Positions 1 through 64,000 of a stretch of 64,000 nucleotides of DNA are shown in pieces. The notes under the pieces are model-generated. The model worked only from the letters and a program-made list of their open reading frames with translations, did no database searches and was not told the DNA's origin. Position 1 is the stretch's first letter; every line of letters starts with the position of its first letter. The stretch covers positions 62,001-126,000 of the forward strand of contig NZ_QBKI01000001.1 of NCBI RefSeq assembly GCF_003054055.1. Reading direction: 5' to 3'. The position numbers and the translations under genes are program-made. The stretch comes from Pontibacter mucosus (GTDB taxonomy: Bacteria > Bacteroidota > Bacteroidia > Cytophagales > Hymenobacteraceae).

Positions 1-346
1 TCACAGAGGCGTAACCCAATGCCCTTGCCCTGCTCAGGCCATGCGTTATCAGTTTGCCGCCAATTCCCTGCCGCTGCCGTGCCGGCTTTACGGCCATGGG
101 CGCAAGGGCCAGGCTATCGAACGAGCGTCCGTTTTTATCTGTGATTTTGATTTTGGTGAACAGGATGTGCCCCACTACCTCCTCTCCAGCTACGGCTACC
201 AGCGACAACTCAGGTATAAAGGCATCGCTTTCGCGCAGCAACTCTACCAGCTTCGCCTCGCCTTCCTGCCCAAATGCCGCCTTGTTCAGCTCGTACACCG
301 CCTGGTGATCTGCCGGTTGCTCCTGCCTCATTTCTATCTGACCCAT
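1..346 (-). CDS. GNAT family N-acetyltransferase, N-terminal part (runs off left edge)
   Basis: The minus strand is open from an ATG at 346 to the window edge. The translation begins MGQIEMRQEQPADHQAVYEL and contains a GNAT core: an LVAVAGEEVVGHILF strand pair, then LALAPMAVKPARQRQGIGGK, the acetyl-CoA pyrophosphate loop (R/Q-x-x-G-x-G/A). It resembles YhbS-type acetyltransferases, whose substrates are generally unknown. The ATG at 331 (MRQEQP) is an alternative start. It lies 22 bp after the FUSC gene on the same strand and is probably co-transcribed with it. The C-terminus is outside the window. Confidence 0.8.
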   Translation of the reverse strand, partial: MGQIEMRQEQPADHQAVYELNKAAFGQEGEAKLVELLRESDAFIPELSLVAVAGEEVVGHILFTKIKITDKNGRSFDSLALAPMAVKPARQRQGIGGKLITHGLSRARALGYASV

Positions 347-368
347 TCTGTGCCAAGTATAAAAGCCC

Positions 369-1433
369 CTATTCCATTTCCTTCTTCCGCCGCGCCATTG
401 AAAACCTGGTGGCCCTGATCTGCCGGGTGGCCAGGAAATGGAGCTTTTCGTTGTACAGCACCCAGCCTCCAACGGCGCCCACCATACTTCCAATCAGGAT
501 ATCGAAAAAGCGTGTTTGGATCATGGCCGTCGGGTCGACGGTTAGGGCGGTGCCGGTTTCGGCCAGGAAAATGGTGAGAATGGTGATAAAGACCACTGCA
601 ATAGCGTAGTTGCGCACCACCAGGAACTCCACGATGATCTGCAGCACGATGATGCTGATGCTGATAGCCAGCAGCGAGGGCTGGAGCAGCAGGATGAACC
701 AGGTCAGGACCAGGCCCAGAAAGGTGCCCAGGATGCGCTGGGCGCTCCGCTGCCAGACGTGCGTGGCACTGACGCCCTGCATCACGGCCGCGCAGGAGGT
801 GGGCACCCAGTAGGCTTTCTCCAGTTCTAGCATGTAGGCAATGAGCAGCGAGAACCCGACAAAACTCCCGAAGGTGACCGACTCGATAAAGTTGACATAC
901 TGGTTCTTGGACACCTTGATCACCTCGTCCTGCCCGCGAACCTTCCGCAGCGTAACCAGGCTGTAAACCAGGCCAAGGATACAGGAGATCATGGTGCCGA
1001 TGCCTGCAAGCCCAATCTGGTACGGCGCCGTCTCGAGGTTGAAGGGCATGGAGATGGCCACGGAGGCAATCATGATGAAGAAGAAGTTGCCCGGCGGCCG
1101 CACCATCTTGACGTAGTACAGCACCAGGTGCACGGCAAACGCATACAGCCCCAGCACCACCGAGGCCACCACCGGATGAAACCCGAACAGCACCCCCACC
1201 GCAAAGGAAACCATGATGCCAAACGAGCTGGCCATGAGCACAATCATTCGCCGGGCTATACTTTGCGACTGGATGTAAAGTATAACCAGGGCCGCCATGG
1301 AGGCTATTTTTCCATCCTGCAGGTGATCGGTGTAATACCCCACCAGCACCGGCAGGCCCACGCACACCCCCGCCAAAACGGGCAGGTGCCACTTCCGATC
1401 GGTCTTTCTGAATTCAAAGAGTTCTTTTAGCAT
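369..1433 (-). CDS. FUSC family inner-membrane protein
   Basis: This 354-residue protein has two blocks of hydrophobic helices (roughly residues 17-160 and 180-330) separated by a short charged stretch (LRKVRGQDEVIKVSKNQ). The conserved YWVPTSCAAVMQG segment, followed by a conserved arginine-rich WQRSAQRILGT, is the hallmark of FUSC/YccS/AaeB-like proteins, which include aromatic-acid exporters. The exported substrate cannot be read from sequence. A perfect TAnnTTTG box sits upstream, and a GNAT gene follows 22 bp downstream. Confidence 0.85.
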   Translation of the reverse strand: MLKELFEFRKTDRKWHLPVLAGVCVGLPVLVGYYTDHLQDGKIASMAALVILYIQSQSIARRMIVLMASSFGIMVSFAVGVLFGFHPVVASVVLGLYAFAVHLVLYYVKMVRPPGNFFFIMIASVAISMPFNLETAPYQIGLAGIGTMISCILGLVYSLVTLRKVRGQDEVIKVSKNQYVNFIESVTFGSFVGFSLLIAYMLELEKAYWVPTSCAAVMQGVSATHVWQRSAQRILGTFLGLVLTWFILLLQPSLLAISISIIVLQIIVEFLVVRNYAIAVVFITILTIFLAETGTALTVDPTAMIQTRFFDILIGSMVGAVGGWVLYNEKLHFLATRQIRATRFSMARRKKEME

Positions 1434-1496
1434 CCCTTACAGCCGCCCGTTATAACTGGTGTGACGCCCATCAAAGTATAAACGGAGCCAGCTGCG

Positions 1497-1504
1497 CAAA
1501 TATA
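1497..1504 (-). promoter_or_regulatory. Bacteroidota -7 box (TATATTTG) for the FUSC gene
   Basis: On the minus strand this reads TATATTTG, a perfect match to the Bacteroidota primary-sigma -7 consensus TAnnTTTG. It lies about 64 bp upstream of the FUSC start codon. No convincing -33 TTTG is seen at the usual spacing. Confidence 0.4.
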
Positions 1505-1546
1505 CGGCTGATATTTGGAAACAGGCGACCGGGAATTTACGCAGCG

Positions 1547-2008
1547 CTATACTTCCGGCTTCATGAAATCGAAGGCGCCTTTCCGTAAGTTAACGCCGTA
1601 CTCGAGGTACGCCTTGAGGCAGGCCAGGAAATTCGCCCAGCCTTCGGTGTTGCCTCTCAGCCAGCTGATGCCCGCCTCGTCGTTCTCCATTTCTTTCTCC
1701 GTGATGGTTACCAGCGTGGCGTTTTCGCCTTTTGGCGTCAGGGTCATCTCCACGAGCAGTTCCTGGTCGCCATGGTCCCAGAAATAGGAAACATACTTGT
1801 CTTGCTCTATCCGGCCCACCCTTACCGGGAAACGCTCGTCAAACTCCGGAAACTTCCAGGTCACGGTTTTGCCTGCCTCCATTGGGCCGGAGCTTTCCGA
1901 GATAAAGTAGTTCGACATTTTTGCCGGATCCACGATGGCTTCAAACACTTCGTTGGCAGGTTTTAGCACCTGCAGCGCTGCCTTAACTTCCAGTTTCTGA
2001 TCTTTCAT
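1547..2008 (-). CDS. SRPBCC domain protein (AHSA1-like)
   Basis: This 153-residue soluble protein has the START/SRPBCC fold pattern of the AHSA1 (activator of Hsp90 ATPase homologue) group. It starts VKAALQVLKPANEVFEAIVD, has a central MEAGKTVTWKFPEF/RVGRIEQDKYVSYFW sheet, and ends with TLVTITEKEME and the long C-terminal helix GWANFLACLKAYLEYG. These domains bind hydrophobic ligands or act as small chaperone-like proteins. Bacterial members usually have no known ligand. It looks monocistronic, between FUSC and a lipoprotein gene. Confidence 0.8.
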   Translation of the reverse strand: MKDQKLEVKAALQVLKPANEVFEAIVDPAKMSNYFISESSGPMEAGKTVTWKFPEFDERFPVRVGRIEQDKYVSYFWDHGDQELLVEMTLTPKGENATLVTITEKEMENDEAGISWLRGNTEGWANFLACLKAYLEYGVNLRKGAFDFMKPEV

Positions 2009-2154
2009 GTGATTTTATACTTCCATTGTCCTTCTTCTAAAAATAGGAAAAATAACTTGTGCTGCTCAGGCCATACTTGCAAAAAATGCTGATGTGTGCC
2101 CTGCACCTGTTTTACACTTCCCGACTATCAGGCACGGCCGCTGCCTTGCGCTGC

Positions 2155-2667
2155 CTAAGCGGGGCAAGAGGTGTCAGAAGAACTCTTGATGCAGGCTTTT
2201 ATCGTCACATCAGTCGGGTCGTCTGGCCCAGACACTACGTTGCAGTCGTACATCTCGAAACAATGATCAAACTTCCTGGAGGCGTCTATGGTGAAGTAAA
2301 ACGTCTTATCGAAGGTCTCATCATAACTCACATTTTCCGGCCTGTGACTCAGCAAGATAACGTTTTTATACTCTGTCCCGAGGTAGGTAGAGGTTGTGCC
2401 TGTCTCAACATTAAGCAGCTGCACATAAACACCTGAGGTGCACCCCTTCAAAGCAATTATCCTTCCCTCCAGGCACTTCCCTGCCAGAGCTTTGAGGGGA
2501 TTCGCTGCGCCGTCATCGTCTTTATCGCAGGCGGAAACGGTTGCAGCCAACAGCAAGGGCAGGCAGTAGGACAGGAATCTTCTGAATCTGTACAGCGGGT
2601 TAAATTTTCTTCCGGCAAAGCGGAGCGGGCCAGTGGCCTTGGTTCTTGGGGAGGTGAGCTGCTTCAT
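2155..2667 (-). CDS. Putative cysteine-rich lipoprotein, function unknown
   Basis: This 170-residue protein has an unusually long basic N-terminus, then a hydrophobic stretch ending LLLAATVSAC with a lipobox Cys near residue 47, followed by an acidic DKDDD that suits outer-membrane sorting. The mature part carries six further Cys (GKCLEG, KGCTS, DHCFEMYDCN, ACIKSS, TSCPA), which suggests disulfides outside the cytoplasm. I do not recognise a family. The true start may lie inside the long leader, but no other in-frame ATG precedes the signal helix. Confidence 0.6.
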   Translation of the reverse strand: MKQLTSPRTKATGPLRFAGRKFNPLYRFRRFLSYCLPLLLAATVSACDKDDDGAANPLKALAGKCLEGRIIALKGCTSGVYVQLLNVETGTTSTYLGTEYKNVILLSHRPENVSYDETFDKTFYFTIDASRKFDHCFEMYDCNVVSGPDDPTDVTIKACIKSSSDTSCPA

Positions 2668-2805
2668 ATAAATTAGTTTTTATAAGGGTTGTTAGATTAA
2701 AGACATAGTAAGAATGCAGACCTCCTCCCCCTATACTTACCTCCCTCCAGTCTGGCATATAGGATGGTACGGGCAGTATTTAAGCGCCCGCACCAAGCTC
2801 AGGTA

Positions 2806-3231
2806 TTACTTCTCCACTACTTCCAGAGCCGGGTTCACCGCCAGCAGATCTGCGATAAAGGCATCTTTGTCTTGCGGGGCCAGGTAGATTTCGTCGAAGC
2901 GGTTATACTTCAGCACCAGGCCGCCCCTGGCAAGCGCAGGCTTTATCCCCACCCACATGGTTTTCCCGTTGATAACTTTGCTGATCTTCCGGATATCAAT
3001 TGTCCCTTTCAGGAAAGCGGATTTATACTTTAGCTGGCCATTTTCGATGATGTAATAGGTATCAACGTATAGCCACAGGAACAGCGCCAGCGGAGCGGCG
3101 AGGGGCAGCAGCAGAAAAGGCTTTTCGGAGAAGGTGGCGCTATCGGCAAAGTACAGGACAACCGGAAGTAGAAAAGCTCCTGCCAGCATAGCATGTATAA
3201 AGGTATCTTTTTTGGGGGCGTAGGTTTTCAT
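2806..3231 (-). CDS. Membrane-anchored PH-like domain protein
   Basis: This 141-residue protein has two hydrophobic helices near the N-terminus (about residues 13-30 and 38-56). They are followed by a bacterial PH-like beta module: YYIIENGQLKYKSAFLKGTI, IRKISKVINGKTMW and the C-terminal helix KDAFIADLLAVNPALEV. This layout matches the bPH_6/YdbT-like family of unknown function. The typical motif of a DIRKI strand followed by NGK is present. It appears monocistronic. Confidence 0.65.
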   Translation of the reverse strand: MKTYAPKKDTFIHAMLAGAFLLPVVLYFADSATFSEKPFLLLPLAAPLALFLWLYVDTYYIIENGQLKYKSAFLKGTIDIRKISKVINGKTMWVGIKPALARGGLVLKYNRFDEIYLAPQDKDAFIADLLAVNPALEVVEK

Positions 3232-3691
3232 AGGGTGTAATTTGGCAGTTATACTTTATGTTGTTGTTACTGAGCCACAACTGATTATACTTTTAACTAT
3301 CAGCGTGCTGTTTTCCATACTTCAGTAGCCATTGCTTCCTTTCCAAACCGCTGCCATAGCCGGTTAGCGTTGCGAGGGTCAGTCCGGATTGCCGCTCTGT
3401 TCTACATGTAAGATGTGCAACAACCTGTGAATGATAGGCGTGAAAAACACGGCGGTGATACTTAAAAATGCCACGCCACTGTACAAGGCATAAAAAGATG
3501 AAAATATTTTGGCAAGGCAACGGTATTACTATTTCCCTGCGGTTTTCCAGTTTCATTTCTGTAGGAGTTCTTTCACCTGTTTTTCTAGGTGGTCAGCTAT
3601 ACTTCTTGTTGTTCAGAGATTTTGTGCTGATTGGCCGCTAGTATGCGTTAGCCTAGCTTCTGGCGATATTTTGTTGCCCTGCCAACAGAGC
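3232..3691. other. Long intergenic stretch with a decayed membrane-gene tail
   Basis: No intact gene is supported here. It holds three copies of the TATACTT word and, on the minus strand, a short open segment that looks like the C-terminus of a membrane protein (see the separate entry). The open frame at 3293-3556 on the minus strand lacks protein-like composition and a good start site. Confidence 0.5.
3379..3525 (-). pseudogene. Possible remnant of a membrane protein C-terminus
   Basis: A 48-codon stretch ends in TGA at 3379-3381 and reads through FYALYSGVAFLSITAVFF and TPIIHRLLHILHVEQSG. A hydrophobic helix followed by a His/Arg-rich amphipathic tail is protein-like and reminiscent of the ends of small bacterial membrane proteins. 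Upstream in this frame there is a stop, while a coiled-coil-like tail (DHLEKQVKELLQK) ends in another frame just before. This suggests a frameshifted, decaying gene. The parent family is not identified. Confidence 0.3.
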
Positions 3692-4138
3692 TCAACAGCT
3701 CAGTTCCCGGCACTCCTGCTCCAATACCCCATCAATAATTTCCGGCGGCGTGCCCCATCTTGAAATGGTTCTGTCTAAGAGAACTGGCAGAGCCGAACTG
3801 TACCCACCGATCTCTCCTGTCGTCATGCCGACAACTAGCAATGCCAGCTTATGATGCCGGATGACATAGGAACACATGATACAAGGTTCATGGGTCGTCA
3901 CCAGGAAGCAGTTGGACAAGTCAGCTGTTCCCAACCTGGCCGTTGCGTTTCGTACTGCTTCTATTTCGGCGTGGAAAGTAATATCCCGGTGCGTTTTACC
4001 CCCTTCTATGCCTTCGGCAACAACCTGTCCATCTTTGACAATGACAGACCCTACCGGACTGTCGCCCCGGAGCTTTGCTATTGTTGCAAGTTCGATACAC
4101 CTTCGCATCCAACCTTCATATTTCTCAGTGTCTGTCAT
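3692..4138 (-). CDS. Nucleoside deaminase (cytidine/deoxycytidylate deaminase fold)
   Basis: This 148-residue enzyme carries the zinc-dependent deaminase signature. HAEIEAVR (His zinc ligand and catalytic Glu) is followed about 30 residues later by TTHEPCIMCSYVI (PCxxC, the two Cys ligands). It deaminates a nucleobase, nucleoside or cytosine-like substrate in the cytoplasm. The relation to TadA and guanine deaminase is evident but the exact substrate is not. Its C-terminus lacks the motifs that mark tRNA-specific TadA, so a free-base or nucleotide substrate is a reasonable guess. Confidence 0.8.
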   Translation of the reverse strand: MTDTEKYEGWMRRCIELATIAKLRGDSPVGSVIVKDGQVVAEGIEGGKTHRDITFHAEIEAVRNATARLGTADLSNCFLVTTHEPCIMCSYVIRHHKLALLVVGMTTGEIGGYSSALPVLLDRTISRWGTPPEIIDGVLEQECRELSC

Positions 4139-4312
4139 AATGCATACTGCCTGCTATAAAGTGATTTGGTAGAGATAGAATCGAGATAGATATACAAAAG
4201 TTCTTGGCTTCAGAAGGGGTGGCCTCTTAAAAAGGTAGGTCTCTTTACAATATGCGTTAACAGGTGGTACAAGCTGTGGATGAGGCGCAGCTTTAAAGGC
4301 CTACTAAGTAGA

Positions 4313-5278
4313 TTATAAAAGCGCCTCTATTTGTGCTACTATATCCTTCCCGCTACTGGGCCTGTTGGCATCGAAGGAAACAAACTCGCCACTCTTACCT
4401 ACAAGCAGGTAGCGTGGATAAGCAACGGTGGTACTGTTTTTCTGATTTTCCAGGATGGAAGACCAGACTTGCTCTTCTAACTGCTTATTCATGTAGATAT
4501 GCCAGCCCTGAAGGTTATATTTTTGGATGGCGTTTTTCCAACGCTGCTTACTGTTCGGGTGGCTGGTCTCCCGTGCCAAATACAGGTATGCGACTTCCTT
4601 TCCCTTCAGTTGTACTTTTAAATCAGCTAAGTGCTGGAATTCCTGTATACAGGGACCGCAGGAACTATACCACAAGTCAACATATACTACCTTGTTGCGG
4701 AATTGCGGAAGCTGCACAATGTCATTTAAACTATCGTGCTCCTTATCAATAAATAGTGTCTCCTGGTCCCCGCTATAGCTTAAGTCTATTAGATAGTTGA
4801 TAAAAAAGGCTGCCCCTGTGATAAAAAGCACTGCGATGAAGGAGAAGGTGACTTTCTTTAAAATGATGAATTTCCGATGAAGAATCAGCTGCTTTATACC
4901 TGAATAGATTAAGCTAAAAACCAAGGCAACTACTAACAGGGGTAAGGTTTCCTTTATAATGGTAGGATGTAGTAAATGAGACAGCAAGAACTCAGTTCCA
5001 TAAACCTCAGCCATCCAGGAGGCATACAAAAAAGCCGACGCGCAATAGGTGATTAAAAGAAGGGCAAGATTCAGCAACAGGACGCGCTTTGTTCGTCCTT
5101 GGCCAAGATGAGGAAGCAAGTAATACAGATTCCCAAAGAATATAAGGCCCATGCCTATAAATAAGCATGAAGTATAGAGCAGCATAAAAAGGGACTTCTC
5201 ATCTGTTTTAATAACAATAAAGAATCCCAGCAGCATATATATAATGCCAAATACTACCAGGTCAATGTTTTTTTTCAT
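4313..5278 (-). CDS. Membrane-anchored thioredoxin-like (TlpA-type) protein
   Basis: This 321-residue protein has several N-terminal membrane helices within about residues 8-165. A thioredoxin-like domain follows with VVYVDLWYSSCGPCIQEF, in which CGPC is the redox-active pair. Such proteins reduce or isomerise disulfides on the outer face of the membrane. A cis-Pro candidate lies in VAYPRYLLVG. The gene is noticeably more AT-rich than its neighbours, which may indicate transfer. It is transcribed alone, and a TATACTT-type inverted pair lies upstream. Confidence 0.75.
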   Translation of the reverse strand: MKKNIDLVVFGIIYMLLGFFIVIKTDEKSLFMLLYTSCLFIGMGLIFFGNLYYLLPHLGQGRTKRVLLLNLALLLITYCASAFLYASWMAEVYGTEFLLSHLLHPTIIKETLPLLVVALVFSLIYSGIKQLILHRKFIILKKVTFSFIAVLFITGAAFFINYLIDLSYSGDQETLFIDKEHDSLNDIVQLPQFRNKVVYVDLWYSSCGPCIQEFQHLADLKVQLKGKEVAYLYLARETSHPNSKQRWKNAIQKYNLQGWHIYMNKQLEEQVWSSILENQKNSTTVAYPRYLLVGKSGEFVSFDANRPSSGKDIVAQIEALL

Positions 5279-5340
5279 GGCTGGAGGAGGAGTGTTTCAT
5301 GTGCTTTTTCGCTTTTGTTCGATTTATCCACTACAACTAG

Positions 5341-5371
5341 AGTATAAACAGAACCCTATTCCGTTTATACT
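5341..5371. repeat. Inverted repeat built on the AAGTATA/TATACTT word
   Basis: A perfect 9-bp stem (AGTATAAAC / GTTTATACT) has a 13-base loop. It sits in the intergenic space between the thioredoxin-like gene start and the DUF421 gene end. Confidence 0.6.
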
Positions 5372-5485
5372 ACCAAATCCGGCACCTAAACAGAACTGGA
5401 CCATCGAATATACTATATAGCAACGATAATATAAAGAATTAAAGAAGCTATTCTCCGATAACCTTAGTAAAATAGATAAGCAGCT

Positions 5486-5520
5486 GTGCCTATACTTTCA
5501 CGCACCGAAAGTATAGGCAC
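5486..5520 (-). terminator. Hairpin made of an inverted TATACTT pair, downstream of DUF421
   Basis: A perfect 14-bp stem (GTGCCTATACTTTC and its complement) has a 7-base loop. It lies about 47 bases past the DUF421 stop codon on the minus strand. There is no clear T-run, so termination is inferred from position and stem strength only. Each arm contains one copy of the over-represented heptamer. Confidence 0.45.
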
Positions 5521-5566
5521 TAAGTATAAATCATACTTCTGGCATTTATCCTACCACCGTCTTAGC

Positions 5567-6085
5567 TCACAGCCTTTTGACATTCTGCAGCACCGAGCTC
5601 TCCGTACTTTCCAGTTCCTTAATTACACTGATGCTTCCTTCAGTCTCCAGGATAACAGCGCCCACTCCTTCTACAGAGCCGATGCCTTGATTACGCATCG
5701 CTGCCAGGATCTCCTCCTGGGTAACCCGCTGCGCCCGCATGGCCTCCCACAGAAACTTTCCTTGGTAAAAGAGCAGCACCGGTGTCGCCTTTACCAGGTT
5801 GCTCAGCTTTTTAGATCGTACCGATGCCCAGGTGATGGCATACTGCAGGAAGATAAGCACGGCAAAAGCCATTGCGCCATCCATTAGCGAAACATCTTTT
5901 GACAGCAGCACCGTAGCCAGGGTAGAACCTAGTGCAACGGTAACTATAAAATCAAAGGAATTCATCTTAGATAATGTTCGCTTGCCTGACAGGCGCAGTT
6001 GAATGACAAGCACCACGTAGGCTAACACACCGATAACGAGCGTTCGCAATACGCTTTCCCAACTGTCGAGTAGTAGTTTATCCAT
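5567..6085 (-). CDS. DUF421 (YetF-type) membrane protein
   Basis: I place the start at the ATG at 6085 (MDKLLLDSWESVLRTL), as in typical family members. An upstream ATG at 6130 would add 15 residues. Three membrane helices are followed by a soluble domain with the family pattern: QLRLSGKRTLSKMNSFDFIVTVALGS, then TPVLLFYQGKFLWEAM and RVTQEEILAAMRNQGI. YetF proteins have no settled function in most bacteria. It is the second gene of a two-gene unit, immediately after the DUF2254 gene. Confidence 0.88.
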   Translation of the reverse strand: MDKLLLDSWESVLRTLVIGVLAYVVLVIQLRLSGKRTLSKMNSFDFIVTVALGSTLATVLLSKDVSLMDGAMAFAVLIFLQYAITWASVRSKKLSNLVKATPVLLFYQGKFLWEAMRAQRVTQEEILAAMRNQGIGSVEGVGAVILETEGSISVIKELESTESSVLQNVKRL

Positions 6086-6146
6086 AACAAGAATTTTAAA
6101 GTGTAGTATTTCCCAGGCTCCCTTTTTCACAGGTATGAGCCGGCGT

Positions 6147-7400
6147 TTAAAGGTCTAAGTCCTCGCTTTCAGCAATGGCTTTCCTCACTTTCCGGAGCAT
6201 GTGGTTGATAACAGCTGCGTCTGCTTCGGAGGCGCACTGGCTTTGCAATTGCTCCAGCGCCTGTTGCATCTCCCGCCTCAGCGTGCGGTCTTCTTTTCCG
6301 TAGTCCCATACAGGCAGCACCGTGCGTGTAAATATTTCCTTAAACGAAAGTTCGCAGATGATCACCCGCGGAATATCCTCGCTGTCGCGGAAGGCAAGCA
6401 CTGGATAATGATTGAGCCGAAACGCCAGCAGATCAGCCAGGGCGTGCAGGCTGAGCACGGCCGTGCCGGAGTCGTTTATGCCGGGGCTGAGGGCTTTCAA
6501 GGCCACTTCCATCAGCTGTTTAAAGCCGTAGAAGGCATTCTTATCAAGCGGCTCGTCGTTATGAAACTCCATGAGGGTATACAGTTGCTCCTGCTGTTCT
6601 TGGCTGATTTTGTGTCCGGCATTGATCTCAGCAAAGGCAACGCCTTTCAGAACAAACGACCCCACGGGGTGATGGAAGCGCAACTCCCAGTTCTGCTCCC
6701 GGCACAGCTGCACCAACCCTTTTCTGTTAAAGCCCTGAAAGTAACCCGACTCGGGCGCACGTAAAGTATGGGAGCTGTTGAAAGGGGCAGGAACCGCTGG
6801 CGCATTATCTTCGCTTTCCCGGCACTGCTGCTTAAGCTCAGCCATTGTTTTCACGTATATGCGCCTGATAATGGTTTCATACTTCACCGACTGCGTGATG
6901 TAATGCAGAAAGTAGATAAACAGAAAAATATCGAGGATGGTGAGCAGGATGAGCAGGTATACACTAAGGGCGGGCACGTGTATACCGGTGTCGGTATCGC
7001 GGATAGTGCTCAGCAGGAACAAGGCATACACAATAGTGCCGATGTAAAAGCCAAGCACCCATTGCTGAAACCGGTTCTCGATCATACTGTCCAGCACCCG
7101 GTTGCTCATGTTGGAGGCGGCCTGGTTCAGCAGGATCATCACCATCGAAAAGCTGAAAACTGTAAGGGAAAGAATGCCGGCGGCGATGGTCGCGGCAATG
7201 GACCGGGCAGTACTGGCATCCCGGAGGCTCACAAAGTCGAGGCGGCTCTTGATGGCTTTGCCCAGAGGCGAGAAGTCGATGTAGAGCAGCACGTACGACA
7301 AAATCAGGAAACAGCAGGCAATGATAGCAGGGTAAAAGGCAATGCTGTTTACCAGGCTACCATAAAACTGTCGTATCCACTTCGTAAAGTGCGCCTTCAT
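6147..7400 (-). CDS. DUF2254 membrane protein
   Basis: This 417-residue protein has four N-terminal membrane helices (about residues 20-45, 65-90, 112-130 and 143-170). The conserved stretch ARSIAATIAAGILSLTVFSF and the following SMVMILLNQAASNMSNR are typical of DUF2254. The cytoplasmic part includes GFKQLMEVALKALSPGINDS, the usual signature near the C-terminus. The function is unknown. Only about 16-60 bp separate it from DUF421, so the two are probably an operon. Confidence 0.9.
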   Translation of the reverse strand: MKAHFTKWIRQFYGSLVNSIAFYPAIIACCFLILSYVLLYIDFSPLGKAIKSRLDFVSLRDASTARSIAATIAAGILSLTVFSFSMVMILLNQAASNMSNRVLDSMIENRFQQWVLGFYIGTIVYALFLLSTIRDTDTGIHVPALSVYLLILLTILDIFLFIYFLHYITQSVKYETIIRRIYVKTMAELKQQCRESEDNAPAVPAPFNSSHTLRAPESGYFQGFNRKGLVQLCREQNWELRFHHPVGSFVLKGVAFAEINAGHKISQEQQEQLYTLMEFHNDEPLDKNAFYGFKQLMEVALKALSPGINDSGTAVLSLHALADLLAFRLNHYPVLAFRDSEDIPRVIICELSFKEIFTRTVLPVWDYGKEDRTLRREMQQALEQLQSQCASEADAAVINHMLRKVRKAIAESEDLDL

Positions 7401-7579
7401 AAAGTGTAGCTCCTTTTCCTTTCCGCCATCCGCATACTTTTAGCTTATAGTTTCCTACGGCAAAACAGCTTAATAGCTACGAAGGCACCTGAAGCGCTTC
7501 CTGGCGCCGCGGTAAATTCCCCGCAAATACAACCCCTGTTTTACTAACTCAGTAGGGTTACGTATGAAGCTTTGTGGTT

Positions 7580-8542
7580 ATGAAAGGTAGACTTATACTT
7601 CTGGCATTCACCCTGTTGCTGCCGCTCAACGGCTATACCTGGGGCTTTTTTGCGCACCAGCGCATCAACCGGCTGGCTGTGTTCTCGCTGCCGCCCGAAA
7701 TGGTCCGGTTCTACAAAAAGCACATCCGCTACATCACCGAAAACGCCGTGAACCCCGACAAGCGCCGCTATGCCGTAGAGGGCGAGGCCCCGCGCCACTA
7801 CATCGACCTGGACGTGTACGGCGACAGCGCTCTGCACAAAATGCCGCGCTTCTGGCCGGAGGCGGTGGACAAGTATACCGAGGACACGCTCATGGCCTAC
7901 GGCATCGTGCCCTGGCACATCAACCGGATGAAGTACCAGCTCACCCAGGCCTTTCAGGAGCGCGACGTGGACCGCATCCTGCGCCTGAGCACCGAGATAG
8001 GCCACTACATCGCCGACGCCTGCGTGCCGCTGCACACCACCCAAAACTATAACGGGCAACTCACCGGCCAGCATGGCATCCACGCCTTCTGGGAAACGCG
8101 CCTGCCCGAGCTCTTCTCCGACAGCTATGATTTCTTTGTAGGCCAGGCCACTTACATCGAGCAGCCGCAGCTAAAGGCCTGGGAACTGGTCGCCTCCGCC
8201 CACACCGCCCTCGACTCCGTTTTATACTTTGAGCGCGAGCTGACGCAGGAGTTTGACGAGGAGAAAAAGTATAGCTACGAGGTGCGCAACAACCTAACCA
8301 CGCGCGTATACTCCCGCGCCTTCTCCGAGGCCTACAGCAAGCGCCTGAACGGGCAGGTGGAGCGGCAGATGCGCCTGGCCATCCACACCATCGCCAGTTA
8401 CTGGTACACGGCCTGGGTGGATGCCGGACAACCCGACCTGCGCCGACTGGCCGACCTCTCTGCCAAAGAGCTGCAGCGCCTGGAGATGGAGAAAAAGGAG
8501 TACGAGCAGGGCGCTCACCCTGCGCGCGAGGAGGACGCTTAA
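7580..8542 (+). CDS. Secreted zinc-dependent S1/P1 nuclease / phospholipase C family protein
   Basis: I start at ATG 7580; an in-frame GTG lies 6 bases upstream. The signal peptide (about residues 1-20) would leave Trp21 as the mature N-terminus, and P1 nuclease and zinc-dependent phospholipase C use an N-terminal Trp as a zinc ligand. Further ligands fit: GFFAHQRIN (His), HYIDLD (Asp), GHYIADACVPLHTT (H-x3-D and H) and GIHAFWE (H-x3-E). It probably cleaves single-stranded nucleic acid or phospholipid outside the inner membrane. Its stop codon overlaps the stop of the K+ channel gene on the other strand. Confidence 0.85.
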   Translation: MKGRLILLAFTLLLPLNGYTWGFFAHQRINRLAVFSLPPEMVRFYKKHIRYITENAVNPDKRRYAVEGEAPRHYIDLDVYGDSALHKMPRFWPEAVDKYTEDTLMAYGIVPWHINRMKYQLTQAFQERDVDRILRLSTEIGHYIADACVPLHTTQNYNGQLTGQHGIHAFWETRLPELFSDSYDFFVGQATYIEQPQLKAWELVASAHTALDSVLYFERELTQEFDEEKKYSYEVRNNLTTRVYSRAFSEAYSKRLNGQVERQMRLAIHTIASYWYTAWVDAGQPDLRRLADLSAKELQRLEMEKKEYEQGAHPAREEDA

Positions 8543-9447
8543 AAAACGGGCTCTGTATCGTGCAGCCTGTGCAGGTTCAGGATAATTCTTCCTTCGGCAT
8601 CCGTATCGTAGGCTCTCTTAAAACGGAAGTTCCACAGGATCTCATCAGGCGTATAGGAAAAACGGGAATGAATGTTCTGCCCGAACGCCTCGTCGTAGCC
8701 TTTCACCGATATCAGCACCTCGGCCCGCTGTGCCTGCAGCTGCTCCGGGCTAACATTATACAAGGGGCTTTCCTCATCGATGTGGTGCACCACGGTCCAC
8801 TCCAGCGGAAAGAAGTGCAGCGAGGCCTGCTCTAACTTAAGGTTGTAGTAGTAGCGGTTGTAATTGGGCCCCTCCACCATCAGCAGCACCCGCGCCTCCA
8901 TCTCCATCAGCACATTGCTGCGCTTGTTGGCCAGCCGGAACTGCAGCGACCGGCCGCCTTCGGCACCGGGAGCGATAACGGCGTTGTTGCTGTAGAGGAT
9001 GCGCACGTTAGGCCTGGAGAAGCGGCCAAAAACCACCCCGGCAATAAGCGCAAAGCCCACCCAGCCCAGCAGCGACTCCAGCGTCACGACCAGGTTCGTG
9101 GCCACGCCATAGGGGGCCAGTACGCCATAGCCTACCGTGGTGAAGGTCTGCACGCTAAAGAAAAACGCATTCAGAAAGGGCGGGATGGTGGCATCCGTGC
9201 CGCGCAGGTTTTCGAGGCCACACCACAGGTACAGCAGGGCGAAGGCCGTGTTTATTAACAGGTACACGCCGAGTATCAGCAGCAGCAGCTTTCCGGTCGA
9301 GAGGCGGCTCAGGTACTGGTAAGTATCATAGAGGCGTGGCCGCCTTCCACGCTTTACGATGTTAAAGGAGCCATCTTTGTTGATGAGTCGTTTCGTGGCG
9401 CTGGCATACTTTTTCCCCAGGCCCAGGTCAATGGTGCGCCCAAACAT
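8539..9447 (-). CDS. Inward-rectifier K+ channel (KirBac-like)
   Basis: This 302-residue protein has two membrane helices (about residues 53-76 and 120-142) flanking a pore helix and the selectivity filter TTVGYG (residues 103-108). An immunoglobulin-like cytoplasmic domain follows, with the Kir pattern FRLANKRSNVLMEMEARVLL and PLEWTVVHHIDEESPLY. It forms a tetrameric potassium channel in the inner membrane. The N-terminal LYDTYQYLSRLS slide helix is also Kir-like. It is convergent with the nuclease gene, overlapping it by 4 bp at the stop codons. Confidence 0.92.
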   Translation of the reverse strand: MFGRTIDLGLGKKYASATKRLINKDGSFNIVKRGRRPRLYDTYQYLSRLSTGKLLLLILGVYLLINTAFALLYLWCGLENLRGTDATIPPFLNAFFFSVQTFTTVGYGVLAPYGVATNLVVTLESLLGWVGFALIAGVVFGRFSRPNVRILYSNNAVIAPGAEGGRSLQFRLANKRSNVLMEMEARVLLMVEGPNYNRYYYNLKLEQASLHFFPLEWTVVHHIDEESPLYNVSPEQLQAQRAEVLISVKGYDEAFGQNIHSRFSYTPDEILWNFRFKRAYDTDAEGRIILNLHRLHDTEPVF

Positions 9448-9574
9448 AGTGTATGAAGTTAAGCTCTGCTAAAAGATACGCAAACAGCGGCCCCGGCGTA
9501 AGCGTTGCGCCGCCAAAGCTTTACGGGGCGTTCAAATATTACCTATATTGCTGCCTTAACCTACGACCATATCG

Positions 9575-11143
9575 ATGGACAGAATTTATACTTTCCGCAT
9601 CCGCCTGATACTGCTATGCCTGGCCCTGCTGACCCTGCCACAGGCGCAGGCGCAGCAGAACACCGCCGCCACCCTCCAGAAACTCGACGCCTATTACCAG
9701 AAGGCCCTGAAAGACTGGGATGTGCCGGGCATGGCCATCGCCATCGTCAGAAACGACTCCGTGATCCTTGCCAAAGGCTACGGCGTGCTCGACAATAAAA
9801 AGGGCGGGCAGGTAGACGCCAACACTGTTTTCGGCATCGCCTCCAACTCCAAAGCCTATACCGCCGCCGCCCTGGCCACCCTGGTGGACCAGGGCAAGCT
9901 GAAGTGGGACGACAAAGTGAAGCAGTACGTGCCCTACCTGCAGCTCTACGACCCCTTCGTGACGGAGAACCTGACCATCGAGGACCTGCTGAGCCACCGA
10001 TCCGGCTTCCAGACTTTCAGCGGCGACTTGCTCTGGTACAACACCACCTACAGCCGCCCCCAGATTGTGGAGCGCATGCGCTACCTGAAACCTACGTACA
10101 GCTTCCGCGACGGCTACGGCTACTCCAACCTTATGTTCATCGTGGCCGGTGAAGTGATTGAGAAAGTGAGCGGCAAAACCTGGGAAAAATACATCAAGGA
10201 GACTTTCTTCCAGCCGCTGGGCATGAACCGCTCCTATACGTCGGTAAACGAGCTGAAAGGTGTGCAGAACGTGGCCTCGCCGCACGGCAACGATGCAAAC
10301 CGCAAACCAGTGGCCACCACCCTCAACGCCTGGGACAACTGGAACCCGGCAGCCGGCATTTTTACCAGCGTAAACCAGCAGGCCCAGTGGATGCGCCTGC
10401 AGCTGAACCGCGGCAAGTATAACAACAAGGAGATCTTCAGCGAAGAATCCAGCCGCAACATGTGGACGATGCACAACCCCTTCCCGGTAAGCAAACAATC
10501 CGAGGAGCTGGTGCCTTCCACGCACTTTGTGGGCGCTGGCCTGGGCTGGTTTGTGAGCGACTACCAGGGCCGCAAGCAGGTGTACCACGGCGGCGGCCAC
10601 GAGGGCATGAACAGCCGCACGGTGCTGGTGCCGGAGGAGAACCTGGGCATGGTCATCCTGACCAACAGCATGAGCAGCATCATGACCCCGCTCGGCAATT
10701 ATACCTTGGATCAGCTGCTGGGCGTGGAGAATGGCCGCGACTGGAGCCAGTTTTACCTCGACAGGGCCGCCGAGGCCCGCAAAGCCGAGGCAGCCGCTGC
10801 CGCCAAGGCGCCGAAAGAGAAGAAAGCCAAAAAGAGCAAGCCCGCTCGTGACCTGCAGGACTACACCGGCACCTACCACAGCAAGCTCTACGGCAACGCC
10901 ACCATCAGCCTGAAAGACGGCAAGCTGCACCTGCAACTGGAGCCGGCCCCTGTCCTGAGCGGCACCCTCCACTTCTGGCAGCACGACATCTTTAACCTCG
11001 ATTGGAAAAACGATTATGCCCTGCTCACGCCAACCAACGTGCGCTTTATCACCGGCGAGGACGGAAGTATAAACCAGATGCGCCTGGATGCCGACAACCC
11101 GGACTTCCACTTCAGCGAGCTGGAGTTTGAGAAGGTGAAATAA
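9575..11143 (+). CDS. Secreted serine hydrolase, beta-lactamase class C family
   Basis: This 522-residue protein has a signal peptide (about 1-27, ending AQAQ). The class C triad is clear: S90-N-S-K93, Y183-S-N and H338-G-G. A C-terminal beta domain (about residues 425-520, after a Lys/Ala-rich linker EKKAKKSKPA) matches DUF3471. Such proteins act as esterases, D-aminopeptidases or PBP-like hydrolases in the periplasm; true beta-lactamase activity is uncertain. It is monocistronic and ends at a bidirectional terminator. Confidence 0.9.
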   Translation: MDRIYTFRIRLILLCLALLTLPQAQAQQNTAATLQKLDAYYQKALKDWDVPGMAIAIVRNDSVILAKGYGVLDNKKGGQVDANTVFGIASNSKAYTAAALATLVDQGKLKWDDKVKQYVPYLQLYDPFVTENLTIEDLLSHRSGFQTFSGDLLWYNTTYSRPQIVERMRYLKPTYSFRDGYGYSNLMFIVAGEVIEKVSGKTWEKYIKETFFQPLGMNRSYTSVNELKGVQNVASPHGNDANRKPVATTLNAWDNWNPAAGIFTSVNQQAQWMRLQLNRGKYNNKEIFSEESSRNMWTMHNPFPVSKQSEELVPSTHFVGAGLGWFVSDYQGRKQVYHGGGHEGMNSRTVLVPEENLGMVILTNSMSSIMTPLGNYTLDQLLGVENGRDWSQFYLDRAAEARKAEAAAAAKAPKEKKAKKSKPARDLQDYTGTYHSKLYGNATISLKDGKLHLQLEPAPVLSGTLHFWQHDIFNLDWKNDYALLTPTNVRFITGEDGSINQMRLDADNPDFHFSELEFEKVK

Positions 11144-11163
11144 CAGCAGACGTTGTAAAGTAT

Positions 11164-11197
11164 AAAAGGCCATACTTGCGTATGGCCTTTTTCTTTT
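11164..11197. terminator. Bidirectional terminator after the serine hydrolase gene
   Basis: A 10-bp stem (AAAGGCCATA / TATGGCCTTT) is followed by a T-rich tract on the plus strand and preceded by an A-rich tract. It can therefore serve both the hydrolase gene and the small minus-strand ORF that ends at 11211. Confidence 0.75.
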
Positions 11198-11210
11198 AGT
11201 GGTACGGATG

Positions 11211-11309
11211 TTAGTAACTTACCAGCACTGCTATGGTGCCAGCTACCGCAAAGTAAGCGGCGATAATCAGGTACGCCAGGGTTTCCTGGTCTTTGTAAGC
11301 ATTTTTCAT
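11211..11309 (-). CDS. 32-residue membrane microprotein (copy 1)
   Basis: This ATG-to-TAA frame encodes MKNAYKDQETLAYLIIAAYF and then AVAGTIAVLVSY. A short polar N-terminus precedes one membrane helix. A second 32-residue ORF at 13632-13730 is clearly related: they share the pattern L-x3-I-x-A-x-Y-F-x-V-x-G-x-I. Equal length, related sequence, the same strand and an adjacent terminator on each side support a real gene. No function is known to me. A single-span microprotein may act as a regulator or subunit of a membrane partner. Confidence 0.55.
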   Translation of the reverse strand: MKNAYKDQETLAYLIIAAYFAVAGTIAVLVSY

Positions 11310-11503
11310 GGCAATCAGCGTAAAAATTTTCACATATAAAGTTCCGTTATGATTTTGTCTTTATTGTGTATACGCCGCTTTGCTTACAAATGTTAGGGTA
11401 TAAATTATTGACTTTCTAAGGGTTAAAGCCTTATGGCTGTACTTTTAGAGGATATTTTCTGCTGCAGAAGAAGCTGCTGCTATAGTACTGCTTTTTTGTT
11501 GAC
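11310..11503. other. Intergenic region without a recognised gene
   Basis: This AT-rich spacer lies between the FemAB-like gene end and the microprotein start. I see no strong hairpin. It presumably carries the microprotein promoter, but no perfect TAnnTTTG box is present. Confidence 0.4.
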
Positions 11504-12469
11504 CTAAAACCGTAACAGCAGCTGTTGCCGCGCCTGCTTCAGCAGCCGGAGCGGTAGCGGCAGGTGGTTGTACTTTAACGTGTAAAATGGCACCGGCACC
11601 GGCCCGAAGCTTTGGTAAAAGCCGGCTATACTTTCTATCATGGGGCTTTCAAAGTCCAGGATCTGCGGGGTGTTGGCGTTGCGTTGGATGAGGTCGTCGA
11701 GAAGTAGGGTACGGCCATTGCTTTTCCGCCCGCTGCTGTCGGCTGCGTTGAAGATGTAGGTGATGTAGCCGCCATAGTATAAAAACAGCGCGCCCGCAGT
11801 GGTGCTTCCGTCTTCCGATAAAGTATAAAGCAGCTCGGCTATCCCCTTTTCCACACAGGATGTGTATAACTGGCGCAGCGTGTCGTAGGCCGCCTCATCC
11901 ACCCCGCCGTATACTTTGTGCGCAATGTTCTGCCGGAACAGGCCGATGAGCGGCTCGATGTCGTGACTGTGGGTGATGCGCAGCTTTTCGCGGCGGGCTT
12001 TGTTGAGGTTATACTTGCGATCGCGGTTGTAGCCTTTCCAAAGCTGCTCGTATGGCTTGTTCAAATCCAGGTACAAAGTATAAACCCGCTGTAGTTCTTC
12101 CTGTTTTACACTTTGGAGGGAAGCGGAATTGCCGGTGCAGAACGCGTAGCCCGACGTATACTTGAAGTGCTGCTGCACCAGCGCCAGAAACGCCTCCGCC
12201 TGCGCCGGCCTCAGCTCCTGCCGCGCATAGATGCCCAGCTGCTGGCAGAAGAGCGGCTGCTGCAAGTATAAAATGCCATACTTGCGGCGCACCGGCAGCG
12301 GCATTATGCAAGTATAAACTCCCCCCTCCTGCTCCACCACCGCATGCCATCCCGGCGACACCACATCCAGGTACCACGAGAGCGCATACACCTGCCGCTG
12401 GCTGGACGCTTCCACACAGGCATCCCAGGCGGCTTTATTGATTTGGTTATGCTGGAGTAAATGCACCAC
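11504..12469 (-). CDS. FemAB/BioF2-like GNAT acyltransferase, paralogue 1
   Basis: This 321-residue protein has the double-GNAT layout of FemAB-like/Acetyltransf_6 enzymes. The landmarks are VYALSWYLDVVSPGWHAVVE, the central YNRDRKYNLNKARREKLRI, GALFLYYGGYITYIFNAADS and the conserved LDFESPMIESIAGFYQSFG. The related gene directly upstream shares all of these. Members transfer amino-acyl or acyl groups, but the substrate here is unknown. The gene contains eight copies of the AAGTATA/TATACTT word, unusually dense. It probably forms a two-gene operon with the next gene (11-bp gap). Confidence 0.8.
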   Translation of the reverse strand: MVHLLQHNQINKAAWDACVEASSQRQVYALSWYLDVVSPGWHAVVEQEGGVYTCIMPLPVRRKYGILYLQQPLFCQQLGIYARQELRPAQAEAFLALVQQHFKYTSGYAFCTGNSASLQSVKQEELQRVYTLYLDLNKPYEQLWKGYNRDRKYNLNKARREKLRITHSHDIEPLIGLFRQNIAHKVYGGVDEAAYDTLRQLYTSCVEKGIAELLYTLSEDGSTTAGALFLYYGGYITYIFNAADSSGRKSNGRTLLLDDLIQRNANTPQILDFESPMIESIAGFYQSFGPVPVPFYTLKYNHLPLPLRLLKQARQQLLLRF

Positions 12470-12480
12470 AAGTATAGATT

Positions 12481-13473
12481 TTATACTTCCTCGGCCACGC
12501 CGGAGGCGAAGAAGGTGCGGTATACTTTCATCCGCAGGTTGCGGATGATTTTGACGTAGAGCGGCAGCGCGTTGTGGCGCAGAGCAAAGTACTTGACCCG
12601 GTGCGCCCCGAAACTGGCGTAGAAATGCTCAATCTGCTCAATCATTGGGCTTTCAAAATCCAGGGTATACCCGGTGCCCGCGTGCTGCCGGATGATCTCA
12701 TCGAGCACCAGGGTACGGCCATTCGCCACGCGCCCCTCCTCATCGGCGGAGTTAAAGGCGTAGCTGATAACATTGTTATACTTGAAGAACAGGCAGCCGG
12801 CGTTCACTTCGCCGCCGGAGGTAGTATAGATCAGCTGCGCCACACCCCGCTCCTGCATCACCCGGAACAAATCGCGCAGCATTTGGTAGGTGCTCTCGGC
12901 CACACCGCCCACCACCTTGTGCTCGATGTGCTTTTTAAAGTGCTCGATCAGCGGCTCGATGTCGTCGCTCTCGAACATACTCAGGTTAGCCCGCTGCGCC
13001 CGCTTCAGGTTCATCTTACGGTCGCGGGTGTAGTTCTTGTAGAGCTCGGGGTAAGGCTTGTCGAGCTTCAGGTAGCGGGTGTAGCGGGCCACTAGGTCAT
13101 ACTTTTCCTGCAGCTGCTCCAGGCTGGCGGTGTCGCTTTTGTTAAACCTATAGCTGTGGATAAACTTATAGCGCCCGGTGGCCAGCTCCAGCATTTTCTC
13201 GCGCACACCGGGGCAGCTTTGGCCGGTGGTAAAGATTCCCAGCTGGTGCGTGTGGTAGGGTTGGCTCAGGTACGGGAAACCCATTTTCTGGGTGCCTGGC
13301 AGTGGCACCACCGTGACATACTCCCCGGCCTGCTCCTCCACCAATGCCTGCCAGCCCGGCGCCACCACATCCAGAAACCACGACAGGGCATACACCATGT
13401 TATCGGCAGAGGCCGTGATGCAGGCGTCCCATTTGGTTTTGTCTATCTGCTCGTGGCGGAGGTACCTTATCAT
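12481..13473 (-). CDS. FemAB/BioF2-like GNAT acyltransferase, paralogue 2
   Basis: I prefer the start at 13473 (MIRYLRHEQIDKTKWDACI), which aligns with the first residues of the neighbouring paralogue. An upstream ATG at 13524 would add 17 residues of poor composition. The same landmarks as paralogue 1 appear: VYALSWFLDVVAPGWQALVE, YTRDRKMNLKRAQRANLSMF, INAxx-type strand CLFFKYNNVISYAFNSADEE and LDFESPMIEQIEHFYASFG. It lies upstream of paralogue 1 on the same strand, so they are probably a tandem duplication. The acyl acceptor is unknown. Confidence 0.8.
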   Translation of the reverse strand: MIRYLRHEQIDKTKWDACITASADNMVYALSWFLDVVAPGWQALVEEQAGEYVTVVPLPGTQKMGFPYLSQPYHTHQLGIFTTGQSCPGVREKMLELATGRYKFIHSYRFNKSDTASLEQLQEKYDLVARYTRYLKLDKPYPELYKNYTRDRKMNLKRAQRANLSMFESDDIEPLIEHFKKHIEHKVVGGVAESTYQMLRDLFRVMQERGVAQLIYTTSGGEVNAGCLFFKYNNVISYAFNSADEEGRVANGRTLVLDEIIRQHAGTGYTLDFESPMIEQIEHFYASFGAHRVKYFALRHNALPLYVKIIRNLRMKVYRTFFASGVAEEV

Positions 13474-13565
13474 ACGTTTCAGCGGTAGTGCGCCCGCCAC
13501 AGCTTGCCGGCAGGCCATGGACAAACTTAATCATTTTTAGGCTGATGATTGCGCTACGAAAGCCC

Positions 13566-13612
13566 TTTAAAAGAGCAGGGGCTGCCTCCTGTTGGAGTGC
13601 AGCCCCTGCTTA
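13566..13612 (-). terminator. Terminator downstream of microprotein copy 2
   Basis: A 12-bp perfect stem (AGCAGGGGCTGC and complement, 13574-13585 with 13599-13610) is followed on the minus strand by CTTTTAAA. It ends the transcript of the 32-residue ORF at 13632-13730. Confidence 0.75.
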
Positions 13613-13631
13613 TGTGGTACTGTTGGTAAAT

Positions 13632-13730
13632 CTAAGCCATCACCAGCATGTGACTGATAAAACCACCCACGATAAAATAAGTAGCAACGATTACGTTTAC
13701 CAGAGAATCATTCAGTACAACTTTTTTCAT
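13632..13730 (-). CDS. 32-residue membrane microprotein (copy 2)
   Basis: This ATG-to-TAG frame encodes MKKVVLNDSLVNVIVATYFI and then VGGFISHMLVMA. One hydrophobic helix follows a short polar start. Sequence and length match copy 1 at 11211-11309: of the 17 core positions about half are identical (L, I, A, Y, F, V, G, I). A strong terminator lies 20 bp downstream on the same strand, which supports a dedicated small transcript. No function is known. Confidence 0.58.
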   Translation of the reverse strand: MKKVVLNDSLVNVIVATYFIVGGFISHMLVMA

Positions 13731-14054
13731 GATGTTTAAATAGTTTTGAGGTTAGTTTATAGAGTGAGATGTAAATACTTTGTTCAACTTCTTGCATGAA
13801 TATCACTATTCTTTTAAGCAAGCGATGCAAATAAATATAAGATAAAGTTAATATACAAATTATTGCATGTTATTACTTCTGGTTTATACTTTACCCACTA
13901 CACCTCATCCCTAAATATTACAAACATCTAATTATCAACCACATCACTAAAGCATATCTGAGTAGTAAAGAGTCCAATAAATTTTTTTTAAAATATTTTT
14001 TAAATATTGGTTATAACCCGCCGTTTATCAACCAGTTATCTCCGTAACAAGGCA
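13731..14054. other. AT-rich intergenic region without a recognised gene
   Basis: This markedly AT-rich stretch includes a run of T and A around 13980-14010. It separates the EttA terminator from the microprotein promoter side. I see no ORF with protein-like composition. It may hold a small RNA or an extended promoter, but nothing specific is visible. Confidence 0.4.
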
Positions 14055-14092
14055 TAAAAAAGCCCCCGCAACCTGTGGCTGCGGGGGCTTTT
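14055..14092 (-). terminator. Rho-independent terminator of ettA
   Basis: An 11-bp stem (AAGCCCCCGCA / TGCGGGGGCTT) has a minus-strand T-run (TTTTTATG) immediately after it. It lies 20 bp beyond the ettA stop codon. Confidence 0.85.
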
Positions 14093-14111
14093 CATACTTT
14101 ATACTTTCAGG

Positions 14112-15782
<1,671 letters not shown>

Positions 15783-16122
15783 GCTTTATCTGATATAGTG
15801 TTTTGCTTATATGTTCTGTAACAAAGGTACTGACTTTTAGTTGCCAAAGCAGGTTTGGGAACGATGCAGCTATCCGCCTGATTACTATTAACGTAAGGAA
15901 TGACAAATATCGCAAAAATTCATGTCTCCGTACTTCACAAAAGTGCTTTGAAATCCTTAAACTTGTAAAAATCTGTATGGGTAAGGTACGCGCTTACTGA
16001 TCCTGCACGAGTAACTGCCAGCCGCGCCAAACGCTAACGGCAAGCCTGCGTATGCAAAGGTTAGTTTACTTCCGTTGCCTTACCCGGTAATTACTATACG
16101 ACCCATAACCTAATCCAGTAAA
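15783..16122. other. Divergent promoter region between ettA and the DUF349 gene
   Basis: About 340 bp with no ORF that looks coding. On the minus side it carries the ettA -7 box. On the plus side no perfect box is seen before the DUF349 gene. Confidence 0.4.
15822..15829 (-). promoter_or_regulatory. -7 box (TACCTTTG) for ettA
   Basis: On the minus strand this reads TACCTTTG, matching TAnnTTTG, 40 bp before the ettA ATG. A TTTG at 15845-15848 is a possible -33 element, though the 15-bp spacing is shorter than usual. Confidence 0.45.
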
Positions 16123-17436
16123 ATGGAACACAACAACTTATTGGAAGAAGCCAAGAAGTTTGGTTTTACCCAGGACCAGCAAGTGTGGCTAAAGCCCTTT
16201 ATGAACTACCCCGCCCGCAGGGTAGGCGAAGTGAAAGAGTCTGAGGATGACTCGCTGGTATACTTTGCCAAGCGTTTCGAGATGTTCCGCGAGAAGGTGA
16301 ACAACCTGCTGCAGCGCATCGAAACCTCTGATAACAAAGGCTCTTTCCTGATGAAAGTACTGCACATGAAGGAGCAGGTAGGCAACTACGATGCCCTCGG
16401 CGACTTTGAGCAAATCTATCACATCCTGAGCAAGGCAGAGGAGGAGATAAACGAAACCATCCGCCAGAACCGCGAGAAAAACCTTGGCATCAAAATAGGC
16501 CTCATACAGGAGGCCGAGGCCCTGCAGGAGAGCATCGAGTGGAAGGAGACGACCGAGAAGATGAAGGACCTGCGCACGGCCTGGATCAAGACCGGACCTG
16601 TGGAGAAAGAGCTGACCGACGAGATCGAGGCCCGCTTCCGGGATGCCGTGGAGGGCTTCTTCGAGCGCAAGAAGAATTTCTTTGAGGACAAGAAGCGCAT
16701 GCAGAGCCGCGCTTATGACCGTTACCGGGAGCTCATCAACCAATCGTACGCGCTGCAGGAGTCGGAGGACTGGGAAGGCACCACGGCCAAGCTGAAGCAA
16801 CTGCAGAACGAGTGGAAAGAGGTGGGCGGCAACCTGCCGCGCAAAACCATGACCAACCTCTGGAACAGCTTCCGCAAGGCGCACAACCACTTCTTCGAGC
16901 GCCTCAAGCGCAAGATACAGAAGGAAAAGAACGCCTCGCGCGACCAGTTTTACGAGCAGAACTACGCCCAGAAGCAGCAACTGGCCAGCGAGGCCGAGCA
17001 ACTGCTGCAGGACATGAGCCTGAACGATGCCGTTCGGCGCGCCAAGGAACTGCAGGCCGAGTGGAAGAAGGTTGGCCCGGTTCGCCCGGAAGTATCGGAC
17101 CTGGTGTGGGAGCGCTTTATCAAGGCCTGCGACCGCGTATTTGAGATGAGCAGCCTGGAGCACTACATCCGCAAACGCCAGCAGACGAACGGCGAGTCGC
17201 TTTCTGAAACGGACGGGCTGCAGGCACGCATCACGGCCCTCCGGGATTTTATCAAATCAGACAAAAACGAGCTGGAGGTGCTCGAGTCTAACCTGGACAA
17301 GCTGAACGACTCTCCGAGCAATGAAGCCTTCCGCAACATGCTCAAGGGCAAGATCCGGAACTTCAACCGCAAGATCGGCACCAAGACCTCGCTGATTGAG
17401 ATGTTCCAGAGTCAGCTCAGCGCTATCTCCCGCTAA
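16123..17436 (+). CDS. DUF349 domain protein
   Basis: This 437-residue, highly charged, helix-rich cytoplasmic protein has at least three tandem DUF349 modules, each with a W at the helix end: LRTAWIKTGPVEKELTDEIE, LQNEWKEVGGNLPRKTMTNL and LQAEWKKVGPVRPEVSDLVW. Each is followed by a basic coiled helix (RFRDAVEGFFERKKNFFED and similar). The C-terminus is a coiled coil. In Bacteroidota this family is common and its role is not settled. It ends at a strong terminator. Confidence 0.9.
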   Translation: MEHNNLLEEAKKFGFTQDQQVWLKPFMNYPARRVGEVKESEDDSLVYFAKRFEMFREKVNNLLQRIETSDNKGSFLMKVLHMKEQVGNYDALGDFEQIYHILSKAEEEINETIRQNREKNLGIKIGLIQEAEALQESIEWKETTEKMKDLRTAWIKTGPVEKELTDEIEARFRDAVEGFFERKKNFFEDKKRMQSRAYDRYRELINQSYALQESEDWEGTTAKLKQLQNEWKEVGGNLPRKTMTNLWNSFRKAHNHFFERLKRKIQKEKNASRDQFYEQNYAQKQQLASEAEQLLQDMSLNDAVRRAKELQAEWKKVGPVRPEVSDLVWERFIKACDRVFEMSSLEHYIRKRQQTNGESLSETDGLQARITALRDFIKSDKNELEVLESNLDKLNDSPSNEAFRNMLKGKIRNFNRKIGTKTSLIEMFQSQLSAISR

Positions 17437-17462
17437 ACCAAGGCATTGTATATACTTTATCA

Positions 17463-17498
17463 AAAAAACGCCTGCTGCCGCTGCAGCAGGCGTTTTTT
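17463..17498 (+). terminator. Strong terminator of the DUF349 gene
   Basis: A 16-bp stem (AAAAAACGCCTGCTGC and complement) has a four-base loop and ends in a six-T run. A copy of TATACTT lies just upstream. Confidence 0.9.
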
Positions 17499-17671
17499 GC
17501 TTTTTCCCCCATTCCTTGCGCTTCTTCTTACGCCCTGTGTTATAAATTAACTGTGGAGGCTAAAATTTCTGCGTTACGAATGAACATTTGTGCTTTATTT
17601 GCGTTGTGTTGGTAAAACAGACAAAAAAGCAATAAATATTTGGTAAAAATTTTTGTTCTTGTTTTTATTTA

Positions 17672-17679
17672 TACTTTTG
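17672..17679 (+). promoter_or_regulatory. -7 box (TACTTTTG) for the DUF2795 gene
   Basis: TACTTTTG matches TAnnTTTG perfectly and lies 41 bp before the ATG. A T-rich tract with TTTG at 17652-17655 lies upstream. The region from 17499 is AT-rich, which suits a strong promoter. The start codon is preceded by a clear AAAGGAGAA ribosome binding site. Confidence 0.5.
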
Positions 17680-17720
17680 CGACTATATACAAACGCCAAT
17701 AAGTTAAAGGAGAAAATACT

Positions 17721-17942
17721 ATGTACTGGACACTTGAATTAGCTTCTTACCTGGAGGATGCACCCTGGCCAGCCACTAAAGATGAGCTGATCGACTACTC
17801 TATTCGCTCTGGTGCCCCGATGGAGGTTGTAGAGAACCTGCAGGCCCTTGAGGACGACGGTCAGCCTTATGAGAACATTGAAGAGATCTGGCCTGACTAT
17901 CCTACCAAGGAGGATTTCATGTTTAACGAAGACGAGTACTAA
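17721..17942 (+). CDS. DUF2795 family small acidic protein
   Basis: This 73-residue protein begins MYWTLELASYLEDAPWPATK and ends IEEIWPDYPTKEDF followed by an acidic tail. The sequence is almost invariant among Bacteroidota, where it is annotated as DUF2795. The function is unknown. Strong conservation, a clear Shine-Dalgarno sequence and a good promoter box suggest high expression. It is preceded by the terminator of the DUF349 gene, so it is its own unit. Confidence 0.93.
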   Translation: MYWTLELASYLEDAPWPATKDELIDYSIRSGAPMEVVENLQALEDDGQPYENIEEIWPDYPTKEDFMFNEDEY

Positions 17943-18030
17943 TAATTAGTAATTGCTAATGAATAATGAGTAATTGCGCTTGAGGTAGAACCTCTGCATT
18001 ATGATTCATTAGTCATTCATCATTACTCAT
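17943..18030. repeat. Imperfect long inverted repeat of ATTAGTAAT type
   Basis: AT-rich arms (TAATTAGTAATTGCTAATGA and, on the right, the approximate reverse complement ending at CATTACTCATTG) flank a small hairpin GAGGTagaACCTC. It lies between the DUF2795 stop and the ABC ATPase start and could terminate the first transcript. The right arm runs directly into the TTG start codon of the ATPase gene. Confidence 0.5.
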
Positions 18031-18761
18031 TGATTAACGTCGTCACAGTAAAAAATCTGGTTGCGGGTTATGGCCATCGTGTGCTAATCCGCAACCTTTC
18101 TTTTTCTGTGCCCTCCCCTGCCTTTGTTGCCATTATCGGCCATAACGGGGCAGGCAAAACCACCCTCTTCCGCGCCTTTCAGGGCAAAATAGCCTACCAA
18201 GGCGAAATACTGGTGCAGAACCAGAACCTGCGCCACCTCTCTAACCCATCCGGCAAGGGCCTGGTAGCCTACCTTCCGCAGAAAGCTTCCGTCAACTTCC
18301 CTATCAAAGTGCACGACCTGGTAGTGATGGGGTTGTTCCGCAAGAAGCGCTTTTTCGAGAATTATACTTCCGAGGATTATGCGTTGGCGGCCCGGGTGCT
18401 GGAGCAACTGCAGCTCTCGCACCTCCTAAACCACGACTTTACCACCCTTTCCGGCGGCGAGCAGCAACTGGTCTGGCTGGCCCAGCTGATGCTGCAGGAC
18501 GCCGGCATTAACCTGCTGGACGAGCCCACGCAGCAACTCGATGTGTATTACAAGAACAAGGTTTTCGGCTTGCTGCAAGACTGGGTAGAAGCGCGTGGCA
18601 AGACCGTGCTCTGCATCACGCACGACCTGCAAAACCTGGCAAGTATGCGGGGCTTCCTGCTGAACCTCTCTAAACCATACCCTGTCCTGGAGCCGCTATC
18701 CCCGGAAACCGTGCAGGAGAACCAGGCTTTTCTGGAGGCGGGGCGACAGGCAGTGGTGTAG
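18030..18761 (+). CDS. ABC transporter ATP-binding protein (metal-type), orphan
   Basis: This 243-residue ATPase has Walker A GHNGAGKTT, Q-loop YLPQKASVNFPIKV, signature LSGGEQQLVWLAQ, Walker B with LLDEPTQQLD and switch His in ITHDL. The Q-loop region, with VHDLVVMGLFRKKRFFE, resembles zinc/manganese (ZnuC/MntB-like) or haem ATPases. The only start giving full length is TTG at 18030; no in-frame ATG lies upstream. No permease or binding protein is adjacent, so the partner must be encoded elsewhere. Translation from a weak start within a palindrome is unusual. Confidence 0.8.
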   Translation: MINVVTVKNLVAGYGHRVLIRNLSFSVPSPAFVAIIGHNGAGKTTLFRAFQGKIAYQGEILVQNQNLRHLSNPSGKGLVAYLPQKASVNFPIKVHDLVVMGLFRKKRFFENYTSEDYALAARVLEQLQLSHLLNHDFTTLSGGEQQLVWLAQLMLQDAGINLLDEPTQQLDVYYKNKVFGLLQDWVEARGKTVLCITHDLQNLASMRGFLLNLSKPYPVLEPLSPETVQENQAFLEAGRQAVV

Positions 18762-18819
18762 AGGATCATAGGCTATAAGGGAGTCTATACTTTATACTTC
18801 TTTTCCGGCCCTTCCTGGC

Positions 18820-19450
18820 GCAAGTCTCCAGACTTGTGTCCCGCTATGGTGTCGGGTCTCTGACTCAACTGGCTTAAAAAGCCAGGCTTTATACTTTGGC
18901 TATACTTTTATACTTGAGCTATACTAGCTGGTTTATACTTTCGCTGGCGCGAGCTTGCAGCCCGTGTCTTTGTACACTCGCTATATTTCCATAGCTGCTG
19001 CTTTCTGCAACTGGACACAAGCTATCCTTACTAGCCACTGTTCATCCTATAGTTCCCACAGGCGTATAGTTTCATCTCTAGCTTTGGTGCCCTCCTAGGC
19101 CGGGAGGCCTCGCCTTCGGGCTTCGCGCGGTGTTCCCTCCTTGCCTCGCTCGCGCTCGGCATGCCCTTGGCGGGCACCGGATCTCACAAGGCGCTCAACC
19201 CAAAGGCTGGGAATCATTCGATAGCTACGGCTATTGCTATGCAACAGGTACCAACTGTCCCCTAGAGGGGACCACAGGGGTGTAATCACCTGCTGAGTTT
19301 ATACTTTGCACGGACAGCAGCGACGAAGCTTATACTTCAGCAGCAGTAACCACAGGCTCCCCGCCTTGGCTAAGGAGGGGCAAGGGGTGGTTGGACCCGG
19401 TACTGCAAAGCTCCCTCCCCTGTTCTTAGGGGAGGGCTGGGGTGGGGTTT
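18820..19450 (+). repeat. Dispersed modular repeat, copy 1
   Basis: This is one of four related intergenic elements in the window, at about 18.8, 32.0, 48.4 and 58.8 kb, all in the same orientation. Modules in order: a GC-rich hairpin-like part (GGCGCGAGCTTGCAGCC); CATAGC-GCTTTCTGCAACTGG; the highly conserved block from GTGCCCTCCTAGGCCGGGAG through CTTGCCTCGCTCGCGCTCGG to GGCGCTCAACCCAAAGGCTG; a GTCCCC-TTGAGG module (shortened here); and the CTCCCCGCC-AAGGAGGGG / GGTGGTTGG module. It fills the space between two convergent genes. No conserved protein is encoded. Confidence 0.8.
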
Positions 19451-19507
19451 ATACTTAGCCAGAGGTGGTTGGGCCCGGCACTGAAAAGCCGCCTATACTA
19501 CCGAAGG

Positions 19508-20185
19508 CTATACTTCGGCAGCAAAGGCCTCGGCTAGTATAAGATCCTCTGGCGTGGTGATTTTGATGTTGCGGTAGCTGCCCTCTACCAAGGTTATACT
19601 TTCGCCTATACTTTCCACCACAGAAGCGTCATCGGTGAAGTGCTCCTGCTCCGGCTGTTCGTAGGCCCTGCGAAGGATGCTTACCTGGAAAACCTGCGGG
19701 GTTTGCACCAATTTGTACTTGGCTCGTGGCACGGCACGGCTTGTCTCCCCTACCAGCTCCCGGATAGAGTCCTTCGGTGAAACGGCTACCACGGCGCATC
19801 CATACTTAGCGGCGGCATCGTAGGCGGCGCGAATGGTGTCTACTTCCACAAAAGGGCGCACCCCGTCGTGCACCGCCACAAGCCCCTCACCCATGACGGC
19901 ATCCAACCCGTTCTTAACAGAGCCAAAGCGCGTTGCGCCGCCTGGCACCGTCATGTGGAACAGCCTGAAATGATACTTTTGGCAGAGGCTGCGCCAGGTG
20001 CTCAGCTGCTCCTGCGGCAGCACGACAATCAGCCTGACGCTCGGGCTATACTCATAAAAGCGCTCGATGGTGTGCATCAGGATAGGTTTACCTGCCACTT
20101 CGATAAACTGCTTCGGTAAATCTTGCTGCATACGGGTGCCGCTGCCACCGGCCACTATAATTGCGTACTCAGGAGTCTGTGCCAT
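19508..20185 (-). CDS. ispD: 2-C-methyl-D-erythritol 4-phosphate cytidylyltransferase
   Basis: This 225-residue enzyme has the CTP-binding loop AIIVAGGSGTRMQQDLPKQF, the conserved VAVHDGVRPFV and SPKDSIRELV segments, and FTDDASVVESIGE plus IKITTPEDLILAEA near the C-terminus. It makes CDP-methylerythritol in the MEP isoprenoid pathway, so the organism very likely uses this route. It is the last gene before dispersed repeat copy 1. A degenerate AGTTTGGAAGTTAG repeat occupies the upstream spacer. Confidence 0.95.
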   Translation of the reverse strand: MAQTPEYAIIVAGGSGTRMQQDLPKQFIEVAGKPILMHTIERFYEYSPSVRLIVVLPQEQLSTWRSLCQKYHFRLFHMTVPGGATRFGSVKNGLDAVMGEGLVAVHDGVRPFVEVDTIRAAYDAAAKYGCAVVAVSPKDSIRELVGETSRAVPRAKYKLVQTPQVFQVSILRRAYEQPEQEHFTDDASVVESIGESITLVEGSYRNIKITTPEDLILAEAFAAEV

Positions 20186-20189
20186 GGGG

Positions 20190-20291
20190 TAAAGTTAGAA
20201 AGTTTGGAAGTTAGAAGATTAGAAAGTTTGGGAGTTGGTGAGTTTGGGAGTTGATGAGTTTAGGAGTTGATGAGTTTAGGAGTTGGGGAGA
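20190..20291 (+). repeat. Degenerate tandem repeat of GAGTTTAGGAGTTGAT type
   Basis: Seven or more imperfect units of about 16-18 bp are built from AGTTTGGGAGTTGATG / AGTTTAGGAGTTGATG. Related tracts occur at 33400-33457 and 38190-38229, always right next to a gene start or end. The unit has strong purine strand bias. Confidence 0.75.
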
Positions 20292-20321
20292 GGTAATTTC
20301 TGATATAGAATAGAAAAGCCG

Positions 20322-20363
20322 CTTTAAAAAGAAAATCCCCGGCATTGCGGGCCGAGGATTTAT
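20322..20363 (-). terminator. Terminator of queA
   Basis: An 11-bp stem with one mismatch (AAATCCCCGGC with GCCGAGGATTT) has a minus-strand TTTTCTTTTT tract after it. It lies about 20 bp past the queA stop. Confidence 0.7.
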
Positions 20364-20383
20364 ACTTTGGAAGTAGTTTATAC

Positions 20384-21430
20384 TTACAGGATCAGCATCA
20401 CGTCTCCGTAGCTGAAGAAGCGGTAATTCTCTTTGATGGCCTCCTCGTAGGCTTTCATGATAAGGTCGTAACCACCGAAGGCAGCAGCCATCATCAGCAG
20501 CGTACTTTCCGGCATGTGGAAGTTGGTTACCAGCGCATTGGCTATCTTAAAGTCGTACGGAGGGAAGATGAAACGGTCGGTCCAGCCCTCGTTGCTCTTC
20601 AGGCGGTTGCTGGCCGATACAGACGACTCCAGGGCACGCATGGTAGTTGTACCAATGGCGCACACACGCTTCTTGTTATCCAGGGCCTTGTTCACGCGCT
20701 CAGCAGTAGTGGCAGGAACGATAAAGTTCTCAGAGTCCATCTTGTGCTTGGTCAGGTCTTCCACATCTACCGGGCGGAAAGTGCCCAGGCCCACGTGCAG
20801 CGTAATCGGCTCCACGTCCACACCTTTAATCTCCAGGCGCTTCAGCACCTCCTTGGTAAAGTGCAGGCCAGCTGTTGGAGCAGCCACGGCGCCCACGTTC
20901 TTGGCATACACCGTCTGGTAACGCTCACGGTCCTCCGGCTCAGCCTCACGCTTGATGTACTTCGGAAGCGGCGTCTCGCCCAGGTCGTTGATGGTTTTGT
21001 AGAACTCCTCATCCGGGCCGTCGAACAGGAACTTGATGGTACGGCCACGGGAAGTGGTGTTGTCGATAACCTCGGCTACCAGGTCGCTGTCGCCGAAGTA
21101 TAGCTTGTTGCCAACGCGAATCTTGCGGGCCGGGTCTACCAGCACGTCCCACAGGTGGATGTCTTTATTCAGCTCGCGCAGCAGGAAAACCTCGATCTTC
21201 GCCCCTGTCTTCTCCTTGTTGCCGTACAGGCGAGCCGGGAACACCTTGGTATCGTTCACCACCATCACGTCGCCCTCGTCGAAGTACTCCAGGATGTCTT
21301 TGAAAACGCGGTGCTCGATTTTACCGGTGTCGCGGTGCACTACCATCATGCGGGATTCGTCGCGGTTCTCGGCAGGGTGAGTGGCCAGGTAACTTTCAGG
21401 AAGATCGAATTTAAATTCAGATAATTTCAT
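20384..21430 (-). CDS. queA: tRNA preQ1(34) S-adenosylmethionine ribosyltransferase-isomerase
   Basis: This 348-residue enzyme matches QueA along its length: [59 protein letters not shown]-like [13 protein letters not shown] and the C-terminal [20 protein letters not shown]. It transfers the ribosyl moiety of SAM to preQ1 in tRNA to give epoxyqueuosine. It is divergent from the ABC permease gene and has a -7 box about 120 bp upstream. Confidence 0.96.
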
Positions 21431-21549
21431 ATATCAAATATTACGGTATTTGGTTCCTATACTTGCAGGGGATTTCTAATCAGACAACAGCAGAACCTCG
21501 CGTCGGGGTTCATAATCAACCGCATACTAAAAAGCAAAAAATCAAACCG

Positions 21550-21557
21550 CAAATTTA
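21550..21557 (-). promoter_or_regulatory. -7 box (TAAATTTG), probably queA promoter
   Basis: On the minus strand this reads TAAATTTG, a perfect TAnnTTTG match, about 120 bp upstream of queA in the divergent region. No clear -33 box is seen. Confidence 0.35.
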
Positions 21558-21631
21558 CTCAGTTTGCCCGAATAATTCTTACTTTTAAGAAAATTACTTC
21601 CCTCTGTTACAACTGATATAAGAAGAAGCCC

Positions 21632-22879
21632 ATGATCTACCTCCGCCTGATAGCTGAGAGTTTCCGTTTTGCCTGGCAGGCCCTGCGCGCCAACCTTCTG
21701 CGTACCATTCTGTCGTTGCTGGGCGTCACGATAGGCATCTTCGCGATTATCTCCGTGTTCACGCTGGTAGACTCACTGGAGCGCAATGTGCGCGACAGCA
21801 TGAGCTTTATCGGCGACAAGGTGATTTATGTGCAGAAGTGGCCATGGTCTACGGGAGGCAGCTATCCCTGGTGGAAGTACTTTCAGCGCCCGGAGCCAAC
21901 AGAGCAGGAGTTCCGCCTGTTGGAGCGACGCATTACCACCAGCGCCGGCGTCGCCATCATGGCAAGCAGGGGCGGCAACACCTACAAGCAAGGCAACAAC
22001 AGCTACTCCAACGGAAACCTGACAGGCATTTCTTACGACTATCCCAAGGTAAGTGAGGTGCCTATCGCCGACGGCCGCTACTTTACGCCACAGGAGTCGG
22101 AGGCGGCGCGCAACGTGATGATCATCGGCGACGAGATCGCCACCACCCTCTTCCCCTACGGCAGCCCGATCGGGCAAACACTGAAGGTGGCCGGGCAAAA
22201 GTTCACCGTTGTCGGGATAATCGAGAAGCAGGGCGAGAATATTTTCGGGATGGAGAACATGGACCAGATGGGCATGATCCCCTACAGCACCTTCTCTAAA
22301 ATGTTTGACGTAGGCCCCCGTGGCATCGGCTCCAGCATTGTGCTAAAAGGCCGCGAAGATGACCCGGGGCTGCTGGAACTGGAGTATGAGGCCCGCGGCA
22401 TTTTGCGCAACATACGCGGCCTGCGCCCCCGCGACGAGGACAGCTTTGCCATGAACCGCCCTGAGATGATACAGGAGGCCATTGGCGGCTTCTTCCAGGT
22501 TGTGGGCCTGGGCGGCTGGGTTATTGGCGGGTTCTCAATCTTGGTGGGCGGCTTTGGCATTGCCAACATCATGTTCGTGTCGGTAAAGGAGCGCACCAAC
22601 ATCATCGGAATCCAAAAATCACTCGGAGCCAAAAACTATTTCATACTTTTCCAGTTCCTCTTCGAGTCGGTGTTCCTGAGCCTGCTGGGCGGCGGTATCG
22701 GCATTATGCTGGTGTTCCTGCTCACGCTCATCCCGCAGGACATGATGAAGATTACCCTCTCGGTGGGCAACATTATACTTGGCCTCGGCGTATCGGCCGT
22801 GATTGGGATGCTGTCGGGGATTATACCGGCGGTGCTGGCCTCTAACCTGGACCCTGTTATTGCCATCCGTTCCAAATAA
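21632..22879 (+). CDS. MacB/FtsX-type ABC transporter permease
   Basis: This 415-residue permease has one N-terminal membrane helix (ILSLLGVTIGIFAIISVF), a periplasmic MacB-like core domain of about 230 residues (residues 45-280) and three C-terminal helices in the FtsX arrangement. The latter include GGFGIANIMFVSVKERTNII, the coupling segment, and GIQKSLGAKNYFILFQFLFE. It would act with a separate ATPase in lipoprotein, peptide or drug export. No ATPase gene is adjacent. Confidence 0.88.
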   Translation: MIYLRLIAESFRFAWQALRANLLRTILSLLGVTIGIFAIISVFTLVDSLERNVRDSMSFIGDKVIYVQKWPWSTGGSYPWWKYFQRPEPTEQEFRLLERRITTSAGVAIMASRGGNTYKQGNNSYSNGNLTGISYDYPKVSEVPIADGRYFTPQESEAARNVMIIGDEIATTLFPYGSPIGQTLKVAGQKFTVVGIIEKQGENIFGMENMDQMGMIPYSTFSKMFDVGPRGIGSSIVLKGREDDPGLLELEYEARGILRNIRGLRPRDEDSFAMNRPEMIQEAIGGFFQVVGLGGWVIGGFSILVGGFGIANIMFVSVKERTNIIGIQKSLGAKNYFILFQFLFESVFLSLLGGGIGIMLVFLLTLIPQDMMKITLSVGNIILGLGVSAVIGMLSGIIPAVLASNLDPVIAIRSK

Positions 22880-23007
22880 GGCAAAGTATCGCGTGGCTTT
22901 TCCTGTTTTAACCTCACGAAAACGAAGGACCAACGTATCTAAATAAAATTTGTGAAGATGCGCGCCGTTATTGCAGCGGCGCAGGAGCGCGAAAGCCTCC
23001 GCAGAAG

Positions 23008-23886
23008 ATGACGAGAAAGAAAATGACAAAACTTAGAAAGACGAGTAAGACCAAGCTGAACGACGAGGCGCTGCACACCGGCAGTGGCCAGACCATCCTG
23101 AAGCCAGACGTAAACGACAATAAAGCCAGATCGGTAACAGACCTGCGCGAGAGCGGCCAATCCACTGCCCCGCCGGCCTCCGCGGAAGACATAAAAATAC
23201 GCCGTGCCTTTGTAGACAAGGACTGGAACGAGATTAAGATTGCCGACTCGTGGCAGATATTTAAGGTAATGGCCGAGTTTGTGGATGGCTTCGAGAAGCT
23301 GGCCAAGATTGGCCCCTGCGTTTCCATTTTCGGTTCGGCCCGCACCAAGCCCGACAACAAGTACTACATTATGGCCGAGGAAATTGCCGCCAAACTGGTG
23401 CGCCACGGCTATGGTGTGATTACGGGTGGTGGCCCGGGCATTATGGAGGCCGGTAACAAGGGCGCTCACTCGGAGGGAGGCAAATCAGTGGGCCTCAACA
23501 TCCACCTGCCCTTCGAGCAGTTCAACAACATCTACATAGACTCCGACAAGCTCATCAACTTCGACTACTTCTTTGTGCGCAAGGTGATGTTTGTGAAGTA
23601 TGCGCAGGGCTTTGTGGTGTTGCCGGGCGGTTTTGGCACGCTGGACGAGCTGTTTGAGGCGATCACGCTCATCCAGACGAAGAAAATCGGCGCTTTCCCG
23701 ATCGTGCTGGTGGGCCGCGAGTACTGGAGCGGCTTGCTGGAGTGGGTGGAAAACGTGATGCTGAAGATGGAAAGCAACATCAGCCAGGAGGACCTGGACC
23801 TGGTGCACATCGTGGATGACCCGTCGGAGGCGGTGAAAATCATCGACGACTTCTACAGCAAGTACCTGCTCTCCCCGAACTTCTAA
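23008..23886 (+). CDS. TIGR00730 Rossmann-fold protein (LOG family)
   Basis: This 292-residue protein has the LOG/lysine-decarboxylase-like fold: VSIFGSARTKPDN, GYGVITGGGPGIMEAGNKGA and the diagnostic PGGFGTLDELFEAITLIQTK. Family members are cytokinin riboside 5'-monophosphate phosphoribohydrolases or nucleotide 5'-monophosphate nucleosidases. About 60 basic, low-complexity residues precede the domain, which is longer than in typical LOG proteins. The start could be ATG 23008 or 23023. It ends at a strong terminator. Confidence 0.9.
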   Translation: MTRKKMTKLRKTSKTKLNDEALHTGSGQTILKPDVNDNKARSVTDLRESGQSTAPPASAEDIKIRRAFVDKDWNEIKIADSWQIFKVMAEFVDGFEKLAKIGPCVSIFGSARTKPDNKYYIMAEEIAAKLVRHGYGVITGGGPGIMEAGNKGAHSEGGKSVGLNIHLPFEQFNNIYIDSDKLINFDYFFVRKVMFVKYAQGFVVLPGGFGTLDELFEAITLIQTKKIGAFPIVLVGREYWSGLLEWVENVMLKMESNISQEDLDLVHIVDDPSEAVKIIDDFYSKYLLSPNF

Positions 23887-23915
23887 GAGCGTTATACTTT
23901 ATACTTATACTTTGG

Positions 23916-23951
23916 AAGCCCGCTGCCAACACAGCGGGCTTCGTTGTTTTT
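23916..23951 (+). terminator. Terminator of the LOG-family gene
   Basis: A 10-bp stem (AAGCCCGCTG / CAGCGGGCTT) is followed by CGTTGTTTTT. Three tightly packed TATACTT copies precede it (23892-23912) and one follows. Confidence 0.8.
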
Positions 23952-24077
23952 ATACTTTACTTCACAAGCCTATTACCTGTTGTATTTCAAATTTACCCTC
24001 TCATTAGCCCTGTGCTCATCGTGCAGCAATCGGCGGCAACGGCTTTACCCAATGGTATGGCTATCGTATATTATACT

Positions 24078-24467
24078 ATGCTTAGCCCGGAGAAAGAGAA
24101 GATAAAGAAGCTGAAGAAAAAGCTCAGGATACAGGAGAAGAAGAACGCCGAGATACGGGACCAGATGGCCACGCAGCGCACCGTCTTCGCCAATGAGCGC
24201 ACCCTGATGGCCTACCTGCGCACGGCCATGACCATATCAGCCGGCGGCTTTGTAGCCATCAAACTCTCCGACGATATGTACCTGGAAGTAATCGGCATTA
24301 TACTCATCCCGATTGGCATCATACTGGCTGCTTACAGCTTTACCAGATACAGGCACAAGCAAAAGCTGATAGAGGGCCACAACCAGGACTACCGCCCCAC
24401 CAGCCACGAGCACGAGCGGGCGCACCACAACAGGTACGGCAGCGAAAGCCCGGACGGCTTGCCTTAA
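24078..24467 (+). CDS. DUF202 membrane protein, paralogue 1
   Basis: I take the start at ATG 24078 (MLSPEKEKIKKLKKKL) because the extra upstream residues from 24012 have no counterpart in the paralogue. A basic coiled N-terminus precedes the DUF202 core FANERTLMAYLRTAMTISAG and two membrane helices. The C-terminus is His-rich. DUF202 proteins are small membrane proteins of unknown role. The second copy follows 43 bp downstream. Confidence 0.85.
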   Translation: MLSPEKEKIKKLKKKLRIQEKKNAEIRDQMATQRTVFANERTLMAYLRTAMTISAGGFVAIKLSDDMYLEVIGIILIPIGIILAAYSFTRYRHKQKLIEGHNQDYRPTSHEHERAHHNRYGSESPDGLP

Positions 24468-24510
24468 ACATACTCTGCTATTACCGTATACTCCATGCAA
24501 ACACCCGGCT

Positions 24511-24894
24511 ATGGCCATTTCAGAACAGGATGAGATTAGAAAGCTGAAAAAGCAGCTGAAGCACCAGGAAAGGAAGAACGCTGAGATACGCGACCAGATG
24601 GCCGTGCAACGCACCATCTTTGCCAACGAGCGCACCCTGATGGCCTACCTGCGCACCTCCCTGGCGATTGCAGGCGGTGGCTTTGCGGCCCTTAAGTTCT
24701 CAGAGGAAAAGTACCTGGATGTGCTCGGCCTAATGGCTATGCCGGTAGGCGCCATCCTGGCTGTCTATAGCTTTTACAGGTACCTGCACAAGCAAAAACT
24801 CATTAAGGGGCAAATGAAGGAGTACACGCACACCAGCCACCACCACGCTAAAATTCACAAGCAGGAGGCAGCCGGCTACGACCATACGCCCTAG
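24511..24894 (+). CDS. DUF202 membrane protein, paralogue 2
   Basis: This 127-residue protein shares the layout of paralogue 1: IRKLKKQLKHQERKNAEIRD, then FANERTLMAYLRTSLAIAGG, two membrane helices and a His-rich tail. The high identity of the first 60 residues shows a tandem duplication. It is probably co-transcribed with copy 1. Confidence 0.88.
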   Translation: MAISEQDEIRKLKKQLKHQERKNAEIRDQMAVQRTIFANERTLMAYLRTSLAIAGGGFAALKFSEEKYLDVLGLMAMPVGAILAVYSFYRYLHKQKLIKGQMKEYTHTSHHHAKIHKQEAAGYDHTP

Positions 24895-24982
24895 TATATA
24901 ACCTGTACACAGCTAAACCATTTAACCCTGAATGCTGTTAAGATAGGTTAGCGTGCTGCAACAGCGAAGCGCTAATATTTTA

Positions 24983-24990
24983 TACCTTTG
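24983..24990 (+). promoter_or_regulatory. -7 box (TACCTTTG) for uvrA
   Basis: A perfect TAnnTTTG match lies 24 bp before the uvrA ATG, implying a very short leader. No clear -33 TTTG at 19-21 bp spacing. Confidence 0.5.
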
Positions 24991-25014
24991 CTATTTAAAA
25001 TCAAGCATTCCTGA

Positions 25015-27918
<2,904 letters not shown>

Positions 27919-27945
27919 GAGGCGTTTATACTTCAGTCTTATACT

Positions 27946-27982
27946 TAAAAAGCCCGCTGCCATGAATGGCAGCGGGCTTTTA
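27946..27982. terminator. Bidirectional terminator between uvrA and DUF4142
   Basis: A stem of about 14 bp (AAAAGCCCGCTGCCA and complement) has A-run before and T-run after, so it can end both converging transcripts. TATACTT copies flank it on both sides. Confidence 0.85.
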
Positions 27983-27987
27983 TACTT

Positions 27988-28560
27988 TTAGAGGTCTTCC
28001 AGCGATTTTTCCAGTCTTTCGAGTATCTGCTGGTGTTGCTTCAGCAGGGGCACCTGCTTGCTGGCGTACTGCTTCAGCTCCATTACCTTGCCGTTTTTGG
28101 CGATGTCTTCGTAACGCTCCAGCAGCTCCCTGTTCTGGTCCACGATGCGGCGCAGGTAGCTCAGGTCGAAGGAGATGCCGGACTTGTCGGTTACCTCCTG
28201 GTATACTTTGTGGTGCGCATCGCCCAGGGTAGTGGGCAGCACGAAATTACCCCGATCGGCCATGTCGCGCAGGTCGTTTAAAATGCCTTGGTGGGCGGTT
28301 ACCATCTCTTCTGCCAGGCCCTTTACCTCGGGGCTAACGGCCTTGCCGGCGGCAGCCTCCCCCAGCTGCACCTGCAGCATGCTGGCGCTGGCCGCCTCGG
28401 CAGCAAACAGCGCGTCGTTTTTCATGTCCTCCTGCACACCAGCCGCCTCAAACTGCTGCATGCTTTGCTCAGCAGCCTGGCTGATGCTGTCGTTGGTGCC
28501 GCAGGCGGTGGCAAGCACCAGCACCAGCAGGGTAAACGCACGTAGTATACTTTTCTTCAT
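27988..28560 (-). CDS. DUF4142 lipoprotein, paralogue 1
   Basis: This 190-residue protein has a lipoprotein signal ending LATAC (Cys20). The DUF4142 four-helix, ferritin-like pattern follows: FAAEAASASMLQVQLGEAA, LAEEMVTAHQGILNDLRDMA and FDLSYLRRIVDQNRELLERY. Members are periplasmic or outer-membrane proteins of unknown function. A second copy lies directly upstream on the same strand. Confidence 0.85.
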   Translation of the reverse strand: MKKSILRAFTLLVLVLATACGTNDSISQAAEQSMQQFEAAGVQEDMKNDALFAAEAASASMLQVQLGEAAAGKAVSPEVKGLAEEMVTAHQGILNDLRDMADRGNFVLPTTLGDAHHKVYQEVTDKSGISFDLSYLRRIVDQNRELLERYEDIAKNGKVMELKQYASKQVPLLKQHQQILERLEKSLEDL

Positions 28561-28647
28561 AGGTTTTTCTGTTGAATGTATAAAGCATCTGCAAGATAGG
28601 GCTTACAGATGCTTTATAAAAACATGGCTACAGGTTAAGTACCTGCA

Positions 28648-29223
28648 TTACTTTTTCACGGTGTCCCGAAGCTTGCGGGCGCTTTCCAGGTGCTCGCGCA
28701 GCTTGGGCAGTTTGTCGGCCGCGAACTTCTGCACCTCGGCATCCTGCAGGTCCCGGGAGGCCTCTTCGAAATCCTCCACGGCATCCTCATGCGAGCTAAC
28801 CATCAGGTCCATGTAGTTTCGGTCGAAGTCGGCGCCCTTTTTATCGCGCAGCCCGTCCAGCTTGTTTCGGTGCTCGTTGCTCATGCTGTCGGGCAGCATC
28901 ATGTTCTTTTTCTGGGCCAGCTGTCGCAGCTCTTCATTTGCCTTGGTGTGGTCGGCCACCATCATCTTGGCAAAATCTTTCACCTGCTGGTTCTGGGCCA
29001 TCTTTTGCGCCATATTGCCGGCCTCTACCTCCAGCATACCGGAGCTGGCAGCCTCTGTGGCAAACTCAGAAACGTCATCTACCTGATCTTCCATCGGGGT
29101 ATCCTCTACCTGTTGCTCGTTTACCTCCTGCGCCTGCTCTACTGAGTCGTTTTGCTGGCCACAGGAGGCCACAGCGAACAGAAAGGCACCTGCAATAAAT
29201 CCTGTCGAGATAATCTTTTTCAT
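28648..29223 (-). CDS. DUF4142 lipoprotein, paralogue 2
   Basis: This 191-residue protein has a lipobox ending FAVASC (Cys21), then the DUF4142 pattern FATEAASSGMLEVEAGNMAQ, FAKMMVADHTKANEELRQLA and FDRNYMDLMVSSHEDAVEDF. An acidic linker (VEDTPMEDQVDDV) separates the lipid anchor from the domain. Tandem with paralogue 1, probably by duplication. Confidence 0.88.
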   Translation of the reverse strand: MKKIISTGFIAGAFLFAVASCGQQNDSVEQAQEVNEQQVEDTPMEDQVDDVSEFATEAASSGMLEVEAGNMAQKMAQNQQVKDFAKMMVADHTKANEELRQLAQKKNMMLPDSMSNEHRNKLDGLRDKKGADFDRNYMDLMVSSHEDAVEDFEEASRDLQDAEVQKFAADKLPKLREHLESARKLRDTVKK

Positions 29224-29441
29224 AGTTATGTTTTTTATTAGGTTGTGTATTGACTTATTTCAGGATTATATACGCCTTACCGGAAGTGGAGTTATTAGCG
29301 TTTGCACATACTTTTCTACCATAGCCACGCAGCGCCAGTTAAGCTTTAACCCGGATGCAACATAAATTCACAAAGGGATGTAAAGCACAGAAAAGCACAC
29401 CGTTCCCCCGCATCCTTTTCCTTACCTTAACCATATATGAC

Positions 29442-30137
29442 ATGAGAAACAGCAAGTATGTTTTCGCATCTGCCTGGCTGGTGCTGCTCCTGATCCTGTT
29501 CATGCCTCAGCACCGTGCCTTCGCCCAGTCCGGTGAGGGAGAAGGCCCACCCAGCGCCGCCTATGATCGCATCCTGAAGCTTCACCCTTTGCAGATCGGG
29601 GAGGTCTACTTCTCCTACGAAAAGATGCGCACCGAGCGCATCTCAAACGAGTTTGGCCTGAGCTACGTGTACCAGGGTTACCTGAAGAGCGATGACTTTC
29701 TGCCGGATGCCGTGAAGGTGGGGGGCGTGCACATACGCATGAGCCAGCGCTACTACACCTCTAAAAAGTATGATAACGTGCCGTTCGGCTTCTTCCACGG
29801 GCCGATGTTTGGCTACCGGTTTATGGCTTTTGAGGAAGGCGCTTTCGACAGCCCCTTCGAGTCGCCGTCGGACCCGAGCGGCCGCCGGGTGGGGCGCCTC
29901 TACCAGAACAGCCTGGAGTTAAGTTACCAGCTTGGAGGGCAGTTTAAGCTGGGCCAGCACTTTACCTGGGAGGTTTCGGCGGCGCTGGGGGCACGCCTGA
30001 AGTATGCCCTGGCCAAAAATGCCGACGAGCTGTTGCCGGAGCATATTATAGGCCATACGCTGGCTTCTGAACCTAACTCGGCCATCTTTATAGTACCTGC
30101 GCCGCAGCTCAATGTTTCGGTGGGGTACGCGTTCTGA
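29442..30137 (+). CDS. Putative outer-membrane beta-barrel protein
   Basis: I start at ATG 29442 (MRNSKYVFASAWLVLLLILF), which gives a proper signal peptide ending AFAQ. The upstream start at 29355 would place 29 odd residues before it. The mature part has alternating strands and ends with an aromatic residue (LNVSVGYAF), as outer-membrane barrels do. It resembles DUF3575-type barrels. No substrate or partner is evident. Confidence 0.65.
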   Translation: MRNSKYVFASAWLVLLLILFMPQHRAFAQSGEGEGPPSAAYDRILKLHPLQIGEVYFSYEKMRTERISNEFGLSYVYQGYLKSDDFLPDAVKVGGVHIRMSQRYYTSKKYDNVPFGFFHGPMFGYRFMAFEEGAFDSPFESPSDPSGRRVGRLYQNSLELSYQLGGQFKLGQHFTWEVSAALGARLKYALAKNADELLPEHIIGHTLASEPNSAIFIVPAPQLNVSVGYAF

Positions 30138-30144
30138 GTCTGAC

Positions 30145-30184
30145 TTAAAATAAGATCGCCGGTACCAGGTGGCACCGGCGATCT
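30145..30184 (-). terminator. Terminator of the TapB-like gene
   Basis: A perfect 11-bp stem (AGATCGCCGGT / ACCGGCGATCT) is followed on the minus strand by TTATTTTAAG. The plus-strand gene ending at 30137 may also use it. Confidence 0.7.
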
Positions 30185-30210
30185 CGCCATGAACAGACGG
30201 ACTAAGCGAT

Positions 30211-30927
30211 TTATTCTATTTTACTGAGCACAGTGTAGGATTGCAGCTTGCCATTGCGGTACGTTTCGGAGCGCACCATCCCGATGCCCGGCACATAATA
30301 TTCCACCGTTTCGAGGCGCATGCCGGGCATTTTCATGCCCATGGCGCGGTTCTCCACCTCCGTATTATACTTTATTTTATAGCTGTCGTACGTACCGGCC
30401 GGCACTTGTATACTTTCCTTGCCTTCCACCTTGCGGTCTGTTACCTTCATCACCATGGTCATCATACTTTGGCCGTTGCCTTTGTTCTTCATTTCCATGG
30501 TCATGCTGCCGTCCTCTAATGCCTGGCCCGGCTGCAGGTTGCCCGGGTAAAGCATCTTGTCGCCTTCCACGGTCATTTCCATGTCGGGCTGCCCTTCCAT
30601 GGCGTTCTGGCGGTTCATCAGCGAGCGCATATCCATCCAGATGCTGCCATCCTCACAACCTACCTTAAAGTCGCCCTCGGTGGCAAGTTTGCCCTTGTTG
30701 TCATACACCTGGCTTTGGATCGTAGCCTCCACCTTGTCGCCGGAGGTATCTGTTTCCCGCACATGATAGGTCATGCGGCCCGTCTGGCGATCTTTCTGGT
30801 CGTAGGTCAGTAACTCATACTTTGCGTTTTCGCGCAGCAGCAGGTAATCGCTGCAACTGGACTGCGCCTTGGATGCAACTGCCACCAGCAAGCAGCACAG
30901 CAACGGCAAAAAGGCCTTACGTATCAT
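30211..30927 (-). CDS. Secreted DUF3108/TapB-like protein
   Basis: This 238-residue protein has a signal peptide (about 1-21, ending SKAQ) and a beta-rich domain with YLLLRENAKYELLTYDQKDR, ESIQVPAGTYDSYKIKY and TVEYYVPGIGMVRSETYRNG. The last two match the pattern of TapB/DUF3108-like proteins (conversion-factor and end-of-domain segments). The central part is Met/Gly-rich. Function unknown. It is transcribed alone. Confidence 0.6.
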   Translation of the reverse strand: MIRKAFLPLLCCLLVAVASKAQSSCSDYLLLRENAKYELLTYDQKDRQTGRMTYHVRETDTSGDKVEATIQSQVYDNKGKLATEGDFKVGCEDGSIWMDMRSLMNRQNAMEGQPDMEMTVEGDKMLYPGNLQPGQALEDGSMTMEMKNKGNGQSMMTMVMKVTDRKVEGKESIQVPAGTYDSYKIKYNTEVENRAMGMKMPGMRLETVEYYVPGIGMVRSETYRNGKLQSYTVLSKIE

Positions 30928-31047
30928 AATTTCATAGTTTTGCTTAATAATAAATAAAAATATTTATAGTGAAGATATTCATCTATACGAACATCTCCAA
31001 GATAAGTCTTGAGAAAGTGCAGCGAAGTATAAACCTGGACAGCAGAA

Positions 31048-31086
31048 ACGGCAAGAGCCGGACAAGTTTGCCCGGCTCTTGCCAAA
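31048..31086 (-). terminator. Terminator of the enoyl-CoA hydratase gene
   Basis: A perfect 12-bp stem (GGCAAGAGCCGG / CCGGCTCTTGCC) lies 22 bp past the minus-strand stop. The T-run is weak. Confidence 0.6.
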
Positions 31087-31107
31087 GTATAATTTAATTA
31101 AAGTTGC

Positions 31108-31890
31108 CTAAACCCCTTTAAACTGAGGCTTTCGCTTTTCGTTGAAGGCGGCCACCCCTTCTTTGTAGTCCTCTGAGTTGCCGGCGATCTTCTGGCAGTA
31201 GGCCTCGTACTCCAGCATTTCATCCAATGTGGAGCTGAAGGACTTGTTCAGCATCTTCTTCATCATGCCGATAGCCTTGGTGGGGCCGGCGGCATAACGG
31301 GCGGCCAGCTCGGCCACAGCGGCATCCAGTTCCTCCGGTGCCACCACCTTGTTCACCATGCCCAACTGCAGCGCCTCCTCTGCCGTCACTTTGGTTCCCA
31401 GCGTGCTCAGCTCGAAAGCCTTTAGTGAGCCCACAACGCGCGGCAGGAAGAATGAGGAGCCGGAGTCGAGCACCAGGCCCACGTTCACGAACACCTCTAT
31501 CATACTTGCTGCGGTGCTGGCCACAATCAGGTCGGAGGCGAGCGCCAGGGAGCAACCGGCACCAGCCGCCACACCGTTGAGCCTGCAGATAATGGGTTTT
31601 GGCAGGTTGCGCATCGCCCGGATAATGGGGTTGTAGCGCTTCTCCAGCGACTCGGACAGGTCGCGCTTGCTGGCGCTGGCAATAGCCTTTAGGTCCTGGC
31701 CTGAGCAGAAGGCTTTGCCTGCACCGGTCAGCACCACCACCCGCACGTTTTCATCACGGGCAACCTGCTTCAGGGCGTCCTGCAGGTCGTAGCTTTGCTG
31801 GTCGTTGAAGGCATTGAAAACATCGGGCCGGTTCAGGGTGATGGTGGCCACGCCATCCTGCACCTCATATAAAAGGCATTCGTAGTTCAT
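31108..31890 (-). CDS. Enoyl-CoA hydratase/isomerase family protein (PaaG-like)
   Basis: This 260-residue crotonase-fold enzyme has the oxyanion-hole motifs CSGQDLKAIA and GVAAGAGCSLALASDLIVA. The segment GLVLDSGSSFFLPRVVG, with Asp at the catalytic position, resembles PaaG (epoxyphenylacetyl-CoA isomerase) and related isomerases more than classical FadB hydratases, which have Glu there. The C-terminus ends EGVAAFNEKRKPQFKGV, as usual. No phenylacetate genes are nearby, so the substrate is uncertain. Confidence 0.85.
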   Translation of the reverse strand: MNYECLLYEVQDGVATITLNRPDVFNAFNDQQSYDLQDALKQVARDENVRVVVLTGAGKAFCSGQDLKAIASASKRDLSESLEKRYNPIIRAMRNLPKPIICRLNGVAAGAGCSLALASDLIVASTAASMIEVFVNVGLVLDSGSSFFLPRVVGSLKAFELSTLGTKVTAEEALQLGMVNKVVAPEELDAAVAELAARYAAGPTKAIGMMKKMLNKSFSSTLDEMLEYEAYCQKIAGNSEDYKEGVAAFNEKRKPQFKGV

Positions 31891-32004
31891 GTGTGTTGGG
31901 GTTAGTTTTGATTATTATAAAGTTAGGAAATCCCGCCTGACCTGCAAGCTGCCGTACTTCCTTCCTCATTGCACATCAGTGTCTACGTGAGTCGTATTTT
32001 TATA

Positions 32005-32735
32005 CTTTGGTCCGCTGCCGCGGGTTTGCAACCCGTGCCTTCCTATCTGCTCGGCTTTGTAATCCGAGTGGCTTGAAAAGCCATACTTTATACTTTGGCT
32101 ATACTTTACTTTCTGAGCTGCTGCTGGCGCGAGCTTGTAGCGCGTGCCTCATATTTATACTTTCATAGCCGCCGCTTCCCGTAACTGGAGCCAGGCTATA
32201 CTTTCTAGCTTCTGTTCATCCTTCAGACTTACATGAGCTACTGTTTCATTTCTGGCTTTGGTGCCCTCCTAGGCCGGGAGGCCTCGCCTTGGGGGTAGGG
32301 GCCCTCGATAAGGGCATCGCGCGGTGTTCCCTCCTTGCCTCGCTCGCGCTCGGCATGCCCTTGGCGGGCACCGGATCTCACAAGGCGCTCAACCCAAAGG
32401 CTGGGAACAGAATCGATAGCTCCTGCCTTTGCTATGCAACAAGCACAACTGTCCCCTTGAGGACAAGTGAGAACGGGAGTTTGAAGCTTGCGAGCAGCGC
32501 TCAACAGGGGTGTTTATACTTAGACTATGAAACTTATACTTCAGTATCAGTAGCTACAGAACTCCCCGCCTTAGACAAGGAGGGGCCAGGGGTGGTTGGA
32601 CCCGGAGCTGTAGAAACGCGGACAAGGATGTCCGCGGCAGCAGAAGTTCCAGACAAAGAAGTCCGGAAACAGCATAATACTATCAAACTCCCTCCCCTGT
32701 TCTTAGGGGAGGGTTGGGGTAGGGTTTAGCAGTGA
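32005..32735 (+). repeat. Dispersed modular repeat, copy 2
   Basis: The most complete copy, in the same orientation and module order as copy 1. It has a CCGCGGGTTTGCAACCCGTG hairpin, CATAGCCGCCGCTTCCCG, GTGCCCTCCTAGGCCGGGAG with an extra insert of about 25 bp, the GCCTCGCTCGCGCTCGG and GGCGCTCAACCCAAAGGCTG block, GTCCCCTTGAGGACAAGTGA with GCTTGCGAGC, then CTCCCCGCC/AAGGAGGGG and CTCCCTCCCCTGTTCTTAGG. It fills the space between the enoyl-CoA hydratase start and the PAP2 gene end. Confidence 0.85.
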
Positions 32736-32774
32736 CAGTTAAGCCCGGCACGGCAAGTATAAATCAAGTATAAA

Positions 32775-33392
32775 CTACAGCGCCAGCGAAGCCATGAGCG
32801 CCAGCAGGAAGCCGCTCCCGAAGCCGGCGTAGACTTCCTCGGGGGTATGGGCCTGCAGTGCCAGCCTCGCCGACATGACGGCTCCGGTCAGGAAAACACC
32901 TATGATGATTGGGTAAACCAGCATGGCCTCCGGGGCCAGTTTGTGCAGCAGGACCAGCAAGCCCAGGGCACCGCCCATACCAATACTGTGCGCGCTTATC
33001 TTCCAGAACTGCGTCACGATGTAGGCCACAAACACCGAGGCCGCGATGATGCCCATCACGAAGTAAAAAATAGGGTTATAGGTCGGCTCGCGGTAAAAAA
33101 GGTAGGCAGTGGCAGCGTAGCAAATGCCCGTAAACAGCAGAGGTATACTTCGCTGGTCCCGCCTGTCGGCCTCCATCGAGTCGAGGTAGCCCAGGCGCAC
33201 CATGGCGTATACAGCGGCCGTTGGAAGTATAAAAGTCGAGAAGAAGATCATAGCCAGCACAATCCAGCGCACGTGCATGGGCAGCGTGAGCGCGGACTCG
33301 GGCAGGTAGTAAAGTATAACGGCAAAAACGTACGTCGGCAGCAGCAGCGGGTGAAAAACAACAGACAGGGCCTTTGCGAGCGAACGATTCAC
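32775..33392 (-). CDS. PAP2-like membrane protein
   Basis: This 205-residue protein has about six membrane helices. Two conserved segments, KISAHSIGMGG and ARLALQAHTPEEVYAGFGSG, match the central Ser-x-x-His and the final Arg-x5-His-x3-(Asp/Glu) parts of the PAP2 phosphatase signature, in relaxed form. It may dephosphorylate a lipid or isoprenoid phosphate in the membrane, though replacement of canonical residues leaves activity uncertain. Repeat copy 2 lies just downstream and a GAGTTTAGG-type tract just upstream. Confidence 0.7.
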   Translation of the reverse strand: MNRSLAKALSVVFHPLLLPTYVFAVILYYLPESALTLPMHVRWIVLAMIFFSTFILPTAAVYAMVRLGYLDSMEADRRDQRSIPLLFTGICYAATAYLFYREPTYNPIFYFVMGIIAASVFVAYIVTQFWKISAHSIGMGGALGLLVLLHKLAPEAMLVYPIIIGVFLTGAVMSARLALQAHTPEEVYAGFGSGFLLALMASLAL

Positions 33393-33399
33393 GGAGAAG

Positions 33400-33457
33400 G
33401 TAGAAAGTTAAAGAGTTAGAGAGTTTAGGAGTTAGAGAGTTTAGGAGTTAGAGAGTT
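33400..33457 (+). repeat. Degenerate tandem repeat of GAGTTTAGGAGTTAGA type
   Basis: Three units of AGAGTTAGAGAGTTTAGG type lie between the PAP2 gene start and the rpoN end. Same family as 20190-20291 and 38190-38229. Confidence 0.7.
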
Positions 33458-33518
33458 GCAGCCTGATTAAATTGTGCATCCAAAAAGCAATTTAACAATC
33501 AACAACCCAACAATTAAT

Positions 33519-34961
33519 TTAAAGCTCCTTACGTAAACGGGCCACGGGAATGTTCAGCTGCTCCCTGTACTTGGCCACGGTGCGGCGGGCGATGTTATAG
33601 CCTTTCTCGTTCAGCAGTTTCTCTATCTTCTCGTCGGAGAGCGGCTTGCGCTTGTTCTCGTTGTCGATGATCTCTTTGAGGATGTGCTTTACCTCGCGGC
33701 TGCTGGCATCCTCGCCGGAGTCGGTGGCGATGCCCTCGGAGAAAAAGTACTTGAGCGGGTAAATGCCAAACTCGGTCTGCACGGCCTTGCTGTTGGCCAC
33801 GCGGCTCACGGTACTGATGTCCATCCCGATTTCCTCGGCAATGTCCTTCAGGATCATCGGGCGCAACATGCTTTCGTCCCCTTCCAGGAAGAAGTCGTGC
33901 TGGTACTTGATGATGGCCTCCATGGTGCGCAGCAGCGTGTTCTGGCGCTGGCGGATGGCGTCGATGAACCACTTGGCCGCGTCGAGCTTCTGCTTCACAA
34001 AAGCCACGGTCTCCTTCAGCTTCTTGTCCTTCTTGTCCGACTTGTCATAGGCATCGAACATGTCGGCGTAGGAGCGGCTGATGCGCAGGTCCGGGGCGTT
34101 GCGGGAGTTAAGGGAGAGCTCCAACTGGCCGTTGTTGTTGGTAAGTATAAAATCGGGGATAATGTACTGCACCCGTGCTATTCCCGCGCCTGCGCCGCCC
34201 GGCTTCGGGTTGAGGCGGGTAATCACATCAATGGCCTTCTTCAGATCCTCCTCCGACACATTAAACTTGCTCTGTATCTTCTGGTAGTGCTTCTTGGTGA
34301 ACTCATCAAAGGCCTGCCGGATGATGCGTTCGGCCAGCACGGTGGTAGCGTCCTGCTCGCGGCGCTCCAGCTGCAGCAGCAGGCATTCGGGCAAATCGCG
34401 GGCGGCAATACCGGCCGGGTCGAAGGTCTGGATCAGGTGCAGCACCTGCTCTATCTCCTCCTCCGTGGTGTCGATGTTCTGGGAAAAAGCCAGGTCGTTG
34501 GCAATGGAGCTCAGCTCGCGGCGGATGTAGCCGTCGTTGTCAATGCTTCCGATCAGCTGCATGCCGATGGAGTATTGCTTGTCGTCGAGGTCCAGGAAAC
34601 CGAGCTGGTCCAGCAGCGAGTCGGTGAGGGTGGTAGCCATGGCAATGGGCATCTCCCGGTCTTCCTCGTCTTCCCCACCGCGGTCGCCCTGCATTTTGTA
34701 GCCGCTTATCTCGTCGTCGTTCAGGTAGTCGTTCAGGTCGATTTCGTCGTCCTTGCCGTAGTCCTCCTCGTAATCGTCTGAGGAGTCGCTATACTCCTCG
34801 GCAGGCTCCTCGCGCCCCTCTTCCAGGGCCGGGTTTACCTCCAGCTCCTCTTTTATGCGCATCTCCAACTCAGCAGTAGGTATCTGCAGCAGCTTGATAA
34901 ATTGTATCTGCTGCGGCGATAGCTTCTGGGATAAAAGTTGTCTTAAATCGAGTCGCTGCAT
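33519..34961 (-). CDS. rpoN: RNA polymerase sigma-54 factor
   Basis: This 480-residue protein has the N-terminal activator-responsive region (LRQLLSQKLSPQQIQFIKLL), an acidic linker (EEYSDSSDDYEEDYGKDDE), the core-binding domain and the DNA-binding part: helix-turn-helix MDISTVSRVANSKAVQTEFG and RpoN box ARRTVAKYREQLNIP. It directs transcription from -24/-12 promoters with bacterial enhancer-binding proteins. Its own promoter has a perfect sigma-A type box. Confidence 0.97.
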   Translation of the reverse strand: MQRLDLRQLLSQKLSPQQIQFIKLLQIPTAELEMRIKEELEVNPALEEGREEPAEEYSDSSDDYEEDYGKDDEIDLNDYLNDDEISGYKMQGDRGGEDEEDREMPIAMATTLTDSLLDQLGFLDLDDKQYSIGMQLIGSIDNDGYIRRELSSIANDLAFSQNIDTTEEEIEQVLHLIQTFDPAGIAARDLPECLLLQLERREQDATTVLAERIIRQAFDEFTKKHYQKIQSKFNVSEEDLKKAIDVITRLNPKPGGAGAGIARVQYIIPDFILTNNNGQLELSLNSRNAPDLRISRSYADMFDAYDKSDKKDKKLKETVAFVKQKLDAAKWFIDAIRQRQNTLLRTMEAIIKYQHDFFLEGDESMLRPMILKDIAEEIGMDISTVSRVANSKAVQTEFGIYPLKYFFSEGIATDSGEDASSREVKHILKEIIDNENKRKPLSDEKIEKLLNEKGYNIARRTVAKYREQLNIPVARLRKEL

Positions 34962-35304
34962 AGGGTATAAGGGTAAAAAGGCGCCGTTTCGCGCACTTCC
35001 AAATTTAGGATAATTTTACTTGCATTTAAAAAAAAGGTTAAAATATCGTTACTTTGGGAGGTTTCCGGAGAAATGCGGGCAACGGGCCGTGGGTGCCATA
35101 CTTTGGCAAGTATAAAACCAGCCTTAGCCAGCCAGGATATACTGCCCCGGCCGCTGCTATACGTTACTGGAACGCTAATCGGGCGCTTTAAAGTATAGCG
35201 GGCAATACCTGGGCATACGTTTCAGGCCAGTGTATCGCCGGATCATAAAAAATTTATATTTTCAGAGGATTAACCGTACCTTCAGGGTACCAATAACCAT
35301 ACAC
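34962..35304. other. Divergent promoter region between rpoN and asnS
   Basis: No coding ORF is supported. It holds the rpoN -7 box, several TATACTT/AAGTATA words (around 35099-35200) and a T/A-rich segment (TTTATATTTTC) before asnS that may be its promoter. Confidence 0.4.
35000..35007 (-). promoter_or_regulatory. -7 box (TAAATTTG) for rpoN
   Basis: A perfect TAnnTTTG match on the minus strand, about 39 bp before the rpoN ATG. The upstream tract is A/T-rich but lacks a clear -33 TTTG. Confidence 0.42.
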
Positions 35305-36741
<1,437 letters not shown>

Positions 36742-36763
36742 GCGAGTTTATACTTTACGGGAG

Positions 36764-36796
36764 AGCCCGGCTATACTTTGGCCGGGCTTTTTTTAT
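36764..36796 (+). terminator. Terminator of asnS
   Basis: An 8-bp stem (AGCCCGGC / GCCGGGCT) with a TATACTTTG loop and a seven-T run. Another TATACTT copy follows at once. Confidence 0.8.
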
Positions 36797-36913
36797 ACTT
36801 CTAAAGCTCCCCTTCTGCAGGCTGCACAAGATTCTTCCCAAATGCGTAACTTACGCTGAAAACAAAGTATAAATCAGGCTGATTTTGTTAGCCCCAAGTA
36901 TAAACCGCACCCC

Positions 36914-38188
36914 ATGAACTATCAAAACACGCTTGCCTTTGCACAGGAGCTGGACCGCCAGGATCCCTTATACCATTTCAGAGACCGCTTTTACTTTCCG
37001 CAGGTAAACAAGCAGGACGCCATCTACTTCTGTGGCAACTCGCTGGGGCTGCAACCAAAGTCGGCGCAGATGTACATCGACAACGAGATGTATAAATGGG
37101 CTAACCTGGCGGTGGAAGGACATTTTAAAGGCGAGGAGCCCTGGTTTAACTACCACGAGCTGTTGGCTCCGGCAACAGCCCGCATGGTGGGAGCCAAAGA
37201 GAGCGAGGTAGTGGTGATGAACCAGCTCACCGTGAACCTGCACCTGATGCTGGTGTCATTTTACCGCCCTGAGGGCAAGCGCTTCAAAATCATGACCGAG
37301 GCCGGGGCTTTTCCTTCCGACCAGTATGCCCTGGAAACCCAAGTAAAATTCCATGGGTATAACCCCGACGAGGCCATTGTGGAGCTTTTCCCGCGGGAGG
37401 GCGAGCACACGCTGCGCACCGAAGATATCCTGCAAAGTATAAAACAGCACGGCGAGGAACTGGCGCTGGTGATGATGGGCGGCATCAACTACTACACCGG
37501 CCAGGTGTTTGATATGGCGGCCATCACCAAAGCCGGCCATGAGGCGGGAGCTTTGGTTGGGTTTGACCTGGCGCATGCTGCCGGCAACGTGCCCTTGTAC
37601 CTGCACGACTGGGGCGTGGACTTTGCCGTGTGGTGTACCTATAAATACCTGAACTCCGGACCGGGCGGCACCTCGGGCGTTTTTGTGCACGAGCGCCACG
37701 GCAACGACCCAGGTATACCGCGCTTCGCCGGCTGGTGGGGCCACGACGCCGACGTTCGTTTTCAGATGAAGAAGGGTTTTATACCGATGCAAGGCGCAGC
37801 AGGCTGGCAACTGAGCAATGCCCAGATTCTGCCGATGGCGGTGCACCGCGCCGCGCTGGAACTGGTGGATGAGGCTGGCGGCATGGAGGCGCTCCGCGCC
37901 AAGAGCGAAAAGCTGACGGGCTACCTGGAGTACCTCATCAATGATGTGCACGTGGGCAAGGAGGTACTGGAGATGATCACCCCCACCGACCCGCAGGCCC
38001 GTGGCTGCCAGATTTCGCTGCTTGTAAAGAGAGATTCGCGCCTGCTGTTTAACAAGTTGATGGAGGCCGGCATTATCGTGGACTACCGCGAGCCAAACGT
38101 CATCCGCGTGGCCCCTACCCCGCTCTACAATAGCTTTGAGGAAGTATACCGCTTCTCCGAAATCCTGCACCAGTGCCTGGAGAGGTAG
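36914..38188 (+). CDS. kynU: Kynureninase
   Basis: This 424-residue PLP enzyme matches kynureninase over its length: FCGNSLGLQPKSAQMYIDNE, the GEEPWFNYHELL segment, VVVMNQLTVNLHLML, the PLP-binding region LVGFDLAHAAGNVPLYLHDW, and the Lys loop WCTYKYLNSGPGGTSGVFVH. It cleaves 3-hydroxykynurenine (or kynurenine) to 3-hydroxyanthranilate (or anthranilate) and alanine. With kmo, HAAO and ACMSD genes in the next 15 kb, a role in tryptophan/kynurenine catabolism is well supported. Confidence 0.96.
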   Translation: MNYQNTLAFAQELDRQDPLYHFRDRFYFPQVNKQDAIYFCGNSLGLQPKSAQMYIDNEMYKWANLAVEGHFKGEEPWFNYHELLAPATARMVGAKESEVVVMNQLTVNLHLMLVSFYRPEGKRFKIMTEAGAFPSDQYALETQVKFHGYNPDEAIVELFPREGEHTLRTEDILQSIKQHGEELALVMMGGINYYTGQVFDMAAITKAGHEAGALVGFDLAHAAGNVPLYLHDWGVDFAVWCTYKYLNSGPGGTSGVFVHERHGNDPGIPRFAGWWGHDADVRFQMKKGFIPMQGAAGWQLSNAQILPMAVHRAALELVDEAGGMEALRAKSEKLTGYLEYLINDVHVGKEVLEMITPTDPQARGCQISLLVKRDSRLLFNKLMEAGIIVDYREPNVIRVAPTPLYNSFEEVYRFSEILHQCLER

Positions 38189-38189
38189 A

Positions 38190-38229
38190 AGAATTTAAGA
38201 GTTTGGAAGTTGAGGAGTTAGAGAGTTTA
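38190..38229 (+). repeat. Degenerate repeat of GAGTTTGGAAGTTGAGG type
   Basis: A short member of the GAGTTTAGG family immediately after the kynU stop codon. Confidence 0.6.
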
Positions 38230-38270
38230 AGCGGCTGGTGCTTTAAAGTGGTGCCAGCCGCTGTTTTTTT
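38230..38270 (+). terminator. Terminator of kynU
   Basis: A 9-bp stem (AGCGGCTGG / CCAGCCGCT) followed by a run of seven T. It marks the left border of the AT-rich island. Confidence 0.85.
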
Positions 38271-38454
38271 ATTGTGCGGCAAAAAGCTTATTACTATTTT
38301 ACTATATAGTATACTCGTTAGTCCAGTTCCGTATATACGACTAATGGGGAGCGGCTAAAAGGAATAACTTCCGTTTATATATTAGTTAGTTAGTCAATTG
38401 TAATTAAAAAAGCTGAGGGAGAATTGTTAATTCATTTTATTCAAAACCTGAGAA
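38271..38454. other. AT-rich start of the island, no gene seen
   Basis: The base composition falls abruptly after the kynU terminator. Imperfect inverted words (CGTTAGTC and CGACTAATG, and ATTAGTTAGTTAGTCAATTG) are present. No ORF is supported before 38455. Confidence 0.4.
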
Positions 38455-38886
38455 ATGTACTCTAAAGAGCTTGCAAAAAATCTTAATGAAGTTCATGAAC
38501 TTATGGAAAATATTGTCAATAAAAATAAGAATGATATTGATAATAGTCAGCTCAATGTTTTTGAAGCAATGGCAATGACATTAAAGGAACTCAGGGACAA
38601 AGTAGAAAATCAGCAAGCCTTAAATAGACACTTATTAAGTGATTTTGATAAGATACTGTCAGTATCAGTTAGAGTATTTGATGGTACTCGGATTGACGAT
38701 TTATTATGGAAAATTAATAAAGAGCTCAACAAAAGTCGAATAAAGTTGAACTTGAAAGCAAATCATCAACTAGCACGGTACAGGCTTTATACTCGGCTGA
38801 TGCCTCCTCATCGCCTACACCATTCCGTTACCAGCAACTTTATAATCACCAAACCAACCATAAAACACCCATTGTTGTCTATCTAA
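38455..38886 (+). CDS. Orphan ORF A of the AT-rich island
   Basis: This 143-residue ORF is AT-rich. The first about 105 residues look like a real helical, charged cytoplasmic protein (MYSKELAKNLNEVHELMENI, VFEAMAMTLKELRDKVENQQ). The last about 35 residues (from LYTRLMPPHRL) are translated out of the palindromic element at 38771-38838. The ORF therefore probably lost its native end when that element was inserted or joined. No family recognised. Confidence 0.5.
   Translation: MYSKELAKNLNEVHELMENIVNKNKNDIDNSQLNVFEAMAMTLKELRDKVENQQALNRHLLSDFDKILSVSVRVFDGTRIDDLLWKINKELNKSRIKLNLKANHQLARYRLYTRLMPPHRLHHSVTSNFIITKPTIKHPLLSI
38771..38838 (+). repeat. Island palindrome 1 (cassette-site-like)
   Basis: An imperfect palindrome with an inner hairpin GGC-(T)-GATG-CCTCCT-CATC-GCC that has one bulged T. 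Outer arms GGTACAGG and CCGTTACC pair partly. It shares CAGGCTnnATACTCGGCT and CCGTTAC-AGC with the element at 39711-39784. Confidence 0.45.
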
Positions 38887-38907
38887 TCAAATAGTAATAA
38901 TAAAAAT

Positions 38908-39243
38908 ATGAAAACGTGTGTCTATTTAATTTTAATGTTATCAACTATTGGTTTTCTAGGATGCAATGAAGACGATGATTCGTTTAAACCTATGTCCTGT
39001 CAACAATTTGGTTCTATCATTGAATCCAAATCTAAAATAAACGGGAGAGTTTATCAGATCGCTGATCTTTGGGTAATTGATGTCCTATTGAATGAGAAAA
39101 TCGTACGTTGTTCGCCTTGTAATCTGCCTGATGAACTAAAAATAGAAAATTTGAACATTGTCATAGATGCCAACTTTTACCAAATACCTCCAAATGTTCG
39201 AATGGTAGGTACTCCCATAGAAATCACCCAAATATATGAATAG
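38908..39243 (+). CDS. Orphan lipoprotein of the AT-rich island
   Basis: This 111-residue ORF starts MKTCVYLILMLSTIGFLGC with a lipobox Cys19 and acidic NEDDDS after it. Three further Cys (SCQQFG, RCSPC) follow. It resembles short Bacteroidota lipoproteins but no family is recognised. An AT-rich Shine-Dalgarno-poor leader (AATAATAAAAATATG) precedes it. Confidence 0.55.
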   Translation: MKTCVYLILMLSTIGFLGCNEDDDSFKPMSCQQFGSIIESKSKINGRVYQIADLWVIDVLLNEKIVRCSPCNLPDELKIENLNIVIDANFYQIPPNVRMVGTPIEITQIYE

Positions 39244-39249
39244 CTGCAG

Positions 39250-39370
39250 GTAACAACAGAATAAAGCAAGGGCTGTAAGAGCCCTTTGCCAATGAACTAC
39301 AAAACCCATACTTTGCATCCTATGAGAAGCTGCGGTGAGCAGCCCCTGCTTTATTCAATGGACGTTGGCT
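39250..39370 (+). repeat. Island palindrome 2, 16-bp inverted arms
   Basis: Arms AATAAAGCAAGGGCTG (39260-39275) and CAGCCCCTGCTTTATT (39340-39355) match at 15 of 16 positions and enclose about 64 bp. An inner hairpin (GCAAGGGCT gtaag AGCCCTTTGC) could end the preceding transcript. The right end reads GACGTTGGCTATAAT, then the next ORF starts. Confidence 0.5.
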
Positions 39371-39375
39371 ATAAT

Positions 39376-39702
39376 ATGAGTAAAAAAGTAACTGTATCAA
39401 CAGGCATAACAGTTTGGATTATCACTCCATTATTACTTTCCAACATCTATGATATAAACTTCCTGGAAATGCTAAAATCGTTTTTCAGTTTTATACATTT
39501 ACTTGCGTTAAGCAGTGTACTTCTGATTGACTATCAATCAAGACATAAAATTCAGAAAACTTTAGTATTAATCGTTTTTATAGTTTACCCTTTGCTTCTG
39601 ACTGCAGATTCTACACAAATATTTGACGAGAAAACATTTCTAGTTGTTTTTATTACAGCCTGGATATATTTAATGGGGTTTGCTGGATGGTTATACTCAT
39701 AA
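39376..39702 (+). CDS. Orphan small membrane protein of the AT-rich island
   Basis: I prefer the start at ATG 39376 (MSKKVTVSTGITVWIITPLL); upstream ATGs lie within the palindrome. The 108-residue product has three to four predicted membrane helices. Composition is AT-rich, unlike the flanking genes. No family recognised. Confidence 0.5.
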   Translation: MSKKVTVSTGITVWIITPLLLSNIYDINFLEMLKSFFSFIHLLALSSVLLIDYQSRHKIQKTLVLIVFIVYPLLLTADSTQIFDEKTFLVVFITAWIYLMGFAGWLYS

Positions 39703-39710
39703 AATCAAAG

Positions 39711-39784
39711 TAGCTAATCCTGCACAGGCTCCATACTCGGCTACGCCTCGTCAACAGTCTGTACTAACCGTTAGAAGCGTTAAA
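39711..39784 (+). repeat. Island palindrome 3 (cassette-site-like)
   Basis: Outer ends GCTAAT and CGTTAGAAGC are partly complementary, and GCACAGGCT pairs with AGTCTGTAC at seven of nine positions. It shares CAGGCTnnATACTCGGCT with palindrome 1. It is followed within 10 bp by the next ORF start. Confidence 0.45.
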
Positions 39785-39791
39785 CTACAGG

Positions 39792-40232
39792 ATGAAGAAT
39801 AAGAAGCGCTTTGCTCTGTCAGAAAGTATAGCTGACAATCAGAAGTGGCTTATACTTTTAAATATTTATTTAGAGCAAGCTGACTTTGCCGAGTTCAACG
39901 TCCTTTACGACCCAAGTAACCTGCTGCCTGAGTTGGAAGCACTTGAACAAGATTTGGTTGAGGCAGGAAAAAGAAATGATAAATTTTACGCAAGCGGAAC
40001 CTCCCGCAAGTATAGGCTATCCTCGAGGGTAAAGGACCTTATACTATCAAAGCCTTACAACGCATGGAGGAACTACCAGTTCGAAGACTTATCGCTGCTA
40101 AAGGATGGCATGGAAATACTGGCTACCATTACGCATGAAAATTATATTTTTGCCCGGATGTCTGAACAGGAAAGAGCAGAACTGAACGGGCAAGGGTTTG
40201 AATTTGGAGCGCTACAGGAAATCAAAGAATAA
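39792..40232 (+). CDS. Orphan cytoplasmic ORF D of the island
   Basis: This 146-residue ORF reads as a normal globular protein (DNQKWLILLNIYLEQADFAE, NAWRNYQFEDLSLLKDGMEI, MSEQERAELNGQGFEFGALQ). It is less AT-rich than its neighbours but shares the island layout. No family recognised. Confidence 0.6.
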   Translation: MKNKKRFALSESIADNQKWLILLNIYLEQADFAEFNVLYDPSNLLPELEALEQDLVEAGKRNDKFYASGTSRKYRLSSRVKDLILSKPYNAWRNYQFEDLSLLKDGMEILATITHENYIFARMSEQERAELNGQGFEFGALQEIKE

Positions 40233-40239
40233 AGTCCCG

Positions 40240-40304
40240 CAGCGAACCCATCACCGAGGTTTAGGCTACAACACCTCGTCCGCTGGCCCGTTACAAGCTA
40301 ACAC
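40240..40304 (+). repeat. Island palindrome 4 (cassette-site-like)
   Basis: A perfect inner stem CGAGGT / ACCTCG lies at 40255-40260 and 40273-40278. Outer GCGAAC and CCGTTAC partly pair, and the right end CCGTTACAAGC resembles palindromes 1 and 3. Confidence 0.42.
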
Positions 40305-40348
40305 TATAAGAACAACTTCAACCATAAACTTACGACTTAACCAATAAC

Positions 40349-41425
40349 ATGAGATTATTTCTTCAGTGGACGATTATCATTCCGGCATTGGCCTGGATCC
40401 TGTTTTTTTCCGGGCTTATCTATGACAGCAGTTTTTTTCAGGTTGTAGCTAGCGTATTGCTTATCCTAAGCGTGATGTCGGCGGTACATCACTCCGAGAT
40501 TATAGCAGAGAAAGTAGGAGAACCGTACGGCACCATCATCCTGGCCATATCCATCACCGTTATCGAGGTTTCCATTATTGTGTCCCTGATGATGTCGGAA
40601 GGGCAGGAAGCCGCCTCGCTGGCCAGGGACACCGTATACGCAGCCACGATGCTCATCCTTAACGGCATTATCGGGCTTTGCCTATTGATAGGCGGCCTGA
40701 AGCACTACGAGCAGAACTTCTCCGCGCCCTCTGTTACCATAGCCCTTATCTCGCTCGTTTCGATTGTGGTATTCACCCTGGTGTTTCCCACCTTTACGGA
40801 GAGTGTAAAGGGGTCTTACTACTCCACTCCCCAGCTTATCTTTGCCTCTATCGCCTGCCTGGTTATTTACGCCACCTTTTTGTTTGCGCAAACCAGGAGG
40901 TACCGGCAATACTTCCTGACCATCGGGCCCGATGAGAACGAAGAAGCAGCCGAGCCTATCCCTATCCCTAACAAGGTGTTCATCATGAGCCTTGCGTTTC
41001 TGATTGTCAGCCTGGGCATTGTGGTATTGCTGGCCAAAACCCTTTCGCCTACCATCGAAAGCATCATTATCAGCTACAGCCTGCCCAAATCATTAGTGGG
41101 TGTTGTGATTGCGGCCATCATTTTATTGCCCGAAGCAATCGCCGCCATTATTGCTGCCCGGAAAAACAGGCTCCAGACAAGTATAAATTTATCGCTGGGC
41201 TCTGCCCTGGCAAGTATAGGCCTGACCATTCCGAGTGTTGCGGTGGTTTGTATTATACTGGATGTGCCCGTTATCCTGGGGCTGGATATAAAGTCTATTG
41301 TGCTCCTGGGCTTGTCGGTATTTACGGTGATGCTGTCGCTGAGCAGCGGCAAGACCAATGTGGTGTACGGGGTGGTGCTGCTGATAAACCTGTTCGCTTT
41401 TATCTTCCTGATGATCTACCCTTGA
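40349..41425 (+). CDS. Calcium:proton antiporter (ChaA/CaCA family)
   Basis: This 358-residue protein has about eleven membrane helices. The two CaCA alpha repeats are present: HHSEIIAEKVGEPYGTIILA followed by ISITVIEVSII, and VGVVIAAIILLPEAIAAIIA followed by NLSLGSALASIGLTIP. These match ChaA-type Ca2+/Na+/K+:H+ antiporters. It probably extrudes Ca2+ or monovalent cations. It lies downstream of the island with normal composition. Confidence 0.9.
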   Translation: MRLFLQWTIIIPALAWILFFSGLIYDSSFFQVVASVLLILSVMSAVHHSEIIAEKVGEPYGTIILAISITVIEVSIIVSLMMSEGQEAASLARDTVYAATMLILNGIIGLCLLIGGLKHYEQNFSAPSVTIALISLVSIVVFTLVFPTFTESVKGSYYSTPQLIFASIACLVIYATFLFAQTRRYRQYFLTIGPDENEEAAEPIPIPNKVFIMSLAFLIVSLGIVVLLAKTLSPTIESIIISYSLPKSLVGVVIAAIILLPEAIAAIIAARKNRLQTSINLSLGSALASIGLTIPSVAVVCIILDVPVILGLDIKSIVLLGLSVFTVMLSLSSGKTNVVYGVVLLINLFAFIFLMIYP

Positions 41426-41549
41426 GGCAGCAGGGGCGCCGCGCGCTGTATTCTATCATCCTGAAAGGTTCTGGCTGGCAACTACAACCAACCGGCCAAA
41501 GGAAAAGGACAACAATCAGAAAGTATAAATAACCACAAACACCTACAAG

Positions 41550-41990
41550 ATGAACCCAATCGTCAGAAACATTTTAGCGGTTATAGCTGGTGTTGTAATC
41601 GGCAGCGCAGTGAACATGGCCCTTATTACGGTCAGCGGGTCGGTTATTCCTCCGCCGGAGGGTGCAGACGTTACCACCACGGAAGGCTTAAGGGCGTCCA
41701 TGCACCTGTTCCAGCCCAAGCATTTCATTTTCCCTTTCCTGGCCCATGCCCTGGGCACTTTGGCGGGGGCGTTTGTAGCTGCAGCCGTTGCCGCTAGCTA
41801 TAAGATGAGGTTTGCGTTCGGTATCGGCATATACTTCCTGGCCGGTGGAATTGCCAGCGTTTTCCTGCTCCCGTCGCCGACCTGGTATACTGTTGTGGAT
41901 TTAATTGGAGCTTATCTTCCCATGGCCTACGTAGCCGGAAAGCTGGCCGGCAGAAAAGCGAAACCAGTACCACAGGAAAGTATGGCTTAG
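41550..41990 (+). CDS. Conserved four-helix membrane protein
   Basis: This 146-residue protein has four predicted helices (about 8-26, 60-82, 90-108 and 113-130). The second is in PFLAHALGTLAGAFVAAAVA. The periplasmic loop contains PPEGADVTTTEGLRASM. Similar hypothetical proteins are common in Bacteroidota; no function is assigned. It is 124 bp after the antiporter on the same strand. Confidence 0.75.
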   Translation: MNPIVRNILAVIAGVVIGSAVNMALITVSGSVIPPPEGADVTTTEGLRASMHLFQPKHFIFPFLAHALGTLAGAFVAAAVAASYKMRFAFGIGIYFLAGGIASVFLLPSPTWYTVVDLIGAYLPMAYVAGKLAGRKAKPVPQESMA

Positions 41991-42004
41991 GGTTAAAACT
42001 GTCG

Positions 42005-43405
42005 CTATACTTTCTTTGCCTCACGTTCCTTCAGCCCCTCCTCAACCACCTTCATCCGCTTAAAGTAATCTTTGGCGGCGGCCTTCACCTTCGGCGAGAG
42101 CAGCAGGCCCGAAACCATCGTCGGGATGGCCATCATGGCGTACATGCCGTCTATCAGCGCCAGCACCGCCGTTACCGAGGCCGTTGCCCCGAAGATGATG
42201 GTCATCACATAGAAGTAGTTGTAGTAGTGCTTATACTTTGCCCCGAACAGAAAGCTGAAGCACTTGGTGCCGTAGTAGGAGTAGGAGAACAGCGACGTAA
42301 ACGCGAAGATGAGCACGCACAGCACCAGCACATAGTTGCCAACCGTTGGCATGGCTGTATTGAAGGCATGCGCGGTTATACTTACGCCGTTCTTATCCGG
42401 ATCCATCCAGGTGCCTGTAACGATAATGGCGAGGCCCGTGAGGGTGCAGACTACAATGGTATCGATAAGCGGACCCAGCATGGCTACTACGCCCTCCCGT
42501 ATCGGTTCGTCGGTTCTGGCGGCCCCGTGCATCATGTCGGCTGTGCCGATGCCGGCCTCGTTGGAGAAAGAGGCACGCCGCGCTCCGGCAATGATAATGG
42601 CCCCCACGGCACCACCCAGCACCGAGTTAGCCGTAAACGCATCCGTAAAAATCAGGGCGAAGGCGGCGGGGATACTGGAATAGTTCACGGCCATAATGTA
42701 AAGCACCGCCAGCATGTACAGTACCACCATACTGGGCACCATCCTGCCGGCCACATGCCCGATGCGCTTTATACCGCCAAAAATTACGAGCGAGGTAATG
42801 ATAACCAGCGCCACCCCAATACCCAGGTTCCAGGCAAAGGCATTATCTGTGGCAATGCCGTTCGGCACCAGCACCACCTCCCGGATTACCTGCGTGAGCT
42901 GGTTGCTGGTAAAAACAGGGAGTGTGCCGAACAGGCCGGCCACCGAGAAGAAAACCGCCAGCGGCTTCCATTTCTGCCCCAACCCATGCAGCACCACATA
43001 CATGGGACCTCCCTCGATATGCCCGTTGCTGTCGCGGCCACGGTACATTACAGACAGGGAGCAGGTAAAAAACTTGGTGGCCATGCCTACAAAGGCGCTC
43101 ACCCACATCCAGAAAAGCACACCCGGCCCGCCAATGGCAATGGCCACCGCCACACCGCTGATGTTGCCCATGCCCACCGTAGCCGCCAGCGCACTCGAGA
43201 GCGCCTCGAAGTGGTTAATATCGCCCGGGTCGTTGGGGTCGTCGTAGCGGCCCCGGATAACGTTTACTGCGTGCCCCAGGTAGCGGAACGGCAGAAAACC
43301 CGAGTAGAACATAAAGTAGAAGCCTCCGCCCATCAGCAGGATAAGCAGGGGCATGCCCCAGGCGGCATCGCTAAAGGCAACCAAAAAATCTTCTAATGCT
43401 TTCAA
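42005..43405 (-). CDS. Alanine/glycine:cation symporter (AGCS family)
   Basis: This 466-residue transporter has about eleven helices. Family landmarks: the NHFEALSSALAATVGMGNIS and GVAVAIAIGGPGVLFWMWVS segments, GGPMYVVLHGLG, and FSNEAGIGTADMMHGAARTD. It imports alanine or glycine with Na+ or H+. The start is TTG at 43403-43405: a stop lies 21-15 bases upstream in frame and no in-frame ATG is available before residue 18, so this non-ATG start looks real. Confidence 0.93.
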   Translation of the reverse strand: MKALEDFLVAFSDAAWGMPLLILLMGGGFYFMFYSGFLPFRYLGHAVNVIRGRYDDPNDPGDINHFEALSSALAATVGMGNISGVAVAIAIGGPGVLFWMWVSAFVGMATKFFTCSLSVMYRGRDSNGHIEGGPMYVVLHGLGQKWKPLAVFFSVAGLFGTLPVFTSNQLTQVIREVVLVPNGIATDNAFAWNLGIGVALVIITSLVIFGGIKRIGHVAGRMVPSMVVLYMLAVLYIMAVNYSSIPAAFALIFTDAFTANSVLGGAVGAIIIAGARRASFSNEAGIGTADMMHGAARTDEPIREGVVAMLGPLIDTIVVCTLTGLAIIVTGTWMDPDKNGVSITAHAFNTAMPTVGNYVLVLCVLIFAFTSLFSYSYYGTKCFSFLFGAKYKHYYNYFYVMTIIFGATASVTAVLALIDGMYAMMAIPTMVSGLLLSPKVKAAAKDYFKRMKVVEEGLKEREAKKV

Positions 43406-43550
43406 ATGGATGTATCTTTAGATTCCAAAATACAAATTTTGCGGCATAATCAAACACCTGTGCCACGCATACTTTTAAGCCAGAGAATGATAACTCTTCT
43501 GGAAAAACCACTGTATCTGCAAACGAACACAAGCTATACTTAACCGCCAC

Positions 43551-44144
43551 ATGCCCGCACCTCATCTTCAGCAACCGCCCCTACCCGATGCCGAGGTATA
43601 CTTTATACCCCACTTTATACCTGCCCCGGAAGGCGATGTATACTTTGAGCGGCTGATGCAGGAGGTAAACTGGCAGCAGGAAAGTATAAAACTGTTTGGC
43701 CGCCAGCAGCCCATGCCCCGCCTCACGGCCTGGTACGGCGACAAAGCTTATACTTACTCAGGGCTGGAGAACAAGCCGCAACCCTGGCTACCGGTGCTGC
43801 TGGAACTGAGGGAGAAAGTGGAGCAGGCCAGCGGCCAGAAGTATAACAGTGTGCTGCTCAACCTCTACCGCACCGGCCAGGACAGCATGGGCTGGCACGC
43901 CGACGATGAGCCCGAGCTGGGCCCTCAGCCAAGTATAGCCAGCCTCAGTTTTGGTGGCGAACGCCGCTTCGCCTTTAAGCACCGCACCCGCAAAGACCTC
44001 AAACCCGCACCGCTTATACTTTCCCACGGCAGTTTGCTGCTCATGCAGGGACCCACACAGCACCACTGGCTCCACCACGTCCCTAAAACCGCCAGAGCCG
44101 TACAACCTCGCATCAACCTCACGTTCCGCTTCGTGAAAGGCTAG
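43551..44144 (+). CDS. Alpha-ketoglutarate-dependent dioxygenase AlkB-like
   Basis: This 197-residue protein has the 2OG-Fe(II) signature: MGWHADDEPELG (H-x-D), the distal His in GPTQHHWLHHVPK, and the 2-oxoglutarate Arg in RINLTFR. The nucleotide-recognition lid (RQQPMPRLTAWYGD) is AlkB/ALKBH-like. It repairs alkylated bases. The gene is rich in the TATACTT/AAGTATA word (at least six copies in 600 bp). Confidence 0.92.
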   Translation: MPAPHLQQPPLPDAEVYFIPHFIPAPEGDVYFERLMQEVNWQQESIKLFGRQQPMPRLTAWYGDKAYTYSGLENKPQPWLPVLLELREKVEQASGQKYNSVLLNLYRTGQDSMGWHADDEPELGPQPSIASLSFGGERRFAFKHRTRKDLKPAPLILSHGSLLLMQGPTQHHWLHHVPKTARAVQPRINLTFRFVKG

Positions 44145-44210
44145 TTTGCTTGCCAATGCGGTCCGGAAAACGTTATTTTACAGTACTAAGAGGCTTTGCC
44201 CGGATATACT

Positions 44211-45599
44211 ATGACCGAGAAAAAGAACATCGCCATCATGGGAGCTGGTTTGGTTGGCTCGCTGCTGTCTTTATACCTGGCCAAGCGCGGCCATAAAGTA
44301 GACCTGTACGAGCGGCGGCCCGACCTGCGGAAGACCCTGATAGATGGCGGCCGTTCGATTAACCTGGCCCTAAGCGACCGCGGCTGGCGCGCCCTGCGGG
44401 GCATTGGCGTAGAGGAGGCGGTGCGCCAGGTAGCCATCCCGATGCATGGGCGCATGATGCACGACGAGCAGGGCAACCTCACCTTCCAACCCTACGGCAA
44501 AGAGGGGCAGTCCATTTACTCGGTCTCCAGAAGCGGGCTCAATGCCGCCCTGATGAACGTGTCGGAGCCAAATCCCAACATCACCTACCACTTCAGCCGC
44601 CAGGCCACCGACGTATACCTGCCCACCAACGAGGTGCAGCTGCGCAACCTGGAAACCGGAAGTATGGAGACCGTGCAACCGGATTTGCTTTTCGGGGCCG
44701 ACGGAGCCTTCTCGGTGGTACGCGGGGCCATGCAGAAAACGGAGCGGTTTAACTACGAGCAATCCTTCCTGGAGTATGGCTACAAGGAGCTTTCCATACC
44801 GGCCACGGCCGAGGGGGGCTGGGCCATCGAGAAAAACGCGCTGCACATCTGGCCCCGTGGTAAATTTATGATGATTGCGCTGCCCAACATAGACGGCAGC
44901 TTTACCTGTACCCTGTTCTTCCCCTACGAGGGCGAGCAGTCTTTTGCCGCCATTAAAAACGAGGGCGATTTACTAGCCTTCTTTCAGGAGGTTTTCCCCG
45001 ATGCGCTGCCGCTTATGCCAACACTGGCCCAGGACTACTTTACCAACCCGATTGGCACGCTGGTAACGGTAAAGTGCTTCCCGTGGAGCTACGGAGGCAA
45101 AGCGCTGCTGATTGGGGATGCCTGCCATGCGGTGGTGCCATTCTACGGACAGGGCATGAACGCGGGTTTTGAGGATATCACGGTGCTGGACCAGATGCTG
45201 GATACGTTTGACGGAAACTGGGAGGCGCTGTTCAAGGCCTTTGAGCGCCGCCGCAAACCCGACGCCGACGCCATTGCCGACCTGGCCGTGATGAACTTCA
45301 TCGAGATGCGCGACAAGGTGGCCGACCCGCGGTTCCTACTCCGCAAAAAGATAGAGGCCAGAATCTCGGCCCAATACCCGGACGTCTGGCTCCCGCTATA
45401 CTCCATGGTTACCTTTACCGATCTGCCCTACTCCTACGCCCTCGGAACGGGGCAAATGCAGGATGAGATCATGCAAAAGGTGATGAAGCACATCCAGCGC
45501 ATAGAAGACTACGACAAGCCGGAGGTGCAGCAACTGCTGGAGCGGCAGCTTATCCAGAAAGGCAAGCTGAAGAAGTACAGCGCCGAAACAAAAGTATAA
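44211..45599 (+). CDS. kmo: Kynurenine 3-monooxygenase
   Basis: I start at ATG 44211 (MTEKKNIAIMGAGLVGSLLS), since the upstream start at 44196 adds five residues without support. The FAD-binding GxGxxG, the RSINLALSDRGW segment, the GADGAFSVVRGAMQ motif and GDACHAVVPFYGQGMNAGFE (FAD ribityl contact) are typical of KMO. Two C-terminal helices replace a membrane anchor. It hydroxylates L-kynurenine to 3-hydroxykynurenine using NADPH and O2. It belongs functionally with kynU, HAAO and ACMSD. Confidence 0.95.
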   Translation: MTEKKNIAIMGAGLVGSLLSLYLAKRGHKVDLYERRPDLRKTLIDGGRSINLALSDRGWRALRGIGVEEAVRQVAIPMHGRMMHDEQGNLTFQPYGKEGQSIYSVSRSGLNAALMNVSEPNPNITYHFSRQATDVYLPTNEVQLRNLETGSMETVQPDLLFGADGAFSVVRGAMQKTERFNYEQSFLEYGYKELSIPATAEGGWAIEKNALHIWPRGKFMMIALPNIDGSFTCTLFFPYEGEQSFAAIKNEGDLLAFFQEVFPDALPLMPTLAQDYFTNPIGTLVTVKCFPWSYGGKALLIGDACHAVVPFYGQGMNAGFEDITVLDQMLDTFDGNWEALFKAFERRRKPDADAIADLAVMNFIEMRDKVADPRFLLRKKIEARISAQYPDVWLPLYSMVTFTDLPYSYALGTGQMQDEIMQKVMKHIQRIEDYDKPEVQQLLERQLIQKGKLKKYSAETKV

Positions 45600-45606
45600 G
45601 CGGGCA

Positions 45607-45661
45607 TAAAAAAGCGCAGGTTTATACGTTGGCCCTACTTAAGGAAAGTATAAACCTGCGC
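45607..45661 (-). terminator. Strong hairpin terminator near kmo and the barrel fragment
   Basis: A perfect 14-bp stem (GCGCAGGTTTATAC / GTATAAACCTGCGC) encloses 20 bp. On the minus strand it is followed by TTTTTTATG, so it most likely served the barrel gene whose end remains at 45673. Confidence 0.75.
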
Positions 45662-45672
45662 CGTGACTTTGC

Positions 45673-45861
45673 CTAGAAGTAATACCCGGTGGTGAAAGAA
45701 ATGGTATTGGTGCTGGAACTGAGGTAAGAGCTCAGGGCATTTACACGCTCATGGCTGTGGATATCGAGCCCATACTCATATCGTATCTCAGCCGACAGCT
45801 TGAGAAGTATAAATTTATCTCGTAGGATAGCTTCCTCACAATTTACAGGTTTGCTAATAAT
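45673..45861 (-). pseudogene. C-terminal remnant of an outer-membrane beta-barrel protein
   Basis: On the minus strand 62 codons end in TAG and read LKLSAEIRYEYGLDIHSHER then VNALSSYLSSSTNTISFTTG and YYF. Alternating residues and a terminal Phe are typical of the last strands of an outer-membrane barrel. A stop codon lies just upstream and no start fits. The remnant keeps a terminator directly downstream, suggesting a once functional gene cut off by deletion. Confidence 0.5.
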
Positions 45862-45997
45862 CTAAAAATACCTGCTGCGTAGCCCTATCCCCGCAAAACT
45901 ATATACCGGCCTGTTAAGTATAATCCTCTATTAGCCTACCGCTTACCAGACTTATTTTCTTATTCATTCACACCTTAAAACTTTAAACCCGAATTTT
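45862..45997. other. Intergenic region upstream of the DUF4168 gene
   Basis: No gene seen. A TATA-rich segment (CAAAACTATATACC) may include promoter elements for the DUF4168 gene. Confidence 0.35.
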
Positions 45998-46552
45998 ATG
46001 AGCATCTTCAATAAAAAACTAAGAGGAATTACTGTTGCCATACTTTTGCTGGGCATCTGCGCTGTTACAGAAACGGCCGTGGCGCAGAAAAAAGACAAAA
46101 AGCAGAAAGAGCCGCAACAGACAGATGCTGCCGTACAGACACCGCAACCGGAGCCCGGCCAGCAGGCAGCCACCACCTTCTCTGACCAGGACCTGCAGCA
46201 GTTTGCCGATGCCAGCGCCCGTTTGATAGCCGTGCACCAGGAGGGCGAGCAAACCATGATGAACATCCTGCAGGAGGAAAAACTGAGCGTGGAGAAATTT
46301 AACGAAATGGCCAAGGCGCACCAGGAGCAGAAGCTAACCGAGGTGCAAGCCACACCTGAGGAAATGGCCGCCTTTAACAAGGCCGCCCAGCGGATGGTGG
46401 AGATGCAGCCCGCCTTCCAGAAAGACCTGGAAGAGGCCATTCAGCAGGACGGCATGACGCTGGAGAAGTTTGAGCAGATTATGCTGGCCTACCGCCAGGA
46501 CCAGTCCATTCAGCAGCGTGTGGACCTGCTGATGCAGGAAAAACAAAAATAA
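45998..46552 (+). CDS. DUF4168-like secreted protein
   Basis: This 184-residue protein has a signal peptide (about 1-29, ending AVAQ), a Lys/Gln/Pro linker and a helical domain that begins FSDQDLQQFADASARLIAVH and contains FNKAAQRMVEMQPAFQKDLE. This is the DUF4168 pattern, a periplasmic helical domain of unknown role. It is followed at once by a perfect palindromic terminator. Confidence 0.75.
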   Translation: MSIFNKKLRGITVAILLLGICAVTETAVAQKKDKKQKEPQQTDAAVQTPQPEPGQQAATTFSDQDLQQFADASARLIAVHQEGEQTMMNILQEEKLSVEKFNEMAKAHQEQKLTEVQATPEEMAAFNKAAQRMVEMQPAFQKDLEEAIQQDGMTLEKFEQIMLAYRQDQSIQQRVDLLMQEKQK

Positions 46553-46560
46553 CCGCAGCA

Positions 46561-46614
46561 TCAAGTATAAAAAAGCCCCGCCAGCAAATACTGGCGGGGC
46601 TTTTTTATACTTGA
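46561..46614. terminator. Perfect 24-bp palindromic bidirectional terminator carrying the heptamer
   Basis: The two arms are exact complements over 24 bp and enclose a six-base loop. From outside in, each arm has TCAAGTATA, a run of A (or T), and GCCCCGCCAG. It ends both the DUF4168 transcript and the converging transcript at 46621. Each arm starts with the over-represented word AAGTATA. Confidence 0.92.
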
Positions 46615-46620
46615 TATTCC

Positions 46621-48189
46621 TTACTCCTGCACCTGGGGCTGCTCCTGGGCTTTTTGCCCGTGGGCAAACTCCACAATGCGGAAGGTGCGGGCCTTGCGGT
46701 CGTAGTAGCCGTAGTGCAGCTTGTTGCCGTAGCGGTACACGGTCTGGAACTCGGGCTCCGGCTTCAGGTTGCGCTCATATTCCTCCACGCGCTCCTGCAG
46801 CACTTCTACCTCGCCCTCCTGCTCTACTTTTGCCAGGCTGTTGGCGTCCAGCACCGTGTGGAAGTAGGTACTAATGCCAGGGCCTACCGGTCCGCTGTAC
46901 CCATACCCAAACGGATCGTAGAAGTAGCGGCTGTAGTACGGCGAGTTCAGGTAATAGCTCGGGATGTTGTAAGCCGGCGTCCAGCGGCCCGGGATGAGCA
47001 TAAACCCGCGCGAGGTACGCACATACCTATCGGGGGTGCGCACCATGCGGCTGCGGTCGTTGCGGTTAACCCGCTCGGTGGGCGCCTTATAGGAACCAAT
47101 GGTCAGTTGCAGCGTGCTGTCGCTGTAGGTATCCACGGTGATGGCCGGTATGCCGCTTGCCAGGTTGCGCATGGCCTTGTCTTCCTTCTCTATCACCTCG
47201 TAGCCAGACGAGAACAAACCGCCCGCCCCGCGCTGGTACACTGGCGTAGAGGCCAGGGCCAGTTTCTCCTTATCTGTGAACGTATACTCCTTCACGGGCT
47301 GCAGCGTGTTAAAGTCATAGGCCGTCAGCTTCAGCTTGTCCTTCTCCAAGTTCAGGCGGAAGAGCTTGTCCTGGTGCAGGAAAGAGTTGAAAGCGGGCGT
47401 GTTGCGCTGCGCAATGGCCGGCAGGGTGCGGTACTCTGTCTTCCCGGTATTCCAGTCCAGCGTCAGGATCTCGGTGGTAGCCTCCTTCGAGGACTTGCCC
47501 CGTAACTGGTAACCATCAAAGACCATGTGCAGCTTGTCGCCGCGGGAGTAGATCTTGCTGCGGTGATGGCCGGTATACACGTTTCGCTCCAGGTTGGGGT
47601 GCACATAGATCAGCCCTGACTCACGTGCGTAGCGGTCGCGGGTGCGGGGCATCTGCTCCGGCTTAAACAGCCTGTAATCCATGGTGGCCACGCTGTACTC
47701 TGAGTCGCGGTACAGGTGCAGGTTGCTGTCCTTGTCGGTGTAGAGCATGTAAAAGTGGTCGTCATCGCCGAAGCCTCCCACAAAGTTCACGTTCCGCTCC
47801 AGCTTCAGCTGCACGTCCTGTAAGCTACGGAAGGCACCGGTGTGGCGGTTAATGGCAAACGGGCGCACGTACTCCCGACGGCCGTTAGTATAGCGGCTGT
47901 AGAAGATAAACTCATCGTCGGTTACGCGGGTGCCCATTATCTGCGGGTCTTTGGAGCTGCGGTACGGAATCTCGTGCTGCGCCAGCTTTTCGCCCGTCGG
48001 GGAGATCATGGCAAAGTTCAGGTTGCCGCCTTGGTAGAAGTATACTACCACATTGCCCTCATCGTCTGCCACAGAGACCAGGTCCTCGGCGCGGTTCATG
48101 GGCAGTTCTATATGGGCAAACTCTTTCTGGGCATGCGCCGCCGTGGCAAACGCACCGATAAAGAGTAAGCTAAACAGTAATTTACGCAT
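46621..48189 (-). CDS. Secreted protein of unknown function, 522 residues
   Basis: A signal peptide (about 1-20, ending AAHAQ) is followed by a repetitive beta-rich region with periodic LxxYDxxT-type strands, perhaps a beta-propeller (EILTLDWNTGKTEYRTLPAI, KLKLTAYDFNTLQPVKEYTF). A Tyr/Gly/Pro-rich segment follows (YYLNSPYYSRYFYDPFGYGY) and a charged C-terminus. I do not recognise the family. The FYDP stretch recalls the lipoprotein at 61175-62458. It is monocistronic. Confidence 0.65.
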   Translation of the reverse strand: MRKLLFSLLFIGAFATAAHAQKEFAHIELPMNRAEDLVSVADDEGNVVVYFYQGGNLNFAMISPTGEKLAQHEIPYRSSKDPQIMGTRVTDDEFIFYSRYTNGRREYVRPFAINRHTGAFRSLQDVQLKLERNVNFVGGFGDDDHFYMLYTDKDSNLHLYRDSEYSVATMDYRLFKPEQMPRTRDRYARESGLIYVHPNLERNVYTGHHRSKIYSRGDKLHMVFDGYQLRGKSSKEATTEILTLDWNTGKTEYRTLPAIAQRNTPAFNSFLHQDKLFRLNLEKDKLKLTAYDFNTLQPVKEYTFTDKEKLALASTPVYQRGAGGLFSSGYEVIEKEDKAMRNLASGIPAITVDTYSDSTLQLTIGSYKAPTERVNRNDRSRMVRTPDRYVRTSRGFMLIPGRWTPAYNIPSYYLNSPYYSRYFYDPFGYGYSGPVGPGISTYFHTVLDANSLAKVEQEGEVEVLQERVEEYERNLKPEPEFQTVYRYGNKLHYGYYDRKARTFRIVEFAHGQKAQEQPQVQE

Positions 48190-48359
48190 AGTAAAAGGTT
48201 GAATTTTATACTTTTAGAACGAGCAAATATTTAGCCAAAGTATAAAATAAAACAGGCAAAGCCATAGGTTTTGCAGGATAAACCCAGGCTTCTTCCAAAC
48301 AGTCTAAGCAAGGTGGTTTTTGCAGCCTCTGGCTCAAAGAACCTGTACTTTATACTTTA

Positions 48360-49020
48360 GTTATACTTTGGTTTATACCTCCATAGCCGCCACATCCTGT
48401 AACTTGACACAAGCTATACTTTCAAACCACGGCTGTTCCTCTAGTTCACACTAACCTATCGTTGCATCTCTAACTTGGCTCCCTCCCAGGCCGGGAGGCC
48501 TCGCCTTCGGGCATCGCGCGGTGTGTCTGAAGCTGCTCCTCGCTCCGCTGCGGGCTGCCCTGGCGGGCACCGCAACATCCACAAGGCGCTCAACCCAAAG
48601 GCTGGGAACAGAATCGATAGCTCCTGCTAATGCAACGTGAACCAAAGTGTCCCCTTGAGGACAAGTGAGAACTGGAGTTCGAAACTTGCGAGCAACGCTC
48701 AGGAGGGGTGTAATCGGGTGCAAAGACAAAAATGAAATTAATGTAACAGCCGCTGCCATTTCTGTCATCTCGACCTTTGGGAGAGATCTAACTAGAACTC
48801 CGGATAGATCTCTCGCGCTGCTCGAGATGACACAGTAAGTAACAAGTATAATTCCTCTCTTGAGAGGGGCCAAGGGTGGGTTTATACTTGTAGGGACAGG
48901 TCGCGACCTGTTCGCGCGAGAAAGACAGCTATAAAACTTATACTTCAGCCAAAGCAATGACAGAACTCCCCGCCTTAGCCAAGGAGGGGCTAGGGGTGGT
49001 TGGACCCGGTCCTGCAAGTA
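48360..49020 (+). repeat. Dispersed modular repeat, copy 3
   Basis: Same orientation and order as copies 1 and 2 but more diverged in the middle, with a segment TCTGAAGCTGCTCCTCGCTC replacing the CCTTGCCTCGCTCGCG part. Conserved words: CAGGCCGGGAGGCCTCGCC, GGCGCTCAACCCAAAGGCTG, GTCCCCTTGAGGACAAGTGA, CTTGCGAGCAACGCTC and CTCCCCGCCTTAGCCAAGG. About 170 bp of extra sequence, including GATAGATCTCTCGC inverted words, is inserted before the last module. It fills the space between two minus-strand genes. Confidence 0.8.
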
Positions 49021-49059
49021 TAACTCTTAAAACAGGGCAGTCCCTTAAGAAATATAGAC

Positions 49060-50148
49060 TTATACTTTCTCCCCCTTAGGCAGGCTGAGGCCGGAGCCGT
49101 GCTTGACAAACTGCTCCCGTTTCAGGTTGAGCCACTCCAGGGCCGTGCCGCTGAGCATGCGCTCTTTAGTAGCTAAATCATAGGGCATGGACTTGATAAG
49201 CTTGCCGGGCTCTAACTCACCTAGTGGGAAAGGGTAATCGGTGCCCAGGGCTATTTTATCGGCTCCAACTAGGTTTACCAGGTATTCCAAAGCCTGTGGG
49301 TCGTGCACCAGCGAGTCGAAATAGAACTTGCCCAGGTACTCGCGCGGGTTTACGTTGTTGTCGATGGCGCAGAGGTCGGGGCGCACCTCAAAGCCATGGG
49401 CAATGCGCCCAATGGTGGCCGGGAAAGTGCCGCCGCCGTGGGCAAAGGCTACGCGCAGCCTGGGCAGGCGCTCAAACACGCCCCCAAAGATCATCGAGCA
49501 GATAGCCACCGTGGTCTCGGCGGGCATGCCCACCAGCCAGGGCATCCAGTATTTGCCGGTGCGGTCTTTGCCCAGCATGTCCCAGGGGTGCACAAAAACG
49601 GCGGCACCCAGCTCTTGTGCCGCCTCAAAAATGGGGAACAGTTTGGCCTCGTCCAGGTTGCAGCCGTTCACGTTCGTGCCAATCTGGATACCGGCCATGC
49701 CCAACTGCTTCATGCACCGCTCCAGCTCCTTAATCGCCAGCTCCGTGTCCTGCATCGGGATGGTGCCCAGGCCGACAAAGCGATCGGGATAATCGGTCAC
49801 TATGCCGGCGATATGGTCGTTGAGGATCTGCGAGAGGTCGTAGGTGTGTTCGGGCTTGGCCCAGTAGTTAAACATCACCGGCACCGTGCTCAGCACCTGC
49901 ACCCCTACCCTGTGTTGGCTGCACTCGTGCATGCGCACCTTCGGATCCCAGCAGTTGTCCTGAATTTCGCGGAAGAACTTGTCGTCCATCATCATGCGGG
50001 CGCAGCAGGGCTTGTGGTGCTCCAGGCGGATAAAGCCGCCATACCCGTACCGCTCCCGCAGGTTTGGCCACGTGGCAGGCAGGATATGCGTGTGGATGTC
50101 AATCTTCAGCAAATTATCCGCAGTAAGTATGGGCGTGTTCTTTTGCAT
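49060..50148 (-). CDS. 2-Amino-3-carboxymuconate-6-semialdehyde decarboxylase (ACMSD)
   Basis: I start at ATG 50148 (MQKNTPILTADNLLKIDIHT); the upstream start at 50199 adds 17 residues of weak composition. The 362-residue amidohydrolase-fold protein has the metal motif DIHTHILP, a conserved VFVHPWDMLGKDRTGKYWMP, the HGGG of RVAFAHGGGTFPATIGRIAH and the catalytic Asp in LGTDYPFPLGE. These are ACMSD features. It decarboxylates ACMS to 2-aminomuconate semialdehyde. It is third in a minus-strand unit with the HAAO gene and a GNAT gene. Confidence 0.93.
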   Translation of the reverse strand: MQKNTPILTADNLLKIDIHTHILPATWPNLRERYGYGGFIRLEHHKPCCARMMMDDKFFREIQDNCWDPKVRMHECSQHRVGVQVLSTVPVMFNYWAKPEHTYDLSQILNDHIAGIVTDYPDRFVGLGTIPMQDTELAIKELERCMKQLGMAGIQIGTNVNGCNLDEAKLFPIFEAAQELGAAVFVHPWDMLGKDRTGKYWMPWLVGMPAETTVAICSMIFGGVFERLPRLRVAFAHGGGTFPATIGRIAHGFEVRPDLCAIDNNVNPREYLGKFYFDSLVHDPQALEYLVNLVGADKIALGTDYPFPLGELEPGKLIKSMPYDLATKERMLSGTALEWLNLKREQFVKHGSGLSLPKGEKV

Positions 50149-50250
50149 GGTAAAATCGAGCGAAAAAGCAGCAATCCGTTGTACAAGTGGATGAGGCAAT
50201 CCAACAAGATAAGCAATTTATACTTGCCGCGCAGCTATATTTGCCAGTGC

Positions 50251-50784
50251 TTACAGGTCTGTTTCCAGCAGGCTGTAGTAGAGCAAATCAATAAAGTAAT
50301 CGTTCTTACTTTCACTTTCCCGCAGCCTTCCCTCATAAGTAAAACCCAGTTTCTGCAGCACCCGCTCCGAGGGCGCATTGCCTCCCTCCACTATCGCCTC
50401 GATGCGGTGCAGGCGCAGCTCTTCGAAGCTATACTTTAGGACAGCCCCTGCCGCCTCCGGAATGTAACCGTTGCCCCAGTGCTCGGGCAGCAGCCAGAAA
50501 CCCAACTCGCCCTTCCGGTGCTCCTGCGAAACGCTGCTTAGGCCACAGGCACCTATCAGTTCGGTATCGCCTTTTCTGGAGAACGCCCACCAGGCACCGG
50601 TACCTTCCTGCAGCAGATTCTGGTAAAACTGCATCTGCTCCTGCACCGCTTCCGGAGTATCGTAATGCACGGCATAGTATGCCGTGACCCGCTTATCCGA
50701 CAGCCCCCGAAGTATAAAATCTGCATCAGAGGGCTCTATCAGGCGCAGCTGAAGCCGGTTGGTGTAGAGCGATGGCGGGAGCAT
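50251..50784 (-). CDS. GNAT family acetyltransferase (RimJ/RimL type)
   Basis: This 177-residue protein has the RimJ/RimL pattern: LYTNRLQLRLIEPSDADFIL, LGFWLLPEHWGNGYIPEAAG (acetyl-CoA loop) and VEGGNAPSERVLQKLGFTYE. It acetylates a protein N-terminus or small molecule. Its stop and start spacing (3 bp after the HAAO gene) shows translational coupling within the kynurenine unit, but a role in that pathway is only an inference. Confidence 0.88.
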   Translation of the reverse strand: MLPPSLYTNRLQLRLIEPSDADFILRGLSDKRVTAYYAVHYDTPEAVQEQMQFYQNLLQEGTGAWWAFSRKGDTELIGACGLSSVSQEHRKGELGFWLLPEHWGNGYIPEAAGAVLKYSFEELRLHRIEAIVEGGNAPSERVLQKLGFTYEGRLRESESKNDYFIDLLYYSLLETDL

Positions 50785-50787
50785 ATG

Positions 50788-51327
50788 TTACTTGGCTGCC
50801 TCAGCTGGTTTCGCCGGCGGCTCCATCACCGTGCCGCAGTTCTTGCAGGTGCGGTGCTCCAGGCTATCCCAGAAGCGGCTCATGATAACCGGTAGCTGCC
50901 CCACAATGTCGGTTACGTCGGCATACTCCTCGTAGAGCTTTTCGCCACAGTTTTCACAGAACCACAGAAAGCCGTCCTTCTCGCCCGGCTTGCGGTAGCG
51001 CTCCATCACCAGGCCCACCGTGTTGGCCGGCCGCTGCGGCGAGTGCGGCACGCGCGGGGGCAGCAGGAAAATCTCGCCTTCCTTTATCGGGATATCCACC
51101 GGCTTGCCGTCCTCAATAATCTTGAGCACGATATCGCCCTCCAGCTGGTAGAAGAACTCTTCGCCTTCGTCGTAATGATAATCCTTGCGGGCGTTGGGCC
51201 CGCCCACCACCATCACGATAAAGTCGTCGTTGCCCTTAAACACCTGCTGGTTGCCCACGGGCGGCTTTAAGAGGTGGCGGTGTTCTTCTATCCACTGCTT
51301 AAAATTGAAAGGTCTGGTTATGGCCAT
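50788..51327 (-). CDS. 3-Hydroxyanthranilate 3,4-dioxygenase
   Basis: This 179-residue cupin enzyme has the Fe(II) ligands in KDYHYDEGEEFFYQLEGD (His, Glu) and LLPPRVPHSPQR (His). The substrate-binding Arg in PHSPQRP and GGPNARKDYH are conserved. The C-terminal rubredoxin-like zinc/iron site CENCGEKL...CKNCG is typical of the bacterial single-domain form. It opens 3-hydroxyanthranilate to ACMS. It is first in the minus-strand unit HAAO-GNAT-ACMSD, divergent from the SDR. Confidence 0.96.
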   Translation of the reverse strand: MAITRPFNFKQWIEEHRHLLKPPVGNQQVFKGNDDFIVMVVGGPNARKDYHYDEGEEFFYQLEGDIVLKIIEDGKPVDIPIKEGEIFLLPPRVPHSPQRPANTVGLVMERYRKPGEKDGFLWFCENCGEKLYEEYADVTDIVGQLPVIMSRFWDSLEHRTCKNCGTVMEPPAKPAEAAK

Positions 51328-51439
51328 AGTTATAGTTTTGGAGTTGGTTGTTTGAAAGTACGCAATTTACGGTAAACATGGTAACCTGCCGGGGAAGTAT
51401 AGCCAAGCTTCTTTTTACATTTTTCCGTACATTTATCCT

Positions 51440-52228
51440 ATGGATTTAAACCTGACGAATAAACGTGCCCTGGTATGCGGCAGCACACAGGGCATTGGCA
51501 AAGCGATAGCCATCGAACTGGCACAACTGGGAGCAAGCGTGACGCTGGTAGCCCGCAACGAGGAGAAACTGCAGGCGGTGCTGCAGGAACTGGACACGCA
51601 GCAGGATCAGCAGCACGACTACATCACCGCCGATTTCACGGACCCCTACGATCTGAACATCCGCGTGCAGGCTTACCTGAACGACCAGCCTGAGGTACAC
51701 ATTCTGGTAAACAACACCGGCGGCCCGGCGGGCGGACCGATCACGGAGGCCGTATCGGATGAGTTTACGGCTGCTTTTAACCAGCACCTGATCGCCAACC
51801 ACCTGCTGGCCAAGGCCGTGATACCGGGCATGAAAAGGGCAAAGTATGGCCGCATCATCAACGTAATCAGTACCTCGGTGAAGCAGCCGCTGCATGGTTT
51901 GGGTGTGTCGAACACCATACGCGGAGCAGTGGCCAGTTGGGCAAAAACCATGGCCAACGAGCTGGGGCAATTCGGCATTACGGTAAACAACGTGCTGCCC
52001 GGCTCTACTAAAACGGGCCGGATTGAGGCTATTATTGCGAGCAAGGCTCAAAAAACAGGTAAAAGCAAGGAAGAGATACAGCAAGAGATGGAGGCAGAGA
52101 CTCCGGCCCGCCGCTTTGCTGAGCCCGAGGAAGTAGCCGCTGCCGCTGCGTTTCTGGCCACGCCTGCCGCCGCTTACATCAACGGTATTAACGTGCCGGT
52201 GGATGGCGGCCGGACGGGGTGTTTGTAA
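51440..52228 (+). CDS. SDR family protein lacking the canonical Tyr/Lys pair
   Basis: This 262-residue Rossmann protein has the NAD(P) loop GSTQGIGKAIAIELAQLGAS, NNTGGPAGGPI and the C-terminal PEEVAAAAAFLATPAAAYIN. In the active-site helix, where YxxxK is expected, it reads GVSNTIRGAVASWAKTMANE, so both Tyr and Lys are replaced (Ser and Arg). The Ser strand NVISTSVKQPLHG remains. Homologues with LSNxxR are known and annotated as SDRs. It is divergently transcribed from HAAO and followed by the ALDH gene, so a pathway role is likely but the reaction is unclear. Confidence 0.88.
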   Translation: MDLNLTNKRALVCGSTQGIGKAIAIELAQLGASVTLVARNEEKLQAVLQELDTQQDQQHDYITADFTDPYDLNIRVQAYLNDQPEVHILVNNTGGPAGGPITEAVSDEFTAAFNQHLIANHLLAKAVIPGMKRAKYGRIINVISTSVKQPLHGLGVSNTIRGAVASWAKTMANELGQFGITVNNVLPGSTKTGRIEAIIASKAQKTGKSKEEIQQEMEAETPARRFAEPEEVAAAAAFLATPAAAYINGINVPVDGGRTGCL

Positions 52229-52357
52229 ACCCACCCCAACCCTCCCCTAAAAACAGGGGAGGGAGATTTAGCTATTAGAAGTATAGATCAGGAAGAAAAG
52301 TAAAGTATACCCCTACAGAACACCCCTCCTGTTTTTAGGAGGGGGAAGGGGGAGGTA
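52226..52357. repeat. CCTCCCC/GGGGAGG inverted repeat between SDR and ALDH genes
   Basis: A left part CCAACCCTCCCCTAAAAACA and a right part, roughly its reverse complement (CCTGTTTTTAGGAGGGGGAA), flank about 55 bp. The right part ends GGGGGAGGTAAAATG, so the repeat supplies the Shine-Dalgarno sequence of the ALDH gene. The same words occur in the last modules of the dispersed repeats at 19400 and 32690. Confidence 0.7.
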
Positions 52358-52359
52358 AA

Positions 52360-53805
52360 ATGCAGCAGCTTCAGAACTACATAAACGGCCAATTGGTAGC
52401 GCCTCTCGCAGGGCAGTATATCGACAACTACAACCCGGCGACTGGCCAGGTATATTCACTTATTCCGGACTCGGATGAGCAGGACGTGGAGCAGGCGGTT
52501 CAGGCAGCGCTGGCGGCTTTTCCGGCATGGTCTAAAACGCCGGCTGAAAAGCGCGGGCAACTCCTGATGCGCATTGCGGACCTGATCGACCAAAACCTGG
52601 ACTGCCTGGCCGAGGCGGAATCGGTAGACAATGGTAAACCGCTGAAACTGGCCAAATCAGTGGATATACCGCGGGCCAGCAGCAACATGCGTTTTTACGG
52701 CACGGCTATTCAGCATTTTGCTTCGGAGGCGCATTACATGGAAGGCACGGAGGCCATCAACTACACCGTGCGCCACCCACATGGCGTGGCCGGCTGCATC
52801 TCGCCCTGGAACCTGCCGCTATACTTGTTTACCTGGAAAATCGCTCCTGCCCTGGCTGCGGGCAACTGCGTAGTCGCCAAACCTTCAGAAGTTACGCCCA
52901 TGACCGCTTATCTGCTATCGGAGCTCTGCATAGAAGCAGGTCTGCCGGCCGGCGTGCTGAACATCGTGCATGGCTACGGGCACAAAGTCGGTGCGGCCAT
53001 CACGGCTCACCCGAAAGTGCCGGTTATCTCCTTTACCGGCGGCACCAAAACCGGTCGGGCCATTGCCGCCACAGCGGCTCCGATGTTCAAGAAGCTGTCG
53101 CTGGAGCTGGGCGGCAAGAACCCCAACATCATCTTCGCCGACTGCGACTTTAACAACGCGCTTCATACTTCCATCCACTCCTCCTTTGCCAACCAGGGCC
53201 AGATTTGCCTCTGCGGCTCCCGCATTTTTATCGAGCGGCCGCTGTACGAGAAGTTCCGGGATGCTTTTGTGGAGAAGGTAAAGGCTATGACTGTGGGCGA
53301 CCCTTTGGAAGAAGGCACGAAACTGGGCGCGGTGGTATCAGAGCAGCACATGCAAAAGGTCCTTTCTTACATCGAGCTGGCCCAACAGGAAGGCGGCACC
53401 ATACTTACCGGCGGGCACCAGGTGCAGGTAGCGGGCCGCTTCGCCGAAGGCTGGTTCATTGCGCCCACCATCATCGAAGGGCTCCCCTACAACTGCCGTA
53501 CCAACACCGAGGAAATTTTCGGCCCTGTGGTCACGCTCACCCCTTTCGACACCGAAGAAGAAGTGATTCAGTACGCCAACTGCACCGACTACGGCCTCTC
53601 CGCCACCATCTGGACCCAAAACCTGCCGCGGGCGCATCGTGTGGCGCACCAGGTGCACAGCGGCATTATCTGGATTAACACTTGGCTCCTGCGCGACCTG
53701 CGTACCCCCTTCGGTGGCATGAAAAGCTCCGGCGTGGGCCGTGAGGGCGGCTTTGAGGCCTTGCGTTTCTTCACCGAGCCGCAGAATGTTTGCGTGAAAC
53801 TATAA
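52360..53805 (+). CDS. Aldehyde dehydrogenase, 2-aminomuconate-semialdehyde type (ALDH8A1/AmnC-like)
   Basis: This 481-residue enzyme has ALDH motifs: ISPWNLPLYLFTWKIAPALA, SFTGGTKTGRAIAATAA, catalytic Glu in LELGGKNPN and Cys in FANQGQICLCGSRIF, and the Glu in EEIFGPVVTL. The GQICLCGSR context resembles 2-hydroxymuconic and 2-aminomuconic semialdehyde dehydrogenases. With ACMSD, HAAO, KMO and KynU nearby it most likely oxidises 2-aminomuconate semialdehyde to 2-aminomuconate. Its ribosome binding site lies in a repeat. Confidence 0.92.
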   Translation: MQQLQNYINGQLVAPLAGQYIDNYNPATGQVYSLIPDSDEQDVEQAVQAALAAFPAWSKTPAEKRGQLLMRIADLIDQNLDCLAEAESVDNGKPLKLAKSVDIPRASSNMRFYGTAIQHFASEAHYMEGTEAINYTVRHPHGVAGCISPWNLPLYLFTWKIAPALAAGNCVVAKPSEVTPMTAYLLSELCIEAGLPAGVLNIVHGYGHKVGAAITAHPKVPVISFTGGTKTGRAIAATAAPMFKKLSLELGGKNPNIIFADCDFNNALHTSIHSSFANQGQICLCGSRIFIERPLYEKFRDAFVEKVKAMTVGDPLEEGTKLGAVVSEQHMQKVLSYIELAQQEGGTILTGGHQVQVAGRFAEGWFIAPTIIEGLPYNCRTNTEEIFGPVVTLTPFDTEEEVIQYANCTDYGLSATIWTQNLPRAHRVAHQVHSGIIWINTWLLRDLRTPFGGMKSSGVGREGGFEALRFFTEPQNVCVKL

Positions 53806-53807
53806 GC

Positions 53808-54350
53808 ATGGAGCCCGTACCCATCCATACCACGTTCGAGGAAACCTACCGCCAGCTGCTTTTCATTGATGATTTGATTGTTTCCGCGACAAGAAAAAGA
53901 AACCTGAAAAGAGCCGTTATATTTTTGGTGTTAACGCTGGTCTCTGTCCTGCTCTTCTTTTTTACCGAGCACAATTTTGGTGCCTTAGGATTTATCACGC
54001 TCCCGCTCTGGTGGGCCGGTTTTGGGCTGTACCTGCTTTACTTAAGGTGGAAGACGTACAAGAGGAGAACAAGTGCCCTCCGGCAGCTGGCCGAAAACAG
54101 TCTGCAAGAAAACGCATCCGGGTTAAGCCTCAGCTTTACAGCGGAAAATATCAGTGTCACACGCCAGGAAGAGATAACCACCGTTGGCTGGAAAGATTTC
54201 AGAGCGTATTTAGAAGAAGAACATACCATCTATTTATTCCAGGACCATCCCTATCTGGCCTGGTCTTTTTCGGCGAAAGAGATAGGCGCTCCCGCGCTGG
54301 CCGGGCTAAAAGAAATTGCCAGGCAAAAGTTGCCCTTACTTAAACTGTAG
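53808..54350 (+). CDS. YcxB-like membrane protein
   Basis: I start at ATG 53808 (MEPVPIHTTFEETYRQLLFI), 2 bp after the ALDH stop. Two membrane helices (about residues 36-54 and 60-80) precede a C-terminal domain with VTRQEEITTVGWKDFRAYLE and YLFQDHPYLAWSFSAKEIG, the YcxB-like pattern. Function unknown. Tight spacing suggests co-transcription with the ALDH gene. Confidence 0.75.
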   Translation: MEPVPIHTTFEETYRQLLFIDDLIVSATRKRNLKRAVIFLVLTLVSVLLFFFTEHNFGALGFITLPLWWAGFGLYLLYLRWKTYKRRTSALRQLAENSLQENASGLSLSFTAENISVTRQEEITTVGWKDFRAYLEEEHTIYLFQDHPYLAWSFSAKEIGAPALAGLKEIARQKLPLLKL

Positions 54351-54526
54351 AGGCTCCACTTAACACTCATGGTATTTGCCAGCCGGACAGGCTTCTTCCT
54401 GGCCCCAAAATGCCTTTGGTAAATGCGCAGCTGGGCCTGCAGAAAGGAAGTATACTTTGGCGGCTGGCCTGCAACATTTCCCGGTAATTCGGCTATACTT
54501 GGTAAGGAGAAGCTCTGTAACCCACC

Positions 54527-55387
54527 ATGCGCCCCGACAGCCATATGCCCAAGGCCACCATGCCTTTTATACTTCACCTGCTGCAGGTGAGCGAGGAGGA
54601 ACTGCACGCACAAGGTATAACAGCCAGGGAACTGACACTTATCTACAACAATTACATCGGCCGCCTGCAAGAGCTGGAAGGCGCTGGCTTGCTTGTAGCC
54701 AATGCCTTAAAAAGGCACGCAGCGGTGCATGCCGTGCGCTACCGGGTAAAGGAGCCGCTGCACCTGCTCAAAAAAATCATCCGGAAGCGGAAAGAATACC
54801 CCGACCGCCACCTGACTGTGGCCAACTACCTGATGTATATCAATGACCTGGTAGGGGTGCGCCTCCTGCACCTGTACAAAAGCACCTGCCACGACATCGG
54901 CAACTTTATCACCCAAAACTGGGAGCTAAAGCGTAACCCCTTCGCCTACGTAACCGACAAAAACTCGGAAGAGGCCAGGCAATTTAACGCCCAAAAGTAT
55001 AAAGTCATAGAAAACGACCGGGGCTACAGGGCACAGCACTACATCCTGCACGTAAAGCCCAACCGGCAGCCATACTATGTGGAGGTGCAGGTAAAGACAC
55101 TCTTTGAGGAAGGCTGGAGCGAAATAGACCATTGCATCCGCTACCCCGACCAGCAACCGAACGAGCTTCTGAACAGGTTGCTTTTCATCCTCAACCGGCT
55201 CACCTCTGATGCCGACGCAGTAGCCACGCAGATTCAGGCCCTTGCCACTATGCTACAACAGTCTGAAGGTACCACCACCCCCGAAGCAACCCTGGCAGAG
55301 CTGCAGGCCCGCATCGACAGGCTTCCAGTGGATGAACAGGAGAAACAGCACCTGCATGCCTGTCTGGCCCGGCAGCTGAAACAGTAA
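54527..55387 (+). CDS. RelA/SpoT-domain protein (putative small alarmone synthetase)
   Basis: This 286-residue protein lacks hydrolase and regulatory domains. The synthetase domain has YRVKEPLHLLKKIIRKRKEY (in place of R-x-K-x3-S-x3-K), INDLVGVRLLHLY with conserved Asp and Arg, ENDRGYRAQHYILHVKPN (G-loop Tyr and His kept, Ser replaced by Ala) and VEVQVKTLFEEGWSEIDHCI (Glu kept). It may make ppGpp or a related alarmone, or pyrophosphorylate another target as toxSAS enzymes do. The first ATG is preceded by no strong SD; ATG 54560 (MPFILHLL) is an alternative start. A C-terminal helical tail of about 60 residues follows. Confidence 0.85.
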   Translation: MRPDSHMPKATMPFILHLLQVSEEELHAQGITARELTLIYNNYIGRLQELEGAGLLVANALKRHAAVHAVRYRVKEPLHLLKKIIRKRKEYPDRHLTVANYLMYINDLVGVRLLHLYKSTCHDIGNFITQNWELKRNPFAYVTDKNSEEARQFNAQKYKVIENDRGYRAQHYILHVKPNRQPYYVEVQVKTLFEEGWSEIDHCIRYPDQQPNELLNRLLFILNRLTSDADAVATQIQALATMLQQSEGTTTPEATLAELQARIDRLPVDEQEKQHLHACLARQLKQ

Positions 55388-55390
55388 AGC

Positions 55391-56185
55391 TTATTTTCTT
55401 TCGGGCACCAGGTTATGGGCCACCAGCCGCCACTCCCCACCCAGTACTCTCCATACTTTCAGGTAATAGCCCGTTTCTGTTCCCTTGGCGGTGGGTTGAC
55501 TGTAGCGGCCATAAGTATAGGCCATGTCCGCGGCCGGTGAGAGGTCGTGGCCGAGGTTGGAGTAGCGCACATTGGCGGCAGGTTCGATGATTACGTCCTT
55601 ATACTTTACCGGGTAAGCACCGTGGCGGTAGATAAGCGTCTCCTCGAAGTATGGCTGTACTGGCTTCACATCCTGGGTCAGCAGGCCCTCGGTTGTACCT
55701 TTGGCAGGCTTGTTTTCTGGCGCAGGAGCTGGTCTGTAGACTTCCTCTTTCAGCAGATTTGGCGCGAAGGAATTACCCATGTCTATGGCTACTTTCCATT
55801 GCCCGTCCGGCTGCTTCTTCCACACCGACAGGTAAAACCCCGCGCCAGCAGTTGCAGTATCCTCTGGGGCAGCTTTAAACGCATAGGGCCCGGTGGTATA
55901 GCCCCAATCCAAAGAGCTGGAAATGTCGGCGTAGGCAGGATACCAGGTAAGCAGCGCCTTGCTTTCGGGTGCTTCGGCGTGCAGCTTTTTGCCGTTTGTG
56001 GGACTTGGGGCAAACACCAACCCATCCCCAGCCAGATGCTCCACAAAGGCCTGGTGAAAGCCTTTTTTAACTGACGTGGCAGCAAAGCGGTGCTCGGCGT
56101 TGGCCAGGTCTTCCAAGGCTTCGTCGCGCGTATTGGCGGCTTGTAGCGCACATAGCAGCAGGGCCAGCAGGAGTGTCAATTTCAT
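55391..56185 (-). CDS. Secreted NTF2/DUF4440-like protein
   Basis: This 264-residue protein has a short signal peptide (about 1-17) and two NTF2-like halves with matching segments: WGYTTGPYAFKAAPEDTATA with FYLSVWKKQPDGQWKVAIDM, and MAYTYGRYSQPTAKGTETGY with YLKVWRVLGGEWRLVAHNLV. The duplicated SnoaL/DUF4440 fold suggests ligand binding. Function unknown. It converges with the RelA/SpoT-domain gene at 4 bp spacing. Confidence 0.75.
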   Translation of the reverse strand: MKLTLLLALLLCALQAANTRDEALEDLANAEHRFAATSVKKGFHQAFVEHLAGDGLVFAPSPTNGKKLHAEAPESKALLTWYPAYADISSSLDWGYTTGPYAFKAAPEDTATAGAGFYLSVWKKQPDGQWKVAIDMGNSFAPNLLKEEVYRPAPAPENKPAKGTTEGLLTQDVKPVQPYFEETLIYRHGAYPVKYKDVIIEPAANVRYSNLGHDLSPAADMAYTYGRYSQPTAKGTETGYYLKVWRVLGGEWRLVAHNLVPERK

Positions 56186-56308
56186 AGCTTTGGTTGATGT
56201 GAGTGCAGGAATACAGGCTAAATATAAGCGCCCTTGTCGCTCCGGTTTATGTCAGCTACTCAATATTCAGGTACTTATACTTACTTTTTACTAGCAGCTC
56301 TAAAGTAT

Positions 56309-56343
56309 AAAAGGCCCACCGTTTCCGGCAGGCCTTTATATTT
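56309..56343 (-). terminator. Weak terminator near the DPP IV gene end
   Basis: A 7-9 bp stem (AAAGGCC / GGCCTTT) with flanking A and T runs and an AAGTATA copy at its left edge, about 110 bp past the DPP stop codon. Confidence 0.5.
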
Positions 56344-56451
56344 AAAATCAGGGAAGAAAAAAGTAGCCTGGAGTGTAAATCGTTCAGCACAGAACGACCT
56401 ATCTGTTAAGCTTCTTTTGTCCTTTGTCTAAGTGTCTTTTGTCTAAAAAGA

Positions 56452-58686
56452 TTACTGGTTTGCCACCTCTTTCGGGTTAATCAGGGTGCGCTCCAGGAAG
56501 TTAGTCATCATCTTAAAGCGGTGCAGCGAGGTGATGCCGCCACCCACGCCGTGGTTACGGTTCGGGTAGTAGAAGCTCTCAAACTGCTTGTTGGCACTGA
56601 TCAGGGCATCCTGCATGGCCACCGCATTCTGGAAGTGCACGTTGTCGTCGCCGGTGCCATGGATGAGCAGCAGCTCGCCCTGCATCTTATCGGCAAAGAA
56701 CAGCGGTGAGTTCTCGTCGTAGCCCGCCGGGTTTTCCTGCGGTGTTTTCAGGAAGCGCTCGGTATAGATGGTGTCATAGTATCTCCAGCTCGTAACGGGC
56801 GCTACTGAAATACCAGCCGCAAACACGCCGTTGCCTTTGGTCAGGCCCAGCAGCGTCATGTAGCCGCCGTAGCTGTGGCCCCAGATACCGATGCGGTTCT
56901 TGTCTACGTAAGATTGGTTGCCCAGCCACTTGGCCGCTTCAATCTGGTCTTCGATTTCATACTTGCCCAGGTTGGCGTAAGTCACTTTCTTGAACTCCGC
57001 GCCGCGGGCACCGGTGCCGCGGTTATCCACGCTCACCACAATCATTCCTTTATCGGCCAGCACCTGGTACCACAGGAAGTTGTTGCCTCCCCAGCTGTTG
57101 GTCACTGTCTGCGAACCGGGTCCACCATACACAAACATCAGCACCGGGTATTTTTTGTTCGGGTCGAAGTCGGTTGGCTTGATCATCCAGCCGTTCAATT
57201 GCGTGCCATCAGCAGTCTTCATCTGGAAGAACTCCTGCTTGGCGATGTTGTACTGCGCCAGCGTGTTCTTCAGCCCGGCATTATCCTCCAGCACCTTTAT
57301 CAGCTTACCGTCCTTGGCCGTGTGTAGGCTAACGGTAGGCACCTCGTTGGCGGCAGAGAAGTAATCCAGAAAGTACTTAAAGTCGTTGCTCATGTTCACG
57401 CGGTGCGTACCGGCTTGCTGCGTCAGGCGCTGCTTCTTTTTGCCTTTGCTGCTGATGCTGTACAGGTGGCGCTCCAGCGGCGACACTTCGGTAGACATGT
57501 AGTACAGGCGGTCGTTTTTCTCGTCGTAGCCCACGTAGCTGCTGACCTCCCAGTTGCCGCTGGTGATCTGGCGCACCAGCTTTCCGTTCATGTTGTAGAG
57601 GTAGAGGTGGTTGTAGCCCTTCACTTCCGAAGAATGGATAAAGTGCTTGCCGTCCTTCAGGTAGGTCAGGTCGTCGGTTACGTCGATGTAGGCTTTGTCT
57701 GTCTCTTTCAGGACTACATCAGCCTTGCCTGTGGAGGCGTTGGCGTGCAGGATCTCCAGCGTGTTCTGCAGGCGGTTCATGCGCTGGATAGAGAGCAGGT
57801 TCGGGTTGTTCGTCCATTTCATGCGCGGGAGGTAGATATCGGACTCATTGCCGGTATCCATCTTCACGGTTTTGCCGCTGGCCACGTCATACACCGACAC
57901 GGTTACAATTGAGTTGGCCTCGCCGGCTTTCGGGTACTTGAATTTGTAGTCCTGCGGGTACAGCTCACCCCACATCTGCATGTTAAACTCGGGCACGTTG
58001 GTCTCGTCGAACGTATAGAAAGCGATCTTCTTGCCGTCCGGCGACCAGTGGAAGCCCTGTGCAAACGAGAACTCTTCCTCGTACACCCAATCCGCATAGC
58101 CGTTGATGATGGAGTTATACTTGCCGTTGGTGGTAATCTGCGTCTCCTGCATGTTGCTCAGGTCCGTCACGAACATGTTGTTGTCGCGGGCAAAGGCAAC
58201 GCGCTTGGCATCCGGCGAGAAAGTAGCGTACATCTGCTTGCCACCGTTGCTCAGCTTGGTCAGCTTTTTGGAGGCAATGTCGTAGATGTAGAACTCAGCC
58301 TTGGAGGAGCGGCGGTAAATTTGCTCGGTTTCTGTGGAGAACAGCACCTTCTGCTCATCCGAGGAGAACGTATAGCCATCGTACTGAATTGGCTGGCTGC
58401 CACCCTCCGGCACCAGGTTCTCGCCCTCGATGATGGTATTTACCGGCTGGCCGGTAGTCACGTCATACTTTACGATGTCCTGTACTTTGTTTTTCTCGTC
58501 AGCTACCTGCGAGCTGTAGTAGCGGCCATCGTTCATCCAGTTTACCCCCCACACCGATTTGGCGCGGAACGTACCTTTCTGGTAAATGTCCTCCAGGGTG
58601 ATGTCTTTTTTCTGCTGCGCCTGCGCCACAAAGGCGAAGCAAAGCAGTACAGCAGCCAAAAGATTGGTTCTTAACTTACTATGCAT
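56452..58686 (-). CDS. Dipeptidyl peptidase IV (S9 family)
   Basis: This 744-residue secreted protease has a signal peptide (ending VAQAQ), the DPP IV N-terminal beta-propeller with the Glu-Glu motif ADWVYEEEF, and the alpha/beta-hydrolase domain. The catalytic residues are Ser605 in GHSYGGYM, Asp680 in GTGDDNVHFQ and His712 in NRNHGVGG. It removes X-Pro (or X-Ala) dipeptides from peptides in the periplasm. A small palindrome (CCCCTAA t TTAGGGG, 58714-58728) lies in its leader. Confidence 0.95.
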   Translation of the reverse strand: MHSKLRTNLLAAVLLCFAFVAQAQQKKDITLEDIYQKGTFRAKSVWGVNWMNDGRYYSSQVADEKNKVQDIVKYDVTTGQPVNTIIEGENLVPEGGSQPIQYDGYTFSSDEQKVLFSTETEQIYRRSSKAEFYIYDIASKKLTKLSNGGKQMYATFSPDAKRVAFARDNNMFVTDLSNMQETQITTNGKYNSIINGYADWVYEEEFSFAQGFHWSPDGKKIAFYTFDETNVPEFNMQMWGELYPQDYKFKYPKAGEANSIVTVSVYDVASGKTVKMDTGNESDIYLPRMKWTNNPNLLSIQRMNRLQNTLEILHANASTGKADVVLKETDKAYIDVTDDLTYLKDGKHFIHSSEVKGYNHLYLYNMNGKLVRQITSGNWEVSSYVGYDEKNDRLYYMSTEVSPLERHLYSISSKGKKKQRLTQQAGTHRVNMSNDFKYFLDYFSAANEVPTVSLHTAKDGKLIKVLEDNAGLKNTLAQYNIAKQEFFQMKTADGTQLNGWMIKPTDFDPNKKYPVLMFVYGGPGSQTVTNSWGGNNFLWYQVLADKGMIVVSVDNRGTGARGAEFKKVTYANLGKYEIEDQIEAAKWLGNQSYVDKNRIGIWGHSYGGYMTLLGLTKGNGVFAAGISVAPVTSWRYYDTIYTERFLKTPQENPAGYDENSPLFFADKMQGELLLIHGTGDDNVHFQNAVAMQDALISANKQFESFYYPNRNHGVGGGITSLHRFKMMTNFLERTLINPKEVANQ

Positions 58687-58835
58687 GCGAATTGGTTAGT
58701 TTAAGTTTAGCTCCCCTAATTTAGGGGATTAATGTGGTTTAGCCATGGTTTGGCGTTAAAACTGTGTTGTTCCGTAGGTGGGATATGTGTTAGGTATACT
58801 TTATACTTGCTGCTATACTTATACTTTTATACTTA

Positions 58836-59400
58836 CCTGGCGCAAGCGTCCGCTTGTGCCTTTTAGTGGCCGACCCTTTCCCCGCTGGCGCGGGTTTGTA
58901 ACCCGTGTTTAACTATGATGTTGGATTTGTAATCCAACTGGCTCGCATAGCCATACTTATACTTTAGCTATACTTCCATAGCCTTCGCTTCCTTCCATTT
59001 GGGCCAAGCTATCCTTGCTAGCTGCCGTTCATTCTCTAGTTCCCACAAACGGCTCGTTTCATTTCTGGCTTTGGTGCCCTCCCAGGCCGGGAGGCCTCGT
59101 TTTCCTGCTCGGCGCTGTGTTCCCTCCTTGCCTCGCTCGCGCTCGGCATGCCCTTACCGGGCACCGGATCTCACAAGGCGCTCAACCCAAAGGCTGGGAA
59201 GCAGTTCGATAGCTACGGCCTTTGCTATGGAACGAATACAGACTGTCCCCTTGAGGACAAGCGAGAACGAGAGTTCGAAGCTTGCGAGCAAAGCTCAACA
59301 GGGGTGTATAAAACAGTAGCTATAGTACTTATACTTTGCAAGCAGCAAAAGTAAGCCCCCCGCCTTAGACGAGGAGGGGTAGGGGTGGTTGGATTTCGTA
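58836..59400 (+). repeat. Dispersed modular repeat, copy 4
   Basis: Same orientation and module order: GGCGCAAGCGTCCGCTTGTG, GCGCGGGTTTGTAACCCGTG, CATAGCCTTCGCTTCC, GTGCCCTCCCAGGCCGGGAG, TTGCCTCGCTCGCGCTCGGC, GGCGCTCAACCCAAAGGCTG, GTCCCCTTGAGGACAAGCGA with GCTTGCGAGCAAAGCTC, and CCCCGCCTTAGACGAGGAGG. Compensatory variation in the hairpin-like first words suggests RNA or cruciform structure. It lies between two minus-strand genes. Confidence 0.82.
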
Positions 59401-59542
59401 GCCCGTAGCTTTGGCTTCACCTCCCTTCCCACAAGATCCTTTCAGGATGACAGTGAAAATAATAGGCATGAATCTCCTCCTCTTAAGCGATAGGGGTGGT
59501 TGGAACCAGGGCTCCAGAAATGCACCAGTTAAACCGGCCTGC

Positions 59543-59588
59543 CAAAAACAGCAGCGGCAGCACATGATCGGTGCTGCCGCTGCTGTTA
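59543..59588 (-). terminator. Terminator of the FadL-like gene
   Basis: A perfect 17-bp stem (AACAGCAGCGGCAGCAC and complement) is followed on the minus strand by TTTTTGG, 20 bp past the stop. Confidence 0.85.
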
Positions 59589-59607
59589 TACTGTATACGT
59601 TTATACT

Positions 59608-61149
59608 TTAGAAGTTCACGCCCATGGTCACTACCACGGAGTTCTGCTTTTTGTTGATGTTCATCAGGGGCTCGTTTGTGGTTTTCAGGGAGTATGGCGA
59701 GTAAGACGTGCCGCTCACGAAGGGGGCGTAGTCGATGTCCTGCTGCGTATGCACGTAGGCTGCATCCAGGAAGAAGTTTTTCAGCCTGATGCCGGCACCG
59801 GCGGTATAGTGATGCGCTGCGCCATACTTGTAGTTGATAAAGCCGGCGTCGTAGCTGGAGCCATTATCCGGGTCGGCGTTGAAGGCGTAACCAGCACGAA
59901 GCCTGAACACCTCAAAGCGTCCCTCTGCCCCTATCCTGTAGTTTATAGCGGACTCGTTGTTGCTGGCAATGCCATCGTTGATGTCGTCGAAGAAGCCGCC
60001 TGAGGAGAAGTCGTCGTCTTCTCTATACTTGGCTTTGCTGTAGTTCACAAACTCAACATCCGCCGTAATAAAGCCATACTTACCCAGGAAGTACGCAATA
60101 CCTCCGTTTGCCCTGAAAGGCGTCACCAGCCGGTAAGAGAACTGGCCAGGCACTTCCGCGGCTGTCTCCACACCATCGTTAAACGTGGTCGTGATGCGGC
60201 GCTGGTAATCATCGTCAAACGTATAAGCGGTTGGCGTTTGTATACTCAGGCCTAGGCGTAGGGCGTCCGTCGGACGGGCAATCAAACCTAATTTCAAGTT
60301 TACGCCAGCCCCGGAAGTAGAGAACTCATCCACGTACTGAAAGCTTGTAAAAGGTGTACTTGCGTCGCCCTCCGCTTCTGAATAAATATTTTCCTGCGAG
60401 AAATCCACCGTCACGATGCCAAGGGAGGCCCCGATGTAAAGCTTATCCTTGTAGTTGGTACCCACACCAATATCGATCTGGCTCTGAGAACCCTTGCGGA
60501 TGATTTCTTCGCGCTGGGTTATACTTCCGATGCGATCTACCTCGAATATCTCATCATCCTCTGTTACATCAAAAAGGAAACCTCCATAGGCTAGTCCCTC
60601 CAAGGTGCTGATGCCGGCATCATATTCCTGGTCGAGGCTGGCGCGGGTTCGGTTGTTCTCAAAAGCAAGGTCAGCAAAGTACTCTACCAGTGTGGGGTCG
60701 AACTCCCCGGTTTGGGTGCGGTAGGAAGTATAGCGCTCGTTAAAGTTGTTGAGCCTGGTAAAGCCTATCCCGAAGGTAACGCCGCGCCAGTCGCTGCCTT
60801 CATTGTCGCCTTTTCTGTTGGAGATAACCACGCCCAGTTGCGGGAACACGAAATTGCTGTTGCTGCCGGTGTTACGCTCGCCAAGTATAGAGGTGTTGGT
60901 GTTCACCGACTGCACCCCCGGCGTTACGGTAAACTCGGAGCGGCGGAACATGCCCAGGCCTGCCGGGTTGCCTGAAAGGCTGGAGATATCAGCGCCCAGT
61001 GCGGTTTGCGTGCCGCCCATGCCTTGTATACGCGCAGTACCGGAAACGCCCATCTGGGAGTAGCGCAGTGCGTCAAGCTCCGTTTGGGCAAAGGCAGTAC
61101 CACCCCAGCCCAGCACGAGCGCCAGGCTGGCCAATAGTGTCTTCTTCAT
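59608..61149 (-). CDS. OmpP1/FadL-type outer-membrane protein
   Basis: I start at ATG 61149 (MKKTLLASLALVLGWGGTAF), which gives a signal peptide; the start at 61206 precedes it with 19 odd residues. The mature N-terminus has the FadL hatch-like pattern SGTARIQGMGGTQTALGADI followed by SSLSGNPAGLGMFRRSEF. The rest is a large beta barrel ending VVVTMGVNF. It may transport hydrophobic compounds across the outer membrane. It is the second gene of an operon with the lipoprotein upstream (25 bp). Confidence 0.88.
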   Translation of the reverse strand: MKKTLLASLALVLGWGGTAFAQTELDALRYSQMGVSGTARIQGMGGTQTALGADISSLSGNPAGLGMFRRSEFTVTPGVQSVNTNTSILGERNTGSNSNFVFPQLGVVISNRKGDNEGSDWRGVTFGIGFTRLNNFNERYTSYRTQTGEFDPTLVEYFADLAFENNRTRASLDQEYDAGISTLEGLAYGGFLFDVTEDDEIFEVDRIGSITQREEIIRKGSQSQIDIGVGTNYKDKLYIGASLGIVTVDFSQENIYSEAEGDASTPFTSFQYVDEFSTSGAGVNLKLGLIARPTDALRLGLSIQTPTAYTFDDDYQRRITTTFNDGVETAAEVPGQFSYRLVTPFRANGGIAYFLGKYGFITADVEFVNYSKAKYREDDDFSSGGFFDDINDGIASNNESAINYRIGAEGRFEVFRLRAGYAFNADPDNGSSYDAGFINYKYGAAHHYTAGAGIRLKNFFLDAAYVHTQQDIDYAPFVSGTSYSPYSLKTTNEPLMNINKKQNSVVVTMGVNF

Positions 61150-61174
61150 GATGATTTGGTTTCTAACGATGCGT

Positions 61175-62458
61175 CTAGTTATTTCCGCGGGTTGGACGTC
61201 CGCCACCTCCGGATGAGGACGAGCTACCGCTGCTTCGGTTCATACTTGGACTTGAGCTGGGACTAGAGCTCGGACGGCTCTCAAAAGTACTGCGGCTTGG
61301 CGAGCTTTCGTAGGTGCGCGCCGGGCGGCTTTCCTGCGTGCGGCTCGGGCTGCTTTCTATCCTGCGGGTAGGCTGGCTGCGCTCAATCGTACGGCTTGGC
61401 TGGCGCTCTGTGGTGCGCGGACGCACTTCGCGGCGCTGCTGCGGCTGTTCTGTACTTCGGCTAGGCACGTACTCGCGGGTTGTGCGCGTGCTGCGGCTGT
61501 TGCTTGGCGCCGGCTGCACAACGTTTTGCTCCTGCGAACGCACGGTGCTTCTGCTGCTGCGGCTTGGCCTTGTCGGCAGTTCCTGCTTGCCTCCGGTAGC
61601 CGGGGCCACCGTGCTGCGGCTGCTGCGCGACTGGCGGCCTACGCTTTGCTGCCCGGTGCTCTCGGTGCGGATCACGCCGTCTCTGGACTGCCTGCCGGTG
61701 GTGGTGCCAACGGTCTGGGTGTTGCGGCTGTCGCGCGGGCCATACTGCACCCTGCTGGCCTTACCAACAACTACTGGCCTGTCAGAATACCAGCCGTAGC
61801 CGTACGGGTTGCCATGGGCGTAGTAGCCGTTGTAGAAGCCTCTGTAATAGCCGTTATAGTAGCCGTGCCCGTAGCTGTTAGGCCACCAGTTGCTGTAGCC
61901 ATAGTATGGGTGGCCGTAGAAGCGGTTGCCCCATCCACCGCCCCAGCCATAGCTAAAGCTGATGCTCACGCCTGTACGGAAGCGGGCATTGTGCCAGAAC
62001 GGATCATAGTAGAAGGGGTCGTAGTAAAACGGGTCATAGAATGGGTCGTAGAACGCATAGCTGGTACGGCGCGGCACGTAAGCTGAGCCCCAGTAGGGGT
62101 CTACATACGAGTAGTTAGGGCGGTACCAGTTGTCGCGCTCATCGTAGCTGCGGCCATCGTAGTACTCATCTCCATTATAGTTTTGGGTAATGTTGCTCTC
62201 AGAGTACTCCGGGTTAAGTACCTCGCCTTCGGCCAACGCTTGTTCCTGCTGCTGGCTACTGCTGTTGTCGTATTGCTGGTAGGCCTGCGCCGGCTGCTGT
62301 TGCGGCTGCTGCGCCTGCGGCTGTGCATACACGGTCTGGTCTGAAGAGCTGTAATACATGTCATCGTACTCCGACGACTGTAATGCAACGGGGCTGCTAC
62401 AGCCTACAGCCAGCAGGGCAAGCACAGGGGCTACGGTAAGTAAAGTATATTTTTTCAT
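61175..62458 (-). CDS. Low-complexity lipoprotein with Tyr/Gly and Arg/Ser repeats
   Basis: This 427-residue protein has a lipobox ending LLAVGC (Cys20). A Gln-rich linker follows, then a Tyr/Phe/Asp/Pro repeat (FYDPFYDPFYYDPFYYDPF), a Gly/Tyr/Trp/His-rich part (YYNGYYRGFYNGYYAHGNPY) and a long Arg/Ser/Thr/Pro/Gln tail (PSRSSRSTVRSQEQNVVQPA) ending SGGGGRPTRGNN. No family is recognised; the protein is largely disordered and may be an outer-surface or adhesive polymer-like lipoprotein. It leads the operon with the FadL-like gene. Confidence 0.7.
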   Translation of the reverse strand: MKKYTLLTVAPVLALLAVGCSSPVALQSSEYDDMYYSSSDQTVYAQPQAQQPQQQPAQAYQQYDNSSSQQQEQALAEGEVLNPEYSESNITQNYNGDEYYDGRSYDERDNWYRPNYSYVDPYWGSAYVPRRTSYAFYDPFYDPFYYDPFYYDPFWHNARFRTGVSISFSYGWGGGWGNRFYGHPYYGYSNWWPNSYGHGYYNGYYRGFYNGYYAHGNPYGYGWYSDRPVVVGKASRVQYGPRDSRNTQTVGTTTGRQSRDGVIRTESTGQQSVGRQSRSSRSTVAPATGGKQELPTRPSRSSRSTVRSQEQNVVQPAPSNSRSTRTTREYVPSRSTEQPQQRREVRPRTTERQPSRTIERSQPTRRIESSPSRTQESRPARTYESSPSRSTFESRPSSSPSSSPSMNRSSGSSSSSGGGGRPTRGNN

Positions 62459-62500
62459 GGCCTTCTGCTGATGTTCTGTGGGTAATAACTCCTTCTATAC

Positions 62501-62508
62501 CAAAGATA
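62501..62508 (-). promoter_or_regulatory. -7 box (TATCTTTG) for the lipoprotein/FadL operon
   Basis: A perfect TAnnTTTG match on the minus strand about 43 bp before the lipoprotein ATG. A TTTG word (62521-62524) is nearby at shorter than usual spacing. Confidence 0.45.
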
Positions 62509-62653
62509 AGCACAATTGCCCAAATCCTTGCCTATAGTATAATATTATTAACGTAATTTTGAGGCGGAACGATGTCCGGTTTTATATATTGTAATTAGCA
62601 AAATCTGTTCCAAGAAATTTATACATCAAATAACCAAGTTAAATAAAAGTAAA

Positions 62654-64000
62654 ATGAGCAAAGGGTTACCTAAAAGAAGCGAAGACTACTCCTTGTGGTA
62701 CAACGAGCTGGTGAAGAAGGCTGGCCTGGCCGAGAACTCCGCAGTGCGCGGCTGTATGGTGATTAAGCCGTACGGGTACGCCATCTGGGAGAAGATGCAG
62801 CGCCAGCTGGACGACATGTTTAAGGCCACCGGCCACGAAAACGCCTACTTCCCGCTGTTTGTGCCCAAGAGCCTGTTCGAGGCCGAGGAGCAGAACGCCG
62901 AGGGCTTTGCCAAAGAGTGCGCCGTGGTAACCCATTACCGCCTGCAGAACGACCCGGACAAGCCCGGCAAACTCCGCGTGGACCCTAATGCTAAACTGGA
63001 AGAGGAACTGATTGTTCGGCCTACCTCCGAGGCCGTTATCTGGAACACCTACAAAGGTTGGATTCAGAGCTACCGCGACCTGCCTATTCTGGTAAACCAG
63101 TGGGCTAACGTGGTGCGCTGGGAGATGCGCACGCGTCTGTTCCTGCGCACGGCCGAGTTCCTGTGGCAGGAAGGCCACACGGCCCACGCCACCGCCGAGG
63201 AGGCCATTGCCGAAGCCGAGCAGATGCTGGAAGTATACGCCACCTTTGCCGAGCAGTACATTGCCCTGCCGGTGGTGCGCGGCGTGAAGACGCCAAGCGA
63301 ACGCTTTGCCGGCGCCCTGGACACTTATTGCATCGAGGGGCTGATGCAGGATGGCAAGGCATTGCAGGCGGGTACCTCGCACTTCCTGGGCCAGAACTTT
63401 GCCAAGGCCTTTGATGTGAAGTTCGCTACCAAGGATGGCGGTCTGGAGCACGTTTGGGGCACGTCCTGGGGCGTGAGCACGCGCCTGATGGGGGCGCTGG
63501 TGATGGCCCACTCCGACGACGAAGGCCTGGTGCTGCCTCCAAAGCTGGCCCCTATCCAGGTGGTGATTGTGCCGATCTACAAAGGCGAGGAGCAACTGGC
63601 CCAAATCACCGAAAAGGTGAACCAACTGAAGCGCGAACTGCTGGCCAAAGGCATCAGCGTGAAGTACGACGACCGCGACACCGAGCGCCCTGGCTTTAAG
63701 TTTGCCGAGTGGGAGCTGAAGGGTGTACCGGTGCGCCTGGCCATCGGTGCCCGCGACCTGGAGAACGGCACCGCCGAGGTGGCCCGCCGCGACACCAAGG
63801 AGAAGAGCTCGCAACAGTTCGACAGCCTGGCCAGCTACATCCCGGCCCTGCTAGACGAGATTCAGGAAAACATTTACAACAAGGCCCTGGCTTACCGCGA
63901 GGAGCATACCACCAAGGTGGATACCTACGAGGAGTTTAAGGAGGTGCTGGAAACGAAAGGCGGCTTTGTGTTGGCCCACTGGGACGGCACCGCTGAAACA
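62654..64000 (+). CDS. proS: Proline--tRNA ligase, 5' part (runs off right edge)
   Basis: ATG 62654 opens a frame that stays open for 449 codons to the window end. It begins [20 protein letters not shown] and has class II motifs: [40 protein letters not shown] (motif 2) and [20 protein letters not shown] (motif 3), then the anticodon domain [18 protein letters not shown]. This is the eukaryote/archaeon-like short ProS without the bacterial editing insertion. The C-terminal zinc-binding-like domain is outside the window. Confidence 0.96.

Follow-up and report, generated by a model that had tools for sequence, protein, structure and literature searches.

The question raised by this locus is why one heptamer, TATACTT (complement AAGTATA), recurs throughout a stretch of Pontibacter DNA. 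The window, i.e., the whole stretch of 64,000 nucleotides that was analysed (1..64000), contains 167 copies spread over its entire length on both strands, compared with a mean of 4.6 and a maximum of 13 in 100 dinucleotide shuffles. This over-representation had been proposed from a sequence-only reading of the window, and it is confirmed at a larger scale than was claimed: the whole genome carries 11,818 copies, divided between the strands as 5907 and 5911, against 333 copies (164 + 169) of the reversed word. The hand counts of that reading were accurate, with 21 copies starting before 9.6 kb, where about 20 had been reported, and exactly the eight given for the gene at 11504..12469. Its description of the sequence as GC-rich was too strong, the window being only moderately so (53.5% GC).

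Abundance, placement and orientation of the heptamer

A Markov comparison at the scale of the genome had been suggested as a check. The second-order observed/expected ratio of TATACTT reaches 17.9 for the window and 18.4 across 1.1 Mb (2832 copies vs 154 expected), and the excess therefore neither approaches 1 under such a model nor is confined to the window. In the same 1.1 Mb the word is 29-fold over base composition, and it is 16-fold over far words of the same letters. A maximal-order model brings the ratio down to about 1.1, with 147.7 copies expected in the window, since the sub-words of the heptamer are themselves raised by it. Among its 21 single-mismatch neighbours, 20 lie at 0.56-2.5-fold in 1.1 Mb; the exception is CATACTT, a second and weaker form at 7.3-fold. 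In the window the word is preferentially preceded by T or C and followed by T, with a preceding A almost absent; its fuller form is roughly [TC]TATACTT[T].

The claim that the word occurs both inside and outside genes holds for both compartments, but once repeats are masked its density is higher in intergenic DNA (5.15/kb) than in genes (1.64/kb). It is enriched just 3' of stop codons and is found on both strands and in all reading frames, as had been stated, according to gene calls from a simple purpose-made caller that used no annotation. A codon-pair habit, one of the readings first listed, can be discarded because both strands and all frames are used and because the word is three-fold denser between genes. 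Several sites in the window illustrate this placement. For example, the minus-strand ORF of 321 aa at 11504..12469 holds its eight words at 11627, 11821, 11910, 12010, 12076, 12157, 12264 and 12310, four on each strand, and an inverted pair (12470..12488; 12470-12476 minus, 12482-12488 plus) lies where two minus-strand ORFs meet. Six plus-strand words are clustered at 18786..18940 between ORFs of at least 150 aa, and three more (27927..27987, plus strand) directly follow the stop codon of uvrA (25015-27918). A five-word array on the plus strand at 58795..58834, with spacings of 7, 12, 6 and 8 bp, is also located between ORFs. The minus-strand gene rpoN (sigma-54; 33519..34961), which served both to assign the organism to Pontibacter (Bacteroidota) and to build the tree described below, contains one word at 34143-34149.

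Two overlapping words can form a 10-bp palindrome, as in AAGTATACTT at 54448..54457, which is one of 41 in 1.1 Mb (minus-plus order at spacing 3; 31 + 10). Apart from these 41, inverted pairs on opposite strands are not enriched in 1.1 Mb. The DNA uptake sequence (DUS) of Neisseriaceae habitually forms inverted pairs that act as terminators, whereas the Pontibacter word has no excess of such pairs. Outside masked repeats the gaps between words are clustered (CV 1.28) and show no regular spacing. Part of the close same-strand pairs is supplied by a dispersed intergenic repeat family, which accounts for 11/55 pairs at 7 bp, 14/34 at 8 bp, 24/42 at 11 bp and 14/23 at 14 bp. A tandem-array hypothesis built on these four spacings was abandoned, as the pairs are partly a product of this family: 63/154 were located no more than 250 bp from a match to it.

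Strand asymmetry is at most 4% in the 41 word-genome combinations with an excess of at least 8-fold. Compared with control words of the same letters, the word shows no replication polarity beyond base composition (0.59 vs 0.56, 0.43 vs 0.46 and 0.50 vs 0.48), and an apparent orientation switch near ~300 kb of contig 1 was dismissed when the same controls were found to match it. These data bear on a Chi-like role, in which the word would stop an AddAB nuclease and start recombination, AddAB setting the dialects described below. Chi sites are likewise short, non-palindromic and over-represented, a 7-mer is of Chi size, and a protein of ~1000 aa with an AddB-type PDDEXK_1 domain is present in 50/50 Pontibacter genomes. 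However, wordless genomes have this protein just as well and it does not discriminate, the orientation of the word follows that of same-letter words without replication polarity, its excess (16-fold to 35-fold, by yardstick) is far above the values of Chi, and its dialects change fast. A Chi-like role is very unlikely.

Dialects and in-place conservation within Pontibacter

A word of this kind is carried at 8-fold or more by 39 of 50 Pontibacter genomes, in three dialects one or two letters apart: TATACTT in 21 genomes, TATACCT in 12, TATAGTT in four, and two dialects together in two (G018 and G033). P. chinhatensis is among the word-rich species, P. roseus has TATACCT, and P. fetidus and P. 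populi have TATAGTT. Across the 21 TATACTT genomes the excess is 8.8-fold in G089 and 11.7-38.5-fold in the others. The dialects track the rpoN tree and are clade-coherent; all 12 TATACCT species fall into a single clade (99/97), whereas those with TATAGTT are placed next to TATACTT species, with mixed genomes. Within the genus, at least two respellings of the word and at least one loss have taken place. Dialect words also substitute for one another at shared sites. At sites that carry TATACTT in the window, single-mismatch states are TATACCT in 66/89 cases from 12 TATACCT loci vs 7/48 from 13 TATACTT loci, in a tally of our own in which sites recur between species. DUS of Neisseriaceae offer a close parallel, with thousands of copies, clade-coherent dialects that differ by single letters and a two-dialect genome, Simonsiella muelleri, where both are present in nearly equal numbers (PMC3630211). 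They differ in length, being 10-12 bp, while the Pontibacter word is AT-rich and of 7-9 bp.

Short and extremely frequent words that are replaced by others in some lineages have also been described in cyanobacteria, where HIP1 and its alternates are palindromes with matching methyltransferases (PMC4390886). By analogy, a matching methyltransferase together with a repair step could create and keep the Pontibacter word, and exchange of the enzyme would make dialects. The word is not palindromic, however, and no single-mismatch neighbour is emptied in 1.1 Mb, as conversion would do; Vsr-like conversion was rejected on the same observation. The search for a cognate methyltransferase that had been advised covered one family, PF01555, which is present in 31/50 genomes, does not track the word, and is missing from the other 19, including the word-rich G064, G117, G079, G123, G058, G083 and G099. 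A HIP-like origin is quite unlikely.

The words are also kept in place, and their retention at orthologous sites is 1.3 to 2.3 times that of control words. For TATACTT, retention vs same-letter words is 0.83 vs 0.66 at 93% identity, 0.53 vs 0.37 at 83% and 0.51 vs 0.26 at 79%; for TATACCT it is 0.79 vs 0.49 and 0.65 vs 0.29, and for TATAGTT 0.56 vs 0.30. A three-taxon comparison shows only a mild rise in the gain rate, about 1.8-fold (9/368 vs 529/38,400), which by itself is too little for a 16-fold excess at equilibrium. The TATAGTT three-taxon test gave 0/14 gains and losses that are not lowered (3/10 vs 10/44). Insertion of the word as a block was discarded, the spectrum of changes at lost and gained words being broadly as in controls; in the one pair that is closest, gaps and double changes seem more frequent, on the basis of 16 changed words only. 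The mildly raised gain rate would suit a plain mutational or codon-usage habit without function. Such a habit is scarcely credible, as it is already contradicted by in-place retention above same-letter words in three dialects, unless the control words were badly chosen. Against it also stand the higher density between genes and the contrast between P. silvestris and its sister P. vulgaris, which are about seven-fold apart in copies per Mb and have 7 vs 60 words per 20 kb around rpoN.

Finally, the word is scarce in the second replicons and islands that were sampled. In samples of 20-40 kb, the second replicons of three genomes carry 0.20-0.30 words/kb, in comparison with genome averages of 1.62, 0.82 and 1.27/kb, and the sampled islands are also word-poor. 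One of these replicons is a conjugative plasmid, the one proven case. One stretch was observed to be both word-poor and GC-poor.

Competence genes and the uptake reading

The sequence-only reading had proposed to look for ComEC, ComEA and type IV pilus genes; ComEC and a ComEA-like protein were found in the genus and the pilus ATPase was not. ComEC is present in 50/50 genomes, with an internal stop in two (G046 and G089). A protein of 304-346 aa with the helix-hairpin-helix (HhH) domain HHH_3 has an open frame in 49/50 genomes and is broken in G089. In G085 this protein has three HHH_3 stretches and passes the cut-off of TIGR00426 (ComEA HhH repeats); proteins of this type appear ComEA-like and are candidate counterparts of Riemerella RA0C_RS02645. 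A PF00437 search of the 50 genomes found no type IV pilus ATPase: matches are weak and restricted to the Walker region, 3/50 are just above the cut-off (best 25.9 vs 24.9 bits), and the best one was set aside as a superfamily-1 helicase. Hence there is no ComP-type route such as that of DUS, and the mechanism is not that of Neisseria or Haemophilus as known.

In G089, both the ComEC gene and the ComEA-like HhH gene are broken by frameshifts and stops. This genome, the only natural knockout of both genes, has the lowest excess of the TATACTT genomes and a word decay index of 0.71 (0.52-0.87), vs 0.16-0.38 in four other sets. A counter-case is G046, with a stop inside ComEC and yet a word at 27-fold. 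Furthermore, G073 combines a low word density (0.82/kb) with ComEC and HhH frames that are open and of normal length. Normal lengths of both frames are also found in the low-word genomes G097, G131, G013 and G113 and in wordless genomes such as G002, G028, G109, G125 and G127; therefore, these two genes alone do not decide.

Part of this evidence would also suit a chromosome-organising word, bound throughout the core genome by an abundant nucleoid or chromosome-structuring protein whose recognition surface, when changed, makes dialects. The word is dense, lies on both strands, is denser between genes, is kept in place and is seldom found in the plasmid and islands that were sampled. Against this role, spacing is clustered rather than regular and the short spacings come partly from the repeat family, a protein of this kind would be expected to change slowly and yet at least two respellings and one loss have occurred in the genus, and the role does not explain why the word should decay where comEC and the comEA-like gene are ruined. 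We consider it unlikely.

Among the readings listed at the outset, uptake fits best. TATACTT is interpreted, from genome sequences, as a putative self-DNA uptake word, DUS-like but pilus-independent (probability about 0.55). It resembles a label that identifies DNA as the bacterium's own, probably for uptake. This reading is preferred because the dialects are clade-bound, the word is kept in place, has a low density in the plasmid and islands sampled and lacks strand polarity, and it shows signs of decay in G089. A surface or periplasmic DNA receptor, belonging to transformation machinery that works without a pilus, would take up word-bearing fragments preferentially; this machinery may resemble that of Riemerella, with ComEC, the ComEA-like HhH protein and further outer-membrane parts. 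Recombination of the fragments taken up would raise word numbers and weed out losses, a change of receptor would lead to a new dialect, and loss of competence to word decay. If so, the word would serve as a transformation marker in environmental bacteria, and Pontibacter, which combines three dialects with mixed genomes, word losses and one natural knockout, would be a test bed for the origin and switching of such words. Even if it serves another process, a word in 16- to 35-fold excess (by yardstick), with dialects and in-place conservation, needs explaining.

Comparison with uptake systems of other bacteria

To our knowledge, uptake words have been described in two proteobacterial families, which both rely on pili. 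In Pasteurellaceae, the uptake signal sequence (USS) is dispersed, strand-symmetric and tied to competence, and uptake is pilus-based. The Pontibacter word shares dispersal and strand symmetry with the USS, and differs in having only short flank preferences. If the uptake reading is correct, Pontibacter would provide a third and unrelated case, and self-recognition in bacterial sex would have evolved more than once. More tentatively, the data may point to sequence-specific, pilus-independent uptake by a novel kind of receptor whose target changed at least twice and was lost at least once within a genus, as an independent invention and the first case in Bacteroidota.

A comparable system within the phylum is that of Riemerella (Flavobacteriaceae), which has ComEC and an HhH protein and undergoes natural transformation with no pilus homologues found (PMC8459023). 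R. columbina prefers its own DNA, and for Riemerella and F. johnsoniae only A/T-rich k-mers are listed, roughly 2- to 8-fold more frequent than base composition predicts (PMC7965970, Table 3). Unlike in Pontibacter, no dialect word is among them, and a search for DUF5689, an uptake part of Riemerella, gave no match in the window's own genome at the sensitivity used. DUF5689 was rejected as the receptor, since it is present in 22/50 genomes, does not track the word and has no match in that genome. At five DUF5689 loci, the neighbour is SusD-like in two and, by eye, in a third; of the other two, one has a neighbour with no Pfam match and one has no neighbour.

Among the matches listed from open-access papers there was no description of the word, and uptake experiments on Pontibacter were likewise absent from the matches listed. 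In other genera of the family, 0/150 genomes exceed 2.5-fold, and in the order as a whole outside Pontibacter, with this family counted in, 0/285 exceed 2.2-fold for TATASYT. As a separate observation, an Ohtaekwangia-like group shows TATACTT at 2.8-3.4-fold.

Abundance and placement of the heptamer

The heptamer TATACTT/AAGTATA had been claimed by the sequence-only reading to be over-represented in both orientations, with uptake words, methylation or repair targets, nucleoid-protein sites and a codon habit named as possible causes, and the over-representation is borne out by the 167 copies in the window, against a mean of 4.6 and a maximum of 13 in 100 dinucleotide shuffles. Its hand counts were also accurate, with 21 copies starting before 9.6 kb (about 20 had been given) and all eight copies confirmed in the gene at 11504-12469. 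In the whole genome of Pontibacter mucosus (5.23 Mb in 23 contigs, the window being positions 62001-126000 of contig 1), 5907 + 5911 copies have been counted in the two orientations, compared with 164 + 169 of the reversed word. In contigs 1 and 2 (1.1 Mb), 2832 copies stand against 154 expected from a second-order Markov model, a comparison proposed in that reading, 97 from base composition and 174 from distant same-letter words. A maximal-order model leaves little excess in the window (147.7 expected, 167 found), because its sub-words owe their high frequency to the word itself; this outcome does not count as a refutation of over-representation. Within the window, T or C is favoured before the word and A is almost excluded, whereas T is favoured after it, with little signal past three bases. 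CATACTT is a weaker form (7.3-fold in 1.1 Mb), and the remaining 20 single-mismatch neighbours range from 0.56- to 2.5-fold. A weaker second set of over-represented words in the window centres on GTCGTCG, CTACGAC and TTGTCG, the strongest 7-bp forms being about 8-fold enriched under the second-order model, and akin words occur in some other Pontibacter loci.

The word lies both inside and outside genes, as had been claimed, at densities of 1.64/kb in genes and 5.15/kb in intergenic DNA (1.1 Mb, repeats masked by self-BLAST; 850 genes called by a simple caller written for the analysis). According to these gene calls, genic copies occupy all phases, and on contig 1 their orientation is that of the gene in 452 cases and opposite in 536. 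Words contain 566 of the 3203 ATA codons (17.7%) and 285 of the 1442 AGT codons (19.8%), and AAGTATA overlaps 92 of the 850 stop codons in three registers (44, 25, and 23). Close same-strand spacings of 7, 8, 11, and 14 bp were seen in the 1.1 Mb, and some of them trace to a repeat family scattered through intergenic DNA, a match to which lies within 250 bp of 11/55, 14/34, 24/42, and 14/23 of these pairs, respectively. This family (for example, at C1:226311 and C2:62845 in contigs 1 and 2) is more than 300 bp long and gave 28 pattern matches in 1.1 Mb, of which two duplicate a neighbouring match. It forms hairpins such as GCGGGTTTGCAACCCGTGCC, bears up to six words per copy, looks REP/MITE-like from its sequence and may carry the words as passengers. 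Opposite-strand pairs show no enrichment in 1.1 Mb, except for 41 overlapping palindromes AAGTATACTT.

Strand symmetry and scarcity in foreign DNA

On contig 1 the orientation of the word flips at the GC-skew switch, the share being 0.59 before 290 kb and 0.43 after it. However, same-letter words switch much alike (0.56 and 0.46; on contig 2, 0.50 for the word and 0.48 for these), and replication polarity was rejected as a property of the word. In the complete chromosome of another Pontibacter genome, G129, 20 samples gave 165/186 copies at positive skew and 160/137 at negative skew, and strand imbalance is at most 4% across 41 word-genome combinations of at least 8-fold excess.

The word is scarce in samples of several second replicons. 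In G129, the second replicon has 0.30/kb against 1.62/kb in the chromosome sample, and its relaxase, TraG, TraM, ArdC, and ParA genes mark it as a conjugative plasmid. The second replicons of G073 (0.28/kb vs 0.82/kb in the whole genome) and G052 (0.20/kb vs 1.27/kb) behave similarly, although the genes inspected do not prove their plasmid nature; that of G075 has 0.45/kb, yet its whole genome is also low (about 0.38/kb). In P. mucosus itself, sampling 20 kb per contig gave 0.35-0.45/kb for contigs 13, 16, and 17, compared with 1.9-3.9/kb for contigs 10-12, 14, 15, 18, and 19; contig 20 (5 kb) has one copy and contigs 21 and 22 hold no readable bases. Contig 16 (locus L213) carries a GC-poor (0.386) surface-polysaccharide cluster that is likely an acquired island, whereas GH3 and TonB-plug genes lie on contig 17 and accessory genes on contig 13. 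The word-poorest 10-kb stretch of the 1.1 Mb, with 2 copies against a mean of 25.9, is also GC-poor (GC 0.41).

Dialects and maintenance of the word in Pontibacter

Relatives were compared around rpoN (33519-34961; protein 99% identical to the Pontibacter chinhatensis product, which places the genome in Pontibacter, Hymenobacteraceae, Bacteroidota), 80 named loci being kept of 116 found. A blind 7-mer search of each locus showed that other Pontibacter species use TATACCT or TATAGTT, and that one locus has both TATAGTT and TATACTT. When the three words were counted in 50 Pontibacter genomes (8-fold cut-off relative to the reversed word), 21 were classed as TATACTT, 12 as TATACCT, four as TATAGTT, two as TATACTT plus TATAGTT, three as intermediate, and eight as having none. 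The intermediates (G075, G115, and G131) hold mixed dialect residues, at most 3.9- to 5.7-fold, and are possibly in transition or decay. In the rpoN tree (39 rows), TATACCT species form a single clade of 12 (support 99/97), TATAGTT species nest beside TATACTT species with mixed intermediates present, and four wordless species lie near the base in a fork without resolution. P. silvestris (7 words/20 kb; 1769 copies in 5.2 Mb genome-wide) is sister to the word-rich P. vulgaris (60/20 kb; 10,614 in 4.2 Mb) with support 99/96, which speaks for word loss.

Dialects replace one another in place. Where window TATACTT sites differ by one letter, the counterpart is TATACCT in 66 of 89 cases among 12 TATACCT loci, against 7 of 48 among 13 TATACTT loci, although these cases lack independence because the same sites recur across several species. 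In same-dialect species pairs, which have species in common, TATACTT is retained at orthologous sites more often than same-letter words: 0.830 (n=94) vs 0.655 (n=464) at 92.8% identity, 0.528 (n=409) vs 0.374 (n=2572) at 83.1%, and 0.514 (n=436) vs 0.256 (n=3073) at 78.9%. The same holds for TATACCT at 89.8% (0.794, n=388, vs 0.492, n=2948) and 83.8% identity (0.654, n=526, vs 0.285, n=4278), and for TATAGTT at 82.0% (0.558, n=129, vs 0.302, n=681). The kinds of change at words are much like those at control words. Three-taxon counts, which are weaker evidence than pairwise retention, gave losses for word and control of 19/126 vs 132/557 (TATACTT), 63/358 vs 410/1445 (TATACCT), and 3/10 vs 10/44 (TATAGTT), and gains of 4/136 vs 104/7177, 5/232 vs 425/31,223, and 0/14 vs 4/629, respectively. 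In other-dialect species, taken as a control, the gain ratio is 1.0 for TATACTT (6/495) and 1.1 for TATACCT (4/259). The gain excess is small and alone does not account for the standing excess.

Competence genes, the uptake reading and words in other Cytophagales

ComEC is found in all 50 genomes, with an internal stop in G046 and G089, and an HhH-domain protein of 304-346 aa has an open frame in 49, being broken in G089; that of the TATAGTT genome G085 has three HHH_3 stretches and scores above the cut-off of TIGR00426 (ComEA HhH repeats). The type II/IV secretion ATPase (PF00437), the sole pilus family searched, gave only Walker-region matches across the 50 genomes, just above the cut-off in three of them (best 25.9 vs 24.9 bits), and the best match was rejected as a pilus ATPase because it belongs to a superfamily-1 helicase. 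Passages of one study describe Riemerella as a member of the Bacteroidota without pilus homologues, whose transformation requires ComEC, DprA, ComF and RecA as well as one protein each of the HhH, DUF5689, barrel and DUF1343 types (PMC8459023). DUF5689 does not track the word across the Pontibacter genomes. As far as passages of another study go, R. columbina shows a preference for own DNA, the only k-mers listed being A/T-rich, and Flavobacterium johnsoniae has PilB and PilT homologues, so that the Bacteroidota as a whole are not pilus-free (PMC7965970).

The complete Pontibacter genome G089 is a natural knockout. Here several breaks interrupt comEC as well as the comEA-like HhH gene (contig 1, 2077758-2078650 and 2770500-2772600): the HhH gene is split over three frames and interrupted by stops at query residues 62, 63, and 196, whereas comEC is split over two, and its stops at residues 26 and 491 fall where these frames do not overlap. 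The long-ORF share is normal (0.61 vs 0.58-0.67 in other TATACTT sets), which indicates that the assembly is not simply indel-ridden, and the joint ruin of both genes suggests that they belong to one pathway. The word excess of G089, 8.8-fold, is the lowest of the 21 TATACTT genomes (others 11.7-38.5), and its decay index, which sets the excess of one-letter neighbours against exact words and omits dialect variants, amounts to 0.71 (bootstrap 0.52-0.87), compared with 0.20 (0.15-0.24) in P. mucosus, 0.38 (0.27-0.50) in G129, 0.16 (0.09-0.25) in G087, and 0.18 (0.11-0.25) across twelve TATACTT loci. Low GC alone does not explain this, since five TATACTT loci of GC 0.46-0.47 give a pooled index of 0.15 and G089 has GC 0.47. 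The former TATACTT in G085 matches the expectation for a word that has ceased to be maintained, its index being 1.38 (no bootstrap), and low-word loci reach 1.4-1.8, from about 20 copies each. The argument is that of a single genome, and there are counter-cases: G046 has a comEC stop yet a strong word, whereas in G097, G131, G013, and G113, where words are weak, and in G073, where the word is rather low, the frames of ComEC and the HhH protein have normal length.

The rivals are a site organising the chromosome, a Chi-like word and a HIP-like methylation word, the last two of which bear on gene content. A Chi-like recombination word would be read by a protein such as the AddB type, but this is common to all 50 genomes, wordless ones included. 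A methylation word like HIP, whose alternates are matched by methyltransferases according to passages of PMC4390886, would call for a cognate enzyme; PF01555 methyltransferases, the family searched, occur in 31 of the 50 genomes and are missing from several word-rich ones. A self-DNA uptake word fits best, given the in-place maintenance, dialects, mixed genomes, scarcity in the sampled plasmid and islands, strand symmetry, and decay in G089 beside its broken competence genes; the word would lead to preferential uptake of self DNA via a putative receptor. Of the uptake word named as one possibility by the sequence-only reading, the genome statistics stand, but the ATPase of the type IV pilus that it proposed looking for was not found in the 50 genomes. 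Like the DUS of Neisseriaceae, for which passages of PMC3630211 report dialects and a genome with two of them, the Pontibacter word has dialects and genomes mixing two. It resembles DUS and USS in genome statistics and stands outside their membership, because the pilus was not found by PF00437 and uptake is what we infer. Among the matches listed in the open-access literature, none describes such words, Pontibacter uptake or competence, or Bacteroidota uptake words, and the competence and uptake passages of a Pontibacter genome paper (PMC4460873) concern other matters.

Outside Pontibacter, TATACTT is at most 2.5-fold enriched in 150 genomes of the family, and TATASYT at most 2.2-fold in 285 genomes from the remaining genera of the order, among them those of the family. 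An Ohtaekwangia-like group with four genomes (G446-G449; loci L098 of O. koreensis, L096, L089, and L088) shows TATACTT at 2.8-3.4-fold genome-wide, and TATAGTC, TATACTC, and CTATAG words are over-represented in their pooled loci. This looks like a weak TATA-word system, possibly related or independent, on another branch of the Cytophagales. Finally, the Rufibacter ruber locus (L056, 21 kb) has 35 copies of CTGTTTT against 6.9 expected, often paired about 11 bp apart, and loci L057, L058, and L095 have 10-13; this is probably a repeat family and possibly another word.
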